Part shown: piece after piece, positions 1 to 64,000 of the stretch
Layout of the letters: every line of letters begins with the position of its first letter
How positions within the stretch are numbered: the stretch's first letter is position 1
Assembly (NCBI GenBank): GCA_009746045.1
Contig: RPFO01000256.1
Span: 293,501-357,500, forward strand
Source of the DNA: Mesostigma viride
Lineage: Eukaryota; Streptophyta; Mesostigmatophyceae; Mesostigmatales; Mesostigmataceae
Direction: 5' to 3'
Length of the DNA stretch: 64,000 nucleotides
The notes under the pieces: model-generated
What the model was told of the DNA's origin: nothing
Database searches by the model: none
Seen by the model: only the letters and a program-made list of their open reading frames with translations
Made by a program: the position numbers and the translations under genes

Positions 1-353
1 TTACTATGTTGGCCCATGCACCTGCCTTGGTGAAAATTGAAAACACGTTGACCTCCTAACTGTAGGCTACCCTATGTAACCTAGCAGCCAGCAAAGAGTA
101 GACTACCGGGCCAACCCAGTTGCCTAGGTGATCTTTGACGTGACAATCAGCCCTAGGTAATGAACCGCTTACCTTTGCGTTGTAATAAACCCTCACATCA
201 TGAGTGGCTTACCTCAGCGGCATTGCATGTGAGAAAGGACTTCCCGCCCCCATGCTAACCTTGGCGGCGTTCGACTTGACACAGTACTCCCTAACCCAAC
301 GCTTCCCTTGGCAGTGTAGCACGCGACATAAGACTCCCCACCCCCAAGCTTAC

Positions 354-3300
354 CTTGGTGACGTTGGACTTGACAAAGTACTCCCCGCTGGGCGTTTTTG
401 TCATCTGGTCCGCGGACAGGAATTGCACCTCATTGCTGGGGACCTGGGGGACGCAGCAGAAGGGGGGGTAGTTGCAACATTATTATATACTAGTACTGCG
501 ATATTCGTAGGCAACCGCACCTTGTTATGGGGGACCAGGGGGACGCAACAGAAGGGAAGGAGAGTGACGGCTAGCCGCAGCGTTATAGTAGATACTCGAA
601 TGCAAGTGTACCTCGTTGCCGGGGACCTGGGGGGCAGGGCAGCAGAGGCAGAGGGTGCAGGCTACCAGCACTGCCATAAATTCATGCACCTGCATCTTGT
701 TGGTGGAGACCGGGGGCAGAAGACTTGGTTTACTTTTTATGTGGGTATTCAAGAAGCTATTGCTTATCGACATGCCAGAAGCGGTCGAGGGTTGGCAACT
801 ATTAGCTGTGCCATTAAAGAAATGGGAGGTATCCGTTGGCCGTTGCCACAAATGGTCATCATGGATAGGTCTTTCATTTTACTAAACATGGAGTTGTTGT
901 GGCCAGCAGCCAGTAGAGAGCCAAGGAAAGGGAAAAGGAAGGAAACGGAAAAGAAAGGAAAGGGAAAAGGAAGGAAACGGAAAAGAAAGGAAAGGGAAAA
1001 GGAAGGAAACGGGTAAGAAAGGAAAGGAAAAAGGAAGGAAAGGGAAAGGAAAGGAAAGGGAAAAGAAAGGCAAGGGAAAGGAAAGGAAAGGAAAAAGAAA
1101 GGAAATGGGTAAGAAAGGAAAGGAAGGAAAAGGGAGAATAACATGAACCACGGCACCACGAGGTAACCCCACTTGTCCCCAGGGGGGTGTCTCCGATTGT
1201 CCCAAGGGACAAGCTAAAGAAGAACGGTCAGGTGAGCAGGGAGCTCGTGAGCACAGGTAGTGCGCCTACCACCCAGCAGCGACGAGCATAAGCTGTTCAG
1301 TAGCACAGGTTGCAACACTCCCTCCCAAACACCCCCACTCCCCCCGCTCACAACATCATCGGAAGCACCAAGTCCAGTTGGTTCCCCACACACTCAGCAG
1401 CGTGCACCAGCAGCGGATGCGCGGTTACCAGCCGCCAGCATCAACCCTCAGGTAAGACACAGCCAGTACTATAGTAACTTCAATATCCACTCCCCAGCGT
1501 GCAGAAGCATGGGTAGCACGCCTATCAACCGCCGGCATCACCTGCAGCATCACCCCATAAACTCATCCGCTCACCTGCGTGCACTAGCAGAGGGCATGGT
1601 CCGGCCCCACCCGTCAAGCACACACCTAGTTGATTCCCACCCACTCCCCAGCGTGCCGTAGCAGAGGTGTGCGGTTACCAGACGCCAGCATCATCCCTTG
1701 ACTACTATACTTAGTAATGGCACTGCCCACCCACCAGCGTGCAGTCGCACTGCCCACCCACCAGCGTGCAGTAGCACAGGTTGTGCGCCATCATGATGGA
1801 GGGATACAGCGACGCAAAGTCCAGCGTCGCGATCGGGTCCTCGTAGAAGCGCGCTTTCGGTTCCAGCACCTGTCACCGCGGGATGAGAGGACAAGGAACC
1901 AAGCGGGCAAGTAGGGATGACAGGGCGTCAGCGAGAAGGATGTTGGGTCCCAGCACCTGCCACAAACGTTGCGGACCGGCGGGCAACAAGCATGTCACTG
2001 CGCAGGCAATCGCTTTCACTTCCAGCACCTGTCACCGCATGATGAGAGAGCGCAAGGAACCAAGCGGCAAGAATATGAGCAGGGAAGTGCCTACATGGTC
2101 CGCGACAAGGAGGCACTTTTGGTTCCAGCAACTGGCACAAACATTACGTGCATGTGAGCACCAAGCACGCCACCGAGCAAGCAATGAACCACCCAAAATT
2201 GTCAGCCAAGCTCCCAGAGTGCCACCGAGCAAGCAACCAACTACCCATATTTGTCAGCCAAAGGCAGCCAGGAAGCACCAAACTTGTAACTGAGCACGCA
2301 CGCACCAAAGGTGCGGTTATTGGAGACGTGCAGGTCACCCAACACAGGACAGTATGATGTTTCATTATTTGAATGGTAAGGCAATAGGAAGTACGCACCA
2401 TACAAACATGCATGATGCCAATCCTGTTTTCATTCAACAAATTACATTAAGTTTGATGGCCATCCATGCATGTGTACCCCAGCATGCCGCACGAGTGCCC
2501 ACGATGGCTTTTTCCTACGGGGGGGGCGGGGGGGGGGGGCGAGTAGTCTTTAGAACCATGCATGCCCATGGCTGCAGCGGGAGCTAGTACTCACACTGGC
2601 CCCTCTGACCCTCTAGGTACACAAAAGGGTTGCATTGTGGGCGCCAGTAGTACTCAGCATGGCCGTCTCGTGCGGAAGAGTGCCGCAAGCAAAAGTACTG
2701 ACCGTGGCCAGTATAAGCCTCTATCTCCGCAAAAGTGCTGTATGCGCTACATCTCACCATGTTCTCTATAAGCAACACAGCTGTCTGTGTCTGCGGCCGC
2801 ACTGCGGGAGCCAGCACTCACCGTGGCCTCTATAAGCAAGAAAACCATCTGTGTGTGCAACCGCGTCACGGGAGCCAGCACTCACCGTGGCGCCCTCGTA
2901 CGTCTCCTGCCCCCCCTCCCCCTTCATGTTGGGGACGAGAAGGTTGCGCTGCTTGGCCTTGCGCAATATCTGGGACATGACCTGGGTAGGATGGCCACCG
3001 CGCGTCGATGTGGGCACAGCACGGCCGCGCATGGGTGCACAACGGGGTCGCAAATGTGGGTACATTAGGGGCCCAAATGTGGGCACAACAGGACGCAAAT
3101 GTGGGTACGATAGGGCCGCAAATGTGGGCACAACAGGACGACAAAATGCTTGATCTTGCACAGAAGAAGGGACATTACCTGGGGCCAGCGCTGTTTGTGA
3201 ATTTGGACACCAAAAGGGCTACCTTTGTGGACCCAGAAATGCCATGGGTGTCTACACACACAAGGGCAGCCTTTGTGGACACAGAAACGCAGTGGGTTAA

Positions 3301-6300
3301 GGCACGAAAATGGGCAGCGCTTGTGGACGCGCAAAGATGCCACAACAGGGAAACCCCACCGGGTGATTACGACGAGGGGGTCCACTGGGTGTTTACTAAA
3401 AGGGGGCCCACCGGGTCTTAACTAAAAGGGGGCCCACCGGGTGTTAACTAAAAGGGGGTCCACCGGGTCTTACATAAAAGGTTTCACCGGGTGTTAACTA
3501 AAAGGGGGCCCACCGGGTCTTAACTAAAAGGTTTCACCGGGTGTTAACTAAAAGGGGGCCCACCGGGTCTTAACTAAAAGGTTTCACCGGATGTTAACTA
3601 CAAGGGGGCCCACCGGGTCTTAACTAAAAGGCTTCACCGGGTGTTAACTACAAGGTTCACAAGGTGATTACTAGAAGGGGGGTAACCGGGTGATTACTGA
3701 ATGGAGATTAACCGGGTCTTTACCACTCGACACGCACCGGCGAGCCTTTTATTATTATTATTACTACTATTTGGTTGTGGTTGCCAAAGGGGCCGTCAAC
3801 GATTGGCACGGAGGCAAGGCGGCACACCTTGGTGCTCTGGCTGGGTGCCAGCAGAAACAAGCGCGGTGGATTGGAACAGGAAGATGCCAGTAGGTGTGGG
3901 ACACGTAAAGGGCAGTCGATGTGGACACATAAAGCATTGGATGCAAAACGGCAGTCAATGTGGACACATCAAGCATTGCTTGTAACGAGAAACCCCACGC
4001 CCCATACACCAGTAGATCGCGCCTTGGTGCTCTAGCCGCTCGCCAGCAGAAAGGGAGCTAGCCGACGTGGACACGCAGGGCAGAAGACACAAGGGCCGAA
4101 AAGGGCAGAAGAGGGCTGAAAAGAGCCAAACAGGGCCGAAAAAGGCCGAACAGGGCCGAAAAGGGCCGACAAGGGCCGGAAAGGGTAGAAGGGCAGAAAA
4201 GGGCACGACACAAAAGAGGCAGAAGATTTGGACTTGGAAATGGCAGCAGGCATGGACAGGAAGCCACGCCCGAAACAGCAAGACACGGTACCTTGATGCT
4301 CTGGCCGCGTGCCAGCAGGAAGGATAAGGGCACGCCCGTCACGCGCGCCATCTCGATGTAGTTGTACATGAACATGAGCTTGTCCAGTAGCCGCTGGGGG
4401 AGGTAGGCGTCCTGAAGCAGTTCGTGGGGGGGAGGGTGTTCCATGGTTGGTCCATGGTGGGTCGGTTGTTCACAGAACCGTGATCTATATATATAGTGAT
4501 CTATATATAGTGATCTATATATAGTGATCTACCACGTGGCTGTAGATTCCCATAGTCTTGTAGATCAACATGAGCTTGACCAACAGCCAGTGAGGGAGGG
4601 AGGTGCCATGCATATAGGGAGTATCTGGGGGGGAGAACATGGGTCGGGCCGATCATCCCGAGTACAGTGTTGTAGAACAGACTGGTTGTCCAGCAGGCAA
4701 TGGGGAAGGCAGCAGGCAATGCGGAAGGCACATGTCCTGCAAACAGCATGCCCGGTAGGCATGCACACCGCACAAGCAGTACTTGGGCAACTTGCAAGCC
4801 ACATCACCAAGCCTGGCTTGCTTCTGCGCATGGCATGCAAATACTTCTTTACTTGCTTAGCAAGCCTGGCCATGATGCATACCTTTCAGCAGGACACAAC
4901 TAGGTGCAGTACCCACATCAAGTGACGGCTACGTTCCAGACTTGAGCACTTCGAATTAGGCTTTCTTTCTGGAAGTCTTTGTGCAATAAATTCTCACACG
5001 GCTACCTTGCAAACCACATCCATTCTGTCAATGCACAGATTTTTTATACATCCACAGGCCTCTTGTTGCGATGTGTACATCCAAACAGGACATCGCTACG
5101 TGCACTACCCAGCTGAGGTGGCAAACCCACGTGCCGTGTGAAAGCACCCACCTTGAGGCAGTTGTCGCCTACTTTGAAAATCACACTTTGAGGTGAATGA
5201 TATGCACGTCTGGTTTTGAGAACACCTTGGAATGGCGATTTGCGGCCAGAGTAAGGCCCCCACCTTGAGGCAGTATCCCCGCGAGGTGGACACCATACCT
5301 TGAGGGCATGCAAAAAATGGCGTGCCGGAATACAGTACCCACTGTGACGCAGCTACCACCGTGAAACAGCTACTTCTTCGATAGCACTTTGACGTGCCAG
5401 GTAATACTGCCAACCTTGAGGCAATAGACGGCTACTTTCCAACCATATCCGCGCGCAGGGATATACGATTACTCCGACAGCATGATGCCCACAATGAGGA
5501 AGGAAACGGATCGTTCGAAACCATCTCCATAGCCAGGCTATAGTACCCACCTTCAGGCAGTAGACGGCGAGGCGGTGGCGCGTGGAGTCATTGCCGTTGA
5601 AGAGGTCGCTGATGATCGAGTGGTGCACGTCTTCTTTCTGTGTGATTGGCCACCGATAGGTAGCCAAGGCAAAAAAAAGAAAGAAGTTGCAAAGCAGGCG
5701 GACATGTTAACCCATTTCTGTGGTTAGCCGCCAGAGTATGGAACGGGAAATAAAGCAAGGAAGGTAATTGCTTCCTTAAAAACAAGTTGGGCAGCAAGAT
5801 TGGCCAACAAGGTCCACGAAACGATGCAGGTGTAAAGTAGCGAGTAAAGGGGAGCCATGATCTCAAGCGCTTACTTGAACCAAAGACGTTCAAGACTTCA
5901 TGATAGCCATGTTGTTAAATAAGGCATTGTAACTCTGTATCTTAGCCATTATATTCCAAGCAAAAGCGTTAATGACTGCACGTTAGCCATTATTTTCAAA
6001 GCAAAGGCGTTCAAGGCTGCACGTCCGCCACTAATCGACCATTTGCCCTCAACCAGCCACCTCTACCGAGCATTTCTTCGCGCCCACCTGCTCGCCTAGG
6101 AAGTGCGCGGAAACAGCATTGAGGGAGTAGGACGACAGCTTGTGGTCGCGCTGGATGGCCTGATGAGGGAAACAAGCAGGGAGGGAGGGGGTAGCAGATA
6201 ACCAGGTAAGAAATTAATAAAGCACACATTTCAAGGGTCTTGTTTAGACGACAGCCTGTGGTCGCGCTGGGTGGCCTAGTGTGTGGGAGAGAGGGAAGAG

Positions 6301-9300
6301 GAAGCAAATAGACATGAAAGTGTTTTACGAATGAATAGAAAAAGGCTCTTGTTAGCACAAAGGCTTGTTGGCGTGGCGCGCGAGGCACACACACCAAGAG
6401 ATAGAGGGGAGGGGGGGGAGGTTGAGAAAGGTATGCCAGTAAGAAAAACACAGGAATTGTATTATGGGGGTACGTGCGACCACACTGTGAGGCTTAAGAC
6501 AAACAAGAAGGCGATGTCAGAAAAAATGGCAAAGCATGGAGAGACCGCAAGATGTTTTATTCATGCTTCAAGATGGCCACAGTTAAACATTAGTCCTATG
6601 ATAATCGTTATTAGACTTACAACTAGTGCTATAATAATCATACTACTAGTACATTTAAACGTGAGTGCTATGATAACTCAAATTTCGCAGCCCAGCACCA
6701 GAAAATTATATCATGGGCGAGTCAACTCGGCACATGTCACCCCCCAAACGCATGACAGCGGTATCGCCTCCACCGACAGTGGTATCGCCTCCACATTGGT
6801 CACGTGCCATGTTACTTGACCGCCATGCGTCCATGCTTGCTTGACAGCCTGGTGGCATACCTTGCTTGACGGCCTGGTGGCATACCGATCAAGATGCTCG
6901 TGCCCAGGCCACCACAAGGTGGAGGATGGCCGACATCGTGTCGATGTATCATACACGAGCCACGTGCCGACGTGCCGCCACCGGGCGACAGCCACGGTGG
7001 CGTATCACAACGACTTGTACACGGCGCAATCGATCACTATGCAGTTTCTCTCGCCAGCCTTTTCCCTCCGTTGCCCTCATCATTTGCGCCCCTTACCATC
7101 ACTTGAAAATGATTTGCGTACGTACAACCCCCTACTTTTGTAGTTACACAGACCGCGCATGGCGGCCGACATCCATGACAGAGTGCCTGTGTGGATGTCC
7201 CAAGGGTCGCCGGGGACCGTGGGGAGCAAAACGCCATGCCGGTGAGCCACGGCGGTGGGATCACCCACCTGCAGCAGGTCAAACTGCACACGGCCCTCGA
7301 TGGTGATCTCCTTGCTCTCTCGCGTGCCGTACGCCCTGGGAAGGGCACGGGTAAAAAGCACAGAAACATTCGGTTGAGACTCACGAAAAGCACAACATGG
7401 TCACATATCGCAGTAGGATTCTCTCATTAACATGGCGAGCAAAGGGCGTCCCGCCAGGGGAACTGGCGAAAACAATGGCATGCCGTGAAGGTGGTCACCT
7501 TGCCACGCGCGAGTGAATGATTGCATTGATAATATTCGTTGCCCTGGTAAGAAATGGGGGTGCGTAGGTATGGTGGACAAAAGGCCACGGACCGCCAGGG
7601 GAAAAAAAATTGTTTTCTCGCCATAGACGCCCGGGTCTCTCAACCGGCGAGAATGGCACAAAAGTGACGGCACAAGAAAGGGGGGGTGGGGGTGGTGGGT
7701 AGGGAGGGAGGCATGCAGACACACAGATGCGCACGTACATACTTATATGTAGATCAGCCATACATACAACCATAGTACCCTGTAGAGAGACTGAGGGAGA
7801 CAAAAGCAGAAGGGGGCATTGTGTGAGTGTGTGCGAGCATGTACGTGTACGGGTGCCAGTATGTACTTCCCACCTCCACTGCCCATTTTACTCCTGAGCC
7901 CCCAGCCTCCCCTCTCCGCTTCGCCGACTCGCTTGGAGGGGAACATTGTGTCACGCTTCACCATGGCCCATTCCTCCCCTAAGCCCAAAAACACATACCC
8001 ACAAACCCGTGACCCGCAGCGACTCACTTGGAGGAGAACGTGGTGTCGCGCACGCGAACTTTGCTGTGCTTGACGCGGCCCAGCAGCTCGAAGCCTTCCA
8101 CGCCCAGCGCCTTGGCACGCTGGGGGACATCACCATAGTGCATGGGTGGTGGCGAAGAGTAGTGGCGAAGAGGTAAGAATAGGTGCATGAGTACAACGAA
8201 GCAGCTCAATGCCCTCCACGCCCAGATCCTTGGCAAACTGGGCAATACAACGCGTGAGTACCCAGTACGCATGAATGCACCAGTACATGGGGGAGAGGGA
8301 GGAAGAGGGGGAGAGGAAAGAAGAGGGGGAGAGGGGAGAAGAGGCGAAGAGGGAGGAAGAGGGGCAGAGGGGAGAAGAGGGGAAGAGGGAGGAAGAGGGG
8401 GAGAGGGGAAAAGAGGGGGAGAAGGAGGAAGAGGGGGAGAGGGGAAAAGAGGGGGAGAGGGGAGAAGAGGGGAAGAGGGAGGAAGAGGGGGAGAGGGGAA
8501 AAGAGGGGGAGAGGGGAGAAGAGGGGAAGAGGGAGGAAGAGGGGGAGAGGCGAGAAGAGGGGGAGAGGGAGGAAGAGGGGGAAAGGGGAAAAGAGGGGCA
8601 GAAGGAGGAAGAGGGGGAGAGGGGAGAAGAGGGGGAGAGGGATCAAGAGGGGGAGAGCGAGGAAGAGGGGAAAGGGAAGAAGAGGGGGAGAGGGGAGAAG
8701 AGGGTGAGGCGACGGCATAAGAAGGGCACGCTGGAGATGTCCCGCGACGCATATGTGACGGCGGACAGCAAAGAGATGCTCCGCAATGCGTGAGTGGTGG
8801 CGAAGAGTAATCCATAGTTGCATGGGTAAATGGGAGTGAGGGCAAACAAAGGGACAGTGCACCTAGATGAAGAAGGGAGAGGGGGCAAAAGCGAGGGGTG
8901 ATGGAAGGAGAAAGAGGAGGGGCGAAACTAACGACGCAGGATCGGAGAACAAGTGGCAGACTTTGCCTTGTGCAGCAAAGGCAGGGATTGCAGGGAAATA
9001 ATGGCCTTATGAACGTGCTGCAGCTGCTGTGATGAAGAAGCAGAGTGGAGCCTGGACAGGCTTGACCATTGGGCCATAAAGGAGCCTATCGATCGGCATC
9101 CTTGGCCGTGTTTCCGGCAACACAGACATGTATTGCACCCTGGCTATGAGGAAAGGCAGAGGCCTATGAATATGCCGCAACCACATGCAAGGGAACGTAA
9201 GAAGTAGAAAACCCGGCAAAAAGCGTGTTGTGTGAACAGATGTCTGCTAGTCCTGATTATGACATACTCTTTCGAAAGGACTCCTTGGAAAAACTTATTG

Positions 9301-12300
9301 CTGCCATACGTACGTCGATCAGGTATGGCATGTCAAAGTTGACGATGTTGTAGCCAATCAGAATGTCCGGATCCGCCACGTTGATCAGGTCCTGTGGTGT
9401 GGGGGTGGTGCGCAGGGAACCACCCAAGCCAAGGCCGTGCAACCGTGATGCCAGGTAGGTGCAATCGTAACCAGGGGGCGGTCGTCAGCAGCCTCGTACC
9501 CAAACAGCTTCCGTTGAGGATAAAACCCAGATCTATGACAGAGGCTGGATGTACGCGCATGCGAGTGCGATGGACATACACACCCGTATTGCTCAAGTGG
9601 ACCGGCGGGCGCAGCAAGTTGCGCCACCGTTCCAAGATAAACAAGGGGTGGGAGAGGGAGCCAGCGACACCAACAGGACGAATCACCGGCACAGCTAAGG
9701 ACCAGCAGGGGCTCTGCATCCTAGGACGCATACGGCAAAACCTCTCCGACATCGAGGTATTAAGTAGACAGGTATCATGTCGCAGTTGAGCAAGGAATGG
9801 TACACTAAATGCTGTTGACAGTGCGCAGAAAAAGTATACAGGCATACTACTATCCACACAATGTGTAGTCTAGTACTGGGTATACTTATAATATATAGTA
9901 CTGTATATATAAGTTTATAATAGTATATCCTCACTACAGATGTGTAGCCTGGCGTCGCCCCTCACCCGCCACACCTTCAACAGCTGGCGCTCATCGACGT
10001 ATCAAAGCACAAGCAGGAACCATAGAAAGATTTTTAACCTAGCAGCCGTCACAAAACTCAAAGGACACTTAACCACCACGCCTTCAACAGCATCCGTTCG
10101 TAGTTGTAGCAGAGCACATGCAACATTGATAGGAGGAACGACTTGACTAGCACGTGGCAATAAGTTTCTACTACTTACTTAACTGGCATCCGGCTCCAAC
10201 CTAGGAGGGCACGTACCCGCCACGCCTTCAGCAGCTGGCGCTCATCGTCGTAGCAAAGCACATCTGTGCCTACGATGGGGGAGCAGCCGCGCAGGCAGAG
10301 CACGTTGCGGATGATGGGTTTACTCTGCCCCTGCAGCGTGACCAGGTTGGCGATCTGTGGGGGTGGGGCAGAGGGAAAGGGTGGAGGGTAGGGATGGATT
10401 GCGTGGGTCAACGGGCAAGAAACGTCATGAGTTTTATTTCACCCTGCTGCAGCCTACGTACTGGCAGGCATGTCACCAAAGTCAGTCAGATTAATCTCAT
10501 GGAAGGCAGGTTCATAAATTCGATGCTGCGGTGTCTCGTCCGCACCCGGATGACCGAGTCTCGCTCCGTAGCACAAACATTATCGCACTTATACATAGTA
10601 TATGCTGTATTGTGGAAATTTATACTACTATGTAAATGCCGCTGCCTGCTTATATGTACCTGAATGACCGAGTCGTGTTGCGCCTCTGGGAAGTGGCCCT
10701 TGCGGCCTGCGCACTCAATGTCAAAGCTGAGCACACGGAAGGGGGCCAGCCGCGCGAATCGGCCTTCCGGCTTGTGGCTGATGAGGTCCGCGAACCTGCA
10801 AAAAGGGGCCAGTGTGCCAGAAGAATGGTACAGTTGTGCATGGTGATTGATGTAACGGTAATTCATCAGTAGTGAATGATTAGTGCATCGAGAGTCAATA
10901 CAATCATCTTGTACCACTTCGGACGGCAGCACCCTTAACACAGTGGTGGACCGCCGGCAACACGGTGGGGGTGGGGGTGGATGCGTGCGCACTGGCAACA
11001 CGGGGGCGGATGGGAGCAACTATAATACGACCGAGGCCGAGCCACAATTCTGGTGTGGATTGCTTAAACTTGAGCTGATGCAGACTAAACACAGGGCCCC
11101 ATAGGACGTGCTATATTAGAGCCTATGGATGCTCTATTAGGGACAATAGGATCGGCAAAATAAGAGACCATGGGATGCCACAGGAATAACAATTGAGCTG
11201 GATTGCAGGTGATCCTCATGTCATATTCATTAGAACCCTTCAGGCGGGGGGCCTTTCTGCAAGAGCGCACAAAGGCATGGCCATACCAATCAGCCTTCCT
11301 TCCTCGCCTTCTATTCTTTTTCCCACAACGGGGAGGGCGCACTACGGGGGCTCTCTATTCTTGATCCCACAACGGGGGCTGGACAAGAACGCTTATGCCA
11401 TCCCAACACGCTCCACACACTTATTACTTAATCAACGAATTAATCAATCAAGTAAACATGTTCCCCGCAAGGATAAGGCAGGCAAAACACAGCCGCCACC
11501 TACTGGAGGTCGATCTCCAGGCAGCAGTCGGTGAGCTTGTCGCTGGCCGCCCTCACGCGGTAGCTGCCTGCGCACGCCTCGAGCCACATCCCCCCCCCGA
11601 TGTCGCGGTCGACCATGAAGCGCAGCGTGAAGAGCACGTTGCTCTCGTACGTAGTGAAGGACTGCGTCCCGATGTCGAGTCCTGGGATGGCGAAGCCCCG
11701 CTCGAGGATGCCTGGGGCAGGGGGTGCATGGGGAGGGTGAGGGGGGGGGTAAAGCGTGTGGGTGCATGAGCGTGAGGGGTGGGGGGTTAAAGCGTATGGG
11801 TGCATCGGGCAGGGTGTTGGGGGGGGGCCGGAAAGGGGAGGGGGAGAAAGGGGGGCGGGGGGGGAAATGAGAAAATGAATGGAAACGATTTCAAGATGTG
11901 CCCACTGGTTTCCACCTTCCTGGGGAGCATGAAGAAAAGAGGGAGTAGGTGGAGAGGGAAGGCAAATATGAGGAGTCTTTCTGTGAAACTAACAGCAAGG
12001 AAACACATACATGAACTAAACAGGATAAGTTGCTCCCCACGAGCATGCTGTACCCGTGTCAGCTAGTACCCTAATAGCCCCAGACCCCACATGACGCTCA
12101 CTCATCAAGCGCTCCGCTCGTGCAGTGGGCAACCCGTTGGACACGTCGAATCGCCAAGTCATGTCCCACCATCACTAGCAGCCCCATAGCCCTCCACCAG
12201 TCGCCACCCCACGCCCTGTATTACTCCTCTGTCTACAACCCTCACCTCGCGCGGAGGGAATCGTCATGAGCTCACCCGTGGCCCCCACCAACCCCCAACT

Positions 12301-15300
12301 AACAACACATTCACGAATAAAACACTTGTAATACTGCTACTAAGTATATATATCTAATATATAATTACTAAATATATATAGAGAGAGAGAGCGATCCCAT
12401 CGAGTACTCGGCAGTATCAGGACCTCCTCCACCCCATGCACGACCAACCCCACCAAACCATGTACTATAAGCCCTCACCTCGCGAGGTGGGCACCATGGT
12501 GGGCAGCACCCTACACAACCCCAACAAACCGTATGCTATAACGCGGTCACTATAAGCCCTCACCTCGCGCGGTCGGCACCATGGTGGGCAGCGCGAGGGT
12601 GATCTTGAGGAAGAGCTTGGCCTTGCTGCGCTGGTAGTACATCAGGCTCTCCTTCTCGGAGATGGAAACACTCAGCACGTAGAGAGGCTCCTTGTCTGCA
12701 CGGCGGCTCGATGCCTTGACGGCCGCCTGGAGGGAGGTGGCCGAGAGTATGAGCGAGTTGAAAAGGGGGGGTGAACGGAAGGACCGAGCGAGCCGCCAAG
12801 CAATCGATAAATATTTGCGACGTGACATTCAACATCACAACGGTTGCTACGTGACACCACCCGTGTGCCAAAAACAACGTCACTATTGAAATTAGTTGTA
12901 ATACCCCCAATCTGATGCTATCTCATGTTTGTCCCATATCCCCATCACTCGGCCTCTATTTGTCCGGTTGCCACGTGACATGGCATGGGATACACAATAC
13001 GGCCACGCATAACGTGGCTTTGAAATCCCATCACGAGCCATGCATCCATGCTCAGGCGGTGGCGGAACAGCGCAAACGTAGCTTATGCTGGCGCACAAAA
13101 GGGACACAAGCTAGCACACTACATGGGGTACAACAGTACACCAGTCCGTGCCTCAACAAATCTCAACCTAGCATGTATCCCGTATCCCTATCCGCGGTAC
13201 GTCCGTGTCGACCGCACAGCACAGAACGCTCACATTCAGGCTGCTCCGGGTGTTCCGGGATGTACTCTCCCATTCTTCAGGCCGTTCCGGAATATAGCCC
13301 CCACCTAGCACCTAGGACGCATGTGTCCACATCCTCGCGACTCCTATTCATGGGCTGTTTCAGAGTTCGGAAGGTCTTGCACTCTACCCACACCAACCGC
13401 ACACTCACGTTCACGCTAGTTCAAAACTCTCTTTTAATTGCCCAGGTCACTCACGTTCAGGCTGTTGCGGAAGCTCTCGCAGTGGTCGGGCTGGAATCCC
13501 CGTGGCATCGCGATGTAGAAGTAGGGCAGGAAGCCGTGCACAAACGCGCACACGCTGTTGCCTGTCGGGAAGGGCAAGAAAGCAAAGGCAAAAGAAGAAC
13601 GAAGTTTGTGCGGAGGGCGTGGGAGCAAGGGCTAGCATGCAGGCAGTCAGCGGGCAGCAGCCAGCAGAAAGGTTGGATTATGAATTATTCCAGGCGAATG
13701 TGAACAGGCAACAAAGCGCAGGCAAAGAGAAATGGGCAGGACCAAGATTGCATTACTGAGAAGGCGTGGGTGTGGGTGTGGGTGTGGGTGTGGGTGTGGG
13801 TGTGGGTGTGGGTGTGGGTGTGGGTGTGGGTGTGGGTGTGGGTGTGGGTGTGGGTGTGGGTGTGGGTGTGGGTGTGGGTGTGGGTGTGGGTGTGGGTGTG
13901 GGTGTGGGTGTGGGTGTGGGTGTGGGTGTGGGTGTGGGTGTGGGTGTGGGTGTGGGTGTGGGTGTGGGTGTGGGTGTGGGTGTGGATACATGCATGCACA
14001 GCAAGAGGTTGAACAAGTGTCAGCACTCTGGCCGAGATGCGAGGAAAACTACTCTCTACTGCTTGCTCTTCATGCAAGGCGACTCGGTATGGACCGGACT
14101 GCCGCAGCCACTTGAAACCAGTCTCAACTATATACTCTTCTATATTAAGTCACCACCAATCCCAAACGATTCAAGGGGCCCAATCCCAGCTTACCCGAAG
14201 TGCCACCACGAGTCTCACCGTATCTTCAAGGTCACCAGCCCTTTCCTGGCTCCCCACATGAGGGGCCTTCAACTGGTGCTAATGATATGGTGAGCCCGCG
14301 CCATGACATTCGAATCCAAACTCCAAGCACCTAACAAAAGCCATTGCCTTGCAAGACTACAGCTCGCCATGCAAAACCGTAAAGTACTCTTCAAGCCACG
14401 CGACTTTCCCAAAAGAGTGCTACATGAGGAGTGCTTCTTGCGGAATTCGTGCGTCCCAATTCGCCCAAAAGATATCCGCAAGGCATGGCTGGCAGCTCGC
14501 CGGCATGACTCCAGGGAGATTGTGGACATTAAAGTTAGGGAGTTCACGTGCACTATCAACATTAAAGAGCGCGAAATGCTCTACAAAGTACACTCCAGTA
14601 GCTGGCTACTGTAGCCTACACGCCATGCCAAACCAAGGTCCATGAAAACAATGCCCTCGACTCGTATTCCAGTTATACTCTACAAATACGATATCCCCTA
14701 GGACGCCTCTGGATGGGGGGTCACCCTGGCCAACCTAGCATCTGATTACGCCAGAAAAAGTGGCTGTACCTTCTTCGGTCACCCCGGCAAACCCTAGCAT
14801 CTCATTATGCCAGGAACTAGAGGGTGGCTGTACCTTCTTCGGTCACCCCAAAGACACGGAGGATGGGGGCCTGCGCCCTCGAGGGGAACGATGGTAGATA
14901 CTCCGCATCCGGCTTGCCAATAATGTAGTCGATCTCGAGCTGCTGGAAGACTGATACAACAGATAGAACAGATAGGACAGATAGAAGGAATAGACCAATA
15001 GATGATGTAGTCAATCTCGAGATGCTGGATGACTGGTACAACAAATGGAGTAATTAAAACAGATAACACAGCAATATATATTACCTTACAAATGTTTCAA
15101 TGCCTTTATGCCCGGTAAGCGTCTAGGCAGTTAATGGCAGCACTAACTTGAGCCGTGTGCACGGGGGGGGGGGGGGGGGGGGGGGGGGGGAGAGCTTAGA
15201 TACAGAGATGTTTCGGGAAAGACGCCAGACAGTGGATCAGCCATTCAAATGTGCACCTTTGCACAAAAAAGGGGTACCTATATTAGTTTGTGTGCACCCC

Positions 15301-15727
15301 TCCGCCATCAAGACATAGCTATCCTTAATCCTGAAAGGGTTAGAAATTACTAAAATGACCAGGAGTAGAAGGATTACCATTACGTAGTCGGAATTGAAAA
15401 TGCCTTTAAAGAAGAGTAAAATCAAATACTGCTGTGGACATATACCGTCAAGTACAAACACTCTTCTTGTATACCTATGTCTTTTTCCTTGGGGTCGAAG
15501 GGTGGCAAGTCCGGTCGCTTCCATCGTTCGCCACGCTCTGCAATGTTCTCCAGGATAACAGCCTCTTCCGCAGCCACTTCATCGATGTCTTCAGGCATGT
15601 AGCCCGCTTCATCCTCCTCGTACAACATTTCAAGCATTTCATTTTCCGTGGGAGCCCCATCCTCATTGAAAACGCGCTTTGCCGGTGGCGGAGGCCCCCC
15701 GGGAGTAGGCCGCTTTCGCGCATCCAT
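354..15727 (-). CDS. POLD1: DNA polymerase delta catalytic subunit, 5' part (16 exons, 3' end outside window)
   Basis: Family B replicative polymerase with 3'-5' proofreading; nuclear, lagging-strand synthesis. Exons: 15727-15475, 14950-14834, 13561-13455, 12726-12564, 11711-11504, 10795-10660, 10354-10217, 9391-9314, 8119-8028, 7335-7269, 6159-6088, 5637-5551, 4411-4292, 2981-2886, 1869-1762, 443-354. They total 1932 nt = 644 codons, with every join in frame and every intron GT-AG. The N terminus has a basic, proline-rich NLS-like start ([11 protein letters not shown]...AKR). Proofreading motifs: Exo[11 protein letters not shown] (D308, E310), Exo[10 protein letters not shown] (D394), ExoIII YCLKDAY (Y503, D507, split between exons 12 and 13). 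Polymerase motif A is LDFASLYPS (D595). The last visible exon covers the QFLSADQM...FVKSNVTK stretch that precedes the fingers helix; the rest of the polymerase domain and the C-terminal zinc/Fe-S modules lie beyond position 1. The start ATG has purine at -3 and G at +4. Family identity is certain; exact borders rest on frame and homology only. Confidence 0.95.
905..1135. repeat. Purine-rich GGAAAGG tract in POLD1 intron 15
   Basis: About 230 bp of degenerate GGAAAGGGAAAAGGAAGGAAAC units lies inside POLD1 intron 15. In the pre-mRNA sense it is an uninterrupted polypyrimidine run. It produces long spurious open frames on both strands. Confidence 0.8.
2517..2541. repeat. Poly(G) run, POLD1 intron 14
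   Basis: A homopolymer-like G run interrupted by single C residues, within intron 14. Confidence 0.7.
3040..3135. repeat. Short tandem repeat with CAAATGTGGG core, POLD1 intron 13
   Basis: Four consecutive units share CAAATGTGGG followed by TACATTAGGG, CACAACAGGACG or similar. They lie just upstream (in the sense direction) of POLD1 exon 14. Confidence 0.6.
3345..3730. repeat. Minisatellite (ACCGGGTGTTAACTAAAAGG), POLD1 intron 13
   Basis: About a dozen alternating units contain TTAACTAAAAGG followed by GGGCCCACCGGGTCT or TTTCACCGGGTGT. Two sub-unit types alternate, which suggests higher-order amplification. The array decays at both ends. Confidence 0.8.
4083..4215. repeat. AAGGGCCGA tandem tract, POLD1 intron 13
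   Basis: Tandem degenerate units of AAGGGCCGAAAA/CA type lie in intron 13, close to exon 13. A similar AAGGGC-based tract lies in the phosphodiesterase gene at 62300-62720. Confidence 0.65.
4481..4532. repeat. CTATATATAGTGAT repeat, POLD1 intron 12
   Basis: Three to four tandem copies of a 16-bp unit with a self-complementary CTATATATAG core. Confidence 0.6.
8283..8705. repeat. GAGGGGGAGAGGGGAGAA purine array, POLD1 intron 8
   Basis: Roughly 420 bp of pure GA-type repeats (GAGGAAGAGGGGGAGAGGGGA variants). In the gene's sense strand it is a long CT tract. The long Glu/Gly/Arg- and Pro/Leu-rich frames here are repeat artefacts. The tract sits inside the echo zone upstream of exon 9. Confidence 0.85.
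12343..12393. repeat. AT-rich TATATA/GAGAGA microsatellite, POLD1 intron 4
   Basis: TATATA runs end in a short GAGAGAGAGA run within intron 4. Confidence 0.5.
13764..13986. repeat. (GGGTGT)n hexanucleotide array, POLD1 intron 2
   Basis: About 36 near-perfect tandem copies of TGTGGG lie on the plus strand, which is the template strand of POLD1. The sense transcript carries (ACACCC)n. The array resembles telomeric DNA in G-run spacing but is not a canonical plant or algal telomere unit. Confidence 0.9.
15163..15190. repeat. Poly(G) run, POLD1 intron 1
   Basis: A G homopolymer of more than 25 nt inside intron 1. Confidence 0.8.
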
Positions 15728-16984
15728 TCTAGATTTAAAATAGTTGACGTTTTCTACGAGAGGTTCGCGTAGACGATAGCTATCCCGCCATACTGCATGC
15801 TACACCTCGGAAATTACGATGTACAGCCGTCCATGAGTTCCAGGTGCGCTTATTTTCGCTGCAAGGTAGGGAAATGCTGGGTTAGGCATGAGATATACAG
15901 TCCACAACTCCAAGGTGCATTCTCGAATAACAGTGCGGCAGCGTCTTCTAAAATTTAAGATTTGATTCTCTGTATTCTCGCTTGATGCTCAACTCTGTTT
16001 ATTTTCTAATGATGCTGGCCACCATGATCGTGGTACTGCACCAGGAAACAATTTGCGGTAAGCCATCTTCATCGCTTGAATCCTCCCCAGTTTGGCGGGA
16101 AAACGGGACAAGCACCAAGGCCTTGGAAATTGCCGCGAGACCGCCAGTGCCAAGCGGGACCTGTTGCGCGGACCGATGCGACGCGATGCGCGGTGCTCCC
16201 GTCTCGAAACTGGATCGGCCAGGACCCGGGGGGCGGCGCGCAGGTCCGCTCCGGGCCGTGCTACTGTACGGGCACGCCGGCATCAGTTAAATTGCGTGAT
16301 CCGCTGGCAGGGACTGACTGAAAGAGATTCTAATGAAAGTACAAAGCCCGCCGGCGTTGGGCAAGGTATAGTTGGACCACAAGTGGGAGCTTACTGTTAG
16401 CACCAGCCACGGCTGAGTTACAGCCTTAAATAGAACTATGATATGCAAATTCAAGTCACGGACTAGTGGACGGGTCTCCGGGACTGAATGCCCGGCGCGG
16501 CCGCCAACTCTATGGCAGTTTGTTGGGCAAGAGTTAACATTGATCACAGCTAGGCTAGCTGCCGTGATGACTATGTTAACTCCTGCCCTACATAAAGCCC
16601 CGATTGACTCAGGTAGTCATGTTGAGGCTATCAATATGTCTTTACGTTGTTTAAACAATTATCGAGCTAGTTCTTGGCCGATCCCTAACCGGTCCGCACC
16701 AATGAAGGTGCCGCACGTACATCCTGCCCTTACACGCAGGCGGGTGCTCCACATCGAATCACTTGGATCGTTTCAACGATCCATCAAGACAATAATGCCA
16801 TTTACGTTTTGTGGTATTCTTTCATGCTTAATTAACCCATAGTCCGCTGACCCATTTTTGGCACTTTTGTACCCCTGAAAATGAAAAAAAACATAACTCA
16901 CAGGCCACAACTCCAAATACCCCTAACCAAGATGCTTGAGCTAGGAGTATCTACACTTCAAGGGCTTTCAGAATATGCAATAAT
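15728..16984. other. POLD1 5' flank, no gene recognised
   Basis: About 1.25 kb between the POLD1 start codon and the first LINE remnant. Short open frames (for example 15982-16290) show no family signature or splice structure. It should contain the POLD1 promoter, but I see no convincing core element. The segment 16070-16270 is locally GC-rich. Confidence 0.5.
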
Positions 16985-17816
16985 ACCTTGGCTTTTTCAA
17001 ACCAGGGCTGCGTGCTGTCGCCCTACCTGTTCATTATTGTGGTCGAATACGTAATGATTCAGGCACGCAAGCGATTTACCCGCATCGTGGGTAGGGAACC
17101 AGGGGTGCAGGTTCAGTTGCCAACCACGTCTGGCATGGCGGAGCGGAAACGGAGATTCGGCTAGCGGACATCATCTACGCAGACGACACCACCCTCTTCG
17201 AGGACACTAGGCACGTGCAGACGTGGCTTGACTGCCTGGCTATCGAGGCCCGTGAAGTGGGGCTTGAGGTCAGCAAGAAGACCGAGGCTCTGGCGGTTGG
17301 GCTCACGGGCCGCTCACCCACTCACCGCCCGACCTCTTTCTCCTTGACGGCCCTCGAGTCCTGTATCGGGACCATGTCAAGCTGCTGGGCAGCCTAAGTA
17401 AGTAAGTAGGTAAGTAAGTAAGTAATTAAGTACTTGCGTGTCATGCGCAAAGGCATGCCACGGATGCGCAAAGGCATGGGGGGCCTACTAAGGCCTCTTC
17501 GTGATTTGGACGAAGATGATGGACAAGGCCAAGTGGGCCCAGGTCATAGAGGACAACGAGCCCCCCCCAGTGGGGAAGCGCCCGCGTGTGCAAACCCGTG
17601 GGAGGCACGCCAGACAGGTCCCCTAGGGCAGCGTGAGGCTGTCTAGATAGATGTTGTAGTTAGAATGTTGTTAGATAGATGTCATAGGTAGCGGATGTAG
17701 ATAGCTTAGACCGGTAGGACTGTTTGCACCCATCCATCCATCCATCCATCCATCGGGGTTAATGCTCCGTGACTCCCCAACGGGAGCACGAGACTAATTA
17801 ATTAATTAATTAATGC
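16985..17816 (+). mobile_element. Non-LTR retrotransposon (LINE) ORF2 fragment with reverse transcriptase core and 3' end, internally deleted
   Basis: In one frame from 17005 the sequence reads NQGCVLSPYLFIIVVEY, the RT 'QG' motif. After a frameshift near 17160 it continues ADIIYADDTTLFED, the catalytic YADD box, and then the thumb-like EVGLEVSKKTEAL. At 17395 the body is replaced by a (TAAG)n patch. It resumes with a frameshifted copy of the ORF2 C terminus, a 3' UTR with (CATC)n, the CTCCCCAACGGGAG hairpin and a (TAAT)n tail. This is a dead copy, not an expressed gene. Confidence 0.85.
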
Positions 17817-17819
17817 CAC

Positions 17820-18115
17820 GGAGTACTATTAATTAGGAACATAACTCCGTTGGGAGTATATGTAGCACATAGCCCAGAGAAGGGGCATATGAGCCTATAA
17901 TACATTCTAAGCTATACTTCCTGCAAGAGTGGGAATGTAAACAACACTTGCGCTAGCTAGGTGCACCAGGGTACCTGCATCCCCATGATCTATCAAGCTA
18001 TGCCCAGCGAAGGGAGAGCCTGTCATGGCCCGGGGGAAGATCATCATAGCTATACAAAAGCTAGAGCGTGACATCTCAGCAGAGAGCAGCTCTCTGCATG
18101 GGCACAGCATAACTA
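17820..18115 (-). mobile_element. SINE-like element, near full length (minus orientation)
   Basis: A roughly 270-bp dispersed repeat read on the minus strand. The 5' end carries a perfect 8-bp hairpin (GCAGAGAG-CAG-CTCTCTGC, 18079-18097). The body is about 75-85% similar by eye to the copies at 45238 and 47738. The 3' end is ACTCCCAACGGAGTTATG followed by TTAA-type sequence. It abuts the (TAAT)n tail of the preceding LINE. It has no coding capacity. Confidence 0.7.
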
Positions 18116-18249
18116 AATAAAGCTAGGCATCATCTGGAGTGTGGCACATCATCGGCACGCATGTACATGGTTAAATAAACTATAAAGCGCGTGGCTTAGC
18201 TAGTATAGTGCCTGTACGAGGCGTACATGTACATGGCGCCACGGTCTAT

Positions 18250-19210
18250 CTATTCTACACTACTACTGCTGTATTCCCCTAGGCTGGGGCTTCTGGAGTC
18301 GCTGGGGCCGCGGTGGTCGAGGGGGTCGCGTGCCAGGGCTTGTAGCCGACGTAGATGGCCGCCCCCTTCCAGTACACCGGCTGGCCCGCCTTGGTCTGCC
18401 GGAGCTGGAGGTAGGTCGGCCATAGCTCCCGTCGCCTTTGTTGCTGCATGCGCCAGGGTCAAGTCGTCGTCCACGGTGAAGGGAGTCTTCTCGAGCCGCT
18501 TGCGGCGTCTGAGAAACGAAATCTTGTCCAGGGGGCTCTCAAAGATGAGAAGAAGCAGAGGCGCCCCGGCCTGACCCGGCCCGCACGCGGGGGAGGCGGT
18601 GGGCGGTCAGCTTAATCTCACCAAGGAGGCCCATGCGTGCAAGGATTTTGCTCTCAAACACACGTGCAAGCTTCTCGGAATTCTCACCTTCCTCCATGTC
18701 GAAGTTCTTGACGATGACGTTGAGGCTGCGCTAATGGCGAGCTCGGCCTCCTAGCTCGCGGAGGTCAAGCGTCTGCCGTTGGAGCTGGGCGGCGACGGCG
18801 GAGGTGGTGGAGGTGGTATGTTGCTTAAGCATGTCCGCCCAGGTCGATCGTGATGGGAGGAGCATCGCCGGCCAGGCCAGCAGGGGCTGGCTTGGCGGCA
18901 ATGTCCTTCACTGCCTGGGCGGTGAGGCCGGCGGTGTTCTGCAGGACCTCGATAGCGATTGCATTATCCTTGAGGCGCTGGTCGATGTCGCGGAGCTGGG
19001 CGGTGATGGCGTCGGAGGAGGGGAGGGTGGCGGTGGAGGAGGCGAGGAGGGTGGAGGTGGCGGTGGAAATGGTGGGAAGCTCAGCAGCCAGCGTGCCTCC
19101 AATTGCCGCCACATCTGTGGTGGCAAGGGGGGTCACGTGCTGCTCGAAAGCTTGACGGAGTACTATGCTAATCTCATTAGAAAAGTAATTACACAAAAGT
19201 TTAAACAAAT
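18250..19210 (-). pseudogene. LINE ORF1 remnant (coiled coil + RRM-like), frameshifted
   Basis: Read on the minus strand, an N-terminal helical region (19208-18825, FEQHVTPLA...) matches the ORF1-like copy at 46130 on the plus strand (LEEHVTWPLAEKL). It is followed, in shifted frames, by LNVIVKNFDMEEGE, an RRM-type motif of L1-like ORF1 proteins. The end reads FESPLDKISFLRRRKRLEK, then TVDDDLTLA and RRRELWPTYL, which parallel WTLDDDLTP and RRDLWPEYLRHKQ in the other copy. Several stops and frameshifts make it nonfunctional. Confidence 0.7.
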
Positions 19211-19241
19211 ATCGTCTGCCTCATCCCCCAACCGTTAAGCA

Positions 19242-19500
19242 CTAGATGGGGATGTAATCCTCATCCGAGCTGTCCTCTACTGTAATGGCAGACGAGGCGG
19301 TAGTGTAGCAGCTATCCTCAGGACCAATAACCTCCACCTGCGGACTTCTACCCTGGCTAGCAACGGGCCGCGGGGCCCGTGGGGAGAAAACAGGAGCATA
19401 CCCCTCGGGAAGGTGCTCATCGCAGATGGCAGCCCATTTCTCCTTGTCAATCATGCGGGCGCGGAGTACGGATAGTCCCAGAAGCATCTTCAAGCAGTTG
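19242..19500 (-). pseudogene. LINE ORF2 C-terminal fragment (minus)
   Basis: An 83-codon open frame, LGLSVLRARMIDKEKWAAICDEH..., aligns with the C terminus of the plus-strand LINE ORF2 (LGLSVIWKKMMDKAKWAQVIED). It is a different subfamily in the opposite orientation. It ends in an acidic SSDEDYIPI tail. Confidence 0.65.
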
Positions 19501-19559
19501 TGTCACATAGGTCCGGGTCGCGCCGCGCCGGTGCCCGGCGCGCGCAAGTTTGCCAGTGG

Positions 19560-20700
19560 GTTGCGATGGGACAAGGGGACCCTGCCATAATAGGAGGAGG
19601 TGTCTACCTAGTGCCCCGCAGCCTGCTCCCCAGCTGCGAGGCCGATGTGGAACACCGCATCTCCCTTGCCTGGCACGCGTTACGCCAATACCGGGCCCTG
19701 TGGCGCAAGCCCCTGGCCAAGATCGAGAAACAGGACCTGTTCAAGGTCCTCGTCCTTCCTGTTCTCACGTATGGGACCGAGACGCGTGGACCCTTACCGC
19801 CGACCTGGCCCGCAAGCTAGACGGCGCGGTCACCAACATGCTGAGATCCATTTTCCGAGTAGGATATGCTGCGCACGTCCGCAATGAGGACCTGTACCTT
19901 GGCATGCCATATATCAAGGAGACAACATGCCATATATCACCAGCACCATCAAGCAGCGGCGCCTGCAGCTCATAGGGCACCTAGCTCGCACCAACCAGGT
20001 AGACACCTCACGTGGCCCCCCCGCGGGACTGCAACCAGCCCAGCCTGGCCGCCACCTCCTGACGTGGGCTTATACATCATCCATTCCATCCCATGTTCCC
20101 CTCCCACTGAGGACTTATGCATGCTCATGTGACGCAGTCACGTGTCTATTAATTAAATGTCCATTAAGCAGCGACGCCTGCAGCTAGTAGGGCACCTAGC
20201 TCGCACCAACCAGGTAGACACCTCACGTGGCCCCCCCGCAGGACTGCGACCAGCCCAGCCTGGCCGGCACCTCCTGACGTGGGCCGGGCCCAGTGATGTT
20301 AGACGCCGCAAGGCCCGCACCTTCAAAGAACAGCTAGTAGAGGACATGGGGGGCCTAGGCCTCTCCGTGATTTGGAAGAAGATGATGGACAAGGCCAAGT
20401 GGGCCCAGGTCATAGAGGACAACGAGCCCCCCCCAGTGGGGAAGCGCCCGCGTGTGCAATCCCGTGGGAGGCACGCCAGACAGCTCCCCTAGGGCAGCGT
20501 GCGGCTGTCTAGATAGATGTTGTAGTTAGAATGCTGTTAGATAGATGTAGTGTGTAGCTGATGTAGATAGCTTAGACCGGTAGGACTGTTTGCACCCATC
20601 CATCCATCCATCGGGGTTAATGCTCCGTGACTCCCCAACGGGAGCACGAGTCTAATTAATTAATTAATTAATTAATTAATTAATTAATTAAATAATTAAT
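19560..20700 (+). mobile_element. LINE ORF2 3' half with 3' UTR and (TTAA)n tail
   Basis: The sequence encodes EADVEHRISLAWHALRQY, PVLTYGTET, MLRSIFRVGYAAHVRN and RRLQLIGHLARTN. This series is typical of the region after the RT in non-LTR elements. It ends with KWAQVIEDNEPPPVGKRPR and a stop near 20490. The 3' UTR has AGATAGATG repeats, (CATC)n, the CTCCCCAACGGGAG hairpin (20631-20646) and (TAAT)n. The copy is interrupted: 19953-20068 is repeated at 20165-20283 around a 96-bp insert. Confidence 0.85.
20069..20164 (+). mobile_element. Small dispersed module inserted in the LINE
   Basis: About 96 bp contains CCATCCCATGTTCCCCTCCC, CACTGAGGACTTAT and GTGACGCAGTCACGTG, ending in a TTAATTAA segment. 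The same module follows a LINE tail at 52839-52915. GTGACgcaGTCAC is a perfect short palindrome around GCA/A. Confidence 0.55.
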
Positions 20701-20714
20701 CTTCCACCCTAGCT

Positions 20715-20915
20715 GCTGGAATACATCGCTAGTGGTGCAGGTGCACTTCGCGTGCACCCAGAGCTTGTGTAGTTTACACCCTACCCTTGCAGGAAGTAGC
20801 CCAGAATGTATTACAAGCCATATGCCCCTTCTCAGGGATATGTGCTACATGTACTCCCAACGGAGTTATGTTCTTAATAATTTAAATTAATTAACTAATT
20901 AATTAATTAATGATG
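20715..20915 (+). mobile_element. SINE-like element, 5'-truncated (plus)
   Basis: The 3' two thirds of the same SINE-like family, including GTGCACCCAGAGC, GGAAGTAGCC, ATATGCCCCTTCTCAGGG and the ACTCCCAACGGAGTTATG end, followed by a TTAA-rich tail of about 40 bp. Confidence 0.7.
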
Positions 20916-21187
20916 GAGGACCCACAAGAGCCTTCATGCATGCAGCCAGTGGTTTGACATCTTGTTTGTTTAGAAGATATCAGCAGTTTCAAGTAATCGC
21001 CAATGCCCCAAGTACTGGTTTTGTGCATCTAGAAGAAAGATGCATCAAACCACTGGGTGGATACAAACATGCTTAACGCAAAAGTTTCGGTTACCTCAAA
21101 TTACACACAAAATTTGTCATCCTGCCGCAAAACGGGCTGCAGATTGCATGCCCTTTGGCTGAGAAGCCCGTGCCATTTGCTCCCTGG
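20916..21187. other. Spacer downstream of the EEP gene
   Basis: About 270 bp with no recognisable gene. It would hold the 3' UTR and polyadenylation region of the minus-strand EEP gene. Confidence 0.4.
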
Positions 21188-24100
21188 TCAAGCTAGGGTT
21201 GCTAAAGCTCCGCTGGCAGCTAGCTCGCGCAGGCATTGGCCTGCCGAAGCCGAGCGCGTCACCTTCATTACCGCGATGCCACGGTTCACGCTGTCTGCTG
21301 TCCTATTCCCCCGTCCTCGCCAGATGCCGCTATGCCCGCTCGTTCTCTGTGCGGGCGCAGACGAGCAAGGCAGGCACGGAGGGGAGAACAAGGCGTGTGG
21401 CACGTTCAGCTTGACAGGACATGGCCCCAAACCCAGGGACCCAGGCGGGCTGAGCGGGTCTTGCCCTACTGTCCTCCCCCTAGGCACCGGCCACTCAAAC
21501 CTGCCACCCCTAGGCGTACGTCCACCATCAAGCACAACCATGGACGGCGTTATCACACCCATTGCGTGAGCAATACCAGCCACCGCGAAGTTTGCTGGAA
21601 GTGCAAGACAGCCGAGCCCGAATGATCGCGCGGTGCTGGCTGCAGCAGCCCTGACATTGCGGCCTAGCTCCTCCACCTCCTCATTCGATCCGGCATCGCT
21701 CTCGGAGACACCGGTCCCTCGCTCACCTTCCACGCTCGCGCTACTGCCGACGGCACACCCGTTGCTAGGCGCGGCCGTGACCCTCAGATCGGCGGCGATG
21801 AGGATGTGATCTGATGGCTCGTCCGCGTTCGGGAACGGCCCCTTGACCTGCGAGCGATGAGGGAGCGGCTCCACGGCCTCCACCGCGATCCCGCTCGACA
21901 GAAAGATGTAGTCGAGCGTGTCGATGAAGGGCTCTTGCTCCTTGATCTTTGCAAAGTTTGTGAAGTCGGGCTCGGCGCCGTTGGCGACGGCGTACGCGCT
22001 GCGCAGGCCGCCGCCCTTCATGATCGGGCGCCAGGACTCCCAGGAGGGTGCGTCAGGGAATGCGGCGCTGGATTCGTCAAGGGAGCCTTGGATGATCATC
22101 TGCGATGCGGGCAGGTGATGTAAGGTAGGTTCAAAAATTGGTATCAAGAGAGAGTGAGAAAAGCCAATATGCGGCCAATATTTCCTGCACAAAATCCCAG
22201 GGTGGGAGACCAGCGGGTAGACATGACCCTCATACCCATACGTCCAGCATTGGTGTCTCATAAATAATTACTACTAGTATAAAATAATTAGGAGAATCAG
22301 TATGAAATAATTACTATCAGTACTCTACAATTTCTAGACGTAGCCTCAATCTCCACAGGATCAAGCTGCTTTCTGAAGTAAAAATTGCCGGCTCGCTACC
22401 TGTCAGCGCCTTGCGTGTACCCGTCGTATAGCTTAACTGTGTACATACCAAACGACCCGCTAGGCCGAGTGCCCACCTTGACACTGAAAGAAGTTGCAGG
22501 CGGGCTCGCATATAACAATCCTTCACCTAACTTGCCGGCACCCAAACTGCCAGCACCCACCTTGTAGCAGTCATCGCCGGGCTTGATGTTGAAGTCGCCA
22601 CCGAGCACAAACGGGTCCCCCCCCGCGACCTTGTGCATGTACTGCACCGCCATGGCCGCATGGATGGCCATCACCTGCGTGGCAGCAGGGGGTAGGTGAA
22701 GCACATAGGCGAGTTGCTATTGTTATTGTTATTCGCCATGGCTGCGTAGATGGCCATCACCTGCGGGGCAGCAGGGGATTGCAAGGAGCACGTTTGTTGC
22801 TTGTTATTCAAGTACTACTGACCAATGACTCGACACGCACATTCTTATTTCGCAACGGCTGGGCAGTGACGTGTGGACCTGCATCTGACTTGGGCAGATT
22901 TACAAGTCTAACAAAAAATATAATCCGCGCGAAAACCCCAGAATGCTATATAACATCCCAACCGACGCATGCGAATCTGATTAAGAACTAGTAGCACTGT
23001 GGTAACACCTGGGTGCAAACTGTGCGGGCAACAGTAATGCTTCCTCTGCCCTTCTAAGCCCTCCACATCTAATCATAGGTTGACAGCCGTTGCTTTGCCT
23101 TTCCCCCCCAAACCACGCACCTTCTCTCTCGAGAACACAAACCTTATAGTTCCAAACCACCTACCAAATGTAATACAGTGATACCTCTAAAGTCCCGGAC
23201 ACTGACCTACTATTTCGAAACCACACACCAAACCAAATGTGCTACAGTAATAATAAATGTGCCACTGTAGTAATAGCAACCAATACCAGATGTAGTACGG
23301 TACTAAACAAACCAAGGCGCAACCAACCTTCTCGTTCCAGTACACGCACGGCATGTGGTACGTGCCGACAACCAGCACGCCCCCGCTCTCTCTCTCCTTG
23401 AGCCGCACAAAAGCGATCACATTAAACCGGTTGCGCGAGTAGTCAAAGTGGTCCACTGGAGGCTCCGGCCGGCGCAGCACCCACTTGCCCAGCTTCCCTA
23501 GAGCCGTGAGGGGGGGGGACACCAGGGGGGAGACCAGGGACGTTACGGCGCGCAGCAGCGCGGGCGGCTGGTAGGGATTGCGGGGCCACTTGCGGGTGTC
23601 GGAGAGCCGCACGACCTCTGCACCCGTCAACTGCCACGCATCCACGAGATTGGACACATCAATTCACACCCCAATTCAGCGCATACTCTGGGTCTGTCAA
23701 CTGCCATGTGTCCATGAAATCGAACACATAGACCAACAAAGAACCAGCCCGTGTTCTGAGACGGCCCATAAGCTGAACGCAAGTCCATAATAATCAAACA
23801 CATAAATCAACCCAGATTATGTGTCGTTCAATTGCCACGTGGCCATCGCACTTGTCCCACACATACCCAACACAACCTCCACATGCGTCAGCTGCCGTGT
23901 GTTTTTGATTGAATCCGTGTTGAACTTATATCCCATGCATGTTCAACGCAAGCTCTATATCCATTTCAACACACCTGCAATGTCCCTCATCCGACATATC
24001 CTAGTTTCCTCACAAATTCGTCACAGATTCCAACACATAGTCAACACGTCTGTTGACAATTCTCTTCACGTCATACCCCGCATCTGCTATTTGCCACGCA

Positions 24101-24915
24101 TCGCAACGCAAAACTTGCATGAGAAGGTTAACAAACTAGGTCAGGGCTAACCGACTCCCTGGGAGAGGGGTGGCTCTCGCGAAGCCTAGAACATTAAACT
24201 TGAGTCAGCATCAAATGCGCGTTTGATGAAGGGAGCGTACCTCGTACTTGCCGTTTGGGAATGCCAGGGCCACGCCCATATACCCATTCTTCTTGTTTCC
24301 ATCTGTCACACAGCAAATCGATTTGGAAACGCAAGCCGGTATGTCCTCGAAAGTGCAATGAGCGCAATAAGGCACGTTGGATCGTGTATTAAAAATATTG
24401 GTAATGCCGGCGTGTCGTACACAGGGAGAAGCCCGCCATTCAACCAAAACAAAACTGCAATAGACGTTACGTGAGGCTCGCGATGCGCGCCCAAATGCGT
24501 GCACAAGTTCTCCGGGCTTACATGTGTCCGACAAAAACGTGTAGCTGCGCGTCTGAAAGAACACTAAGAATTTCCCGACCCAGTCGCGGCTGACCTCCTG
24601 CAGAAGGATAACTGCATCCTTCTCAATTTCGGCATCTAGCTTCTTCAGGATTTTCAACAAGCGATTTTCTGGCTTCAGGTGCTCCGGCTCGCATGCTGTG
24701 AAGTAGTCTGGGGGCGAGAGCGAGCTAGAGAGTACGTTGTAGCTCACGATGCGGTGTTTACTGTCCATTGCAGCGACACAAGAAGGCAATTCAGATGCGA
24801 AATTCTCCCAAATGCCACTCCGTGGCATGTGCTTTTGCTTGGAGCCAAACGCCGTCTCGTAGCATGTGCTCTGGAAAACAATTAGAACAGTAAGAGCGTG
24901 AAAGGAAAAGCGCAT
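21188..24915 (-). CDS. Endonuclease/exonuclease/phosphatase (EEP) family protein, five exons
   Basis: Exons 24915-24522, 24302-24241, 23630-23328, 22674-22561, 22099-21188 give 594 aa, all frames consistent and introns GT-AG. EEP hydrolase landmarks in order: IVSYNVLSS (N60), LLQEVSRDW (E107), NGYMGVALAF, GTYHMPC (H244), LGGDFNIKP (D280, N282), DTLDYIFLS and PSDHILIAADL (D388, H389). This is a complete Mg-dependent phosphodiesterase active site. The layout is closest to CCR4/Angel/2'-phosphodiesterase-like members, which act on RNA, but the substrate cannot be told from sequence. The first 16 residues are hydrophobic after MRFSFHA and could be a signal or organelle-targeting sequence. Residues 395-594 lack recognisable domains; residues ~445-470 are hydrophobic. 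The C-terminal limit is the open frame itself and is the least certain part. The gene is head-to-head with SecA. Confidence 0.85.
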
Positions 24916-25870
24916 GCCTCAAACGCGCGCCCCCGGTAACAGGGCGCAGCGGCCCGAAACGCGCATGCCTATTTAAAGGCGTGCCTACAATTGGTCAAAG
25001 AGATTGCTGACGTTCTAGGCTTACAGCACTCCACCTTTTACGGAGTGTGATAGTTAAGACAGGATCATCAACCATCATCGTCAATTCTATAGCGTAAGAA
25101 ACACGCATCACCTGCGTGCTGCGTGGCTGCGTTCCTCGACCAGGCTTGAGAGTTGAGGCTAGGCGTGGCACACTGGCATGCCTACAAACCGCCGGCAATT
25201 CTGGCGGCAATTATAATTTGGCCCTGACTTGGCCCGAATGTGCTGCAGTACGTGAGTCAGTTAGTTAGTTAGGATCCAGTTAGTTGATTCCCACGGCGCA
25301 CATGGGCAGCAGAGTCTACTGTATAGTGGCCGTACGTGAGTACGGGGGAGGCAGGCTGCATGTTGGATATCGCCTGTTCTTCGCCTGTTCTTCGCCTGTT
25401 CTTCGCCTGTTGCTGCTTTCCGGCAAATCTGCACGTGGTCCCTGCGTGGTCTCTTACCGATGATGGCGCATGGCGACTCGTGGCAACTTCCGCCAGTTGT
25501 TTGTAGTAAGCGGTATCTTAATGTACGTGCAATGCTAGCAAGCAACCAATTGTTGATGAGTTATCTCGTTCCTGGCTGAAATTCAGCTGTTGTTTACAAT
25601 CAGTTTCGCTTACATAGGTGCCTCTCGTTTCGATGATCCCGTGATCCGGGATTACATTGTGAGCTGACTTGACCAGGTACAAACGTCCGCGTGGCAGCGC
25701 CCAGCACTAGGAAAAAAGTATGGGCGTGCTGCCAAGGAACTGGCATCTCCAACCTCCATACTCTCTATTCACCGGCCACGACAGACATTATCCCGTGCGA
25801 TGTAGGAAGGACCGGCATCGCCGACTTGACTAGAGTGGCCATTTGCTCTCGTAGAGGCGTGAAGGCCACC
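24916..25870. promoter_or_regulatory. Shared 5' region between divergent EEP and SecA genes
   Basis: About 955 bp separates two divergent start codons and presumably holds both promoters and 5' UTRs. Visible elements are a TATA-like TATTTAAA at 24970-24977, 55 bp before the EEP ATG and inside an imperfect inverted repeat GCATGCCT/AGGCGTGC, and a four-fold CGCCTGTTCTT repeat at 25371-25411. The function of these elements is inferred from position only. Confidence 0.35.
25371..25411. repeat. Four-fold TTCGCCTGTTC repeat
   Basis: Direct repeats of an 11-12 bp CGCCTGTTCTT unit lie upstream of SecA. The copies are nearly perfect. Confidence 0.7.
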
Positions 25871-28814
25871 ATGGAAACGGTGACGGTTCCCCGATGTCTG
25901 TCAGCTAGCATCGCCAGTTCGGCAGGTCTCGCAGCTACTTCGCGCAGGGCCTCGAGTTTGACCCCACAAGTTGTAGTGCCAGGTTACAACGGCTTGCGGC
26001 CGGCCCAATTTAATCCTCAATCATCCCCGGAGGCTTTTGTCAGTGCGCAGCGTGATAGGCCTCATCTCCCTTACAAGGGCAGAGTGCAGCCATGTACAGC
26101 TCTGTTTGGTGGTTTGAGTAATCTCTTCGAAGGCGGGAGCACGCCGGAGGGCACTAAGAAAAAGTACGCCGGTCGCGTGGCCGAGATTAATGCTCTCGAG
26201 AATTCGCTGGTAAACTTGACCGATGAACAGCTCCGCGGGAAAACGGTCGAGCTTAAGGCAAAACTGAACAATGGCGCTACGCTTGACTCCATAGCAAAGG
26301 TAGGGACAAGTATAGCTGGAACGCACGCAAGAGTAATTATAGCGGCATGTATATCGAGATAGCTGGTACTCGTTTTTATAAAACATAAATTAATGTTGGC
26401 AGTTGCGGCTTGTTTCTCGTTTGACAGGAAGCGTTTGCCGTCGTCAGGGAGGCCTCCAAGCGAGTGCTGGGGCTCCGGCCATTCGACGTGCAGCTGATTG
26501 GTGAGTTTTCTATGTTCACCCCCTTCTGTTGTGTCAATGCAATTAAACTCACTTCGAAGGAAGTTGTTTTTTGCGAGATGCCCTGGCGTCTATAATTTCT
26601 CTCATTGCCTCACTTACAGCCACATTTTTCTGGCAACCTCCCTGCGTATCACCCCACAACCCATGTATCAATCCCAATATTTTTTCCCTCAAGGACCAAT
26701 GCCGTCCTTTTCGCGACTCTCATCCCCACTGTCTCTGAAAAATTGACACGACATTGTGGTTACATAATGTCGCATTTTTTGCCACCATTCCAGTCAGTCT
26801 GCTCGTGCTTCGCCTGAATTCTGGTTGCCACAGAATTCAGGGTCGTTGCGAACCAGATACCCATGCAAAGTCTGTATGCCTGGTCTGGCACCCCTCTATC
26901 TACCTCTTCCTTAGAATGACGAGTCTGATTTTAAAAGTGCGACATTCGTTGCCGGCTGCAAATACAGCATCCCTTCCTTCCCTCTCCCACTTTCCACCCC
27001 CATGTTTTTTCAATTTCTTTTTTCGGATGTTGCTTATCCCTTTTCCTGGTATAGACATCACATTTTCCATTTCTGGATAATTCACTTTCCATTGTTCATG
27101 GTCCGTCTTTCATTTTTATAATATATTATTTTCCATTTATTCATGTTCCATTTTCCATTGTGGACGTATCGTTGCGCCAGGTGGCATGCTCCTGCACGAG
27201 GGCCGCATCGCCGAGATGAAGACAGGAGAAGGCAAGACGCTGGTGGCCGTGCTGCCCGCGTACCTCAACGCGCTCACGGGCAAGGGCGTGCACGTGGTCA
27301 CCGTCAACGACTACCTCGCGCGCAGGGACTGCGAGTGGGTTGGGCAGGTGCACCGCTACCTGGGACTCCAGGTCGGCCTCATTCAGGGTGAGTCCTATCT
27401 GTGCTTGCCCTCATCCAGGGTGAGTCCCCATTTGTGATTGGTCTCATTCAGGGAAAGTCATTTTTTTAATAGCCTCATCTGGACTGCTGCATCGCAGGGC
27501 AATTGGGTAGACACGTTTGGGTTCCAATGTTCCAGGGGGTGAGCGCCACTTGTACAATTGTTTGCTATTCTTACATGTTCACCCTGGAGTATTACCCTCA
27601 TTCGTGACCCTATCTTGACCCCATGTCTGCGTTCGCCTGTGCCCCTTTTTGCCCTCCTCTCCCCCCCCCGTTGCCCCACATTGCAACCTATTTTTCCCCC
27701 CCACAGCCGGCATGGATGACGCGGAGCGCCGCGCGAGCTACCTGTGCGACGTCACGTACGTCACCAACAGCGAGCTGGGCTTTGACTATCTGCGCGACAA
27801 CCTGGCGCAGGTGAGGGGAGGGGCAGAAGCATGACGTATGATATGTGACCTGCTTGCTCCACCGCGAGTGCGGATTTGACTATCTGTGCGGATTCGACTA
27901 TCTGGCGCAGGTAAAAACAAAGTATGGGAACCAATGGAGAAATGGGAGATGCTGACAACGGAAGAAGCAGAAGGCGGAGCGAGGGGGGACATGGGTAGGG
28001 GGCATGGGTAGTTTATTGCACGACAACCTGGCACGGGTGATGTATAGTATAGTAGTGGGTCCACGGGTATAGTAAAGTAGTGGGTCCACGCGTATAGTAT
28101 AGTAGTGGGTCCACGGGTATAGTATTGTAGTGGGTCCACGGGTATAGTATAGTAGTGGGTCCACGGGTATAGTGTTGTAGTGGGTCCACGCGTATAGTAT
28201 AGTGGTGGGTCCACACGTATAGTATAGTAGTGGGTCCACGTGTATAGTGTTGTAGTGGGTCCACACGTATAGTATAGTGGTGGGTCCACGCGTATAGTAT
28301 AGTGGTGGGTCCACGGGTATAGTATAGTAGTGGGTCCACCGGAATGCCGTGGCAGCAAGTGCGCTACGGATGCCTCTGCCAGCTTGCCACCTTGCCATCA
28401 AATGAACATGGACTCCTCACCGCATGTAGTTCATGGTTCGTACTACATTGCACGTGTTTAGGCATCTTCTTTGAAGGACCACTCCGTGTTTGTTCATCCC
28501 CCGCCTCCCCCCCCCTCATCCCCCCCCCTGCGCTTTTCTGCCATTCAATTTCTGCTTTTCTACCATTCATCACTCCATCCCACCGTGTACACTAGTGTGT
28601 ACACCTCCCTCCTTGCTCTTAACCAACTTCTGTCTTTTTTTGCAAACCACCTGCACTTCCTTCGTTTCGTTTCCTCCTCTTGTTCACTTGCCCATGTTCT
28701 TCCGTTGATCTGTTGTCCCTGGCTTTTTAAAACATTATATATTTATTTGTCTTTTCTCTTGTCTCGCTCGACCCAGACGGCGGACGAGCTGGTTCTCCGC
28801 CCCTTCAATTACTG

Positions 28815-28847
<33 letters not shown>

Positions 28848-31800
28848 CGAGGCACGCACGCCGCTCATCATCTCGGGCACCGCAGCCAAGCCGAGCGAGC
28901 GCTACGTCAAGGCCGCCAAGATCGCCTCTGCGTTTGAGCGCGACGTGCATTACAAGGTGGGGGAGTGTAGCCACAGGAACTTGGACAGCGACTAGAGGGA
29001 GGGTGGGAGGGAGGGAGGGAGGGAGGGAGGGAGGGAGGGTGGGAGGGAGGGAGGGAGGGAGGGAGGGAGGGAGGGAGGGAGGGAGGGAGGGAGGGAGGGA
29101 GGGAGGGAGGGAGGGAGGGAGGGAGGGAGGAGGGAGGGAGGGAGGGAGGGAGGGAGGGAGGGAGGGAGGGAGGGAGGGTGACCAGACGGTGGCCGAGATA
29201 GTGAGTGCAAAGAGCGAGCGCGAGGTGGGAAGGTCACTCAGATATGCCGCCGCGTTGGAGCGCGACACGCACTGCGAGGTTGGTCATCATGTGTGTGGGG
29301 GGGGGAGAAGATGGGAGGAAATGACAGGTCACTGTCCAGAATGATGGTAATTGAACAGAATGAGAGAGGGGGGGCACACAGTGAGTGTGTACAGCGAGCA
29401 ATACGCAAAGACCGCGTAGGAGCGCAACGTGCACTGCGAGGTTAGGACCACGGGCCCAGGAAGGGGGAGGGCAGGGAGGGGGAGGCTAAAGAGATATTGG
29501 CTTGTTGGTGATAGTAGCTTTGGAGATTAGAGTGACAACGTGGCTAGATTGTGGTTTTTTACTTGCCTGCTTGAATGCTTGTATGTTGTGGTGCTTGACG
29601 CACTTGGCTGCGCACTCTCCGTGCCTCTCTGGATGCCGCTTTTCTTGCCCCTTTTTATGCCCCTTTCCACGCCCCTTTTCATCCCCCTTTGCATGGCCTT
29701 GCCCCTTGGCATGCCCCTTACCTTGCCTCATGCAATGTTTTTTGCAATGGCCCTTGCCATGCCCCATGCCGTCCCCCTTTCCACGCCGCTTCCCCCCACC
29801 CATTCTGTGTTGCCCCTTTCAATGCCTCTTGCCCTGCGCAGGTGGAGGAGAAGCAGAAGCAGATCATCTTGACCGAGGAGGGCTATGAGGCTGCCGAGGA
29901 CATCCTGCAGGTATGCACTCCCTACGCACACGGGCGATTCCTCTTGACGATCACTACCTGCGCACACGGGCCGTACACACGGGCCGTACGCAGTACCTAC
30001 GCACACGGGCTGTGCACTCTTGAAGGGCACTACCAGGATCAGAACGCAGTAGTATGCATCTAAAAAGAGCACTGCTAGAGTTTGATCACACGAGTCGTTA
30101 CGTTCAAGAAATGATAACTAGGATGTGAACGCAGCAGTCAGCATGCTGTCAGAAAGAGCACCGCTAGAGGTTCAACACACTAGTCGTACGTTCAAAGAAT
30201 AACTACTAGGATTTGTGCGTGGTAATCGTATGCTTCAAAAGAGTACTACTAGTATTCGAGCGCAGTAGTTGTAGTGGCCGCGCAGGTGCGCACTTGTTGT
30301 GGCGGCCGCGTGCCCCTGTATCACACACTGCACCTCGGCAGGCACGGGCGGCTATGTACTGACCATTGCCGGTAGTGAGTCCACACGCTATAGTGTGTTG
30401 TTGCACACTACGTAGCATAAGTGATGCCTGGCAGTTGGCTCGAGGCAGCTGCTTTGTCCCAGTGCTTTCCCCAGAGCCTGCCTAAACTTGCTGCAACCCC
30501 ATCCACCCATTTTACTAGGATTGCCCCGGCCATGAGATCTGAAGACGGCTGCCTAACTGAACCGCACCTACCAGAAGGCTGTTGCAAGCCTACCTGTGAA
30601 CCGCCATGTGCAAGTTCGACCGGCCAACTGGTACCCCCTGCGACGTAGACACCGCGTGACCACCCCCTTGTGTCCCCAGTGAGGTGTGTAGCATACCTAC
30701 GCGCGCCACTGAACTAACGATTCCTCCGCTGCACGACCTTTTTAATGCTGCCCCTGTGAAGCCTGCCGGCGATCTGGCCCTCGGGAACCTAAACTGCGAT
30801 TTCTGCCCGTGAACCAGCCCATGCCATCCCTGCCTGCAAGCTGATCATGCCTCGTCAAAGGCGTTCCCCGTGCCCCCGGAGTATAATGTCCCAGGAACCC
30901 CTGTTCCTTGGCCCAGAATTTCGTTTCCCAGGAACCCCCTTTTAATGGTCTAGGTGAGGGACCTGTAGAACCAACTGCTGGAGGTGTGTGATCCATACAA
31001 CCTCGAACATAATTCATGGTGCGCCCCGGTGCCCCCCCCTGCGTAATTGAGAACCTGCACACCCTTTCCGTGGCGGATGCATGCGCAGGTGACGGACCTG
31101 TACAACCCGCGCGAGCAGTGGGCCATGTACCTGATCAACGCGCTCAAGGCCAAGGAGCTGCAGAAGCGCGACGTCAACTACATCGTGCGCGGAGACGAGA
31201 TATTGATCGTCGACGAGTTCACCGGACGTGTGCTGCCGGTGCGTACAAGTCTAGGCTACACGCTTGTGCGTGTGGTTTCTGTGCGTGTGTACCGAAAGAG
31301 TCATGCGGTAGAATGGGTCACGTGAGTGGTCTTCGACGACATCAGTGTGTGAGCGAAGAGATCTTGCGCGTGCTGCCGGTAGGTGCGCATTTTGGATGGT
31401 TGTGGGGAAGTACCTACTTGATGGAGAAGTCATGCGCACAGACATGTCCACCGAGCGTGTGCTGCCTATATGTACGCATTAGAATCCACTGTACAACTCA
31501 CTCGATGCAAGTTTCTTTTTACATCCGCGGTAATAATAACATTGGTTACACTGCTAGATGCTGATTGCATTTGACTTCTTGCCTCCTCCTCGCCACTCCA
31601 TTGTGTGCTGCCAACCGCGCCTGTCCCCCAGGGCCGCCGCTGGGGCGAGGGCCTTCACCAGGCGGTGGAGGCCAAGGAGGGCGTCAAGATCCAGAACGAG
31701 ACCGTCACGCTCGCGTCTATCACCTACCAGAACTTCTTCCTGCAGGTGGGGTTTTCACCTACCAGAACTTCTTCCTGCAGGTGACATCTAGAGCCTGCAC

Positions 31801-34800
31801 AGCAGGACCACTGCAGCCGCCCATCCCACATGTTTGCTTCCCATCCCACAGGTTTGCTTCCCATCCCACAGGTTTGCTTCCCATGCCCACGCTGCATCCT
31901 CCCATTCCCACACTTTCCCCTTTTATATCGGCTTTTCCCTGCAGATGCGCCTACTCGCATCCCATGCTTGCTCCCTTAGCTTCACTTACTAGCACAGAAA
32001 CAGCGTAGCAACGTTGTACTAGTGTACCAGGCTTTGACCAGGTAACTATATATTTGCATATTCAATAGTCATGTATTGTAGACTGAAGTCTAACTACAAA
32101 AGTCTTTGGGGTGGGGGCCAAGAGGTAGGTGATACGCGGACGCCAGCTCTGCAGAATTCTGTTGTAAACATATTTCCCCTTGGTCAGCTTTGCTCAATCC
32201 ATTTTCTGCTCAGGCAGCTCCATTAAAGATATCATTGGAGACCTTTCCCCTAACATGATGTATAGTAAGCTTTCCCTTTTTACTGCCCATAGAACATGCT
32301 GGAACTAGAACGCAGTGACAGCTAGCTTGCCACCCACATGGCAGCTGCAAACGCTGGCTGCTCCCTTTCCCGTCACAGGCCATTTTCCCAGTTTCTGCCA
32401 TGTTGCAGTGTTATGTTGGAAATTTTTGCGTTGCTCATTCTTTGGTGGTAAGTGCGTGCCCTGCATAGTGTGCGTTGTGGCTTGTTATATGCCTATTGGG
32501 CCCTATTTGCCCATTTTGCCAGCAATGTGCTCACTTCTTTTCCCCCTGTCCATTGGCTGCTGTGTGTTTTTTTTCCCTCTCTTCTTTTTCCCTCCCCCCA
32601 CCCCCTCCCTCCTCTTCTCAATATTTTTCGACCTCTATTTCCACGCCTTTCCCCCGCTCTTGGCCCCCCCAACCCCCTCCACTGTCCCTCCCACACACAC
32701 ACACACCGTTTTCCCTCTCCCTCTCCCTCTCCCTCTCCCTATCTCCCTCTCCATCCCTCCCCCCCCCTCCTCCCCCTCTCCCCACCTTTCTTTCTCCACC
32801 CCTTCCCCCTCCACTGTCCACCTCCCCCCCCCCTCTCTCTCTGCCCCCCCACTCTATGTTTTCCCTTGACATCTCATGTTACGTTTGCCAGTACCCCAAG
32901 ATGTCCGGCATGACGGGCACGGCAGCCACCGAGAAGAAGGAGTTCAAGAACATCTACAACCTGGAGGTGGACGTGGTGCCCACCAACCGCACGATGACGC
33001 GCAAGGACTACTCGGACGTGGTCTACCGCGTGCCCGAGGGCAAGTGGAACGCCGTGGTCAAGGAGGTGGGTGAAGGGGGCCCGTTTGCTGAGGAGAGCAA
33101 GGGGATGTGGGTGGGAGGGAGCAAATGGACAAGGCGGTTGGCGTAGAGGGAGGAAAAGGGCACCATGGTTGTCACAGCACAGGGAGGAGACCAAGTGCAG
33201 CTGGGTGGAGGAGTGAGTTGGGGAGGTGGGGCCGGGGGAAGGTGGAGCATTGACAGTTAGGTTATTGAGGGAGTTCCTGAGGTGGAGGGGGCGGGGAATC
33301 AATTGGGGAGGATAGCGAATGGAGGTCGGTGGGTGAGGGAGGAAAGGGAGGAGGGGGGGGGGGGGGGGGGGGGCGCAAAGGGAGGGTTGACAATCTGGTG
33401 ACTATGATGAATTACCCCCTGAGGTGGGTGGAGCACTTCAACCATTCTTTGCCCCTTTACTTTTGCGTCCAGTTATGCACCCAGGTGTGATCCAGGTGGA
33501 GCGCGTGCACAAGGTGGGTCGGTGCGGTCCAGATAGAACACACCAAGTTGGTGAATCAGGTATCCAGTATTCAATACCTAACAGATCCATGATGTTCATG
33601 AATTAATAAGATATATTTACTATGTATGTAGTATATATTTATGTGATGCTCAGTAGTAAATTTATATGATGCAAGCTATCTCCCCCCCCCCCCCCCCCCC
33701 TCTCCGCCATTTGCCCCTTGCCCAGTTGCCTGCACTAGACGCGGTCGTTACCTCAGGCGTCCAAGACCTTGCCAGATTTTAATTTAAACTCTTCCCTTGT
33801 TGCTCTCTTCCCAGGTGGAGCGCATGCACAAGAGCGGGCGGCCCGTGCTGGTGGGCACCACAAGCGTCGAGACCAGCGAGATGCTGTCCGGCTTGCTCAA
33901 GGAGATCGGCATCAAGCACCAGGTATATAGCAGTGGTCAAACAGGGACAGCGGCTGCTAATTATCAATGAGAGGCGAGCAAGATGCTGTCTGGCCTGCTC
34001 AAAGAGACCAGCACGAGCACCAGGTATATAGCAGTGGTCAAATAGGGACCGTAGTTGCTAGTAGTAATAAAGCAAAGAACATGTAGATGGGTGCCTTAAC
34101 TCCTAAGCATTTGCTGCAGCACGACTGCTCATTCTTGCCTCCTGCCCCCCTTCATCTCTGGTTCAAGGGTGCTTCACACCAAGCCTGAGGACAGCGTGTG
34201 GTTTGTCATCCCCCCTTTGCTTGCCCTGCTGCCCTGCTGCCCTGCTGCGTGCACCCCTGGCCGCGTCTCAAGCCCGCCCCTATCCGCCAGGGCCCGATGC
34301 CAGCCGGAGAACGAGATTCCTAGTTCTTTCTAGTTGATCCCTCGTTCTCTCTAGTTGATCCCTAGCTCTTTCTAGCTGATTCCTAGTCCTTTCTACTTAA
34401 TCCCTAGTTCGTTCTAGTTTATTCCTAGCGTTTCTAGCTTATTCCTAGTTCTTTCTAGTCGGTTCCTAATTCTTTCTAGTTGATTCCTAACTCTTCTGGC
34501 CCTCTTGCTGCTTTTTGCTCTTGCTTTTCCCCTCCTTAATGCATCGTTTAAGGTGGTGGGCATGCCCAAGAATGTTGTGTGATTATAGGCACAGAACATG
34601 GGTGGGTGCTGCAGCGATCCCTAGTTCCTGCTGCACGGCTGCGTGACGCTGTGCCTAGCCCATCTCTGCCAGGTGCTGAAAACTAATTCAGAGAACATGG
34701 CTGGTGACGGATGCAGAACATGGTTGGTTGCGGATCCACGTCCTAGGTCTGCTACACTGCTGCATACGCTTTTAAAAAAGGAAACTATGATCATAATCGA

Positions 34801-36363
34801 TCGTAACTTTTCGTTCCAGGTGCTGAACGCCAAGCCCGAGAACGTGGAGCGTGAGGCCGAGATCGTGGCGCAGAGCGGGCGCAAGGGGGCGGTGACGATC
34901 GCCACCAACATGGCCGGGCGCGGGACAGATATCATCCTCGGGGGCAACGCCGAGTACATGGCGCGGCTCAAGCTGCGCGAGGTCATCATGCCCAAGTGAG
35001 TGCACATGCGCGAGGTCATCATGCCCAAGTGAGCGGACCCTGGCGCTGCCACGATTGGCAGTCGGGCTCATGAGTGTGTGAATGGCATGCAGTGCAGTAC
35101 CTGGCGCAGCTCAAGCCGCGCAAGGTCATCATGCCCAAGTGAGCCGTAATGGCAAGAGGCACAACGGCTATCCCCGGCAGGGTGCATATGCCCCTGGCAG
35201 TGGGCAAGGATGATGCCCCATTTCTTTAGTGTATCTGAATTGCAGGTTAATCGCCATCCAGCTGAAGTGCTGCACAGCAGGCAGCGTGTGCTGATGACCC
35301 GTATCTCGCTGTGGCCGGATATGCCGCGGATGCCAGATGCCGCTCACCGGTCGTCTGTGCATGGTTTTTTCACCGGTCGGACGGCACTTGCCGATCCTCT
35401 GTGCACGGTGTTACTTTCTCCACCGGTCGGACAGCACTTGCCGATCCTCTGTGCACGGTGTTACTTTTTCCACCGGTCGGACAGCACTTGCCGATCCTCT
35501 GTGCACGGTGTTACTTTTTCCACCGGTCGGACAGCACTTGCCGATCCTCTGTGCACGGTGTTACTTTTTCCACCGGTCGGACAGCACTTGCCGATCCTCT
35601 GTGCACGGTGTTACTTTCTCCACCGGTCGGACAGCACTTGCCGATCCTCTGTGCACGGTGTTACTTTCTCCACCGGTCGGACAGCACTTGCCGATCCTCT
35701 GTGCATGGTTTTACTTACTACAATTTGTTTTGCTCTTATGGAGCTTGCCTACACTAGGACGAGGGTTTGTGACCCCCCGAAGGAGTGGCCCTCGCGAAGC
35801 CTAGTTTTCTGCGCATCGGCCCTCTTTTCTTTTTCTTTTTATTGCTCTGACACGGAATGGGCGGGTTGCGGTACCATTTTTTTTCCCGTTTGGTTTGCTT
35901 TTGTTTATATTTGGTTTTTTGCGTGTGCCAGGATCGTGATGTCCGACGACGACGAGATCAACTTTGAGAAGGGCAAGCAGCTCAAGCGCAAGCGCACGTG
36001 GGCGGTGAGTCCAGGAACTTGTTTTGGACTTTAGGGGCAGGAGGTAGGCATCCATAAGCATGTACATGACTGGCAGATAAGGAAGTTGCATTCACACTCT
36101 GTGCCATCTAGTATGTGTTCCCTGTGCGTGTCCATCCGTCCACTTACATGGGCACATAATTATAGACACACCGGTGTCCCCTGAGCCCTTCCCCGTCAGC
36201 ATCACTTATTCTTGTGTAAAACTCATTTGGCAAAATCTTTCCTTCTCCCGCATTACACAGGTGTGCCCTGACCTCCTCTCTGTCAACATCAGCATCAACA
36301 TGCGACAAAACAATAGCTTGCATAGCCATCGCTCGAGATATTGTTTCCAAAAACTTTTGCCTG

Positions 36364-36439
<76 letters not shown>

Positions 36440-39400
36440 TCAAAACTTCTGGTTTCCATACACAACCGCAGGTGTCGCCCGACCTCTTCCCCGTCGACAT
36501 CAGCGCCGAGGCCAAGAAGCTGCTGGAGGACGCGGCCGACGCGGCGGTGGCCGCGTGGGGCGCCAACGGTCTCGAGGCGCTGGTGGCAGAGGACCGCGTC
36601 GCGGTGGCGTGCGAGAAGTACCCGACGTCGGACCCCGTGCTGATCAAGATGCGTGCGGCGTTCGAGAGGATGTTTGACGAGTTCTCCGTCGAAACGAACA
36701 AGGAGAAGCAGGAGGTGGGTGGGTGGGTGGGTGGGTGGGTGGGTGGGTGGGTGGGTGGGTGGGTGGGTGGGTGGGTGGGTGGGTGGGTGGGTGGGTGGGT
36801 GGGTGGGTGGGTGGGTGGGTGGGTGGTGTGGGCGGGCGGGCGGGCGGGCGGGCGGGCGGGTGGGTGGGTGGGTGGGTGGGTATCTTGTTTTTTTTTGAAG
36901 TGCTGCAGCTAGCACGGGGCTGACTTAGAGGATTGCGTGATGTCCTTGTGGGCGGGAGTGTGGGTACCGTGCTCATCCAGGCGCGGGCCGTGTAAGAGGA
37001 TTTCAATTCATGTGTTTTGATGGTCTAAGTCATCATGTGTTTTGACAATTTTTTGGATTGAGGCCAACAGGGAGTAGCAGTTTGAGAGAAGCAGGGTTGG
37101 GTGGGGACAAAGGAAGGGGAAGCAGGAGGTGGGATGTTTTGATTATCCGTGTGTGGGTTGTGTTTAGTCCTTGTGTGTTTATTGGTGGAGACCAATGGTC
37201 AGACTGGAAGGAAAAGGAGGGGTTCAAAACTTGTGTGGAGATTTCGCAATCTCAAACAAAATCGGATTGTTCCCAGCAGTAGAAATTGTGCGTGGTGCTC
37301 AATCCGTTGAATTTATGACTACATTGGTCCTGCTGCGCTAAATGCTTTTACTTTTGCTGGCGCGCTCCTTGTTTGCACCACCTGCCAGGTCATCGAGCTG
37401 GGTGGCCTGCACGTGGTGGGCACAGAGCGCCATGAGTCACGCCGTATTGACAACCAGGTGCGTGTGAGAGAACACACTGGCCACAAGCAGGTAGCAGAAT
37501 ACGGTGGACCTAGTACTAATATACTCTATAGCCATTTAGTATATGCCCCACGTGGTGGCAACAGAGCAGCACTAGTCGCGCCGTATTTGCAACCAGGTGT
37601 GCGTGATAGAACGCACTTGCCACAATAGTACATGCCTCACGCGGTGCCACTAGTCGCGCCGTATTTGCAACCAGGTGCGCGCTCTTGGCAATCCAACCAT
37701 GTACCCCTTTGCTGCAACTGGCATGTACCCTGGAAGTTGAGGGATCCTTTAGCTTGCTTTGTGGACGAATCTGCATGACGAGACAGTGCTGTGTCGTGCC
37801 AAGCTTTGTCGGGAGCTGGGTGGGGTGTGTAGGGACAGTAGGCCTACACAGGTAGTACTTTTTCATTTTTGTTGCCATTCAGCCTTTTTTGAAATTTGCT
37901 GGCTGCCAAGAAATCGCATCCCCTTGTTATAGACCAAGGCTCCCAGCTTGCACATGCATGGCCTTCCTTTCTCTTCCCTTTGCCCCCACCCACCCCCACC
38001 CACCCACCACCCACCCACCCACCCACCCACCCACCCACCCACCCACCCACCCACCCACCCACCCACCCACCCACCCACCCACCCACCCACCCCACACTCA
38101 CACAATTTTTTCCCTTCCCCTCCCCACACACACCATCGGTGATGTGGCGCACATATGCACCCATCCACCCAAAGCGCCCACGCACACACGCAGACGCACG
38201 CTGGCACACGCACATGCACACGCGCACACACCCATACACACATGCTCCCTCATCCATACGCTCACTCATCCATACGCTCACTCATCCTTATGCTCACTCA
38301 TCCATATGCTCACTCATCCATACGCTCACATGCGGCCTATCCGTAACGTTGGCAACCTCAGCTGCGTGGGCGCAGCGGCCGCCAGGGTGACCCTGGCAGC
38401 ACCCGCTTCTTCCTGTCACTGGGGGACAACATCTTCCGCATCTTTGGCGGCGACCGCATCCAGGTGCGAGTCGCTTCCCTTTGGGCTGATCAATGACCTT
38501 GTTGTTAGCTCTCCCTATTGCGGCTCTCCGTATTGCGGCTCTCCTTATTGCGGCTCTCCCTGTTGCATCGTAAGCAATTGAACCTTGCCATCCAGGTGCC
38601 CGCCGCTTCTTGTGCACTTGCAAGTTTTGCTTCTGTATTGCTTTTTTGTGGCATTTCCATCCAGTGCGCGCCGCGTCCCTGCTTAGTGAACAAACAAACT
38701 TTTTCATCCAAGTGCTCACTTCTGTTTCGTATAACTTGGTCTGTAATTCAGCTTTCCCTTGCATGGCGAATGCACAGTGCTATCCAGTATGCATGCACCG
38801 GTTCCCGCCTTGGCAACCAAATCCCACGGCATGTTGTCCGTGTTTCATGTCCCGTGTGCCATGTTGAAGATCTGATGAGGAGAGGGCCTGATGCCAAGCT
38901 CCTGTCGAGGACCTGTGGAAGACCTGCCGATCAAATCACTTCGCCTCACACGTCTCTCTATATATATCTAGTTTACAACATTGTCACAATCCAGCCCCCT
39001 TCGCAAATGGGCTTGCCTTGCCTTGCCTTGCCTTGCCTTGCGAAGCCGTACTAATGCCTTCATCTCCCACATCCCCCCCCCCTGCTTTAGGTCATGAAGA
39101 GCATGTTTCGCGCTGAGGACCTGCCAAAGCGTGCCTCTTGTACCAAAGGCCTCGTGGCTTCTCTCGTGATTGCACCTCCAACCCCACCCACCACCTTAGG
39201 CACGACGAGTGCATTCCTCGGGGGGGCCTCTGCCAACCACCTCAAACAATACCAAAGTAACGACTACGCTACCTGCTAGTAGTACTCTTGTTCTCTCCCC
39301 TTCCGTTCCCGGCGCACTATCGGCGGATGTCGAGTGCATTCCTCGCGGAGGACCCGCTAACCTTCCCGTTGAATGCACGACAGCCCCCTGGCTGCTATTC

Positions 39401-42400
39401 CCTCCTTCCTCACCCTCACCCCCAGTGCATGATGTCCGCATTCCGCGTTGAAAGCAAGACCGGCTGACCCTTCTATTTACCTAGCGGGATCCCGTGAAAG
39501 GGCGCGATAGCTCATTTGAAAGTTCTCATGAAAAGAAACTAGAGGCACGTGCACAACACAAAATTCGAGCAATAATTTGGTTTGTAGGTAGTAACTAGTG
39601 CCCCCAAAAGTACCTGCCGGCACTTTTTCTCAGATATTCTTGCAAGAGCTTGCAAAAAGCTTGTGGGGTCGTTCAAAGAGATGTTTCCTGCCCAACCCCA
39701 GGTCAAACAGAGATGATTTCATGTTTAGGGGGTCAAATCTTCTTTTGGGGGTATCTCTGGACCTAAAATGACGAACTTGAGCCAGCCACCGCTAAAAATG
39801 GGGCTAAATGCATGGGCTAACCGGACAACCCACTGGCTGGAGCTTCCACGGTCCGATTCGCCAAATTTTCGGCCTGCGCTGGTTGTCTCATTGGTACTTT
39901 CCCCTGGCTTTCATTCCCTCCTTGCTCCACCCCCAGGGCATGATGTCGGCCTTCCGCGTGGAGGACCTCCCAATCGAGTCGGACATGCTCACGCGCTCGC
40001 TGGACGAGGCGCAGAAGAAGGTGGAGACCTATTTCTACGACATCCGCAAGCAGCTGTTTGAGTACGATGAGGTGCTCAACAGCCAGCGCGAGAAGCTGTA
40101 CGCGATCCGGCGCGCAGCGCTCAACGCGGACACGCTCACGGACCTCATGTACGAGTACGCCACGGCAACGATGGACGACATCCTGCAGGTGAGTGAGGAG
40201 GGGGCGGTGGCTGGGCGTGCCGTGCCGTGCCGTGGCATGGGCATGGATGCGAATGTGGGGGGAAAGTGGAGCGGGCATGTATTGGTTCGCCAAGGTGGCT
40301 GGTGGGCTAGCTTCACTGTGTTCGAGTACACGACTGCGGCCGCGGACGACATCTTGCAGGTGAGGAGGGGGCAGTGTTTCCATGACCTTAGTTTATAAGC
40401 TTGGAGAAGGGGTGGCTGTGTCGCAAAGTTTTCCATTGCAGCGCTTAACGGCCTGTATCAGTATGAGTACACGACGACCACCACGGACGAGAGGTTGCCC
40501 GTGGGTGGCATGGTTTTCCAAACTTAGTACCCCATGTCTGGAGTCGGGGTGTTTGTCTTGCCAAAAACTTGGTTGTGGCGCAGTTGGTTGGCGGGCGCAG
40601 CAGACAGTGGGTGCAGCCATGCAGCCTCGTTGCCTCGTAGCCTCATTGCCTTGCAGCCGCGCAGCCCTAGATTGTGGCACTTTGCATGTGTGTAGCGGTA
40701 TGCAACGGGCCATTGTGAGGGCAATGCTTGGGGCCACTTTGCCTTTTGTTCCCGTCCCTTGTTGGGTAGCGCATGGTTCGCTAGGGATTGGTGCTTGTGG
40801 GGTCTGTCGCAACCAGGTGGTCTCTGTCCCCAGTGATCCGTTCTGCCTCCCACATGATCCGTTCTGCCTCCCTTGCTCGGCGCTGCCGTGTCGACCTGTA
40901 TGTGGGTGCTGTGCATGTGGGTGTTTAGCGTGTAATAGATTCTACTGGGTGGGCGTTCCAATTCTGGCATTGGCGCATGTATATTTTGTGCATGTATGCG
41001 CGTTTCAGAATCCATCGGTCTCCCACTCTTTTGTCCGTGTGCCTCCCTTTGCGTGCCCCCCATCTGTACGCCCCCGCGCTGGCGCTTTGTTTTCCTGTTG
41101 CCCAGGCCAACGTGAATTCCACGCTGCCGCCCGAGGAGTGGCCGTTTGAGACGCTCTGCACCAAGCTCAAGCAGTGAGTGAATACGTGGATACGAGTACC
41201 TGTTTAAGAATAAAACACTTCTTTCTTAGTGAGGCCATGTGCCAAGCTGAAGCAGTGAGTTTATGGTGAACGACGTGTTTATAAAGAAACAAGGCTTTTC
41301 TTGTACAAGCGGTGTATTTGAGTCAGGCTATGCATCAGGGCTGCAGGAAAGCCAAGCGGAAGCTAGTTCCCCCTTGTGGCTACCAGCTTGCAGGCGGAAG
41401 CTAGTGGCCGAAAGGATTTGCCGAGAGGCTGCGCACCAAGCGGTGGCAGTGAGCGACTGTAATGGAATGCTGTGTGTTACTATTAGCAACGACCGCTGGC
41501 AAGTGCCCCCCTTCCCCTGTCCCCCTCCCCTTCAGGTACTGCTACCTGCTGGAGGACATTGCATTCGAGCTGCTCGACTTACTGTTTATTGCTCGCATCA
41601 CACTAGTGTTATCATCATCATCATTTTATTATCATCATTATTATTATTATCATCATCATACTACTACTACTACTGTCCTCGCTGGCATGCGCCCCCCTTC
41701 CCTCTTTTCCCCCCAGGTACTGCTACCTGCTGGAGGACATCACGCCCGAGCTGCTCAAGGAGAAGGCGGGCGGCGACTACGAGGCGCTGCGCGCGTACAT
41801 GCACAAGCGTGGTGTGGAGGCCTATGAGACGCGCAAGGTGAGGGGCGGATGCGATAAACACTGGATGCGGAACAGTTTACAAGACGGGATGCAAGTAGAA
41901 GCGCTTGGGTTAGGCTATGATTGTATGCCTTGTACTCGTATGATCGCCTGCTCACTCGTGTGCTTCAATTGGGGGTTGCTTTTTACTTGTCACTCCCCCA
42001 CCGCATGACAGGCAATGGTGGACAAGCTGGACCTTTGCGTGCATGCCTTGTCCTGCTGTGTGTCATGCTCACGCCTGTCACCTACATGAAACCACTTTGT
42101 CCCTGGATATGCTTACTCGCCCTCATCCCCCTCGTGACAGGCTGCAGTGGGCAAGGTGGACCTAGGATTGCCTTGACTGGTGTGGTGCTTAGTCCTTTGT
42201 GCCTCTTTGTCTCCCCATCTTGCCGCCCTGCCACTCCCTGCCCACCAGGCGGCGGTGGACAAGCTGGACCCGGAGTTGATGCAGGAGGCGGAGCGCTACT
42301 TTGTGCTCTCACAGACCGACCGACTGTGGCAGCAACACCTTGAGCAGATCAAGTTCATCCAGCAGGTACGCGGCGCGGGTCACGCGTGAGGGCGCTGCTC

Positions 42401-44122
42401 ATGTGTGTGGGGCGCTAGTCGTTTGGGCAAGCGCCCAAGAATAAACCTGCCGGTGACAGATGGCAGCAGCACCTGGAGCAAATCAAGTTCATTAGCAGAT
42501 GACTTCATAACTTCTGTCTGTGAATCCCCTTATCATTCATGGGCGTCACCCTCACCCTCGCGAAGCCCTGCCTGATAAGTGATTGAGCAACGCGAGGCCC
42601 AGTTGGAGTGTCACAGACCCAATGCAGAGGTTATGCGTGATCGTAGCTTGCACCGAATCTAGCCAGCAAAGGGTGCTCGTTGGTAGGGCATGCACACTGG
42701 CAGTAACGGATGCTAGTCGGTAGGGAGCCCTCTTGTCCACCCGTGATGGGCACTGGCCACTAGGGTGCCCCTCCGTCCAGCAGGTGGCGAAAGGTGGCAG
42801 CGCGTAGAGCAATGCAGGAGGCAACAGTTGCTGGCAAAGCCGATGGGTGAAAAATGAAAATAAACGGACTGGGGTTTTCTGAACAGGTGCATCGGTTGGC
42901 GCTGTGCCATTGGTACCGCCCATCCCATGTGGCTCTCCTTGGCCCGCCTGCTGCCCGGACCCAAAGCAGGTTACAGATGCTAGTCAATAGGCACCAAATC
43001 CTTGCCCACCTGTTTCACGTTTCTTTCACCACTCGCCTATTTCTCTTTGTATGTAACCCCGTACCTGTTTTTTCTTGTCTCTTTCACCGCTCGCCATCGC
43101 CCTGGCACGCGTGCGGTGTGATCTACCAGCGATGCCCTGGTTTGGCCACCACCACCACCTCACGCAACACCTCCCCCCCCCCCCCCCCCCCGCCACACAC
43201 ACACACACCACCACATTACCACAACAGCATTACTACTAACGTCACCACTCACATAAACGCACGCATCTCCCCCTTTGCTTTTCTCTGCATTTTGTCCCTC
43301 TTTGCTTTTTTAAAACCCCACAGGCGGTCTCCCTGCGTGGCTACGCGCAAAAGGACCCCCTTACCGAGTACAAGCTGGAAGGGTACAACCTGTTTGTGGA
43401 GATGATCGGCCAGATTCGCCGCAACGTCATCTACTCCGTCTACATGGTGAGTGCGTGCGGTCTATTACCCATCTACTCCGTCTACATGGTGAGTGTGTGC
43501 GGTCTATTACCCATCTACTTCGTCTACTTGGTGAGTGCGTGCGGTCTATTACCCATCTTCTCCCCCTACATGGTGAGTGCGTGTGGTCTAATACCCATCT
43601 CCTCTGTCTACATGGTGCGGCCTTTAGTACCCATCTACTCTAGGCGGTGATGTGCCACATGTATAGTGGGGATGATGTACCAGATCTGCCGCAATGTCAT
43701 CTACTCCGTCTACATGGTGAGCGCGGCCTATTAGATTCCGTGCTTTAACCCCGTTGTCATGTCCCATTGTTTAAATAAGGTTGTCTCGTGACTGCATCAG
43801 GAAGGACAAATCCTCTATGGCCGTTCGGCATTTTGCAACCATCCTGTTCCTCCAGTGTCCCAATCATCTATAACCCATATGAGGATTTATGTATGATTTC
43901 TGCTTTATTGCGAATTATGATTAACTAACTGTTCCGCTAGTCAATCCTGCGGTCGGCATGTTGCAACAGTTTCAACCAGTGGCGCCCGTGAAAGGGGCGG
44001 GAGGTTCCAAGGAGGAAGGAGCCGCAGGCAAGGATAAGGAGCCTGCTGCTGCGGGGGCAGTTTCTAGTGCGGGCGGCAAGCGGAAGGGCGGAGCTCCCCA
44101 GAAGAAGAAGGGCTCCAAGTAA
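25871..44122 (+). CDS. SECA1: Chloroplast preprotein translocase ATPase SecA, 21 exons
   Basis: Motor ATPase of plastid Sec translocase, driving thylakoid import. Exons: 25871-26299, 26428-26500, 27181-27387, 27707-27810, 28777-28956, 29842-29910, 31089-31238, 31632-31745, 32892-33065, 33815-33922, 34820-34995, 35932-36004, 36472-36714, 37389-37457, 38362-38463, 39937-40188, 41106-41173, 41717-41837, 42249-42365, 43324-43446, 43970-44122. Total 1035 codons including stop, every join in frame, every intron GT-AG. Start: first in-frame ATG, in an ideal GCCACCATGG context. Residues 1 to ~90 are Ser/Ala/Arg-rich, a stromal transit peptide. Walker A MKTGEGKT (GKT 185-187), DEVD 287-290, [30 protein letters not shown] (565-574) and GRSGRQGD (726-733) are intact. 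The scaffold and wing domains follow and the protein ends SVYM-FQPVAP plus a Lys/Gly/Ala tail. No bacterial zinc-binding C terminus is present, as expected for SECA1. Confidence 0.97.
28054..28340. repeat. 25-bp minisatellite, SecA intron 4
   Basis: About 11 copies of a 25-bp unit, TGGGTCCACGGGTATAGTAT + AGTAG, with few substitutions (GGG/CGC/ACA before TATAG). The open minus-strand frames are artefacts. Confidence 0.9.
28995..29180. repeat. (GGGA)n microsatellite, SecA intron 5
   Basis: About 185 bp of GGGA repeats with two GGGT interruptions and one frame slip, shortly after the exon 5 donor. Confidence 0.95.
32540..32865. repeat. Polypyrimidine tract, SecA intron 8
   Basis: C/T-rich sequence with (CCCTCT)n and poly(C) segments and a short (AC)n patch runs up to the exon 9 acceptor region. 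It is complementary in type to the purine array in intron 5. Confidence 0.8.
33353..33373. repeat. Poly(G) run, SecA intron 9
   Basis: About 20 consecutive G. A poly(C) run of similar length lies 310 bp downstream in the same intron (33682-33700), so the two could pair in the transcript. Confidence 0.75.
33682..33700. repeat. Poly(C) run, SecA intron 9
   Basis: About 18 consecutive C, complementary to the poly(G) run at 33353-33373. Confidence 0.75.
35345..35715. repeat. 50-bp minisatellite, SecA intron 11
   Basis: Seven tandem 50-bp units start at 35371, 35421, 35471, 35521, 35571, 35621 and 35671. They are almost identical (CACCGGTCGGACAGCACTTG core), with a degenerate half unit before them. 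The near-identity indicates recent amplification. Confidence 0.95.
36367..36436. repeat. (AC)n microsatellite, SecA intron 12
   Basis: About 35 uninterrupted AC units lie 35 bp upstream of the exon 13 acceptor. Confidence 0.95.
36715..36880. repeat. (GGGT)n/(GGGC)n array starting at the SecA exon 13 donor
   Basis: About 27 GGGT units, then about 7 GGGC units, then about 5 GGGT units. The first unit is itself the 5' splice site (GAG|GTGGGT). Confidence 0.95.
37985..38092. repeat. (CCCA)n array, SecA intron 14
   Basis: More than 20 uninterrupted CCCA units lie 270 bp upstream of the exon 15 acceptor. The array is the exact reverse complement of the GGGT array in intron 13. Confidence 0.95.
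39009..39043. repeat. (CTTGC)n repeat, SecA intron 15
   Basis: Five to six tandem TTGCC pentamers. Confidence 0.7.
41614..41675. repeat. (ATC/ATT/ACT)n trinucleotide patch, SecA intron 17
   Basis: Mixed ATC, ATT and ACT trinucleotides lie between the echo of exon 18 and exon 18 itself. Confidence 0.75.
43170..43210. repeat. Poly(C) and (AC)n patch, SecA intron 19
   Basis: About 19 C followed by an AC run, 110 bp upstream of exon 20. Confidence 0.75.
43431..43630 (+). repeat. 42-bp tandem copies of the SecA exon 20 donor
   Basis: Units run from the exon end ATCTACTCCGTCTACATG through the donor GTGAGTGCGTG to CGGTCTATTACCC. Exon-end equivalents fall at 43446 (real), 43488, 43530, 43572 and 43614, exactly 42 bp apart and all in frame. 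A longer decayed copy covers 43674-43722. Confidence 0.9.
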
Positions 44123-44434
44123 AGGTCTCACAGTTCTAGGCATTCCTTATAATAAGAGCTCTGCTTCGTTAATCGCTGGTGAGGAGGTCAGCGCCAGATG
44201 AGCTCGTGTGTGCCTTCCTGAATTTCTTGAAGCAAAGAGGGCGGGCACGCCCTCGAGTACAGCTGCTATTAGGATTGAGTGGCTGCAGGCATGATCATTG
44301 GTGTGCATTGCGTTAGAGCTTGTGCCATTGTACAATACATCTAGCGCAGCATTAACCTACTCTCGTGCAAATTTAATAAAGGCCTTTTTTGTTATGTTTT
44401 TTGTGATTGCAGGCATCCTCATACCACAGGGCAT
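44123..44434 (+). terminator. SecA 3' UTR with AATAAA signal
   Basis: About 300 bp follow the stop codon. An AATAAA hexamer at 44375-44380 sits just before a T run and is a plausible cleavage signal. Whether this species uses AATAAA or another signal is not known from the window. Confidence 0.45.
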
Positions 44435-44443
44435 TTTAAGGGA

Positions 44444-44753
44444 CATGTAGAGGACATGGGGGGGCTAGGCCTCTCGGTGATTTGGACTGGCAAGATGATG
44501 GACAAGGCCAAGTGGGCCCAGGTCATAGAGAACAAGGAACCCCTCCCGTCAGTGGGGAAGCGCCCGCGTGTTTGCAAACGCGGGAAGCACGCTAGACAGG
44601 ACCCCTAGGTTAGAGAGCTTAGAATTTAAAGTTGGCTTGATGTTGTAGATAGATTAGACCGGTAGGATTGTGTGTCCTCATCCATCCATCCATCGGGGTT
44701 AATGCTCCGTGACTCCCCAACGGGAGCACGAGTTTAATTAATTAATTAATTAA
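44444..44753 (+). mobile_element. 5'-truncated LINE insertion with target-site duplication
   Basis: The insert begins inside the ORF2 C terminus (LGLSVIW...MMDKAKWAQVIEN...KRPR), reaches a stop near 44608, and continues through (CATC)n, the CTCCCCAACGGGAG hairpin and (TTAA)n. It is flanked by direct repeats TTTAAGGGA at 44435-44443 and 44754-44762. A 5' truncation, a 3' tail and a short TSD are the hallmarks of target-primed reverse transcription. Confidence 0.85.
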
Positions 44754-44762
44754 TTTAAGGGA

Positions 44763-45223
44763 GGAGCTGTTATCTTGCGTGGGGGGCTCGGGGCTAATTA
44801 AATAAATTAATGAAAAAAACGTAGACTGCATGCGTCACTTGGGTATCAATAAAGGAACCTTCAATTAACCCCTATACACAACGAGAAGTAGGGAGGGCGC
44901 CTAGCTAGCTTTTCTACCTGCCTCAAGTGGGCAGGCCACTCAGGACACTCTCTGCATGCATGATGATGCAGGCCCAACTGTGGGTGCAATACAACAGGAA
45001 GTAGCAAGAGCATAGCGGATGCAGTAAGGCTGCCCCATTGATCGCCCAGAGGCCACAGATAGGCTTGGAACTCATTAAGAGAGCTGCCGGTTTGGGAGTG
45101 AATATCAAGTAACGTGCGTGCTAACTTTCACGGTCGTCGGCAGAGCCCATTTTCGGAAGAGCCAAGGTTTGAAGAAGGGGTGAAGCCAATCATTGGAGAG
45201 GTGCGTGAAGTGCGGGCGCACCT
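44763..45223. other. Intergenic spacer, nothing recognised
   Basis: A gene-free stretch between the LINE and SINE insertions. A TTAA-rich patch near 44795-44815 may be an older element tail. Confidence 0.4.
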
Positions 45224-45237
45224 CAACGACTTCCATT

Positions 45238-45522
45238 AATTAATTAATTAACTAATTAGAAACATAACTCCGTCGGGAGTATCTGTAGCACATATCCCTG
45301 AGAAGGGGCATATGGCCTATCATACATTCTAGGCTACTTCCTGCAAGGGTGGGAATGTAAGCGACCCTTGCTCTAGGTGCACCAGGGCACCTGCACCCTC
45401 ATGACATGTATCACGCTATGCCCAGCTAAGGGGGAGCATGGCATGTGGGGGAAGATCATCATGGCTATACAAGAGCTAGGGCATGGCTTCTCGACAAAGA
45501 GCATCTCTCTGCATAGGCATAG
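45238..45522 (-). mobile_element. SINE-like element with 14-bp target-site duplication
   Basis: A complete minus-strand copy with a 5' hairpin (45495-45511), a body of about 250 bp and a (TTAA)n tail at its left end. It is flanked by perfect direct repeats CAACGACTTCCATT at 45224-45237 and 45523-45536. No tRNA-type A and B boxes could be recognised with confidence, so the RNA class of its head is open. Confidence 0.85.
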
Positions 45523-45536
45523 CAACGACTTCCATT

Positions 45537-45750
45537 GGCGTCTACTGATTGGACGATGGATCTTGGTGCAAAACTCCTGACTCCGCAAAAAATATGGTAC
45601 GACAAAAACAGGATCTTTATAATTGGCGCAGAAGTCCTGACTCTGTGCACATTCATCGCACGCGTCGCCAGGACTTCAATGGGCCTTATGCTTGCGAATA
45701 AGCATAAATTGAGAGGTTGTCTCTTTGATAAATTGAGAGGATTGAAATTG
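45537..45750. other. Intergenic spacer between SINE copies
   Basis: Contains a short imperfect direct repeat around CTCCTGACTC and GTCCTGACTC. No gene recognised. Confidence 0.35.
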
Positions 45751-45825
45751 TAATTAAATAATCATCTAGCTCCATTGGAAGCATATGTTACACATAGCCC
45801 TGAGAAGAGAGGGGCATCTATGGTT
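45751..45825 (-). mobile_element. SINE-like 3' fragment (minus)
   Basis: Only the last ~70 bp of the SINE-like family is kept: TTAA-type tail, CTCCATTGGAAG in place of the CTCC/GGAG hairpin, and the CCCTGAGAAG motif. Confidence 0.5.
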
Positions 45826-46109
45826 ACAACCTGCAGGCGGGCTATAATCTGGGCTGCATGCAACCTGCAGGTGGAGGATGTTAACTGTCACCTGCTCGGG
45901 GTGCACAATGTGCACCTGCACCACCATGATGGATCATGCATCCCGATCATGCTCGCATGCACGGGGCGATCGACATGGGGAGATGGCCTAGAAGGCCTGC
46001 ATATGACGTATGGTGGAAGATGTATATGGCTAGGCTACAACTGGTGCATGGCATCTCAGCCTCGCTATCATGTGCAGCTTCTTCCAGCTACCTATGGACA
46101 AAATCGCCG

Positions 46110-47165
46110 CCAAGATCCGCACCCCAGCCTAGCCTGTGCGGCCGACAGCCACAACGGCTCCCTCCCTCTGCAAGGATGACATCCGAGCAGTGCTGGAGGA
46201 GCACGTGACCTGGCCGTTGGCCGAGAAGCTGACCTCGCTGAACACGACGCTCAACACGGTGGAGGCCCGGGTCTCCAATGTGGAAAACAAGGTTGTCCAC
46301 AAGCTCCAAGGTTCCCCAGTACACGACGCTGCACACCGCGGCGCAGGCATCTGAGACGCACGCTGCACTTGTCTCTCGCCTAAACCAGGTGGAGGGCAAG
46401 TGCGGCATGCTCATGATCACCGCCCACATGCACCGAGGCCTTGGCCTCACAGGTCCCAAAGAATGCGGAGCAGACAGCCACCATCGCATCCCAGCCACCC
46501 CGGCAGCTAGGATGCTGGCGACCACCTGCGCCCCTCTCCTATGCAGACCTGCATGTGCAGACAGCGACCGCCTCCACTACCGACGCCATCGCTACGAAAC
46601 TCCAGGAGCTTGAAGACCTTCGCCAGGCACAACAACGGGAGGCCACCGATTGCCCCGCCGCGACTGCCGCCGGGGTGGTGCTGCGTCGCTTCCCCCAGAA
46701 GCCAAGTGAGACGTCAACCACCCTTGCCGACGAGCTTTTAAAAGGACCAGCTCCTTACCCTCATGGGCCTGGTAGGTGAGCTAGGTAGAACTGCGTGGGT
46801 GTCACCGCCTTCCCCACGCACGGGACAAGGCGGCTCCCCCACCAGTCCTGCTCACCTTCCCCTCCCTTGATGACAAGCAGCGGTTCCTTTCTCGTCGTCA
46901 GAGGTTGCACGACCTCACCTGGACGCTGGACGACGACCTGACCCCCGCCCAGCAACAGCAGCGACGCGACCTGTGGCCGGAATACCTCCGCCACAAGCAG
47001 GACCCCCAGAAGCCCAAGGTGTACTGGAGGGGCGGGGACCTGATGATCAACCACAAGATGTGGACGCCCCCCAGTGCGGGCTGGAATAGCTTGAATAGCC
47101 CTAGCTTGTATCCATTGGTAGTCACTGCCGCCATGGCAGCCATGCCTAGAATGTTTGCCTAGCTG
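46110..47165 (+). pseudogene. LINE ORF1 remnant (plus), frameshifted
   Basis: Pieces in several frames: KDDIRAVLEEHVTWPLAEKL and NTTLNTVEARVSNVENKVV, a coiled-coil-like heptad region; an RLNQVEGKCG helical stretch; and, after several shifts, FLSRRQRLHDLTWTLDDDL, RRDLWPEYLRHKQ and KVYWRGGDLMINHK. The last block matches the C terminus of the ORF1 copy at 18250-18580, so the two define an L1-type ORF1. Stops and frame changes make it nonfunctional. Confidence 0.65.
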
Positions 47166-47405
47166 TGCCATACCTAGCCGCGTGCACCGCCAACACACGG
47201 TACCGGCACCACCAGCCATAGCCTTAGTTAATTAGTCCTCGTACAGCCAATGATGATGCTACGTCCTGGCTATGCTCACTATTACTTGCCCACGCTCCTT
47301 GTTATGATATGCTCACATGGGTCTTATTGCACCCACAGATCTTGCCGGGCCGTTTATCGGGCCCAATTGCAGCTGTGGCATGCCTCTGGCATGATCAGGA
47401 GAAAG
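47140..47405 (+). repeat. Dispersed repeat downstream of LINE ORF1 (copy 1)
   Basis: About 265 bp (CTAGAATGTTTGCCTAGCTG ... GCAGCTGTGGCATGCCT) is shared with 52466-52735 at high similarity. It follows ORF1 here and precedes a LINE 3' end in the other copy, so it is probably internal LINE sequence. Confidence 0.7.
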
Positions 47406-47737
47406 GTGGCCTCGTGGAGGGGAGTAAAGGGCCGACAGTGAGCCACCCGCATGCACTGGCCTGATGTCAGAGCACGCACTTGGGCGCCGGCATGACTCAA
47501 GGTGGATTCAAACCCCTGACCTCCAAGGTGCACAGGTTTTAGTTAGCTTAAATAGTGTCGGAAACTGTTGCCACCTGCGGCAAACAGGTCCGAAACACTA
47601 TTTTTACCCGGAAGAACCACTTCCGAGCACCCAAGTTAATTCGGCCCCGTGTGGCCGCTGCGGTTTCCCGGCGGACGCAGGGCCGGGATCCACATGCGTT
47701 CCCCTTATTAGAGGGGCGCATCCCAGTGCTTTTTTTT

Positions 47738-48005
47738 GCCAAGCTCTGCCTATGCAGAGAGTCACTCTCTGTCGAGAAGCCATGCCCTAGCCTTTGTATA
47801 GCCATGATGATCTTCCCATCTCTGTCGGCGCCCCTAGGTGCCTGAATACAGTGGTGTGCAGGTACCCTTTGTGCACCCAGAGCAGGTGTAGTTTACATCC
47901 CTACCCTTGAAGGAAGTAGCCTAGAATGTATTAAAAGCCATATGCCCCCCTTCTCAGGGACATTATAAAACTAAATTAAATTATTAAATTATAACATGCC
48001 TCCGT
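47738..48005 (+). mobile_element. SINE-like element, near full length (plus)
   Basis: It opens with the 5' hairpin CAGAGAG-TCA-CTCTCTG (47755-47771) and continues through CATGATGATCTTCCC, GTGCACCCAGAGC, GGAAGTAGCC and CCCCTTCTCAGGGA. It ends in an AT-rich degenerate tail. Part of the usual 3' hairpin segment is missing before the tail. Confidence 0.7.
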
Positions 48006-48113
48006 TGGGAGATCATGTGCCTGGATTCATTTGCAGATCGCGTTTTTCCGCGTTTTCCGCGGACCGGCACTGAACGCAAATGGTTTTCACCTTTGCGGCG
48101 TGCCAAATCAGAA

Positions 48114-48345
48114 TCATGTAGCACATATTCCATGATGATGGATGGGTGGAGTGGAGGAAGCCGCGTAATCGAACGAACCTAACTCTAAGCTATCTAGTCT
48201 AGAAAATCCTATAACTACACTACTCATCAAAACGCCTCCTCCGTTTGTGGGGGGAGGTGGCTTGCCCACAGGGGCTGGCGTGTGGGCCTTGACAATCTTC
48301 TGCCACCGCGTCTTGTTCTGCATGGCAGTCCAAAGAAGGGAGAGA
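48114..48345 (-). pseudogene. LINE ORF2 C-terminal fragment (minus, second subfamily)
   Basis: The minus frame reads SLLWTAMQNKTRWQKIVKAH then TPAPVGKPPPP. It aligns with the SVIWKKMMDKAKWAQVIED...PPPVGKRP tail of the plus-strand LINEs. Only this terminal domain survives. Confidence 0.6.
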
Positions 48346-48357
48346 GAGTGGGATATG

Positions 48358-48450
48358 CACCCAGCTCAGGGATATGTGCTACTACATATACTCCCAACGA
48401 AGTTATGTTCCAAATTAATTAATTTGCCAGAACATAATTAATTAATCCCA
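48358..48450 (+). mobile_element. SINE-like 3' fragment (plus)
   Basis: The last ~50 bp of the SINE-like family (CAGGGATATGTGCTAC, ACTCCCAACGAAGTTATG) plus a TTAATTAA tail that is interrupted and restarted. Confidence 0.6.
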
Positions 48451-48714
48451 GTGCTACTTTAGGACTTATGCCACCTGGGAATGTCTCCAGCTCACCCAAC
48501 CACCAGCACCAGCCCACCGGCAAAGCCGCTGGGATTTCCCGAGGGTAGAGCCACTGCCACCGGCTCTATATTCCCCCCATCGTGATCAATGATAATGATG
48601 GCTGCGGACCTCCTAGCGCCAAGGCTCTCCATCGCCATGGTGTCAAGCGCCTTGACGCAGCCGCAGCCCGGATTCGAGCTTTATTATGGTATGTATGTGC
48701 TACACTAGACGTGC

Positions 48715-48958
48715 CGGGCTCACACCCGGGCAGCCTCCTGGTTCGTCTGTAATATGGAGACAGATGGTGCGCAAGGATAGATGGCAAGTGGTGATGAAGG
48801 AAACCACCCCCAAGCCTGCGGGGGCTCCGCAACGGTCCGAGCCCCGCCAAAAACGACCATCTTACTCCGTCACCAAATTGGCGCGAGATCCCGAAAATCT
48901 GGTGGGCGGGAAGGTGACGACGAGGCAAAAAGTCACGCAGCACCCATGGCGGCCGTGA
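48715..48958 (+). pseudogene. LINE ORF2 C-terminal fragment (plus, third subfamily)
   Basis: The frame reads SSVIWRQMVRKDRWQVVMKE then TTPKPAGAPQR, the same W-x-x-M-x-x-K-x-R-W signature as the other LINE tails, and runs on about 50 codons to a stop. The diverged sequence indicates another subfamily. Confidence 0.6.
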
Positions 48959-48960
48959 AA

Positions 48961-49330
48961 ATCCTAGCGACCGTCCTGAGAACACATTACGGACAGCGAA
49001 TTGATTTTGAGCCTTCATAACTCATCTACTTCACGTAGATATTTTTTTATCCTAAAGAAATCGGTCCATTTTTTCAGGAAAACAGAAAAAGGGCGGGCAT
49101 TTTCGCGAGGTCGGGTCAGGTCCGCTGCATTTTGCAGTGGACCCCCAAAAAGTCACACCGGAAACTTATCGAAAACGGCGACAGTGTAGTTCAAGGTAAG
49201 CCGCTCGCACGATTCTATGACTAATTCAAAAAATTTTGACCGAAAAACTTTTTGTTAAAACGACTGCCATTGTAAATGCCTCGTTGCCGCAGCAGTTGGA
49301 ACTGCCGGGAGGGTGCGTGCGGGGCTGATC
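48961..49330. other. Spacer with a strong hairpin
   Basis: The segment 49119-49143 is an inverted repeat, GGTCCGCTGCA / TGCAGTGGACC with a TTT loop. It has no gene signature and could be the 5' region of the weak gene candidate that follows. Confidence 0.4.
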
Positions 49331-49927
49331 ATGGCAACGCACGTAAAAATATGCCACTCCCTCGTTTCTTTCATTTTTGTCATCCCATTTGCGCAGGGCG
49401 CTTCAACAACTTCTAGAGCGAAGCCCAGCCTGATTTTTTGCTGGCTCTGTAGTGTAGACCTGCGCTCATCACTGAATATCGCCTGCGATCGTTGCGAAAT
49501 GAAGCATGAATACGCATTGCGCTGGTTGAGTCGACGCTGTACAGTGGAACCTGCTTTTTCGGCATCCGGATCCAAGGTAGGGTGAAGCCAGCCCCGTTCC
49601 CCTTCCAGATTTTCTGCCTGTCTCTTTCCCCGAGGCTCGTGAAAGCGCCTCGTTCATGTTACGCCGGACGCCTCGTCAAGCATCGCTGCTCGAGAGGGAG
49701 ACGTAAGCCATGGCCAGCCTCCCCAAACAGCGTGATGTGCGCCTGTTCATTCTTCCAAGTGTAATTCATGGCGTAGGAAGCTGAGCCTGAAGGCAACAAA
49801 CAGAAGGTACATGTCCTGTATTCAACAGTCAGCACATATAGGTGTGTTGATGTGCAACCCTGGAGCTTATCCAGCTTTCACAGGCCATACAACACGCTGC
49901 TGGGGCTCCACTTTAGCGGACCTGTTG
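49331..49927 (+). CDS. Candidate small spliced gene, partial, no family recognised
   Basis: Possible exons are 49331-49576, 49609-49702 and 49781-49927, joined at GT-AG borders with a continuous frame. The last donor (GTTG|GTAAGT) is strong; the acceptor of exon 3 (GGAAG) is weak. The first exon opens with a hydrophobic, signal-peptide-like MATHVKICHSLVSFIFVIPF, then has several Cys and Trp residues. The third encodes KVHVLYSTVSTYRCVDVQPW, which looks protein-like but matches no family I can name. No further exons or stop could be followed downstream. The second intron would be very short (about 78 nt) and the first shorter still (32 nt), which counts against the model. Confidence 0.22.
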
Positions 49928-51759
49928 GTAAGTATTTCAACCTCTTTCCTTGGCCAGATTATAATGCACCATGTTTATCAATGATGGGCGGCGTGTTCTG
50001 ATCTGGGGCTGGGAGGCACGAAGAAACCAGGGGGGAGCCCAGGTATGTGAAGTGCGCAGATGTTGTTGCTGCCTTGGGAAACCCAGGATTCATTGCCCTT
50101 GTTACATTCAGATATGTTGAAGCAGGCTGAGAATTAAGTACTATACATGGAAGGGGGCTGATTTGTCTTTGATATGGTTGCTGCCTATGATGATGAATAT
50201 TGTTGCGGGCACAACAGAGTGCACAATGGGCTTACAGCATTGCGTAAGAGGCATGAATCTCACCAGGACACCTTCTACGGGCTCACAACAACATCACAAT
50301 AACGATTACCAAAGTGCTTGCTGCCACACCACTGCCACATCACTCCCCACCACCCCAACACACCTACCACTGTTACGCCGTTGTTAGCAGTGCCACGATT
50401 GCATAGCAATACCAACATTCCTGTCGTTAGCATGGAGGACCACCAGGTGCATCGTGTGCGCATACCCATGTGACAGATATTATAGACTCCCACCAGGAGC
50501 AACGTCCACCACCATGAGTCTCGCCTGTTGGTGTAACTGCTGGCAGTGTCCCTACAACTCAGTATGGAATCTGCCATTAACGATAACGCCAGGCCCTGCA
50601 CCATTGCTGCCACAATCTGCCATATTGACTTCGCCCATCGCAGCCTTGATCGTGATTGCAGCCACAAGTTCCTGCCGGCCCTCTTCATCTCTTCTATCGT
50701 AGCACCAGAAACTGGGGCCACATTTAGCAGCATCGGCAGCTGACATAGCTGGCACCTGGCACAACAGATAATGCCAGTAGTATCAAAGAAGGCACCCTAC
50801 TGCTCACCATTGCTATCAATCACTGGCATGATCAATCTGTCACTACCACTTGCCAGCACCACAGAATATCATGACCTGGTGTGTTGCCACGGAAATCTGA
50901 ATGGAGAGCTTTCACCACAAGCCCACCCCAATGAGTTGGTTTGCACACTACACCACTGTTGGCTGTACCGTGCCACCTGCCACATAAATTTCCCTTCCAT
51001 CATGCAGCAGTAGCAACATAACCTCAAGGCTAGACCATAACGTCTATCTGCATAACGATAGCCTTCATGATCGCTGCCTCGTGCCACTGGCCATACTACT
51101 GCCATCTGCATTACTTTCTACCACATGTGCCACTCTCTTCTGCATCACTAGATCCCACTACTGCTGCCTGACCTGCCTGCTGCCAGCACCTTCGCTGGCA
51201 TCTGCTCATGGCATGCCCATGGCCACATCCTCCATCTGCCGTGCATAGCCCATGCTTCACTAGGATCCATGCTTCACTAGGATCCATGCTTCACTAGGAT
51301 CCATGCTTCACTAGGATGTAGTCCAGGGTGCACGATGAACAACACATAAAAAAATGCCCATGCACCTTTAGAAGATTGTTTGGCATGCGAGCTAGCTGGC
51401 TAGTTAATGTGCTAGAGATGTTAGATAGCAACTGCAAGCAAATGTAGTGTGCAGCCATGTTTGCTTCGAACCACTATTTGACTTGCCAACTAGTTGCTCT
51501 CTCTCAACACGCCCCACCATTGGAATGTTGGTAGTTAATACTATTGATGTATCAAAGAGACAACTGTTCATGTATTTCCATGATGAAGTGCATGCCACAT
51601 GTATGGGTGGAGATAACCAAGTTGGAGTTCAACCTTACCTCAGCTCGTACTGTTATGGGGTATGAACTTGTAAGGAAATATTATATGATGTTGGCTGCTG
51701 TCACGTGTCACTGTGACACATCGTCATCTGTGGTGTGACTGAGGTAATACTTGGCAATC
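49928..51759. other. Gene-free stretch with CCACTGCCAC-type low complexity
   Basis: About 1.8 kb without a supportable gene. From 50290 to 51200 it is rich in degenerate CACCACTGCCAC and TGCCACA motifs, apparently an old, decayed tandem repeat. Open frames here are short and unrelated to each other. Confidence 0.45.
51252..51319. repeat. 17-bp tandem repeat x4
   Basis: Four exact copies of ATGCTTCACTAGGATCC, the last truncated by two bases. Confidence 0.9.
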
Positions 51760-52265
51760 ATGTTCAGCATGCTCTATTTAAATTGCATTAAAAATTTCAG
51801 CTCTGTCTGAACTCATTTGCGCTACCTGTGGTGCATTATATATCCAAATTTTGCGCGAGAGTGACGCGTGACAGCAGAATCATGTAACTAGTTGGTGTTC
51901 AATCAAGGTGCAACTTTGCAGCCAGCCTGCAGATGTTGCAAGTGTTTGCTTACTTCCAGCTTAATCTGAGCTCATTTGCACTGTTGGGTGCATTTAATGA
52001 TCCATAAAATGCTCCAAATGACCGTATTTGTGACGGTTGACAGCATAATTTCTGGCCATCCCATCTCTATTTCGGGTGCAACTTAGTACTTGAGCTGCAT
52101 ATGTTATATTTAATGTGTCTGCCCATTTCCAGGTCAAAACGACATTAATTGTGTTGTTTGTGGAATTAATTATGAATAAAACTGGCAATTTTGGCGTTTT
52201 TTATGCTTTTGGACGTCACCATTCTGTGAGCACCAAGTGGCCAACCAAGGTGTGACTTGGCACAG
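51760..52265. repeat. Three diverged ~175-bp tandem units
   Basis: Segments starting near 51785, 51960 and 52140 follow one pattern: a CATTTGCxxT-type opening, a GTGCATT/TGGAATT box, an ATAAAA-containing middle, then a GTGACGxxTGACAGCA-like box and a GGTGCAACTT/GGTGTGACTTGGCA end. Divergence is high, so this is an old duplication series. Confidence 0.35.
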
Positions 52266-52465
52266 TAAATCTGGGTACCATGGAGAAGCCAGCCAACAAG
52301 TTTGACCATCATCCGAATATTAGTGCAGCTAGGAGGAGTAAGATGGGTGTTTTTTGGCACTTTCAGACCGTTGCGCGCGCGTGTGATCAAGTATGGCATT
52401 CATAGCGATTCGGGCCGCGGTGCCCACACCCCTGTAACTAGGACCTAGATAGCTGACACCATTCC

Positions 52466-52735
52466 ATCCCAGGCCTAGAATGTTGCCTAGCTGTGCCAAC
52501 ACACCTAGTCACGTGCCGCCAACGCACGGTACACAACCAGCCATAGCCTTAGCCTAGTCCTAGTACAGCCATGCTACGCCCTGGCTATGTTCAGATTACT
52601 TGCCCACGCTCCTTGCTATGATATGCTCACATGGGTCTTATTGCACCCACAGTTTGCCGGATCGTTAGCCTGTCCTTTTAGCTAGCCGCGCCCGATTGCA
52701 GCTGTGGCATGCCTTTGGCATGAAGGAGACTGGGG
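52466..52735 (+). repeat. Dispersed repeat downstream of LINE ORF1 (copy 2)
   Basis: Same repeat as 47140-47405, here with no ORF1 upstream. It leads into a LINE 3' end after about 35 bp, consistent with an internally deleted LINE. Confidence 0.7.
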
Positions 52736-52770
52736 GTCTCTGCCCTTTCTCCTGTAGTGCACACACAGGG

Positions 52771-52838
52771 ATTAAAAGCACTTCGGTGCTCCGTGACTCC
52801 CCAACGGGAGCACGAGTTTAATTAATTAATTAATTAAT
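52771..52838 (+). mobile_element. LINE 3' end with hairpin and (TAAT)n tail
   Basis: Contains GGTGCTCCGTGACTCCCCAA, the CTCCC-CAAC-GGGAG hairpin, CACGAG and (TAAT)n, the same terminus as the LINEs ending at 17816, 20700 and 44753. Confidence 0.8.
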
Positions 52839-52915
52839 TCCATCCCATGTTCCCCTCCCACTGAGGACTTATTATATGCTCACGTGACGCAGTCACGTGT
52901 CTATTAATTAATTTA
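52839..52915 (+). mobile_element. Small dispersed module after a LINE tail
   Basis: Second copy of the module at 20069-20164 (CATCCCATGTTCCCCTCCCA, GTGACGCAGTCACGTG), with a TTAATTAA end. Its position next to a LINE tail in both cases is notable. Confidence 0.55.
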
Positions 52916-53904
52916 TTAATGGTATATAATGCATTTTCCGTTAAAACAACCCCCGACCCCACTGCCGGGTTCCATGCGCACCCCCCCTCGAGGGGGGCGC
53001 TGGAAAACGGCAACAGCAAAGCGGAGCCTGCTGCGAGGGGAAATTTTTTTTCCAGGCTTGGCAGGCACTGTAGCATTTTTCAAACAGATTTTTATAAGTG
53101 CGCATGAATTCCCACGGTTTACCGCGGCTTCCCACCTCTCCCTTATCGCCAAGGGCAGAAGGAGCCTGCTCGCCAGAGCGCCGAGAGGGTACAGGGCGCC
53201 TGCCGCCCTCCCCATGCCGACAGGACTCCCCCGACCCACGGCAGCCGCTGCCATTGGTGCACCCCCCTTTCTTCGCGCTGTACGTCCTTTCGCAGGTCTC
53301 TCCGCCAAAATCCACCTTCTCTAAAAACCGCCTTCCCTCTTCCTTGACTTTCGAAATTTACGTCACTACGGGCTCCCAACTGGAGCCCGGCCGGCGCACC
53401 CCAGCGCCATGGGGGAACACCCTAGGACCAGCACTACAACCCTTAACCAATATTTCGAAAAACAGGGGGTCACCTCTCCGTAACCCGGGGAGGCTGGCTA
53501 CGTCGACTTACATTGGGCGTAACAGCCATATGTCGTGGCCGCAAAGCGGCCCCCCTAGCGGCCAGCCCACCGTTCCTCACATTGGAAAGTTGCGAGCTGC
53601 AAAAAGGCCTCCCTACGTTCACCACACCACTCTAAGTACGGTGTGAAAATGAAAAACAAAGCACAGGTCTCAAGGCGCCGCGCCCCCCTCAATCAAGGGC
53701 GGGCATGTTTGCCAGTATAGGCACTAGTACCAGCGCAACGCCGGTCCCCTTCTCTCCAGTCCTATGTAACAACAAGCACCTTACAAGGTGTATGTGACGT
53801 ACGGTAGAGCTACGCTACACGCGGCAGATCGGCCCCCTTTGAGCCCGCCGCAACATAATTATAAAATGAGCAAATTATCTAGAAAATAAAATAATAAATA
53901 AATC
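52916..53904. other. GC-rich gene-free segment
   Basis: About 1 kb of GC-rich sequence with several overlapping open frames on both strands but no family signature and no splice structure. Composition differs from the AT-rich flanks. It could be part of an unrecognised mobile element or a degraded exon cluster. Confidence 0.35.
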
Positions 53905-55745
53905 CATTTATTTATTTATTCATTCATTCATTCATTCATTCATTCATAATTTCATTCATTCATTCATTCATTCATTCGTTCGTTCGTTCGTTCGTTCGTT
54001 CGTTCGTTCGTTCGTTCGTTCGTTCGTTCGTTCGTTCGTTCGTTCGTTCGTTCGTTCGTTCGTTCGTTCGTTCGTTCGTTCGTTCGTTCGTTCGTTCGTT
54101 CGTTCGTTCGTTCGTTCGTTCGTTCGTTCGTTCGTTCGTTCGTTCGTTCGTTCGTTCGTTCGTTCGTTCGTTCGTTCGTTCGTTCGTTCGTTCGTTCGTT
54201 CGTTCGTTCGTTCGTTCGTTCGTTTCGTTCGTTCGTTCGTTCGTTCGTTCGTTCGTTCGTTCGTTCGTTCGTTCGTTCGTTCGTTCGTTCGTTCGTTCGT
54301 TCGTTCGTTCGTTCGTTCGTTCGTTCGTTCGTTCGTTCGTTCGTTCGTTCGTTCGTTCGTTCGTTCGTTCGTTCGTTCGTTCGTTCGTTCGTTCGTTCGT
54401 TCGTTCGTTCGTTCGTTCGTTCGTTCGTTCGTTCGTTCGTTCGTTCGTTCGTTCGTTCGTTCGTTCGTTCGTTCGTTCGTTCGTTCGTTCGTTCGTTCGT
54501 TCGTTCGTTCGTTCGTTCGTTCGTTCGTTCGTTCGTTCGTTCGTTCGTTCGTTCGTTCGTTCGTTCGTTCGTTCGTTCGTTCGTTCGTTCGTTCGTTCGT
54601 TCGTTCGTTCGTTCGTTCGTTCGTTCGTTCGTTCGTTCGTTCGTTCGTTCGTTCGTTCGTTCGTTCGTTCGTTCGTTCGTTCGTTCGTTCGTTCGTTCGT
54701 TCGTTCGTTCGTTCGTTCGTTCGTTCGTTCGTTCGTTCGTTCGTTCGTTCGTTCGTTCGTTCGTTCGTTCGTTCGTTCGTTCGTTCGTTCGTTCGTTCGT
54801 TCGTTCGTTCGTTCGTTCGTTCGTTCGTTCGTTCGTTCGTTCGTTCGTTCGTTCGTTCGTTCGTTCGTTCGTTCGTTCGTTCGTTCGTTCGTTCGTTCGT
54901 TCGTTCGTTCGTTCGTTCGTTCGTTCGTTCGTTCGTTCGTTCGTTCGTTCGTTCGTTCGTTCGTTCGTTCGTTCGTTCGTTCGTTCGTTCGTTCGTTCGT
55001 TCGTTCGTTCGTTCGTTCGTTCGTTCGTTCGTTCGTTCGTTCGTTCGTTCGTTCGTTCGTTCGTTCGTTCGTTCGTTCGTTCGTTCGTTCGTTCGTTCGT
55101 TCGTTCGTTCGTTCGTTCGTTCGTTCGTTCGTTCGTTCGTTCGTTCGTTCGTTCGTTCGTTCGTTCGTTCGTTCGTTCGTTCGTTCGTTCGTTCGTTCGT
55201 TCGTTCGTTCGTTCGTTCGTTCGTTCGTTCGTTCGTTCGTTCGTTCGTTCGTTCGTTCGTTCGTTCGTTCGTTCGTTCGTTCGTTCGTTCGTTCGTTCGT
55301 TCGTTCGTTCGTTCGTTCGTTCGTTCGTTCGTTCGTTCGTTCGTTCGTTCGTTCGTTCGTTCGTTCGTTCGTTCGTTCGTTCGTTCGTTCGTTCGTTCGT
55401 TCGTTCGTTCGTTCGTTCGTTCGTTCGTTCGTTCGTTCGTTCGTTCGTTCGTTCGTTCGTTCGTTCGTTCGTTCGTTCGTTCGTTCGTTCGTTCGTTCGT
55501 TCGTTCGTTCGTTCGTTCGTTCGTTCGTTCGTTCGTTCGTTCGTTCGTTCGTTCGTTCGTTCGTTCGTTCGTTCGTTCGTTCGTTCGTTCGTTCGTTCGT
55601 TCGTTCGTTCGTTCGTTCGTTCGTTCGTTCGTTCGTTCGTTCGTTCGTTCGTTCGTTCGTTCGTTCGTTCGTTCGTTCGTTCGTTCGTTCGTTCGTTCGT
55701 TCGTTCGTTCGTTCGCTCGCTCGCTCGCTCGCTCGCTCGCTCGCT

Positions 55746-55776
<31 letters not shown>

Positions 55777-56098
55777 TCGTTCGTTCGTTCGTTCGTTCGT
55801 TCGTTCGTTCGTTCGTTCGTTCGTTCGTTCGTTCGTTCGTTCGTTCGTTCGTTCGTTCGTTCGTTCGTTCGTTCGTTCGTTCGTTCGTTCGTTCGTTCGT
55901 TCGTTCGTTCGTTCGTTCGTTCGTTCGTTCGTTCGTTCGTTCGTTCATTCAATCATTCAATCATTCAATCATTCAATCATTCATTCATTCATTCATTCAT
56001 TCATTCATTCATTCATTCATTCATTCATTCATTCATTCATTCATTCATTCATTCATTCATTCATTCATTCATTCATTCATTCATTCATTCATTCAATG
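53905..56098. repeat. Giant tetranucleotide array: (CATT)n-(TTCG)n-(CTCG)n-(TTCG)n-(CATT)n
   Basis: Nested blocks: TTTA then CATT units (53905-53975), about 435 TTCG units (to about 55714) with one extra T near 54222, nine CTCG units (to about 55750), about 48 more TTCG units (to 55944), then AATCATTC and CATT units to 56098. The minus strand is open in all frames as an (N-E-R-T)n polypeptide, which is a repeat artefact. Confidence 0.98.
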
Positions 56099-57050
56099 AT
56101 GAATGAATAAAAGAATTAACGAATTAATGAATCGCGCTATCAGCGACTGGTGGAATTTGATCACCAGTCCGTACATTACTACATCAATAAATATACACGT
56201 TCCATCACTAGTCCATACATGGTTGAAACCAGAACCAAAAGTGCAATAGGCATGTGGCACTGCGGCCTCCAACGACCCTGCTCACTCACCCGGAAGCTAG
56301 CATTAGGCGGAGCCTGAGGGGTTAGCTTGCTAGGGCGTAGCCAAGGGTGGCTACACTATATTGTACAAAGGTTGCTGTGCCCGTGGCAAGGCCAGGCAAT
56401 CACATAAAGTGGTCAACAGTAAAAATATCTTATGCCAGGATTCTTGTCCCGGGTGGCACGCTACCTACAAGAGCTTTGTACGAAACAGAAACAGAACGCA
56501 ATAACTAGTCATGAGATCAAGGCTCATGCTCGCAAACTACTATACAAACACAATCATGATACTACTAACAGCTTATTCATATCTCCCCGCTGGAAAGTGC
56601 AGTCGTCGTGGCATAGTACTATGTGGCATGAGTCGTCGTGGCATAGTACTATGTGGCATGCCAATGCGCATGACACGGGTTACTTACTATTTACTTAGTC
56701 GTCGTGAGATCGGGTCATGTGTCACATGTGTGTGCCACACAAGCACGTGCGTGTCATGGGCAGAGGCATGCTACCGAGTACTACGCTGTGCCACCTGTCA
56801 CATGTGGCTCACGTGGATGAGAGTTGACACACTGCTCCGGTCACCGAGCCGGTATATCTGACACCAGCTCCAACCAACGTCTCGTCTCAGGTGGGTCCAT
56901 TGCTTCGGGCATTCCCCACTGGATCATCGAGGCAACCTCGCCTTTCTTATCCGACGCTTTCTTATCTCCCTGGAACATCTGCCAGGATCAACCAAACCAC
57001 TGGCAGCATCACATTGCTTGTAGAGCACCGCGCCCCGGCTGTGGTCGTCC
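56099..57050. other. Gene-free spacer with a 30-bp duplication
   Basis: No gene recognised. A perfect 30-bp tandem duplication at 56601-56660 (core GTCGTCGTGGCATAGTACTA) and its partial third copy near 56698 are the only visible structure. Confidence 0.45.
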
Positions 57051-57482
57051 CCTCCACCGGCGGAACCGCTGTAGCAACCTCCCCCTCAAAGGCGAAATGG
57101 CGCTAGCATGCAATGCCGCGATGGCCCACCCCGCCCTGGCTCTGGTACGACAAGAGATACTGCACTTGTACAACCAGAACCGAAACCGAACCCCTTGCCT
57201 CGCGATGCCATAGAAGCCCGGCTCTGGTAGTATAGCTCCGCCTTGCTCGAAGCCCCGCCGTGCTCGTTATATCACTTTGATTGCAGGTCCCCCCTCGTTC
57301 GATATTTCCCCCCCAAGTGCCGGAATGGCTCTAGCATTCCACGCCTTTCCATGCCACACCCCTTCAATACACGGGCCCGCCTCTTCAGTTCTATTGTACA
57401 CCTCACGGCCGGAACGGCTCGCGAGTCCCCCCCTCACGTGCAAAATGTCCACACACACACACATTACTATTGTGTTATAGTG

Positions 57483-57546
<64 letters not shown>

Positions 57547-57776
57547 ATTCACTGGCGGAAAGAGTCTGGACCCCCCCTCCCCCGCCCCCCGGCTCACTGC
57601 CGGAACGAGTGACGTCCCCCATTTGCTGCCGGAAAGGCTCGCGCCCGCCCCACATTGCGTACAGGCACGGGAGAAAACTTATCATGAACAGGCACGGCCC
57701 TCCCCCCTCACTGGCAAAATCATTCTACTCTGCCCCCCCCCACCCACCCACCCCCGCCCAACTTCTTGAAAAAAAG
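57051..57776. repeat. 3' flank of the phosphodiesterase with echoes of its stop-codon end
   Basis: Eight degenerate copies of GCCGGAACGGCTCGC occur near 57052, 57319, 57409, 57551, 57596, 57629, 57709 and neighbours. All resemble the terminal coding sequence at 57793-57815 (GCCAAAACGGCTCGCCCGG). The (AC)n microsatellite at 57483-57544 lies among them. The phosphodiesterase 3' UTR must lie here. Confidence 0.6.
57483..57544. repeat. (AC)n microsatellite
   Basis: About 31 AC units downstream of the phosphodiesterase stop codon. Confidence 0.95.
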
Positions 57777-60700
57777 CTACTTCGCCTCGACCTGCCAAAA
57801 CGGCTCGCCCGGCGTATGCTTCTGGGTCTCCCAGTACGCAATGTTCGACAGCATCTGGTCCAGGATGTTCTGGGAGGCCGGGAACGCAGCCGCCCACGCC
57901 TCAAAGAGAGGCATTGCGATGAACTTGAAGAAGCTGGTCTGGCTCTTGGGCACATTGGTGTTGAGGCGGTCCATGAATGAGGACACGGGGAGCTTGAGCC
58001 GGCGCTCCTCGTCGCCTTGCTTGAAGAACTCCTCGGTGATCGCGTCCGTCCACTTCTTGTGGATCTCGAGCGACTTGGCCGAGTGGCCGATGTCCGCGAC
58101 TTTCAGCGCGACCTGTGGGCAGGTGGCGTAAATACGCAAGAGCAGGGAAGTAGGGGTAAAACCAGGTCAGGAGTAGGTTATTTAAGTGGCATCTTGCGAG
58201 CGGACTGACAGCTGAGGTATGAAGAAAAAAAGTGAGAGAGGCAAAGATGAGAGAGGTAGAAATGAGCGATCAAGGAGTCAAAGTCCGCCGTCAAGCGCAA
58301 ACCACCGAGGGAAGTGCCGATCACATCAAGTACCGCAACAATATATCAGCAACCACAACAATATACAATACCAATAGGGGGGATGAAAAGCCTTAAGGAT
58401 CCACATGCTCATATCCACCCGCGAACACTGTTATTGAGTAGTAGCCTCCTGTAGCCCATTTGTAGCAGCATGCTGTTAGTGGGCCTGGGGTATCAGCAGG
58501 CTAATTATTATTTTTTTTATTTTTTTTTACCGGTCTTACTTTGATGAATAACAGTTACTTGCATAGTGGCTATTGGATACATCGGTAAACCCACCTGCAG
58601 CAGAAGCAAGCGCTCGGTTGGCTTGAAGCACCGAAAGGCTGGCTTGTCAACAAAGCCGCTATTCCACATGCCTAATTTGATCGCATCAGCATGTGGTCCG
58701 GCCCCTACGGCATCGGGTGCATAAACCAAACAGTTAAAACTCCTAGTTACCTGATACCGCATCAGACCGCCCAACTGCAGCAGCAGCATGCCCCGGTGGG
58801 CGTAGGGTACCGGGAAACTCGGTCGTCAAAAACGAACCCCTTTAATTCTTTAATCAGGTCCCTATTCAGTTAGCTCACCTGCAGCGGCAGCACGCCATCT
58901 GTCCATTGGCCCAGGGTCAGTCAAGTAGCATCTACAAGCTTAAAAACTAATGTAAACGGCCTTGTGATCCAACGTGCCGCAGCGGCACGAGGTCCGTCAA
59001 GTGGGTCAGGGGCGGCAGAATAGGATCTACAAGCTAAATAACAAAAGTAGTCAACCCAATAACAAATTTTACATAATAAATGTTACATAGCAATTGTTAA
59101 ACAACATATGTCTTGGGTAGGAGATATCACGGGCCCACTTGCTGCAGCGGCACGCGGTCCATCAATATACGTACGTCAATAATATAATATAATACCATTT
59201 CGTGACAATCAATGGTATAATATGATACCAGGTCGTGACAAACTCGTCAAGTCCCCCCCACTTGCGAATTTGATACCCCTCGTTTTCAATAGCCTAGCCG
59301 CCGCAGCGTCACGCCGTCTGTCGAGTGGGTCAGGGGCAGCAGAATGGTACGTACAAGCCAAATAATAAATGCATTCTCTATTTCTTTATCATGGGCCCAC
59401 CTGCAGCAGCAGCACGCGGTCTGTGGGGGAGATCGTCTCCGGGTCCAGCGGCTTGGCCTTGTCCTGCGTGCGCTTCTTGAACAGGTCCAAGATCTCAAAG
59501 TGGCGCTTAAGGTCCGACCCAAGCACCATCTCGATGATCGTCGCACGCAGCAGCCGGAAATCCTCCGGGTCGAGCCCTTCGAGAAAGTTCAAGTCTGGCC
59601 GCCGCAACAGCTTGAACGCCTCCGCCACGTGCATGTTCTCCAGCACGGTCCGGTCGTTGTAGAAGAGCGCGAGCTCGCCCTCGGAGCGGACCAGGAAGTC
59701 GTTGTTGCGGCCCGGGTGCTTGTAGTCGTGTACAAGGGCCGCGGTGATGGCAGCCAGCACGTCAATGCGGGACAGGAAGCGGCCGACGCCCGAGTGCTTA
59801 ATGAGGTGGTAGGTGGAGTTGGCGACGTCCGCCACATGGGTGGAGTTGTGGTAGTCGTTGTTGCACATGTTGCTGCGGGGCCCGGGGGGGGAGGGGGGAG
59901 GGAAGCGCTTGAAGAGGTGAGCTTGATGGAGTTCCGCATGAAGAGGTGGGCATGAAGTGGTGGGCATGAGGAGGTCAAGGGGGAGGGGAAGGGGGAGAGC
60001 TTAGGGACGAGATCGGGTGGAGAGGATGGGTAAGAGCCAGGGGGTTGCGGTGGGTGGAGTGCAGCAGGGGGGGAAGTTGGGGCTGGAGGAAGAGAAAACG
60101 GACGAGCGGGGGTGGGGTGGGGTGGGGTGGGGTGGGGTGGGGTGGGGTGGGGTGGGGTGGGGTGGGGGTGGGCTTGAGTCAATGGTCTGGGAAGAGGCTT
60201 GCGTGGCTGGGTGGGTGGGGATGAGAGTGCCAAGCAATCGCTCACCCAGGAATATTGAGCGCCAGAAGTATATATTCTGCTCCGTGGGAAAAAAACACAC
60301 TAAACAATTAGGTGGGACAACCACTACCGTAGACACGCGTCACCGCCCCCTTCTTGTCGTGCATCAACCAGGGATGAATGGTACCTCTAGTCAAACAGAT
60401 TGTACCCTCCCAAACGAATGTACACATATGAATCAATGGATGGATGGATGGATGGATGGATGGACGGACGGACGGACGGACGGGCGGGCGGGCGGGCGGG
60501 CGGGCGGGCGGGGGCGGGCGGCGGGCGGCGGGCGGGCGGGCGGCGGGCGGGCGGCGGGCGGGCGGGCGGCGGCGGGCGGGCGGGCGGGCGGGCGGGCGGG
60601 CGGGCGGCGGCGGGCGGGCGGGCGGGCGGGCGGGCGGACGGACGGACGGACGGATGGACGGACGGACGGACGGACGGACGGACGGACGGACGGACGGACG

Positions 60701-63700
60701 GACGGACGGACGGACGGACGGACAGATGGACGGCCGGACAGCGTAACGGACGTAACGGACGGACGTAACGGACGTAAGGGACAGCCGTACGTACGGATAA
60801 ATGGATGGACACACGAATGAAGGAACAAAGAACAAGTGAAAAGACACGCACCCGTCGATGACCGAGAGGAACCGAATCAGCTTGTTCTGGGGGAGGTGGA
60901 ACTGCCGCAACAGCCCCGCCTGCTGGTACAGTGTGAGCCCCATGAACAGCGTAGGCATCCCGTTGCTCGCCTTTTCCAGCTTCCACGTGTCGTAGTTCCA
61001 CTGGCCGACCGACGCCAGGCACCGCCGCGCCTCGTCCGACGTGCCCAGAACGTCCGACACCCGCTGCATGCGCCGGACGGCCGGAATGGGCTGGTCTATG
61101 CCCAGGTGAATTATGCCCCCCTGCGCGGCGAAAGCATTATTGGTGCCATTCCCACAGCTTACGCTGCGGCGCTGGGGCGTCCCAGGCCCCACAGGGATCA
61201 TAATCGGGAGGCCCGTGCTGGGGTCTAGTTTCAGCTGCATGTCGTCAAGCTGGGCCGGGCTGCGGAGCGCCTCGGCAACCGCGGCCACGGTCCACTCGGA
61301 GAGCGACTCGCCCGCCGTGTCGGTGCCTGAGTCCATGGGGGTCCCTGGGACCGTCTCGCCAGTGAAGAAGGGCGTCTCGGCCGACATGGAAGTGCGGGAG
61401 CGGCGGTCGTTCACGGTCCCTTGGATCCGCATCACGGACGAGCGGAGCCAGCGCTGGGTGTCCTCATCCACCTCCTCATAGATGGCCTTGGGCCGGTGCT
61501 GCACAAGTATAAACATTCAGAGTATATTCACAGAGTATGTATAGGCACATTCAAGGGCGTGTGTGCAAGGAAACGAGATTGTGAGTCATGAGGCGTATAG
61601 CGACTTCCTCGTATACAAGCGGGCGGTTGTTGCGAAGAACGATTCCAGGATGCCCATGACAAGAAACAAGGATATGCATAGCATGACTTCCTCAAACACC
61701 TCTTCGTGTTACCGTCTGGGGGCGTTGCTGGCTAAGTATATTCAAGGGTTCAAGGGCACGAGACAAGGCTGTAGGTAACCTCAGCCCCGCAAACAAATTA
61801 CCCGGCAAATTCTGCACCCTCCCCACCCCTTCACATTAGCCAGCGCACAAAACACTCAGTGACCCCATCCACCCCGCCCTGCTGCCCCTCACCTTGGATA
61901 GAAGGGACGGCATCGTCAGCTTCCCTGGTTGTGGCATGCCCAGCTGGTAGCCCAAATTGCCCACCACGTCGCTCTCTTGGAAAATGGCGGGCATGTGAGG
62001 GTCCGGCATCTCCAACAACTTGGCCATCTCGGATAGGACCTCGGGGCCGGGCTGACGAACGCCTTGGGACAGCTCACTGGGGGGACGAGAATAATGATAA
62101 ACAAGTTAGGTGCACCAAAGATTTCATGCATTGTGAGCACCGATGGAGTCATTTCACACCATGTGTGCACGACAGCAATGTCGCTAAGGCTGCGTCTATT
62201 TTATACGCGATGATCTAGAGAGCTGACTAGTGTTATCTAGAAAAATGCAAGGGATTGCCTGGCGAAGCGGGTAAATAAACATTAAGAGAGCCAAGGGAGG
62301 TCAGTCAGAAAAAAGGCCAGAAAAGGGCAAGAAAAGGGCAAGAAAAGGGCGAGAAAAGGGCAAGAACAGGACAAGAAAAAGGGCCGAAAAAGGGCAAGAA
62401 AAGGACAAGAAAAGGGCAAGAAAACGGCAAGAAAAAGGGCTAGCAGAGCGCAGGTAAAAGGCTCAAAAAGGGCTCCATAAGGGCTCAAAAAGGGCTTCAA
62501 AAGGGCCTCTAACGGTCTCAAGATGGCCTCAAAAAGGCCTTGAAAAGGGCTCGACAAGGGCACAACAAGGGCTCGACAAGGGCTCAACAAGGGCTCAACA
62601 AGGGCTCGACAAGGGCTCAACAAGGGCCCAAGAAGGGCTCCAAAAGGGCTCAACAACGGCTCAATAAGGGCACAATGACGGCTCAACAACGGCTCAACAA
62701 CGGCTCCAAAAGGGCAGAAAAAAGACAAAAACACAATAAACGACCAGAAACGGCGGCGGGCCAAGATGTGGTGCTTGGGGGAGGGAGACCAGAGAGAAAA
62801 TCTCGAACAGAAGGTGGCAGGACCTTAGCATGGAGAATGGGGAAAATTCACAGCGGGGAGGAGTCCTAAAGGAAATCCTTGCTTGTGGAAGGGAGGGTGC
62901 CTACTTTGCTGGTATAATCATGGGGTACACAACTGCTTGTGCACTAGGATGCCTATCTCAGCAGGTTGAGCGCCATATGTCCGAATCATCCATTCATCAT
63001 GCCTGAATCTACTGTGCATTAAAGACACCGCGGACAGCCAAACTACTGGTACACCATCCCGCCTACCCCAGTATGTTGTGCAGCTTCTCGAGCGGCGTGC
63101 GCATGTCAATCGACGGCTCCATCCCATGCTGGAGGCTCGCGAGGTCCATCCTCGAGCCCTCACTGCCCCCCATGCCGGCCGCGGCAACCGTATCAAACGC
63201 GCCCCCCAGCCCCAACGGGACCACCTTGCCCGCCCCTACCCCCCCATGGCCCGACGACGTCGAGATCCTGCCGGCTGCCTTGACCCCCCCTCCCCCCCCA
63301 TGGATCGACGTTGAGATCCTCGCGGCCACCTTGACCCCCCCACCCCCACCATGGCCCGACGTCGAGAGCCTCGGACCCTCCTTTGGTGATGTCAGGGAGT
63401 CGTCGGTCTGAGGGTCAATCTTCCCCCCAACGAGCGCGCCCGCGCTGTTGATGTTCTGGCGCAGCCGCCGGTACAGAGCGGTGCCGTCAAAGGGGGCGTT
63501 GGTGGCGAGCGCTGTGAGGAAGGTCACGGCGGCCAGGATTATGATCCAGATGGAGAGCACGCGGGGCGCCGGGTCGCGCCTCTCGTTGATGATGGACTCG
63601 AGCGCGGCGACGGGCGTCAGTATGACCGCCACGAGGGGAAGTTGCGCCGAGCGGCCGTACACGCGCCCGCGACAGAGGAGCTTCCAGGCACGGCCGTGGG

Positions 63701-63707
63701 CTTGGAT
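57777..63707 (-). CDS. Class I 3',5'-cyclic-nucleotide phosphodiesterase, membrane-anchored, 3' part (5 exons)
   Basis: Hydrolyses cAMP and/or cGMP to 5'-NMP. Visible exons: 63707-63067, 62076-61893, 61498-60852, 59872-59401, 58112-57777. They total 760 codons including stop, with every join in frame and GT-AG introns. The first visible exon starts at an acceptor, so the real start lies right of the window. Fragment residues 22-36 and 50-68 are hydrophobic, the latter a clear transmembrane helix (VLSIWIIILAAVTFLTALA). A Gly-rich linker follows with three RISTS-x-HGGGGGVK-type repeats. The catalytic domain has DYHNSTHVADV (H499, H503), LVHDYKHPGRNN (H539, D540), ENMHVAEAF, and KVADIGHSAK (D655), the complete HD-type metal site. 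It ends FIAMPLFEAW...FWQVEAK. cAMP versus cGMP preference cannot be read from sequence. Confidence 0.9.
60112..60166. repeat. (GGGGT)n pentanucleotide, phosphodiesterase intron
   Basis: Ten to eleven tandem GGGGT units on the plus strand, inside the intron between 59872 and 60852. Confidence 0.9.
60434..60737. repeat. (GGAT)n-(GGAC)n-(GGGC)n-(GGAC)n array, phosphodiesterase intron
   Basis: About 300 bp of nested tetranucleotide blocks: GGAT, GGAC, an irregular GGGC core with GGC slips, GGAC again, then a decaying edge. The symmetric nesting resembles the array at 53905-56098. Confidence 0.95.
62300..62720. repeat. AAGGGC-based tandem tract, phosphodiesterase intron
   Basis: Degenerate 10-12 bp units (GGGCAAGAAAA, then GGGCTCAACAA) lie on the plus strand between the exons ending at 62076 and 63067. 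The unit type changes around 62450, suggesting two amplification waves. Confidence 0.8.
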
Positions 63708-64000
63708 CTGGGGGTGGGAGGGAGGGGGGTGATTGGGAGAAGGAAACAGGCATTTAGGATGGGGGAAAGGGGGGGATTTTGAAGGTGGGGGGGAGGGCGT
63801 GATTGCAGGAACGAGAGAGTGGGCATTCAGGGGTGGAAGGGAGGGGGGCGAGTGGGGGGGAGAGTGAGGGGGGTGATTGGGTGCTTGCGGATTGGGAGGG
63901 AGAGGAACGGTTATGCCACATTCGGGGTTAGGGTATGGATTAGAGGACATTGCAACTAAAAATCGCAACCTACTATGATGTAAACTTGCAGTCACACACA
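63708..64000. other. Phosphodiesterase upstream intron, no coding support
   Basis: Sequence to the right of the exon acceptor at 63707 is C-rich in the sense direction and open by composition only. I see no exon here. Confidence 0.5.

Follow-up and report, generated by a model that had tools for sequence, protein, structure and literature searches.

Minisatellites and other tandem arrays are known to expand in introns. In the human genome, 'doublets' attributed to repair-mediated capture of proximal DNA are said to have duplicated exons, UTRs and the splice sites of introns (Pace et al. 2009, PMC2671141); that paper gives 4 partial exon/intron donors among 824, a mean spacing of 1.2 kb and the exclusion of pairs within 50 bp. 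In potato RdRp, Ma et al. (2016, PMC4974935) describe a tandem duplication across an intron-exon boundary that created a new intron, and for Drosophila intron gain is reported via tandem duplication of proto-splice sites (PMC2891723). The Mesostigma genome paper ties long introns to repetitive elements, which make up 30.1% of intron space (PMC6947507). The window analysed here, the whole stretch of 64,000 nucleotides from Mesostigma viride, contains genes whose introns hold decayed direct copies of the adjoining exon edges.

Exon-edge copies in SecA, POLD1 and PRP8

We aligned locally the terminal 60 bp of exons (last or first) with the adjoining 400 bp of intron at 140 exon-intron edges, 40 in SecA, 56 in POLD1 and 44 in PRP8. 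The PRP8 edges come from a homology model on a different contig, and those of the other two genes from exact gene models:

25871..44119, + strand: SecA (chloroplast SecA), 21 exons and 20 GT-AG introns, from spliced alignment of P0001
354..15727, - strand: POLD1 exons 1-16, from spliced alignment of P0121

In these spliced alignments the translation of the SecA model is identical to P0001 (jgi/Mesvir1, 1034 aa) and that of POLD1 to P0121 (jgi/Mesvir1, 1086 aa). POLD1 has 29 exons, of which 17-29 lie beyond the left window edge.

The score cut-off, 77, is the 99th percentile of 17,984 controls pairing exons with other introns, 0.96% of which lie above it. At this cut-off, 59 of the 140 edges (42%) have a direct copy within 400 bp of the adjoining intron (17/40 in SecA, 24/56 in POLD1, 18/44 in PRP8), against about 1% in mismatched introns, and 51 of 70 introns hold such copies. 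Inverted copies occur at only 3/140 edges, so the copies are direct; exon edges match the far end of their own intron in 2/68 cases (introns of at least 800 bp), so they are local, not dispersed. The queries that score are coding and have a low dust score. These results bear out the central claim of an earlier, sequence-only reading of this DNA, that introns carry copies of the adjoining exon edge. Similar frequencies were obtained in DNA that lay outside its view, namely POLD1 exons 17-29 (11/25 edges), PRP8 (the 18/44 edges above) and MCM hits on seven contigs (15/38 edges, with 1 inverted copy; 26 of 29 matches kept, three single-hit ones left out).

Duplications at SecA, with the 3' flank as a non-intron control (offsets in bp):

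27377..27453, + strand: 33-bp tandem duplication across exon 3 donor, alignment includes 17 bp of exon
27821..27910, + strand: exon 4 end copy, GT kept; score 125, identity 0.78, offset 100
29215..29278, + strand: exon 5 end copy, GT kept; score 130, identity 0.75, offset 322
30954..31002, + strand: exon 7 start copy, AG kept; score 93, identity 0.80, offset 135
31405..31467, + strand: exon 7 end copy, GT lost; score 88, identity 0.71, offset 229
31746..31780, + strand: exon 8 end copy, 26 bp identical, GT kept; score 133, offset 35
33496..33545, + strand: exon 10 start copy, AG kept; score 106, identity 0.78, offset 319
33970..34023, + strand: exon 10 end copy, GT kept, similarity runs into intron; score 174, identity 0.83, offset 101
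34673..34721, + strand: exon 11 start copy, AG kept; score 99, identity 0.71, offset 147
35087..35138, + strand: exon 11 end copy, GT kept; score 180, identity 0.88, offset 143
36261..36293, + strand: exon 13 start copy, AG kept; score 104, identity 0.88, offset 211
36968..37018, + strand: exon 13 segment copy, ending 29 bp before border; score 86, identity 0.73, offset 333
37544..37596, + strand: exon 14 end copy, GT kept; score 160, identity 0.81, offset 139
40319..40359, + strand: exon 16 end copy, GT kept; score 115, identity 0.76, offset 171
41536..41577, + strand: exon 18 start copy, AG and pyrimidine tract kept; score 156, identity 0.86, offset 181
42141..42201, + strand: exon 19 start copy, AG kept; score 91, identity 0.78, offset 108
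42455..42498, + strand: exon 19 end copy, GT lost; score 150, identity 0.88, offset 133
43428..43617, + strand: 42-bp tandem array, 4.5 copies, straddling exon 20 donor (TRF)
43653..43716, + strand: exon 20 end, longer copy, GT kept; score 204, identity 0.83, offset 270
44120..53800, unstranded: SecA 3' flank, few direct local duplications, partly repeat-covered

Bins over SecA introns 1-2 score 0; not all introns are rich in duplications.

Copies at POLD1:

260..291, - strand: exon 16 end copy, GT kept; score 124, identity 0.88, offset 94
564..626, - strand: exon 16 start copy, AG kept; score 85, identity 0.73, offset 183
1649..1674, - strand: exon 15 end copy, GT lost; score 97, identity 0.92, offset 113
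2098..2130, - strand: exon 15 start copy, AG kept; score 89, identity 0.84, offset 262
4023..4081, - strand: exon 13 end copy, GT now GC; score 116, identity 0.72, offset 269
4558..4607, - strand: exon 13 start copy, AG lost; score 151, identity 0.78, offset 196
6247..6275, - strand: exon 11 start copy, AG kept; score 127, identity 0.93, offset 116
7933..7956, - strand: exon 9 end copy, GT now GC; score 84, identity 0.83, offset 95
8148..8235, - strand: exon 9 start copy, AG kept; score 142, identity 0.69, offset 118
9966..10011, - strand: exon 7 end copy, GT kept; score 194, identity 0.91, offset 251
12479..12509, - strand: exon 4 end copy, GT kept, similarity runs into intron; score 128, identity 0.90, offset 85
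14770..14785, - strand: exon 2 end copy (16 bp), GT kept; score 80, identity 1.00, offset 64
15002..15032, - strand: exon 2 start copy, AG kept; score 119, identity 0.87, offset 82

The exons that the sequence-only reading had listed pass the threshold in 12 of 15 cases in SecA and 7 of 10 in POLD1. The duplications at SecA exon 3 and POLD1 exon 14 are genuine but include just 17 and 11 bp of the exon. SecA exon 17 is a borderline case, scoring 76 (z 3.0) for a threshold of 77, and the copies listed for SecA exon 15 and POLD1 exons 6 and 12 were not confirmed. The POLD1 exon 4 copy was absent from that list. For the genes it had called 'EEP' and 'phosphodiesterase' (PDE), we used segments resembling exons, delimited approximately by a codon-use model, whose numbering is not matched to its exon numbers. 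Among these approximate segments, one in EEP (22558-22683) is copied upstream with a score of 144, and the other three EEP segments score at most 67. In PDE, segment 59395-59916 is copied on either side (108 and 82) and 61196-61504 upstream (87); the scores of the simple-repeat segment 60467-60766 are 109 and 84, and those of the remaining four are at most 65. The identity of PDE is backed by a Pfam match (PF00233) in one of its exons; two 'EEP'-region ORFs had no Pfam match.

Border contact, decay and the origin of the copies

Edge copies have a median offset of 133 bp (range 35-403) and a median identity of 0.80. In 55 of the 59 copies the similarity comes to 3 bp or less from the border, indicating that the duplicated unit spans it, and none of 72 anchors placed 60-120 bp into the exon has a copy that passes the cut-off; both observations are what a tandem event straddling the border requires. 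Past the splice site, similarity continues into the intron (z>2) in 27/55 copies, and in 13/19 of the youngest.

Mismatches are spread over codon positions 1, 2 and 3 (0.217, 0.177 and 0.230; third versus others, p=0.053) and 3 of 105 gaps are divisible by three. Given such even decay and so few frame-preserving gaps, the edge copies are noncoding debris, and a role as functional duplicated coding sequence is out. GT is kept in 24/32 donor copies (21.8 expected from identity) and AG in 17/23 acceptor copies (15.0 expected). Retention thus approximates the identity-based expectation, and we reject both purging and protection of decoy dinucleotides. A copy with an intact GT or AG is present at 41 of the 140 edges (29%) and a copy of any kind at 42%; the suggestion of decoy splice sites at 'nearly every junction' was overstated.

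Duplication is not confined to edges. The 48.0 kb of usable intron contain 106 ungapped duplication events, or 2.21 per kb, whereas 5-mer shuffling of the introns leaves 1, and 315 of 1110 intron-interior anchors (28%, low-complexity anchors excluded here and in all anchor counts) have a local copy. The earlier proposal is supported as far as it invokes short direct duplications that recur locally and then decay, whereas its restriction to events across exon borders is unsupported, because interior anchors are also copied (28% versus 42% at edges). The same comparison indicates that the caveat attached to that proposal, that exon copies are noticed since selection preserves the reference, explains much of the pattern. 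The evidence favours frequent local duplication within introns over a mechanism peculiar to exon borders.

Our preferred explanation, to which we give a probability of about 0.75, is recurrent short local direct duplication and decay in repeat-poor introns, with straddling copies outlasting others through the selected exon. Introns of conserved Mesostigma genes would repeatedly undergo short direct duplications, mostly at offsets of 40-250 bp, in the form of tandem arrays, simple tandems or spaced pairs, and these would then change through neutral substitutions, small indels and additional duplication or deletion. In events that cross a border, purifying selection would hold the exon-side copy, splicing would presumably keep the outer site (upstream donor or downstream acceptor), and the intron-side copy, GT or AG included, would decay as noncoding debris. 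Edge copies would stay recognisable longer than intron-internal pairs because one member is kept by selection. The duplications themselves may originate in DNA repair or replication.

Some observations count against this explanation, among them a modest edge excess (below) and departures from simulations, which were simple, with hand-chosen, unfitted parameters. The copies carry a median of 44 bp of exon (57-68 simulated) and are older than simulated ones, with 9/59 at an identity of at least 0.9 against 36-45%; the deeper exon segments that lack copies here have them in 2-10% of simulated cases. Of 26 well-kept copies, 19 show greater divergence on the intron side than expected after a simple tandem event; the share in full simulations is 44-58%, so the discrepancy is mild.

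Introns, flanks and rival explanations

Pieces of 600 bp have a duplication of any age in 48/86 cases in introns, 6/47 in gene flanks and 67/251 in the random genome. On equal density outside introns, which the sequence-only reading had named as evidence against it, the outcome was mixed: duplications of any age are denser in introns, but the youngest class is not significantly so relative to the random genome, and one stretch upstream of PRP8 matches introns in richness (below). The 64 high-identity pairs in introns comprise 17 arrays, 8 simple tandems and 39 spaced pairs, a division in which adjacency is confounded by decay and later events. The copy-rich PRP8 5' stretch more than 2 kb out may hold other genes and was kept out of the analyses of duplication events, repeat coverage, 600-bp pieces, high-identity pairs and flank anchors by repeat cover. 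Predicted exons lie within the far flanks of PRP8 (5') and POLD1 (3'), where there may be further genes; none of 7 flank ORFs matched Pfam.

The intron excess could reflect retention rather than rate, if duplication occurs everywhere but transposable elements overwrite intergenic DNA while old, repeat-poor introns accumulate copies. We regard this as quite possible, at somewhat less than even odds. Only 1.2% of intron bases (0.8% minus one self-overlapping hit) find a relative in a genome sample of 316 kb, against 41% of flank bases, and introns differ significantly from the random genome in old duplications (46/86 versus 47/251 pieces) and not in the youngest, of at least 85% identity (23/86 versus 42/251, p=0.057). 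Yet young duplications are also scarce in flanks close to genes (2/47 versus 23/86, p=0.001), and anchors in flank not covered by detected repeats have local copies as rarely (32/483) as those under repeats (22/370); the repeat hits, at a mean identity of 81%, are old enough to have acquired copies. Alternatively, transcription or splicing might make DNA prone to duplication through R-loops, topoisomerase lesions or collisions. In agreement with this, density drops at the gene ends examined, from 28% of anchors in introns to 16/358 in the DNA up to 2 kb from six gene ends (POLD1, SecA and PRP8) and 0/104 in the first 2 kb past the final predicted exon of an MCM7-like gene, and high-identity pairs number 64 in 54.7 kb of intron and 3 in 28.4 kb of flank. 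The far flanks are nevertheless uneven: 17/132 anchors have a local copy in the POLD1 3' flank at 2-6 kb, 38/220 in the PRP8 5' flank at 2-10 kb, and 127/418 in its unannotated part 10-24 kb upstream, which is as rich as introns. At the MCM7-like gene, two bins lying 2-3.5 kb past its end reach 0.19, and the last 500-bp bin inside it scores 0. Young arrays abound in two of the random loci, L022 (0 predicted exons) and L024 (1 predicted exon). An intron-versus-intergenic contrast based on exons that codon use predicts in 18 stretches, 15 of them random loci and three beside genes, proved absent or reversed, with local copies at 79/560 anchors between predicted exons and 235/1213 far from them (147 of these in L022 and L028), though the exon clusters probably include repeat ORFs. 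We hold coupling to transcription or splicing to be rather doubtful.

It is also unlikely, in our judgement, that exon borders are true hot spots or that edge copies are favoured, as back-up donors or by conversion from the exon. The edge-to-interior ratio of 1.74 (59/132 versus 121/470) does exceed the approximately 0.9-1.2 of uniform tandem-duplication simulations, and the excess lies mainly at donors (36/70 versus 23/70 at acceptors, p=0.04), but these simulations are simple and unfitted, intron anchors directly adjoining the border are at most slightly enriched (donor 21/58, acceptor 12/45), and GT/AG retention is near the identity prediction. A broader proposal ties short duplication to gene bodies, with hot spots at exon-intron borders and especially at donors; introns would then be rebuilt continually from local copies, exon edges included, and decoy splice sites would arise faster than they decay. 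This seems to us improbable on balance. Intron gain by tandem duplication of an AGGT-containing exon, which would make the intron itself a duplicate with matching ends, has precedent elsewhere in two reports cited above (PMC2891723, PMC4974935); since exon edges match the near and not the far intron end (2/68), it is disfavoured for the introns tested and is very improbable as a general account. Introner- or transposon-derived introns were rejected too, given 1% matches in mismatched introns and 1.2% of intron bases shared, the latter with the 316-kb sample only. Simple repeats are present in introns, but the mismatched, inverted and shuffled controls, the low-dust coding queries and a divergence of mostly 10-30%, unlike that of assembly errors, make chance, low complexity or assembly artefact a negligible prospect.

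Comparison with described systems

Under recurrent local duplication with decay, preserved exon edges date duplications in otherwise featureless introns and offer a natural clock for intron turnover. With an intact decoy dinucleotide at 29% of tested edges, Mesostigma would also be a good system for studying the choice of the outer splice site among similar neighbours. Minisatellite-type arrays account for 17 of the 64 high-identity pairs, whereas most edge copies are spaced or diverged. Despite the reported link between long introns and repeats (PMC6947507), the introns of the sampled genes look built of local copies that share little with the sampled genome.

The Drosophila case (PMC2891723) likewise starts from exon sequence duplicated in tandem together with its splice motifs, but there the exon copy turns into an intron, whereas in Mesostigma the exon edge and the far intron end do not match. 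In potato RdRp (PMC4974935), the duplicated segment also spans the border and carries splice signals; that gene gained a new intron, whereas in Mesostigma existing introns, 51 of 70, hold decayed copies. Human doublets (PMC2671141) are likewise short duplications of nearby DNA; in Mesostigma, a copy of the exon edge lies within 400 bp at 42% of tested edges.

Exon-edge copies in modelled genes

Three genes provided the exon borders for most of our counts. A query built from SecA exons of the window matched the 'jgi/Mesvir1' protein P0001 (94% over an imperfect query), and splicing P0001 onto the window gave 21 exons, the exact protein and GT-AG borders at 20/20 introns. POLD1 matched its protein, P0121, exactly in 29 exons, 16 within the window and 13 to the left of it. 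PRP8, outside the view of the sequence-only reading, was modelled on another contig (C1768) from the Physcomitrium protein P0307; the alignment interrupted exon 1 at two divergent points, and we joined the resulting three pieces and took the start from the open frame. Its final model (23 exons, 22 introns) is homology-based, made without a same-species protein. Third-position GC of the coding sequence is 0.85 in SecA, 0.85 in POLD1 and 0.94 in PRP8, with intron GC at 0.51-0.53, and codon use by itself recovers most exons of the three genes. Open reading frames of the 'EEP' gene proposed in the sequence-only reading (window 21191-22267 and 24214-24918, minus strand) matched no Pfam family at E 0.01, so the label has that reading as its one source.

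We aligned at most 60 bp of each exon edge with the 400 bp of intron next to it and set the score threshold at 77, the 99th percentile of 17,984 pairs of an edge with other introns. The other controls were the inverted target and, where an intron measured at least 800 bp, its far end. Own-intron scores exceeded the threshold at 59/140 edges (SecA 17/40, POLD1 24/56, PRP8 18/44), against 3/140 for inverted targets and 2/68 for far ends. At least one copy was present in 51 of the 70 introns, and donor edges carried them more often than acceptor edges (36/70 vs 23/70, p=0.04). Beyond the window, copies occurred at 11/25 edges of POLD1 exons 17-29. MCM-family matches on seven other contigs (26 of 29 taken) gave 15/38 edges, and 1/38 inverted, where edges are profile-hit ends and not exact exon ends. 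These counts and controls therefore show that exon-edge copies are real, direct, local and widespread across the genes examined, confirming within and beyond the window the sequence-only claim that introns carry decayed copies of the adjoining exon border.

Anatomy and decay of the copies

The 59 copies lie 35-403 bp from their source (median 133), with identities of 0.69-1.00 (median 0.80) and a median exon extent of 44 bp. All but four (55/59) approach the border to within 3 bp, and no copies were found of exon sequence 60-120 bp inside the border (0/72) or of the exon centres of SecA and POLD1 (0/22). Similarity runs on into the intron at z>2 in 27/55 copies, and in 13/19 of those with identity of at least 0.85. 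Several cases, POLD1 exon 4 and PRP8 donor 12 among them, are plain straddling duplications: part of the exon, the splice site and the adjoining intron sequence all recur.

The copies look like noncoding debris. Retention of the splice dinucleotides is close to that expected from identity, both for GT (24/32 vs 21.8) and for AG (17/23 vs 15.0). Mismatch rates at the three codon positions are 0.217, 0.177 and 0.230, and only 3/105 gaps have a length that is a multiple of three. If used, intact decoy donors would keep the frame in 4/24 cases and meet an in-frame stop in 15, and intact decoy acceptors in 6/17 and 10, respectively.

Duplication in introns and their surroundings

Local direct copies were also found for 315/1110 anchors (short test segments) in intron interiors (28%), with inverted copies at no more than 2% in each gene; MCM intron interiors gave 87/290 direct and 9 inverted. 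The usable intron sequence, 48.0 kb in all, contained 106 ungapped duplication events, or 2.21 per kb. There was 1 in 5-mer-shuffled introns and there were 6 in 27.8 kb of flank; random genome gave 153 over 136 kb, or 1.12 per kb, 68 of them at least 95% identical. Of the 64 high-identity intron pairs, 39 are spaced, while arrays account for 17 and simple tandems for 8; in 28.4 kb of flank there were three such pairs. Individual arrays include a young minisatellite in SecA intron 11 (window 35371-35716; 50-bp unit x 6.9, 98% matches) and a perfect (GTGGGT)36.7 array in POLD1 intron 2 (window 13766-13985).

Of the anchors lying no more than 2 kb from six gene ends, 16/358 had a local copy. Downstream of an MCM7-like gene, counted from its last predicted exon, the first 2 kb gave 0/104; two later bins beyond this 2 kb score 0.19, and the last bin within the gene scores 0.

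Anchors with a local copy farther from the genes
SecA 3' flank, 2-9 kb: 16/252
POLD1 5' flank, 2-5 kb: 8/92
POLD1 3' flank, 2-6 kb: 17/132
PRP8 3' flank, 2-4 kb: 1/64
PRP8 5' flank, 2-10 kb: 38/220; predicted exons present
PRP8 5' stretch, 10-24 kb (C1768 48-62.6 kb; loci L017, L013): 127/418; predicted exons present

The last stretch, upstream of PRP8, has local direct copies as dense as in introns and is possibly an intron-rich neighbour gene. Both PRP8 5' stretches may be other genes, and we excluded them from the flank sets of the 600-bp-piece and genome-sample comparisons. Duplications of any age occurred in 48/86 pieces of intron, 6/47 of flank and 67/251 of random genome; the corresponding counts were 23/86, 2/47 and 42/251 for young ones (at least 85%) and 46/86, 4/47 and 47/251 for old ones. 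The random-genome figure is lifted by three array-rich loci, L022, L024 and L028, with dense young tandem arrays (predicted exons: none in L022, one in L024). The flank set is small (28.4 kb from three genes), and anchors in general are not independent of one another.

Introns might be richer because copies persist in old, repeat-poor sequence, or because local duplication has a higher rate in gene bodies; both are possible. Relatives elsewhere in a 316-kb genome sample, which cannot give true copy number, cover 41% of flank bases; in introns they cover 1.2%, or 0.8% once a self-overlap is removed. Flank repeat hits have a mean identity of 81%. Flank anchors were equally poor in local copies outside detected repeats (32/483) and within them (22/370). 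The flanks also hold a 369-bp recent repeat copy, 99.7% identical between the SecA 3' flank (window ~52.47-52.84 kb) and locus L010, which lies to the left of POLD1 on this contig. Between SecA and the phosphodiesterase (PDE) gene lies a 2.2-kb near-perfect (CATT)n array (window 53905-56095, 98% matches).

Mechanism and known systems

Local or tandem duplication followed by decay is the most likely mechanism. This part of the sequence-only proposal, recurrent short duplication with later decay, is supported; a mechanism specific to borders is not demonstrated, given the copies at interior anchors. Edges exceed interiors (59/132 vs 121/470; ratio 1.74), whereas simulations in which tandem duplication is uniform and exons do not vary gave ratios of ~0.9-1.2 over the parameters tried. 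Compared with simulated copies, the observed ones are older and contain less exon. The excess could reflect selection against fresh, long exon copies or a genuine border bias, and it is also possible that the simple simulation model is at fault.

Local duplication with decay is of a kind already known; its density here is remarkable. Short local duplications with splice sites among the copied DNA are described for vertebrates (PMC2671141), and boundary-crossing tandem duplications in single genes (PMC4974935, PMC2891723). Among the papers listed by literature searches, no title or abstract opening reported exon-edge copies at such density or for Mesostigma, and the word 'intron' is absent from the main text of one Mesostigma genome paper (PMC7027972). 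The other, in its section 2.3 (PMC6947507), puts the share of repetitive elements at 66.02% for the assembly and at 30.1% for intron space, and describes them as 'leading to' long introns. The conserved genes studied here suggest local duplication instead, although they are a tiny sample assessed with another measure.
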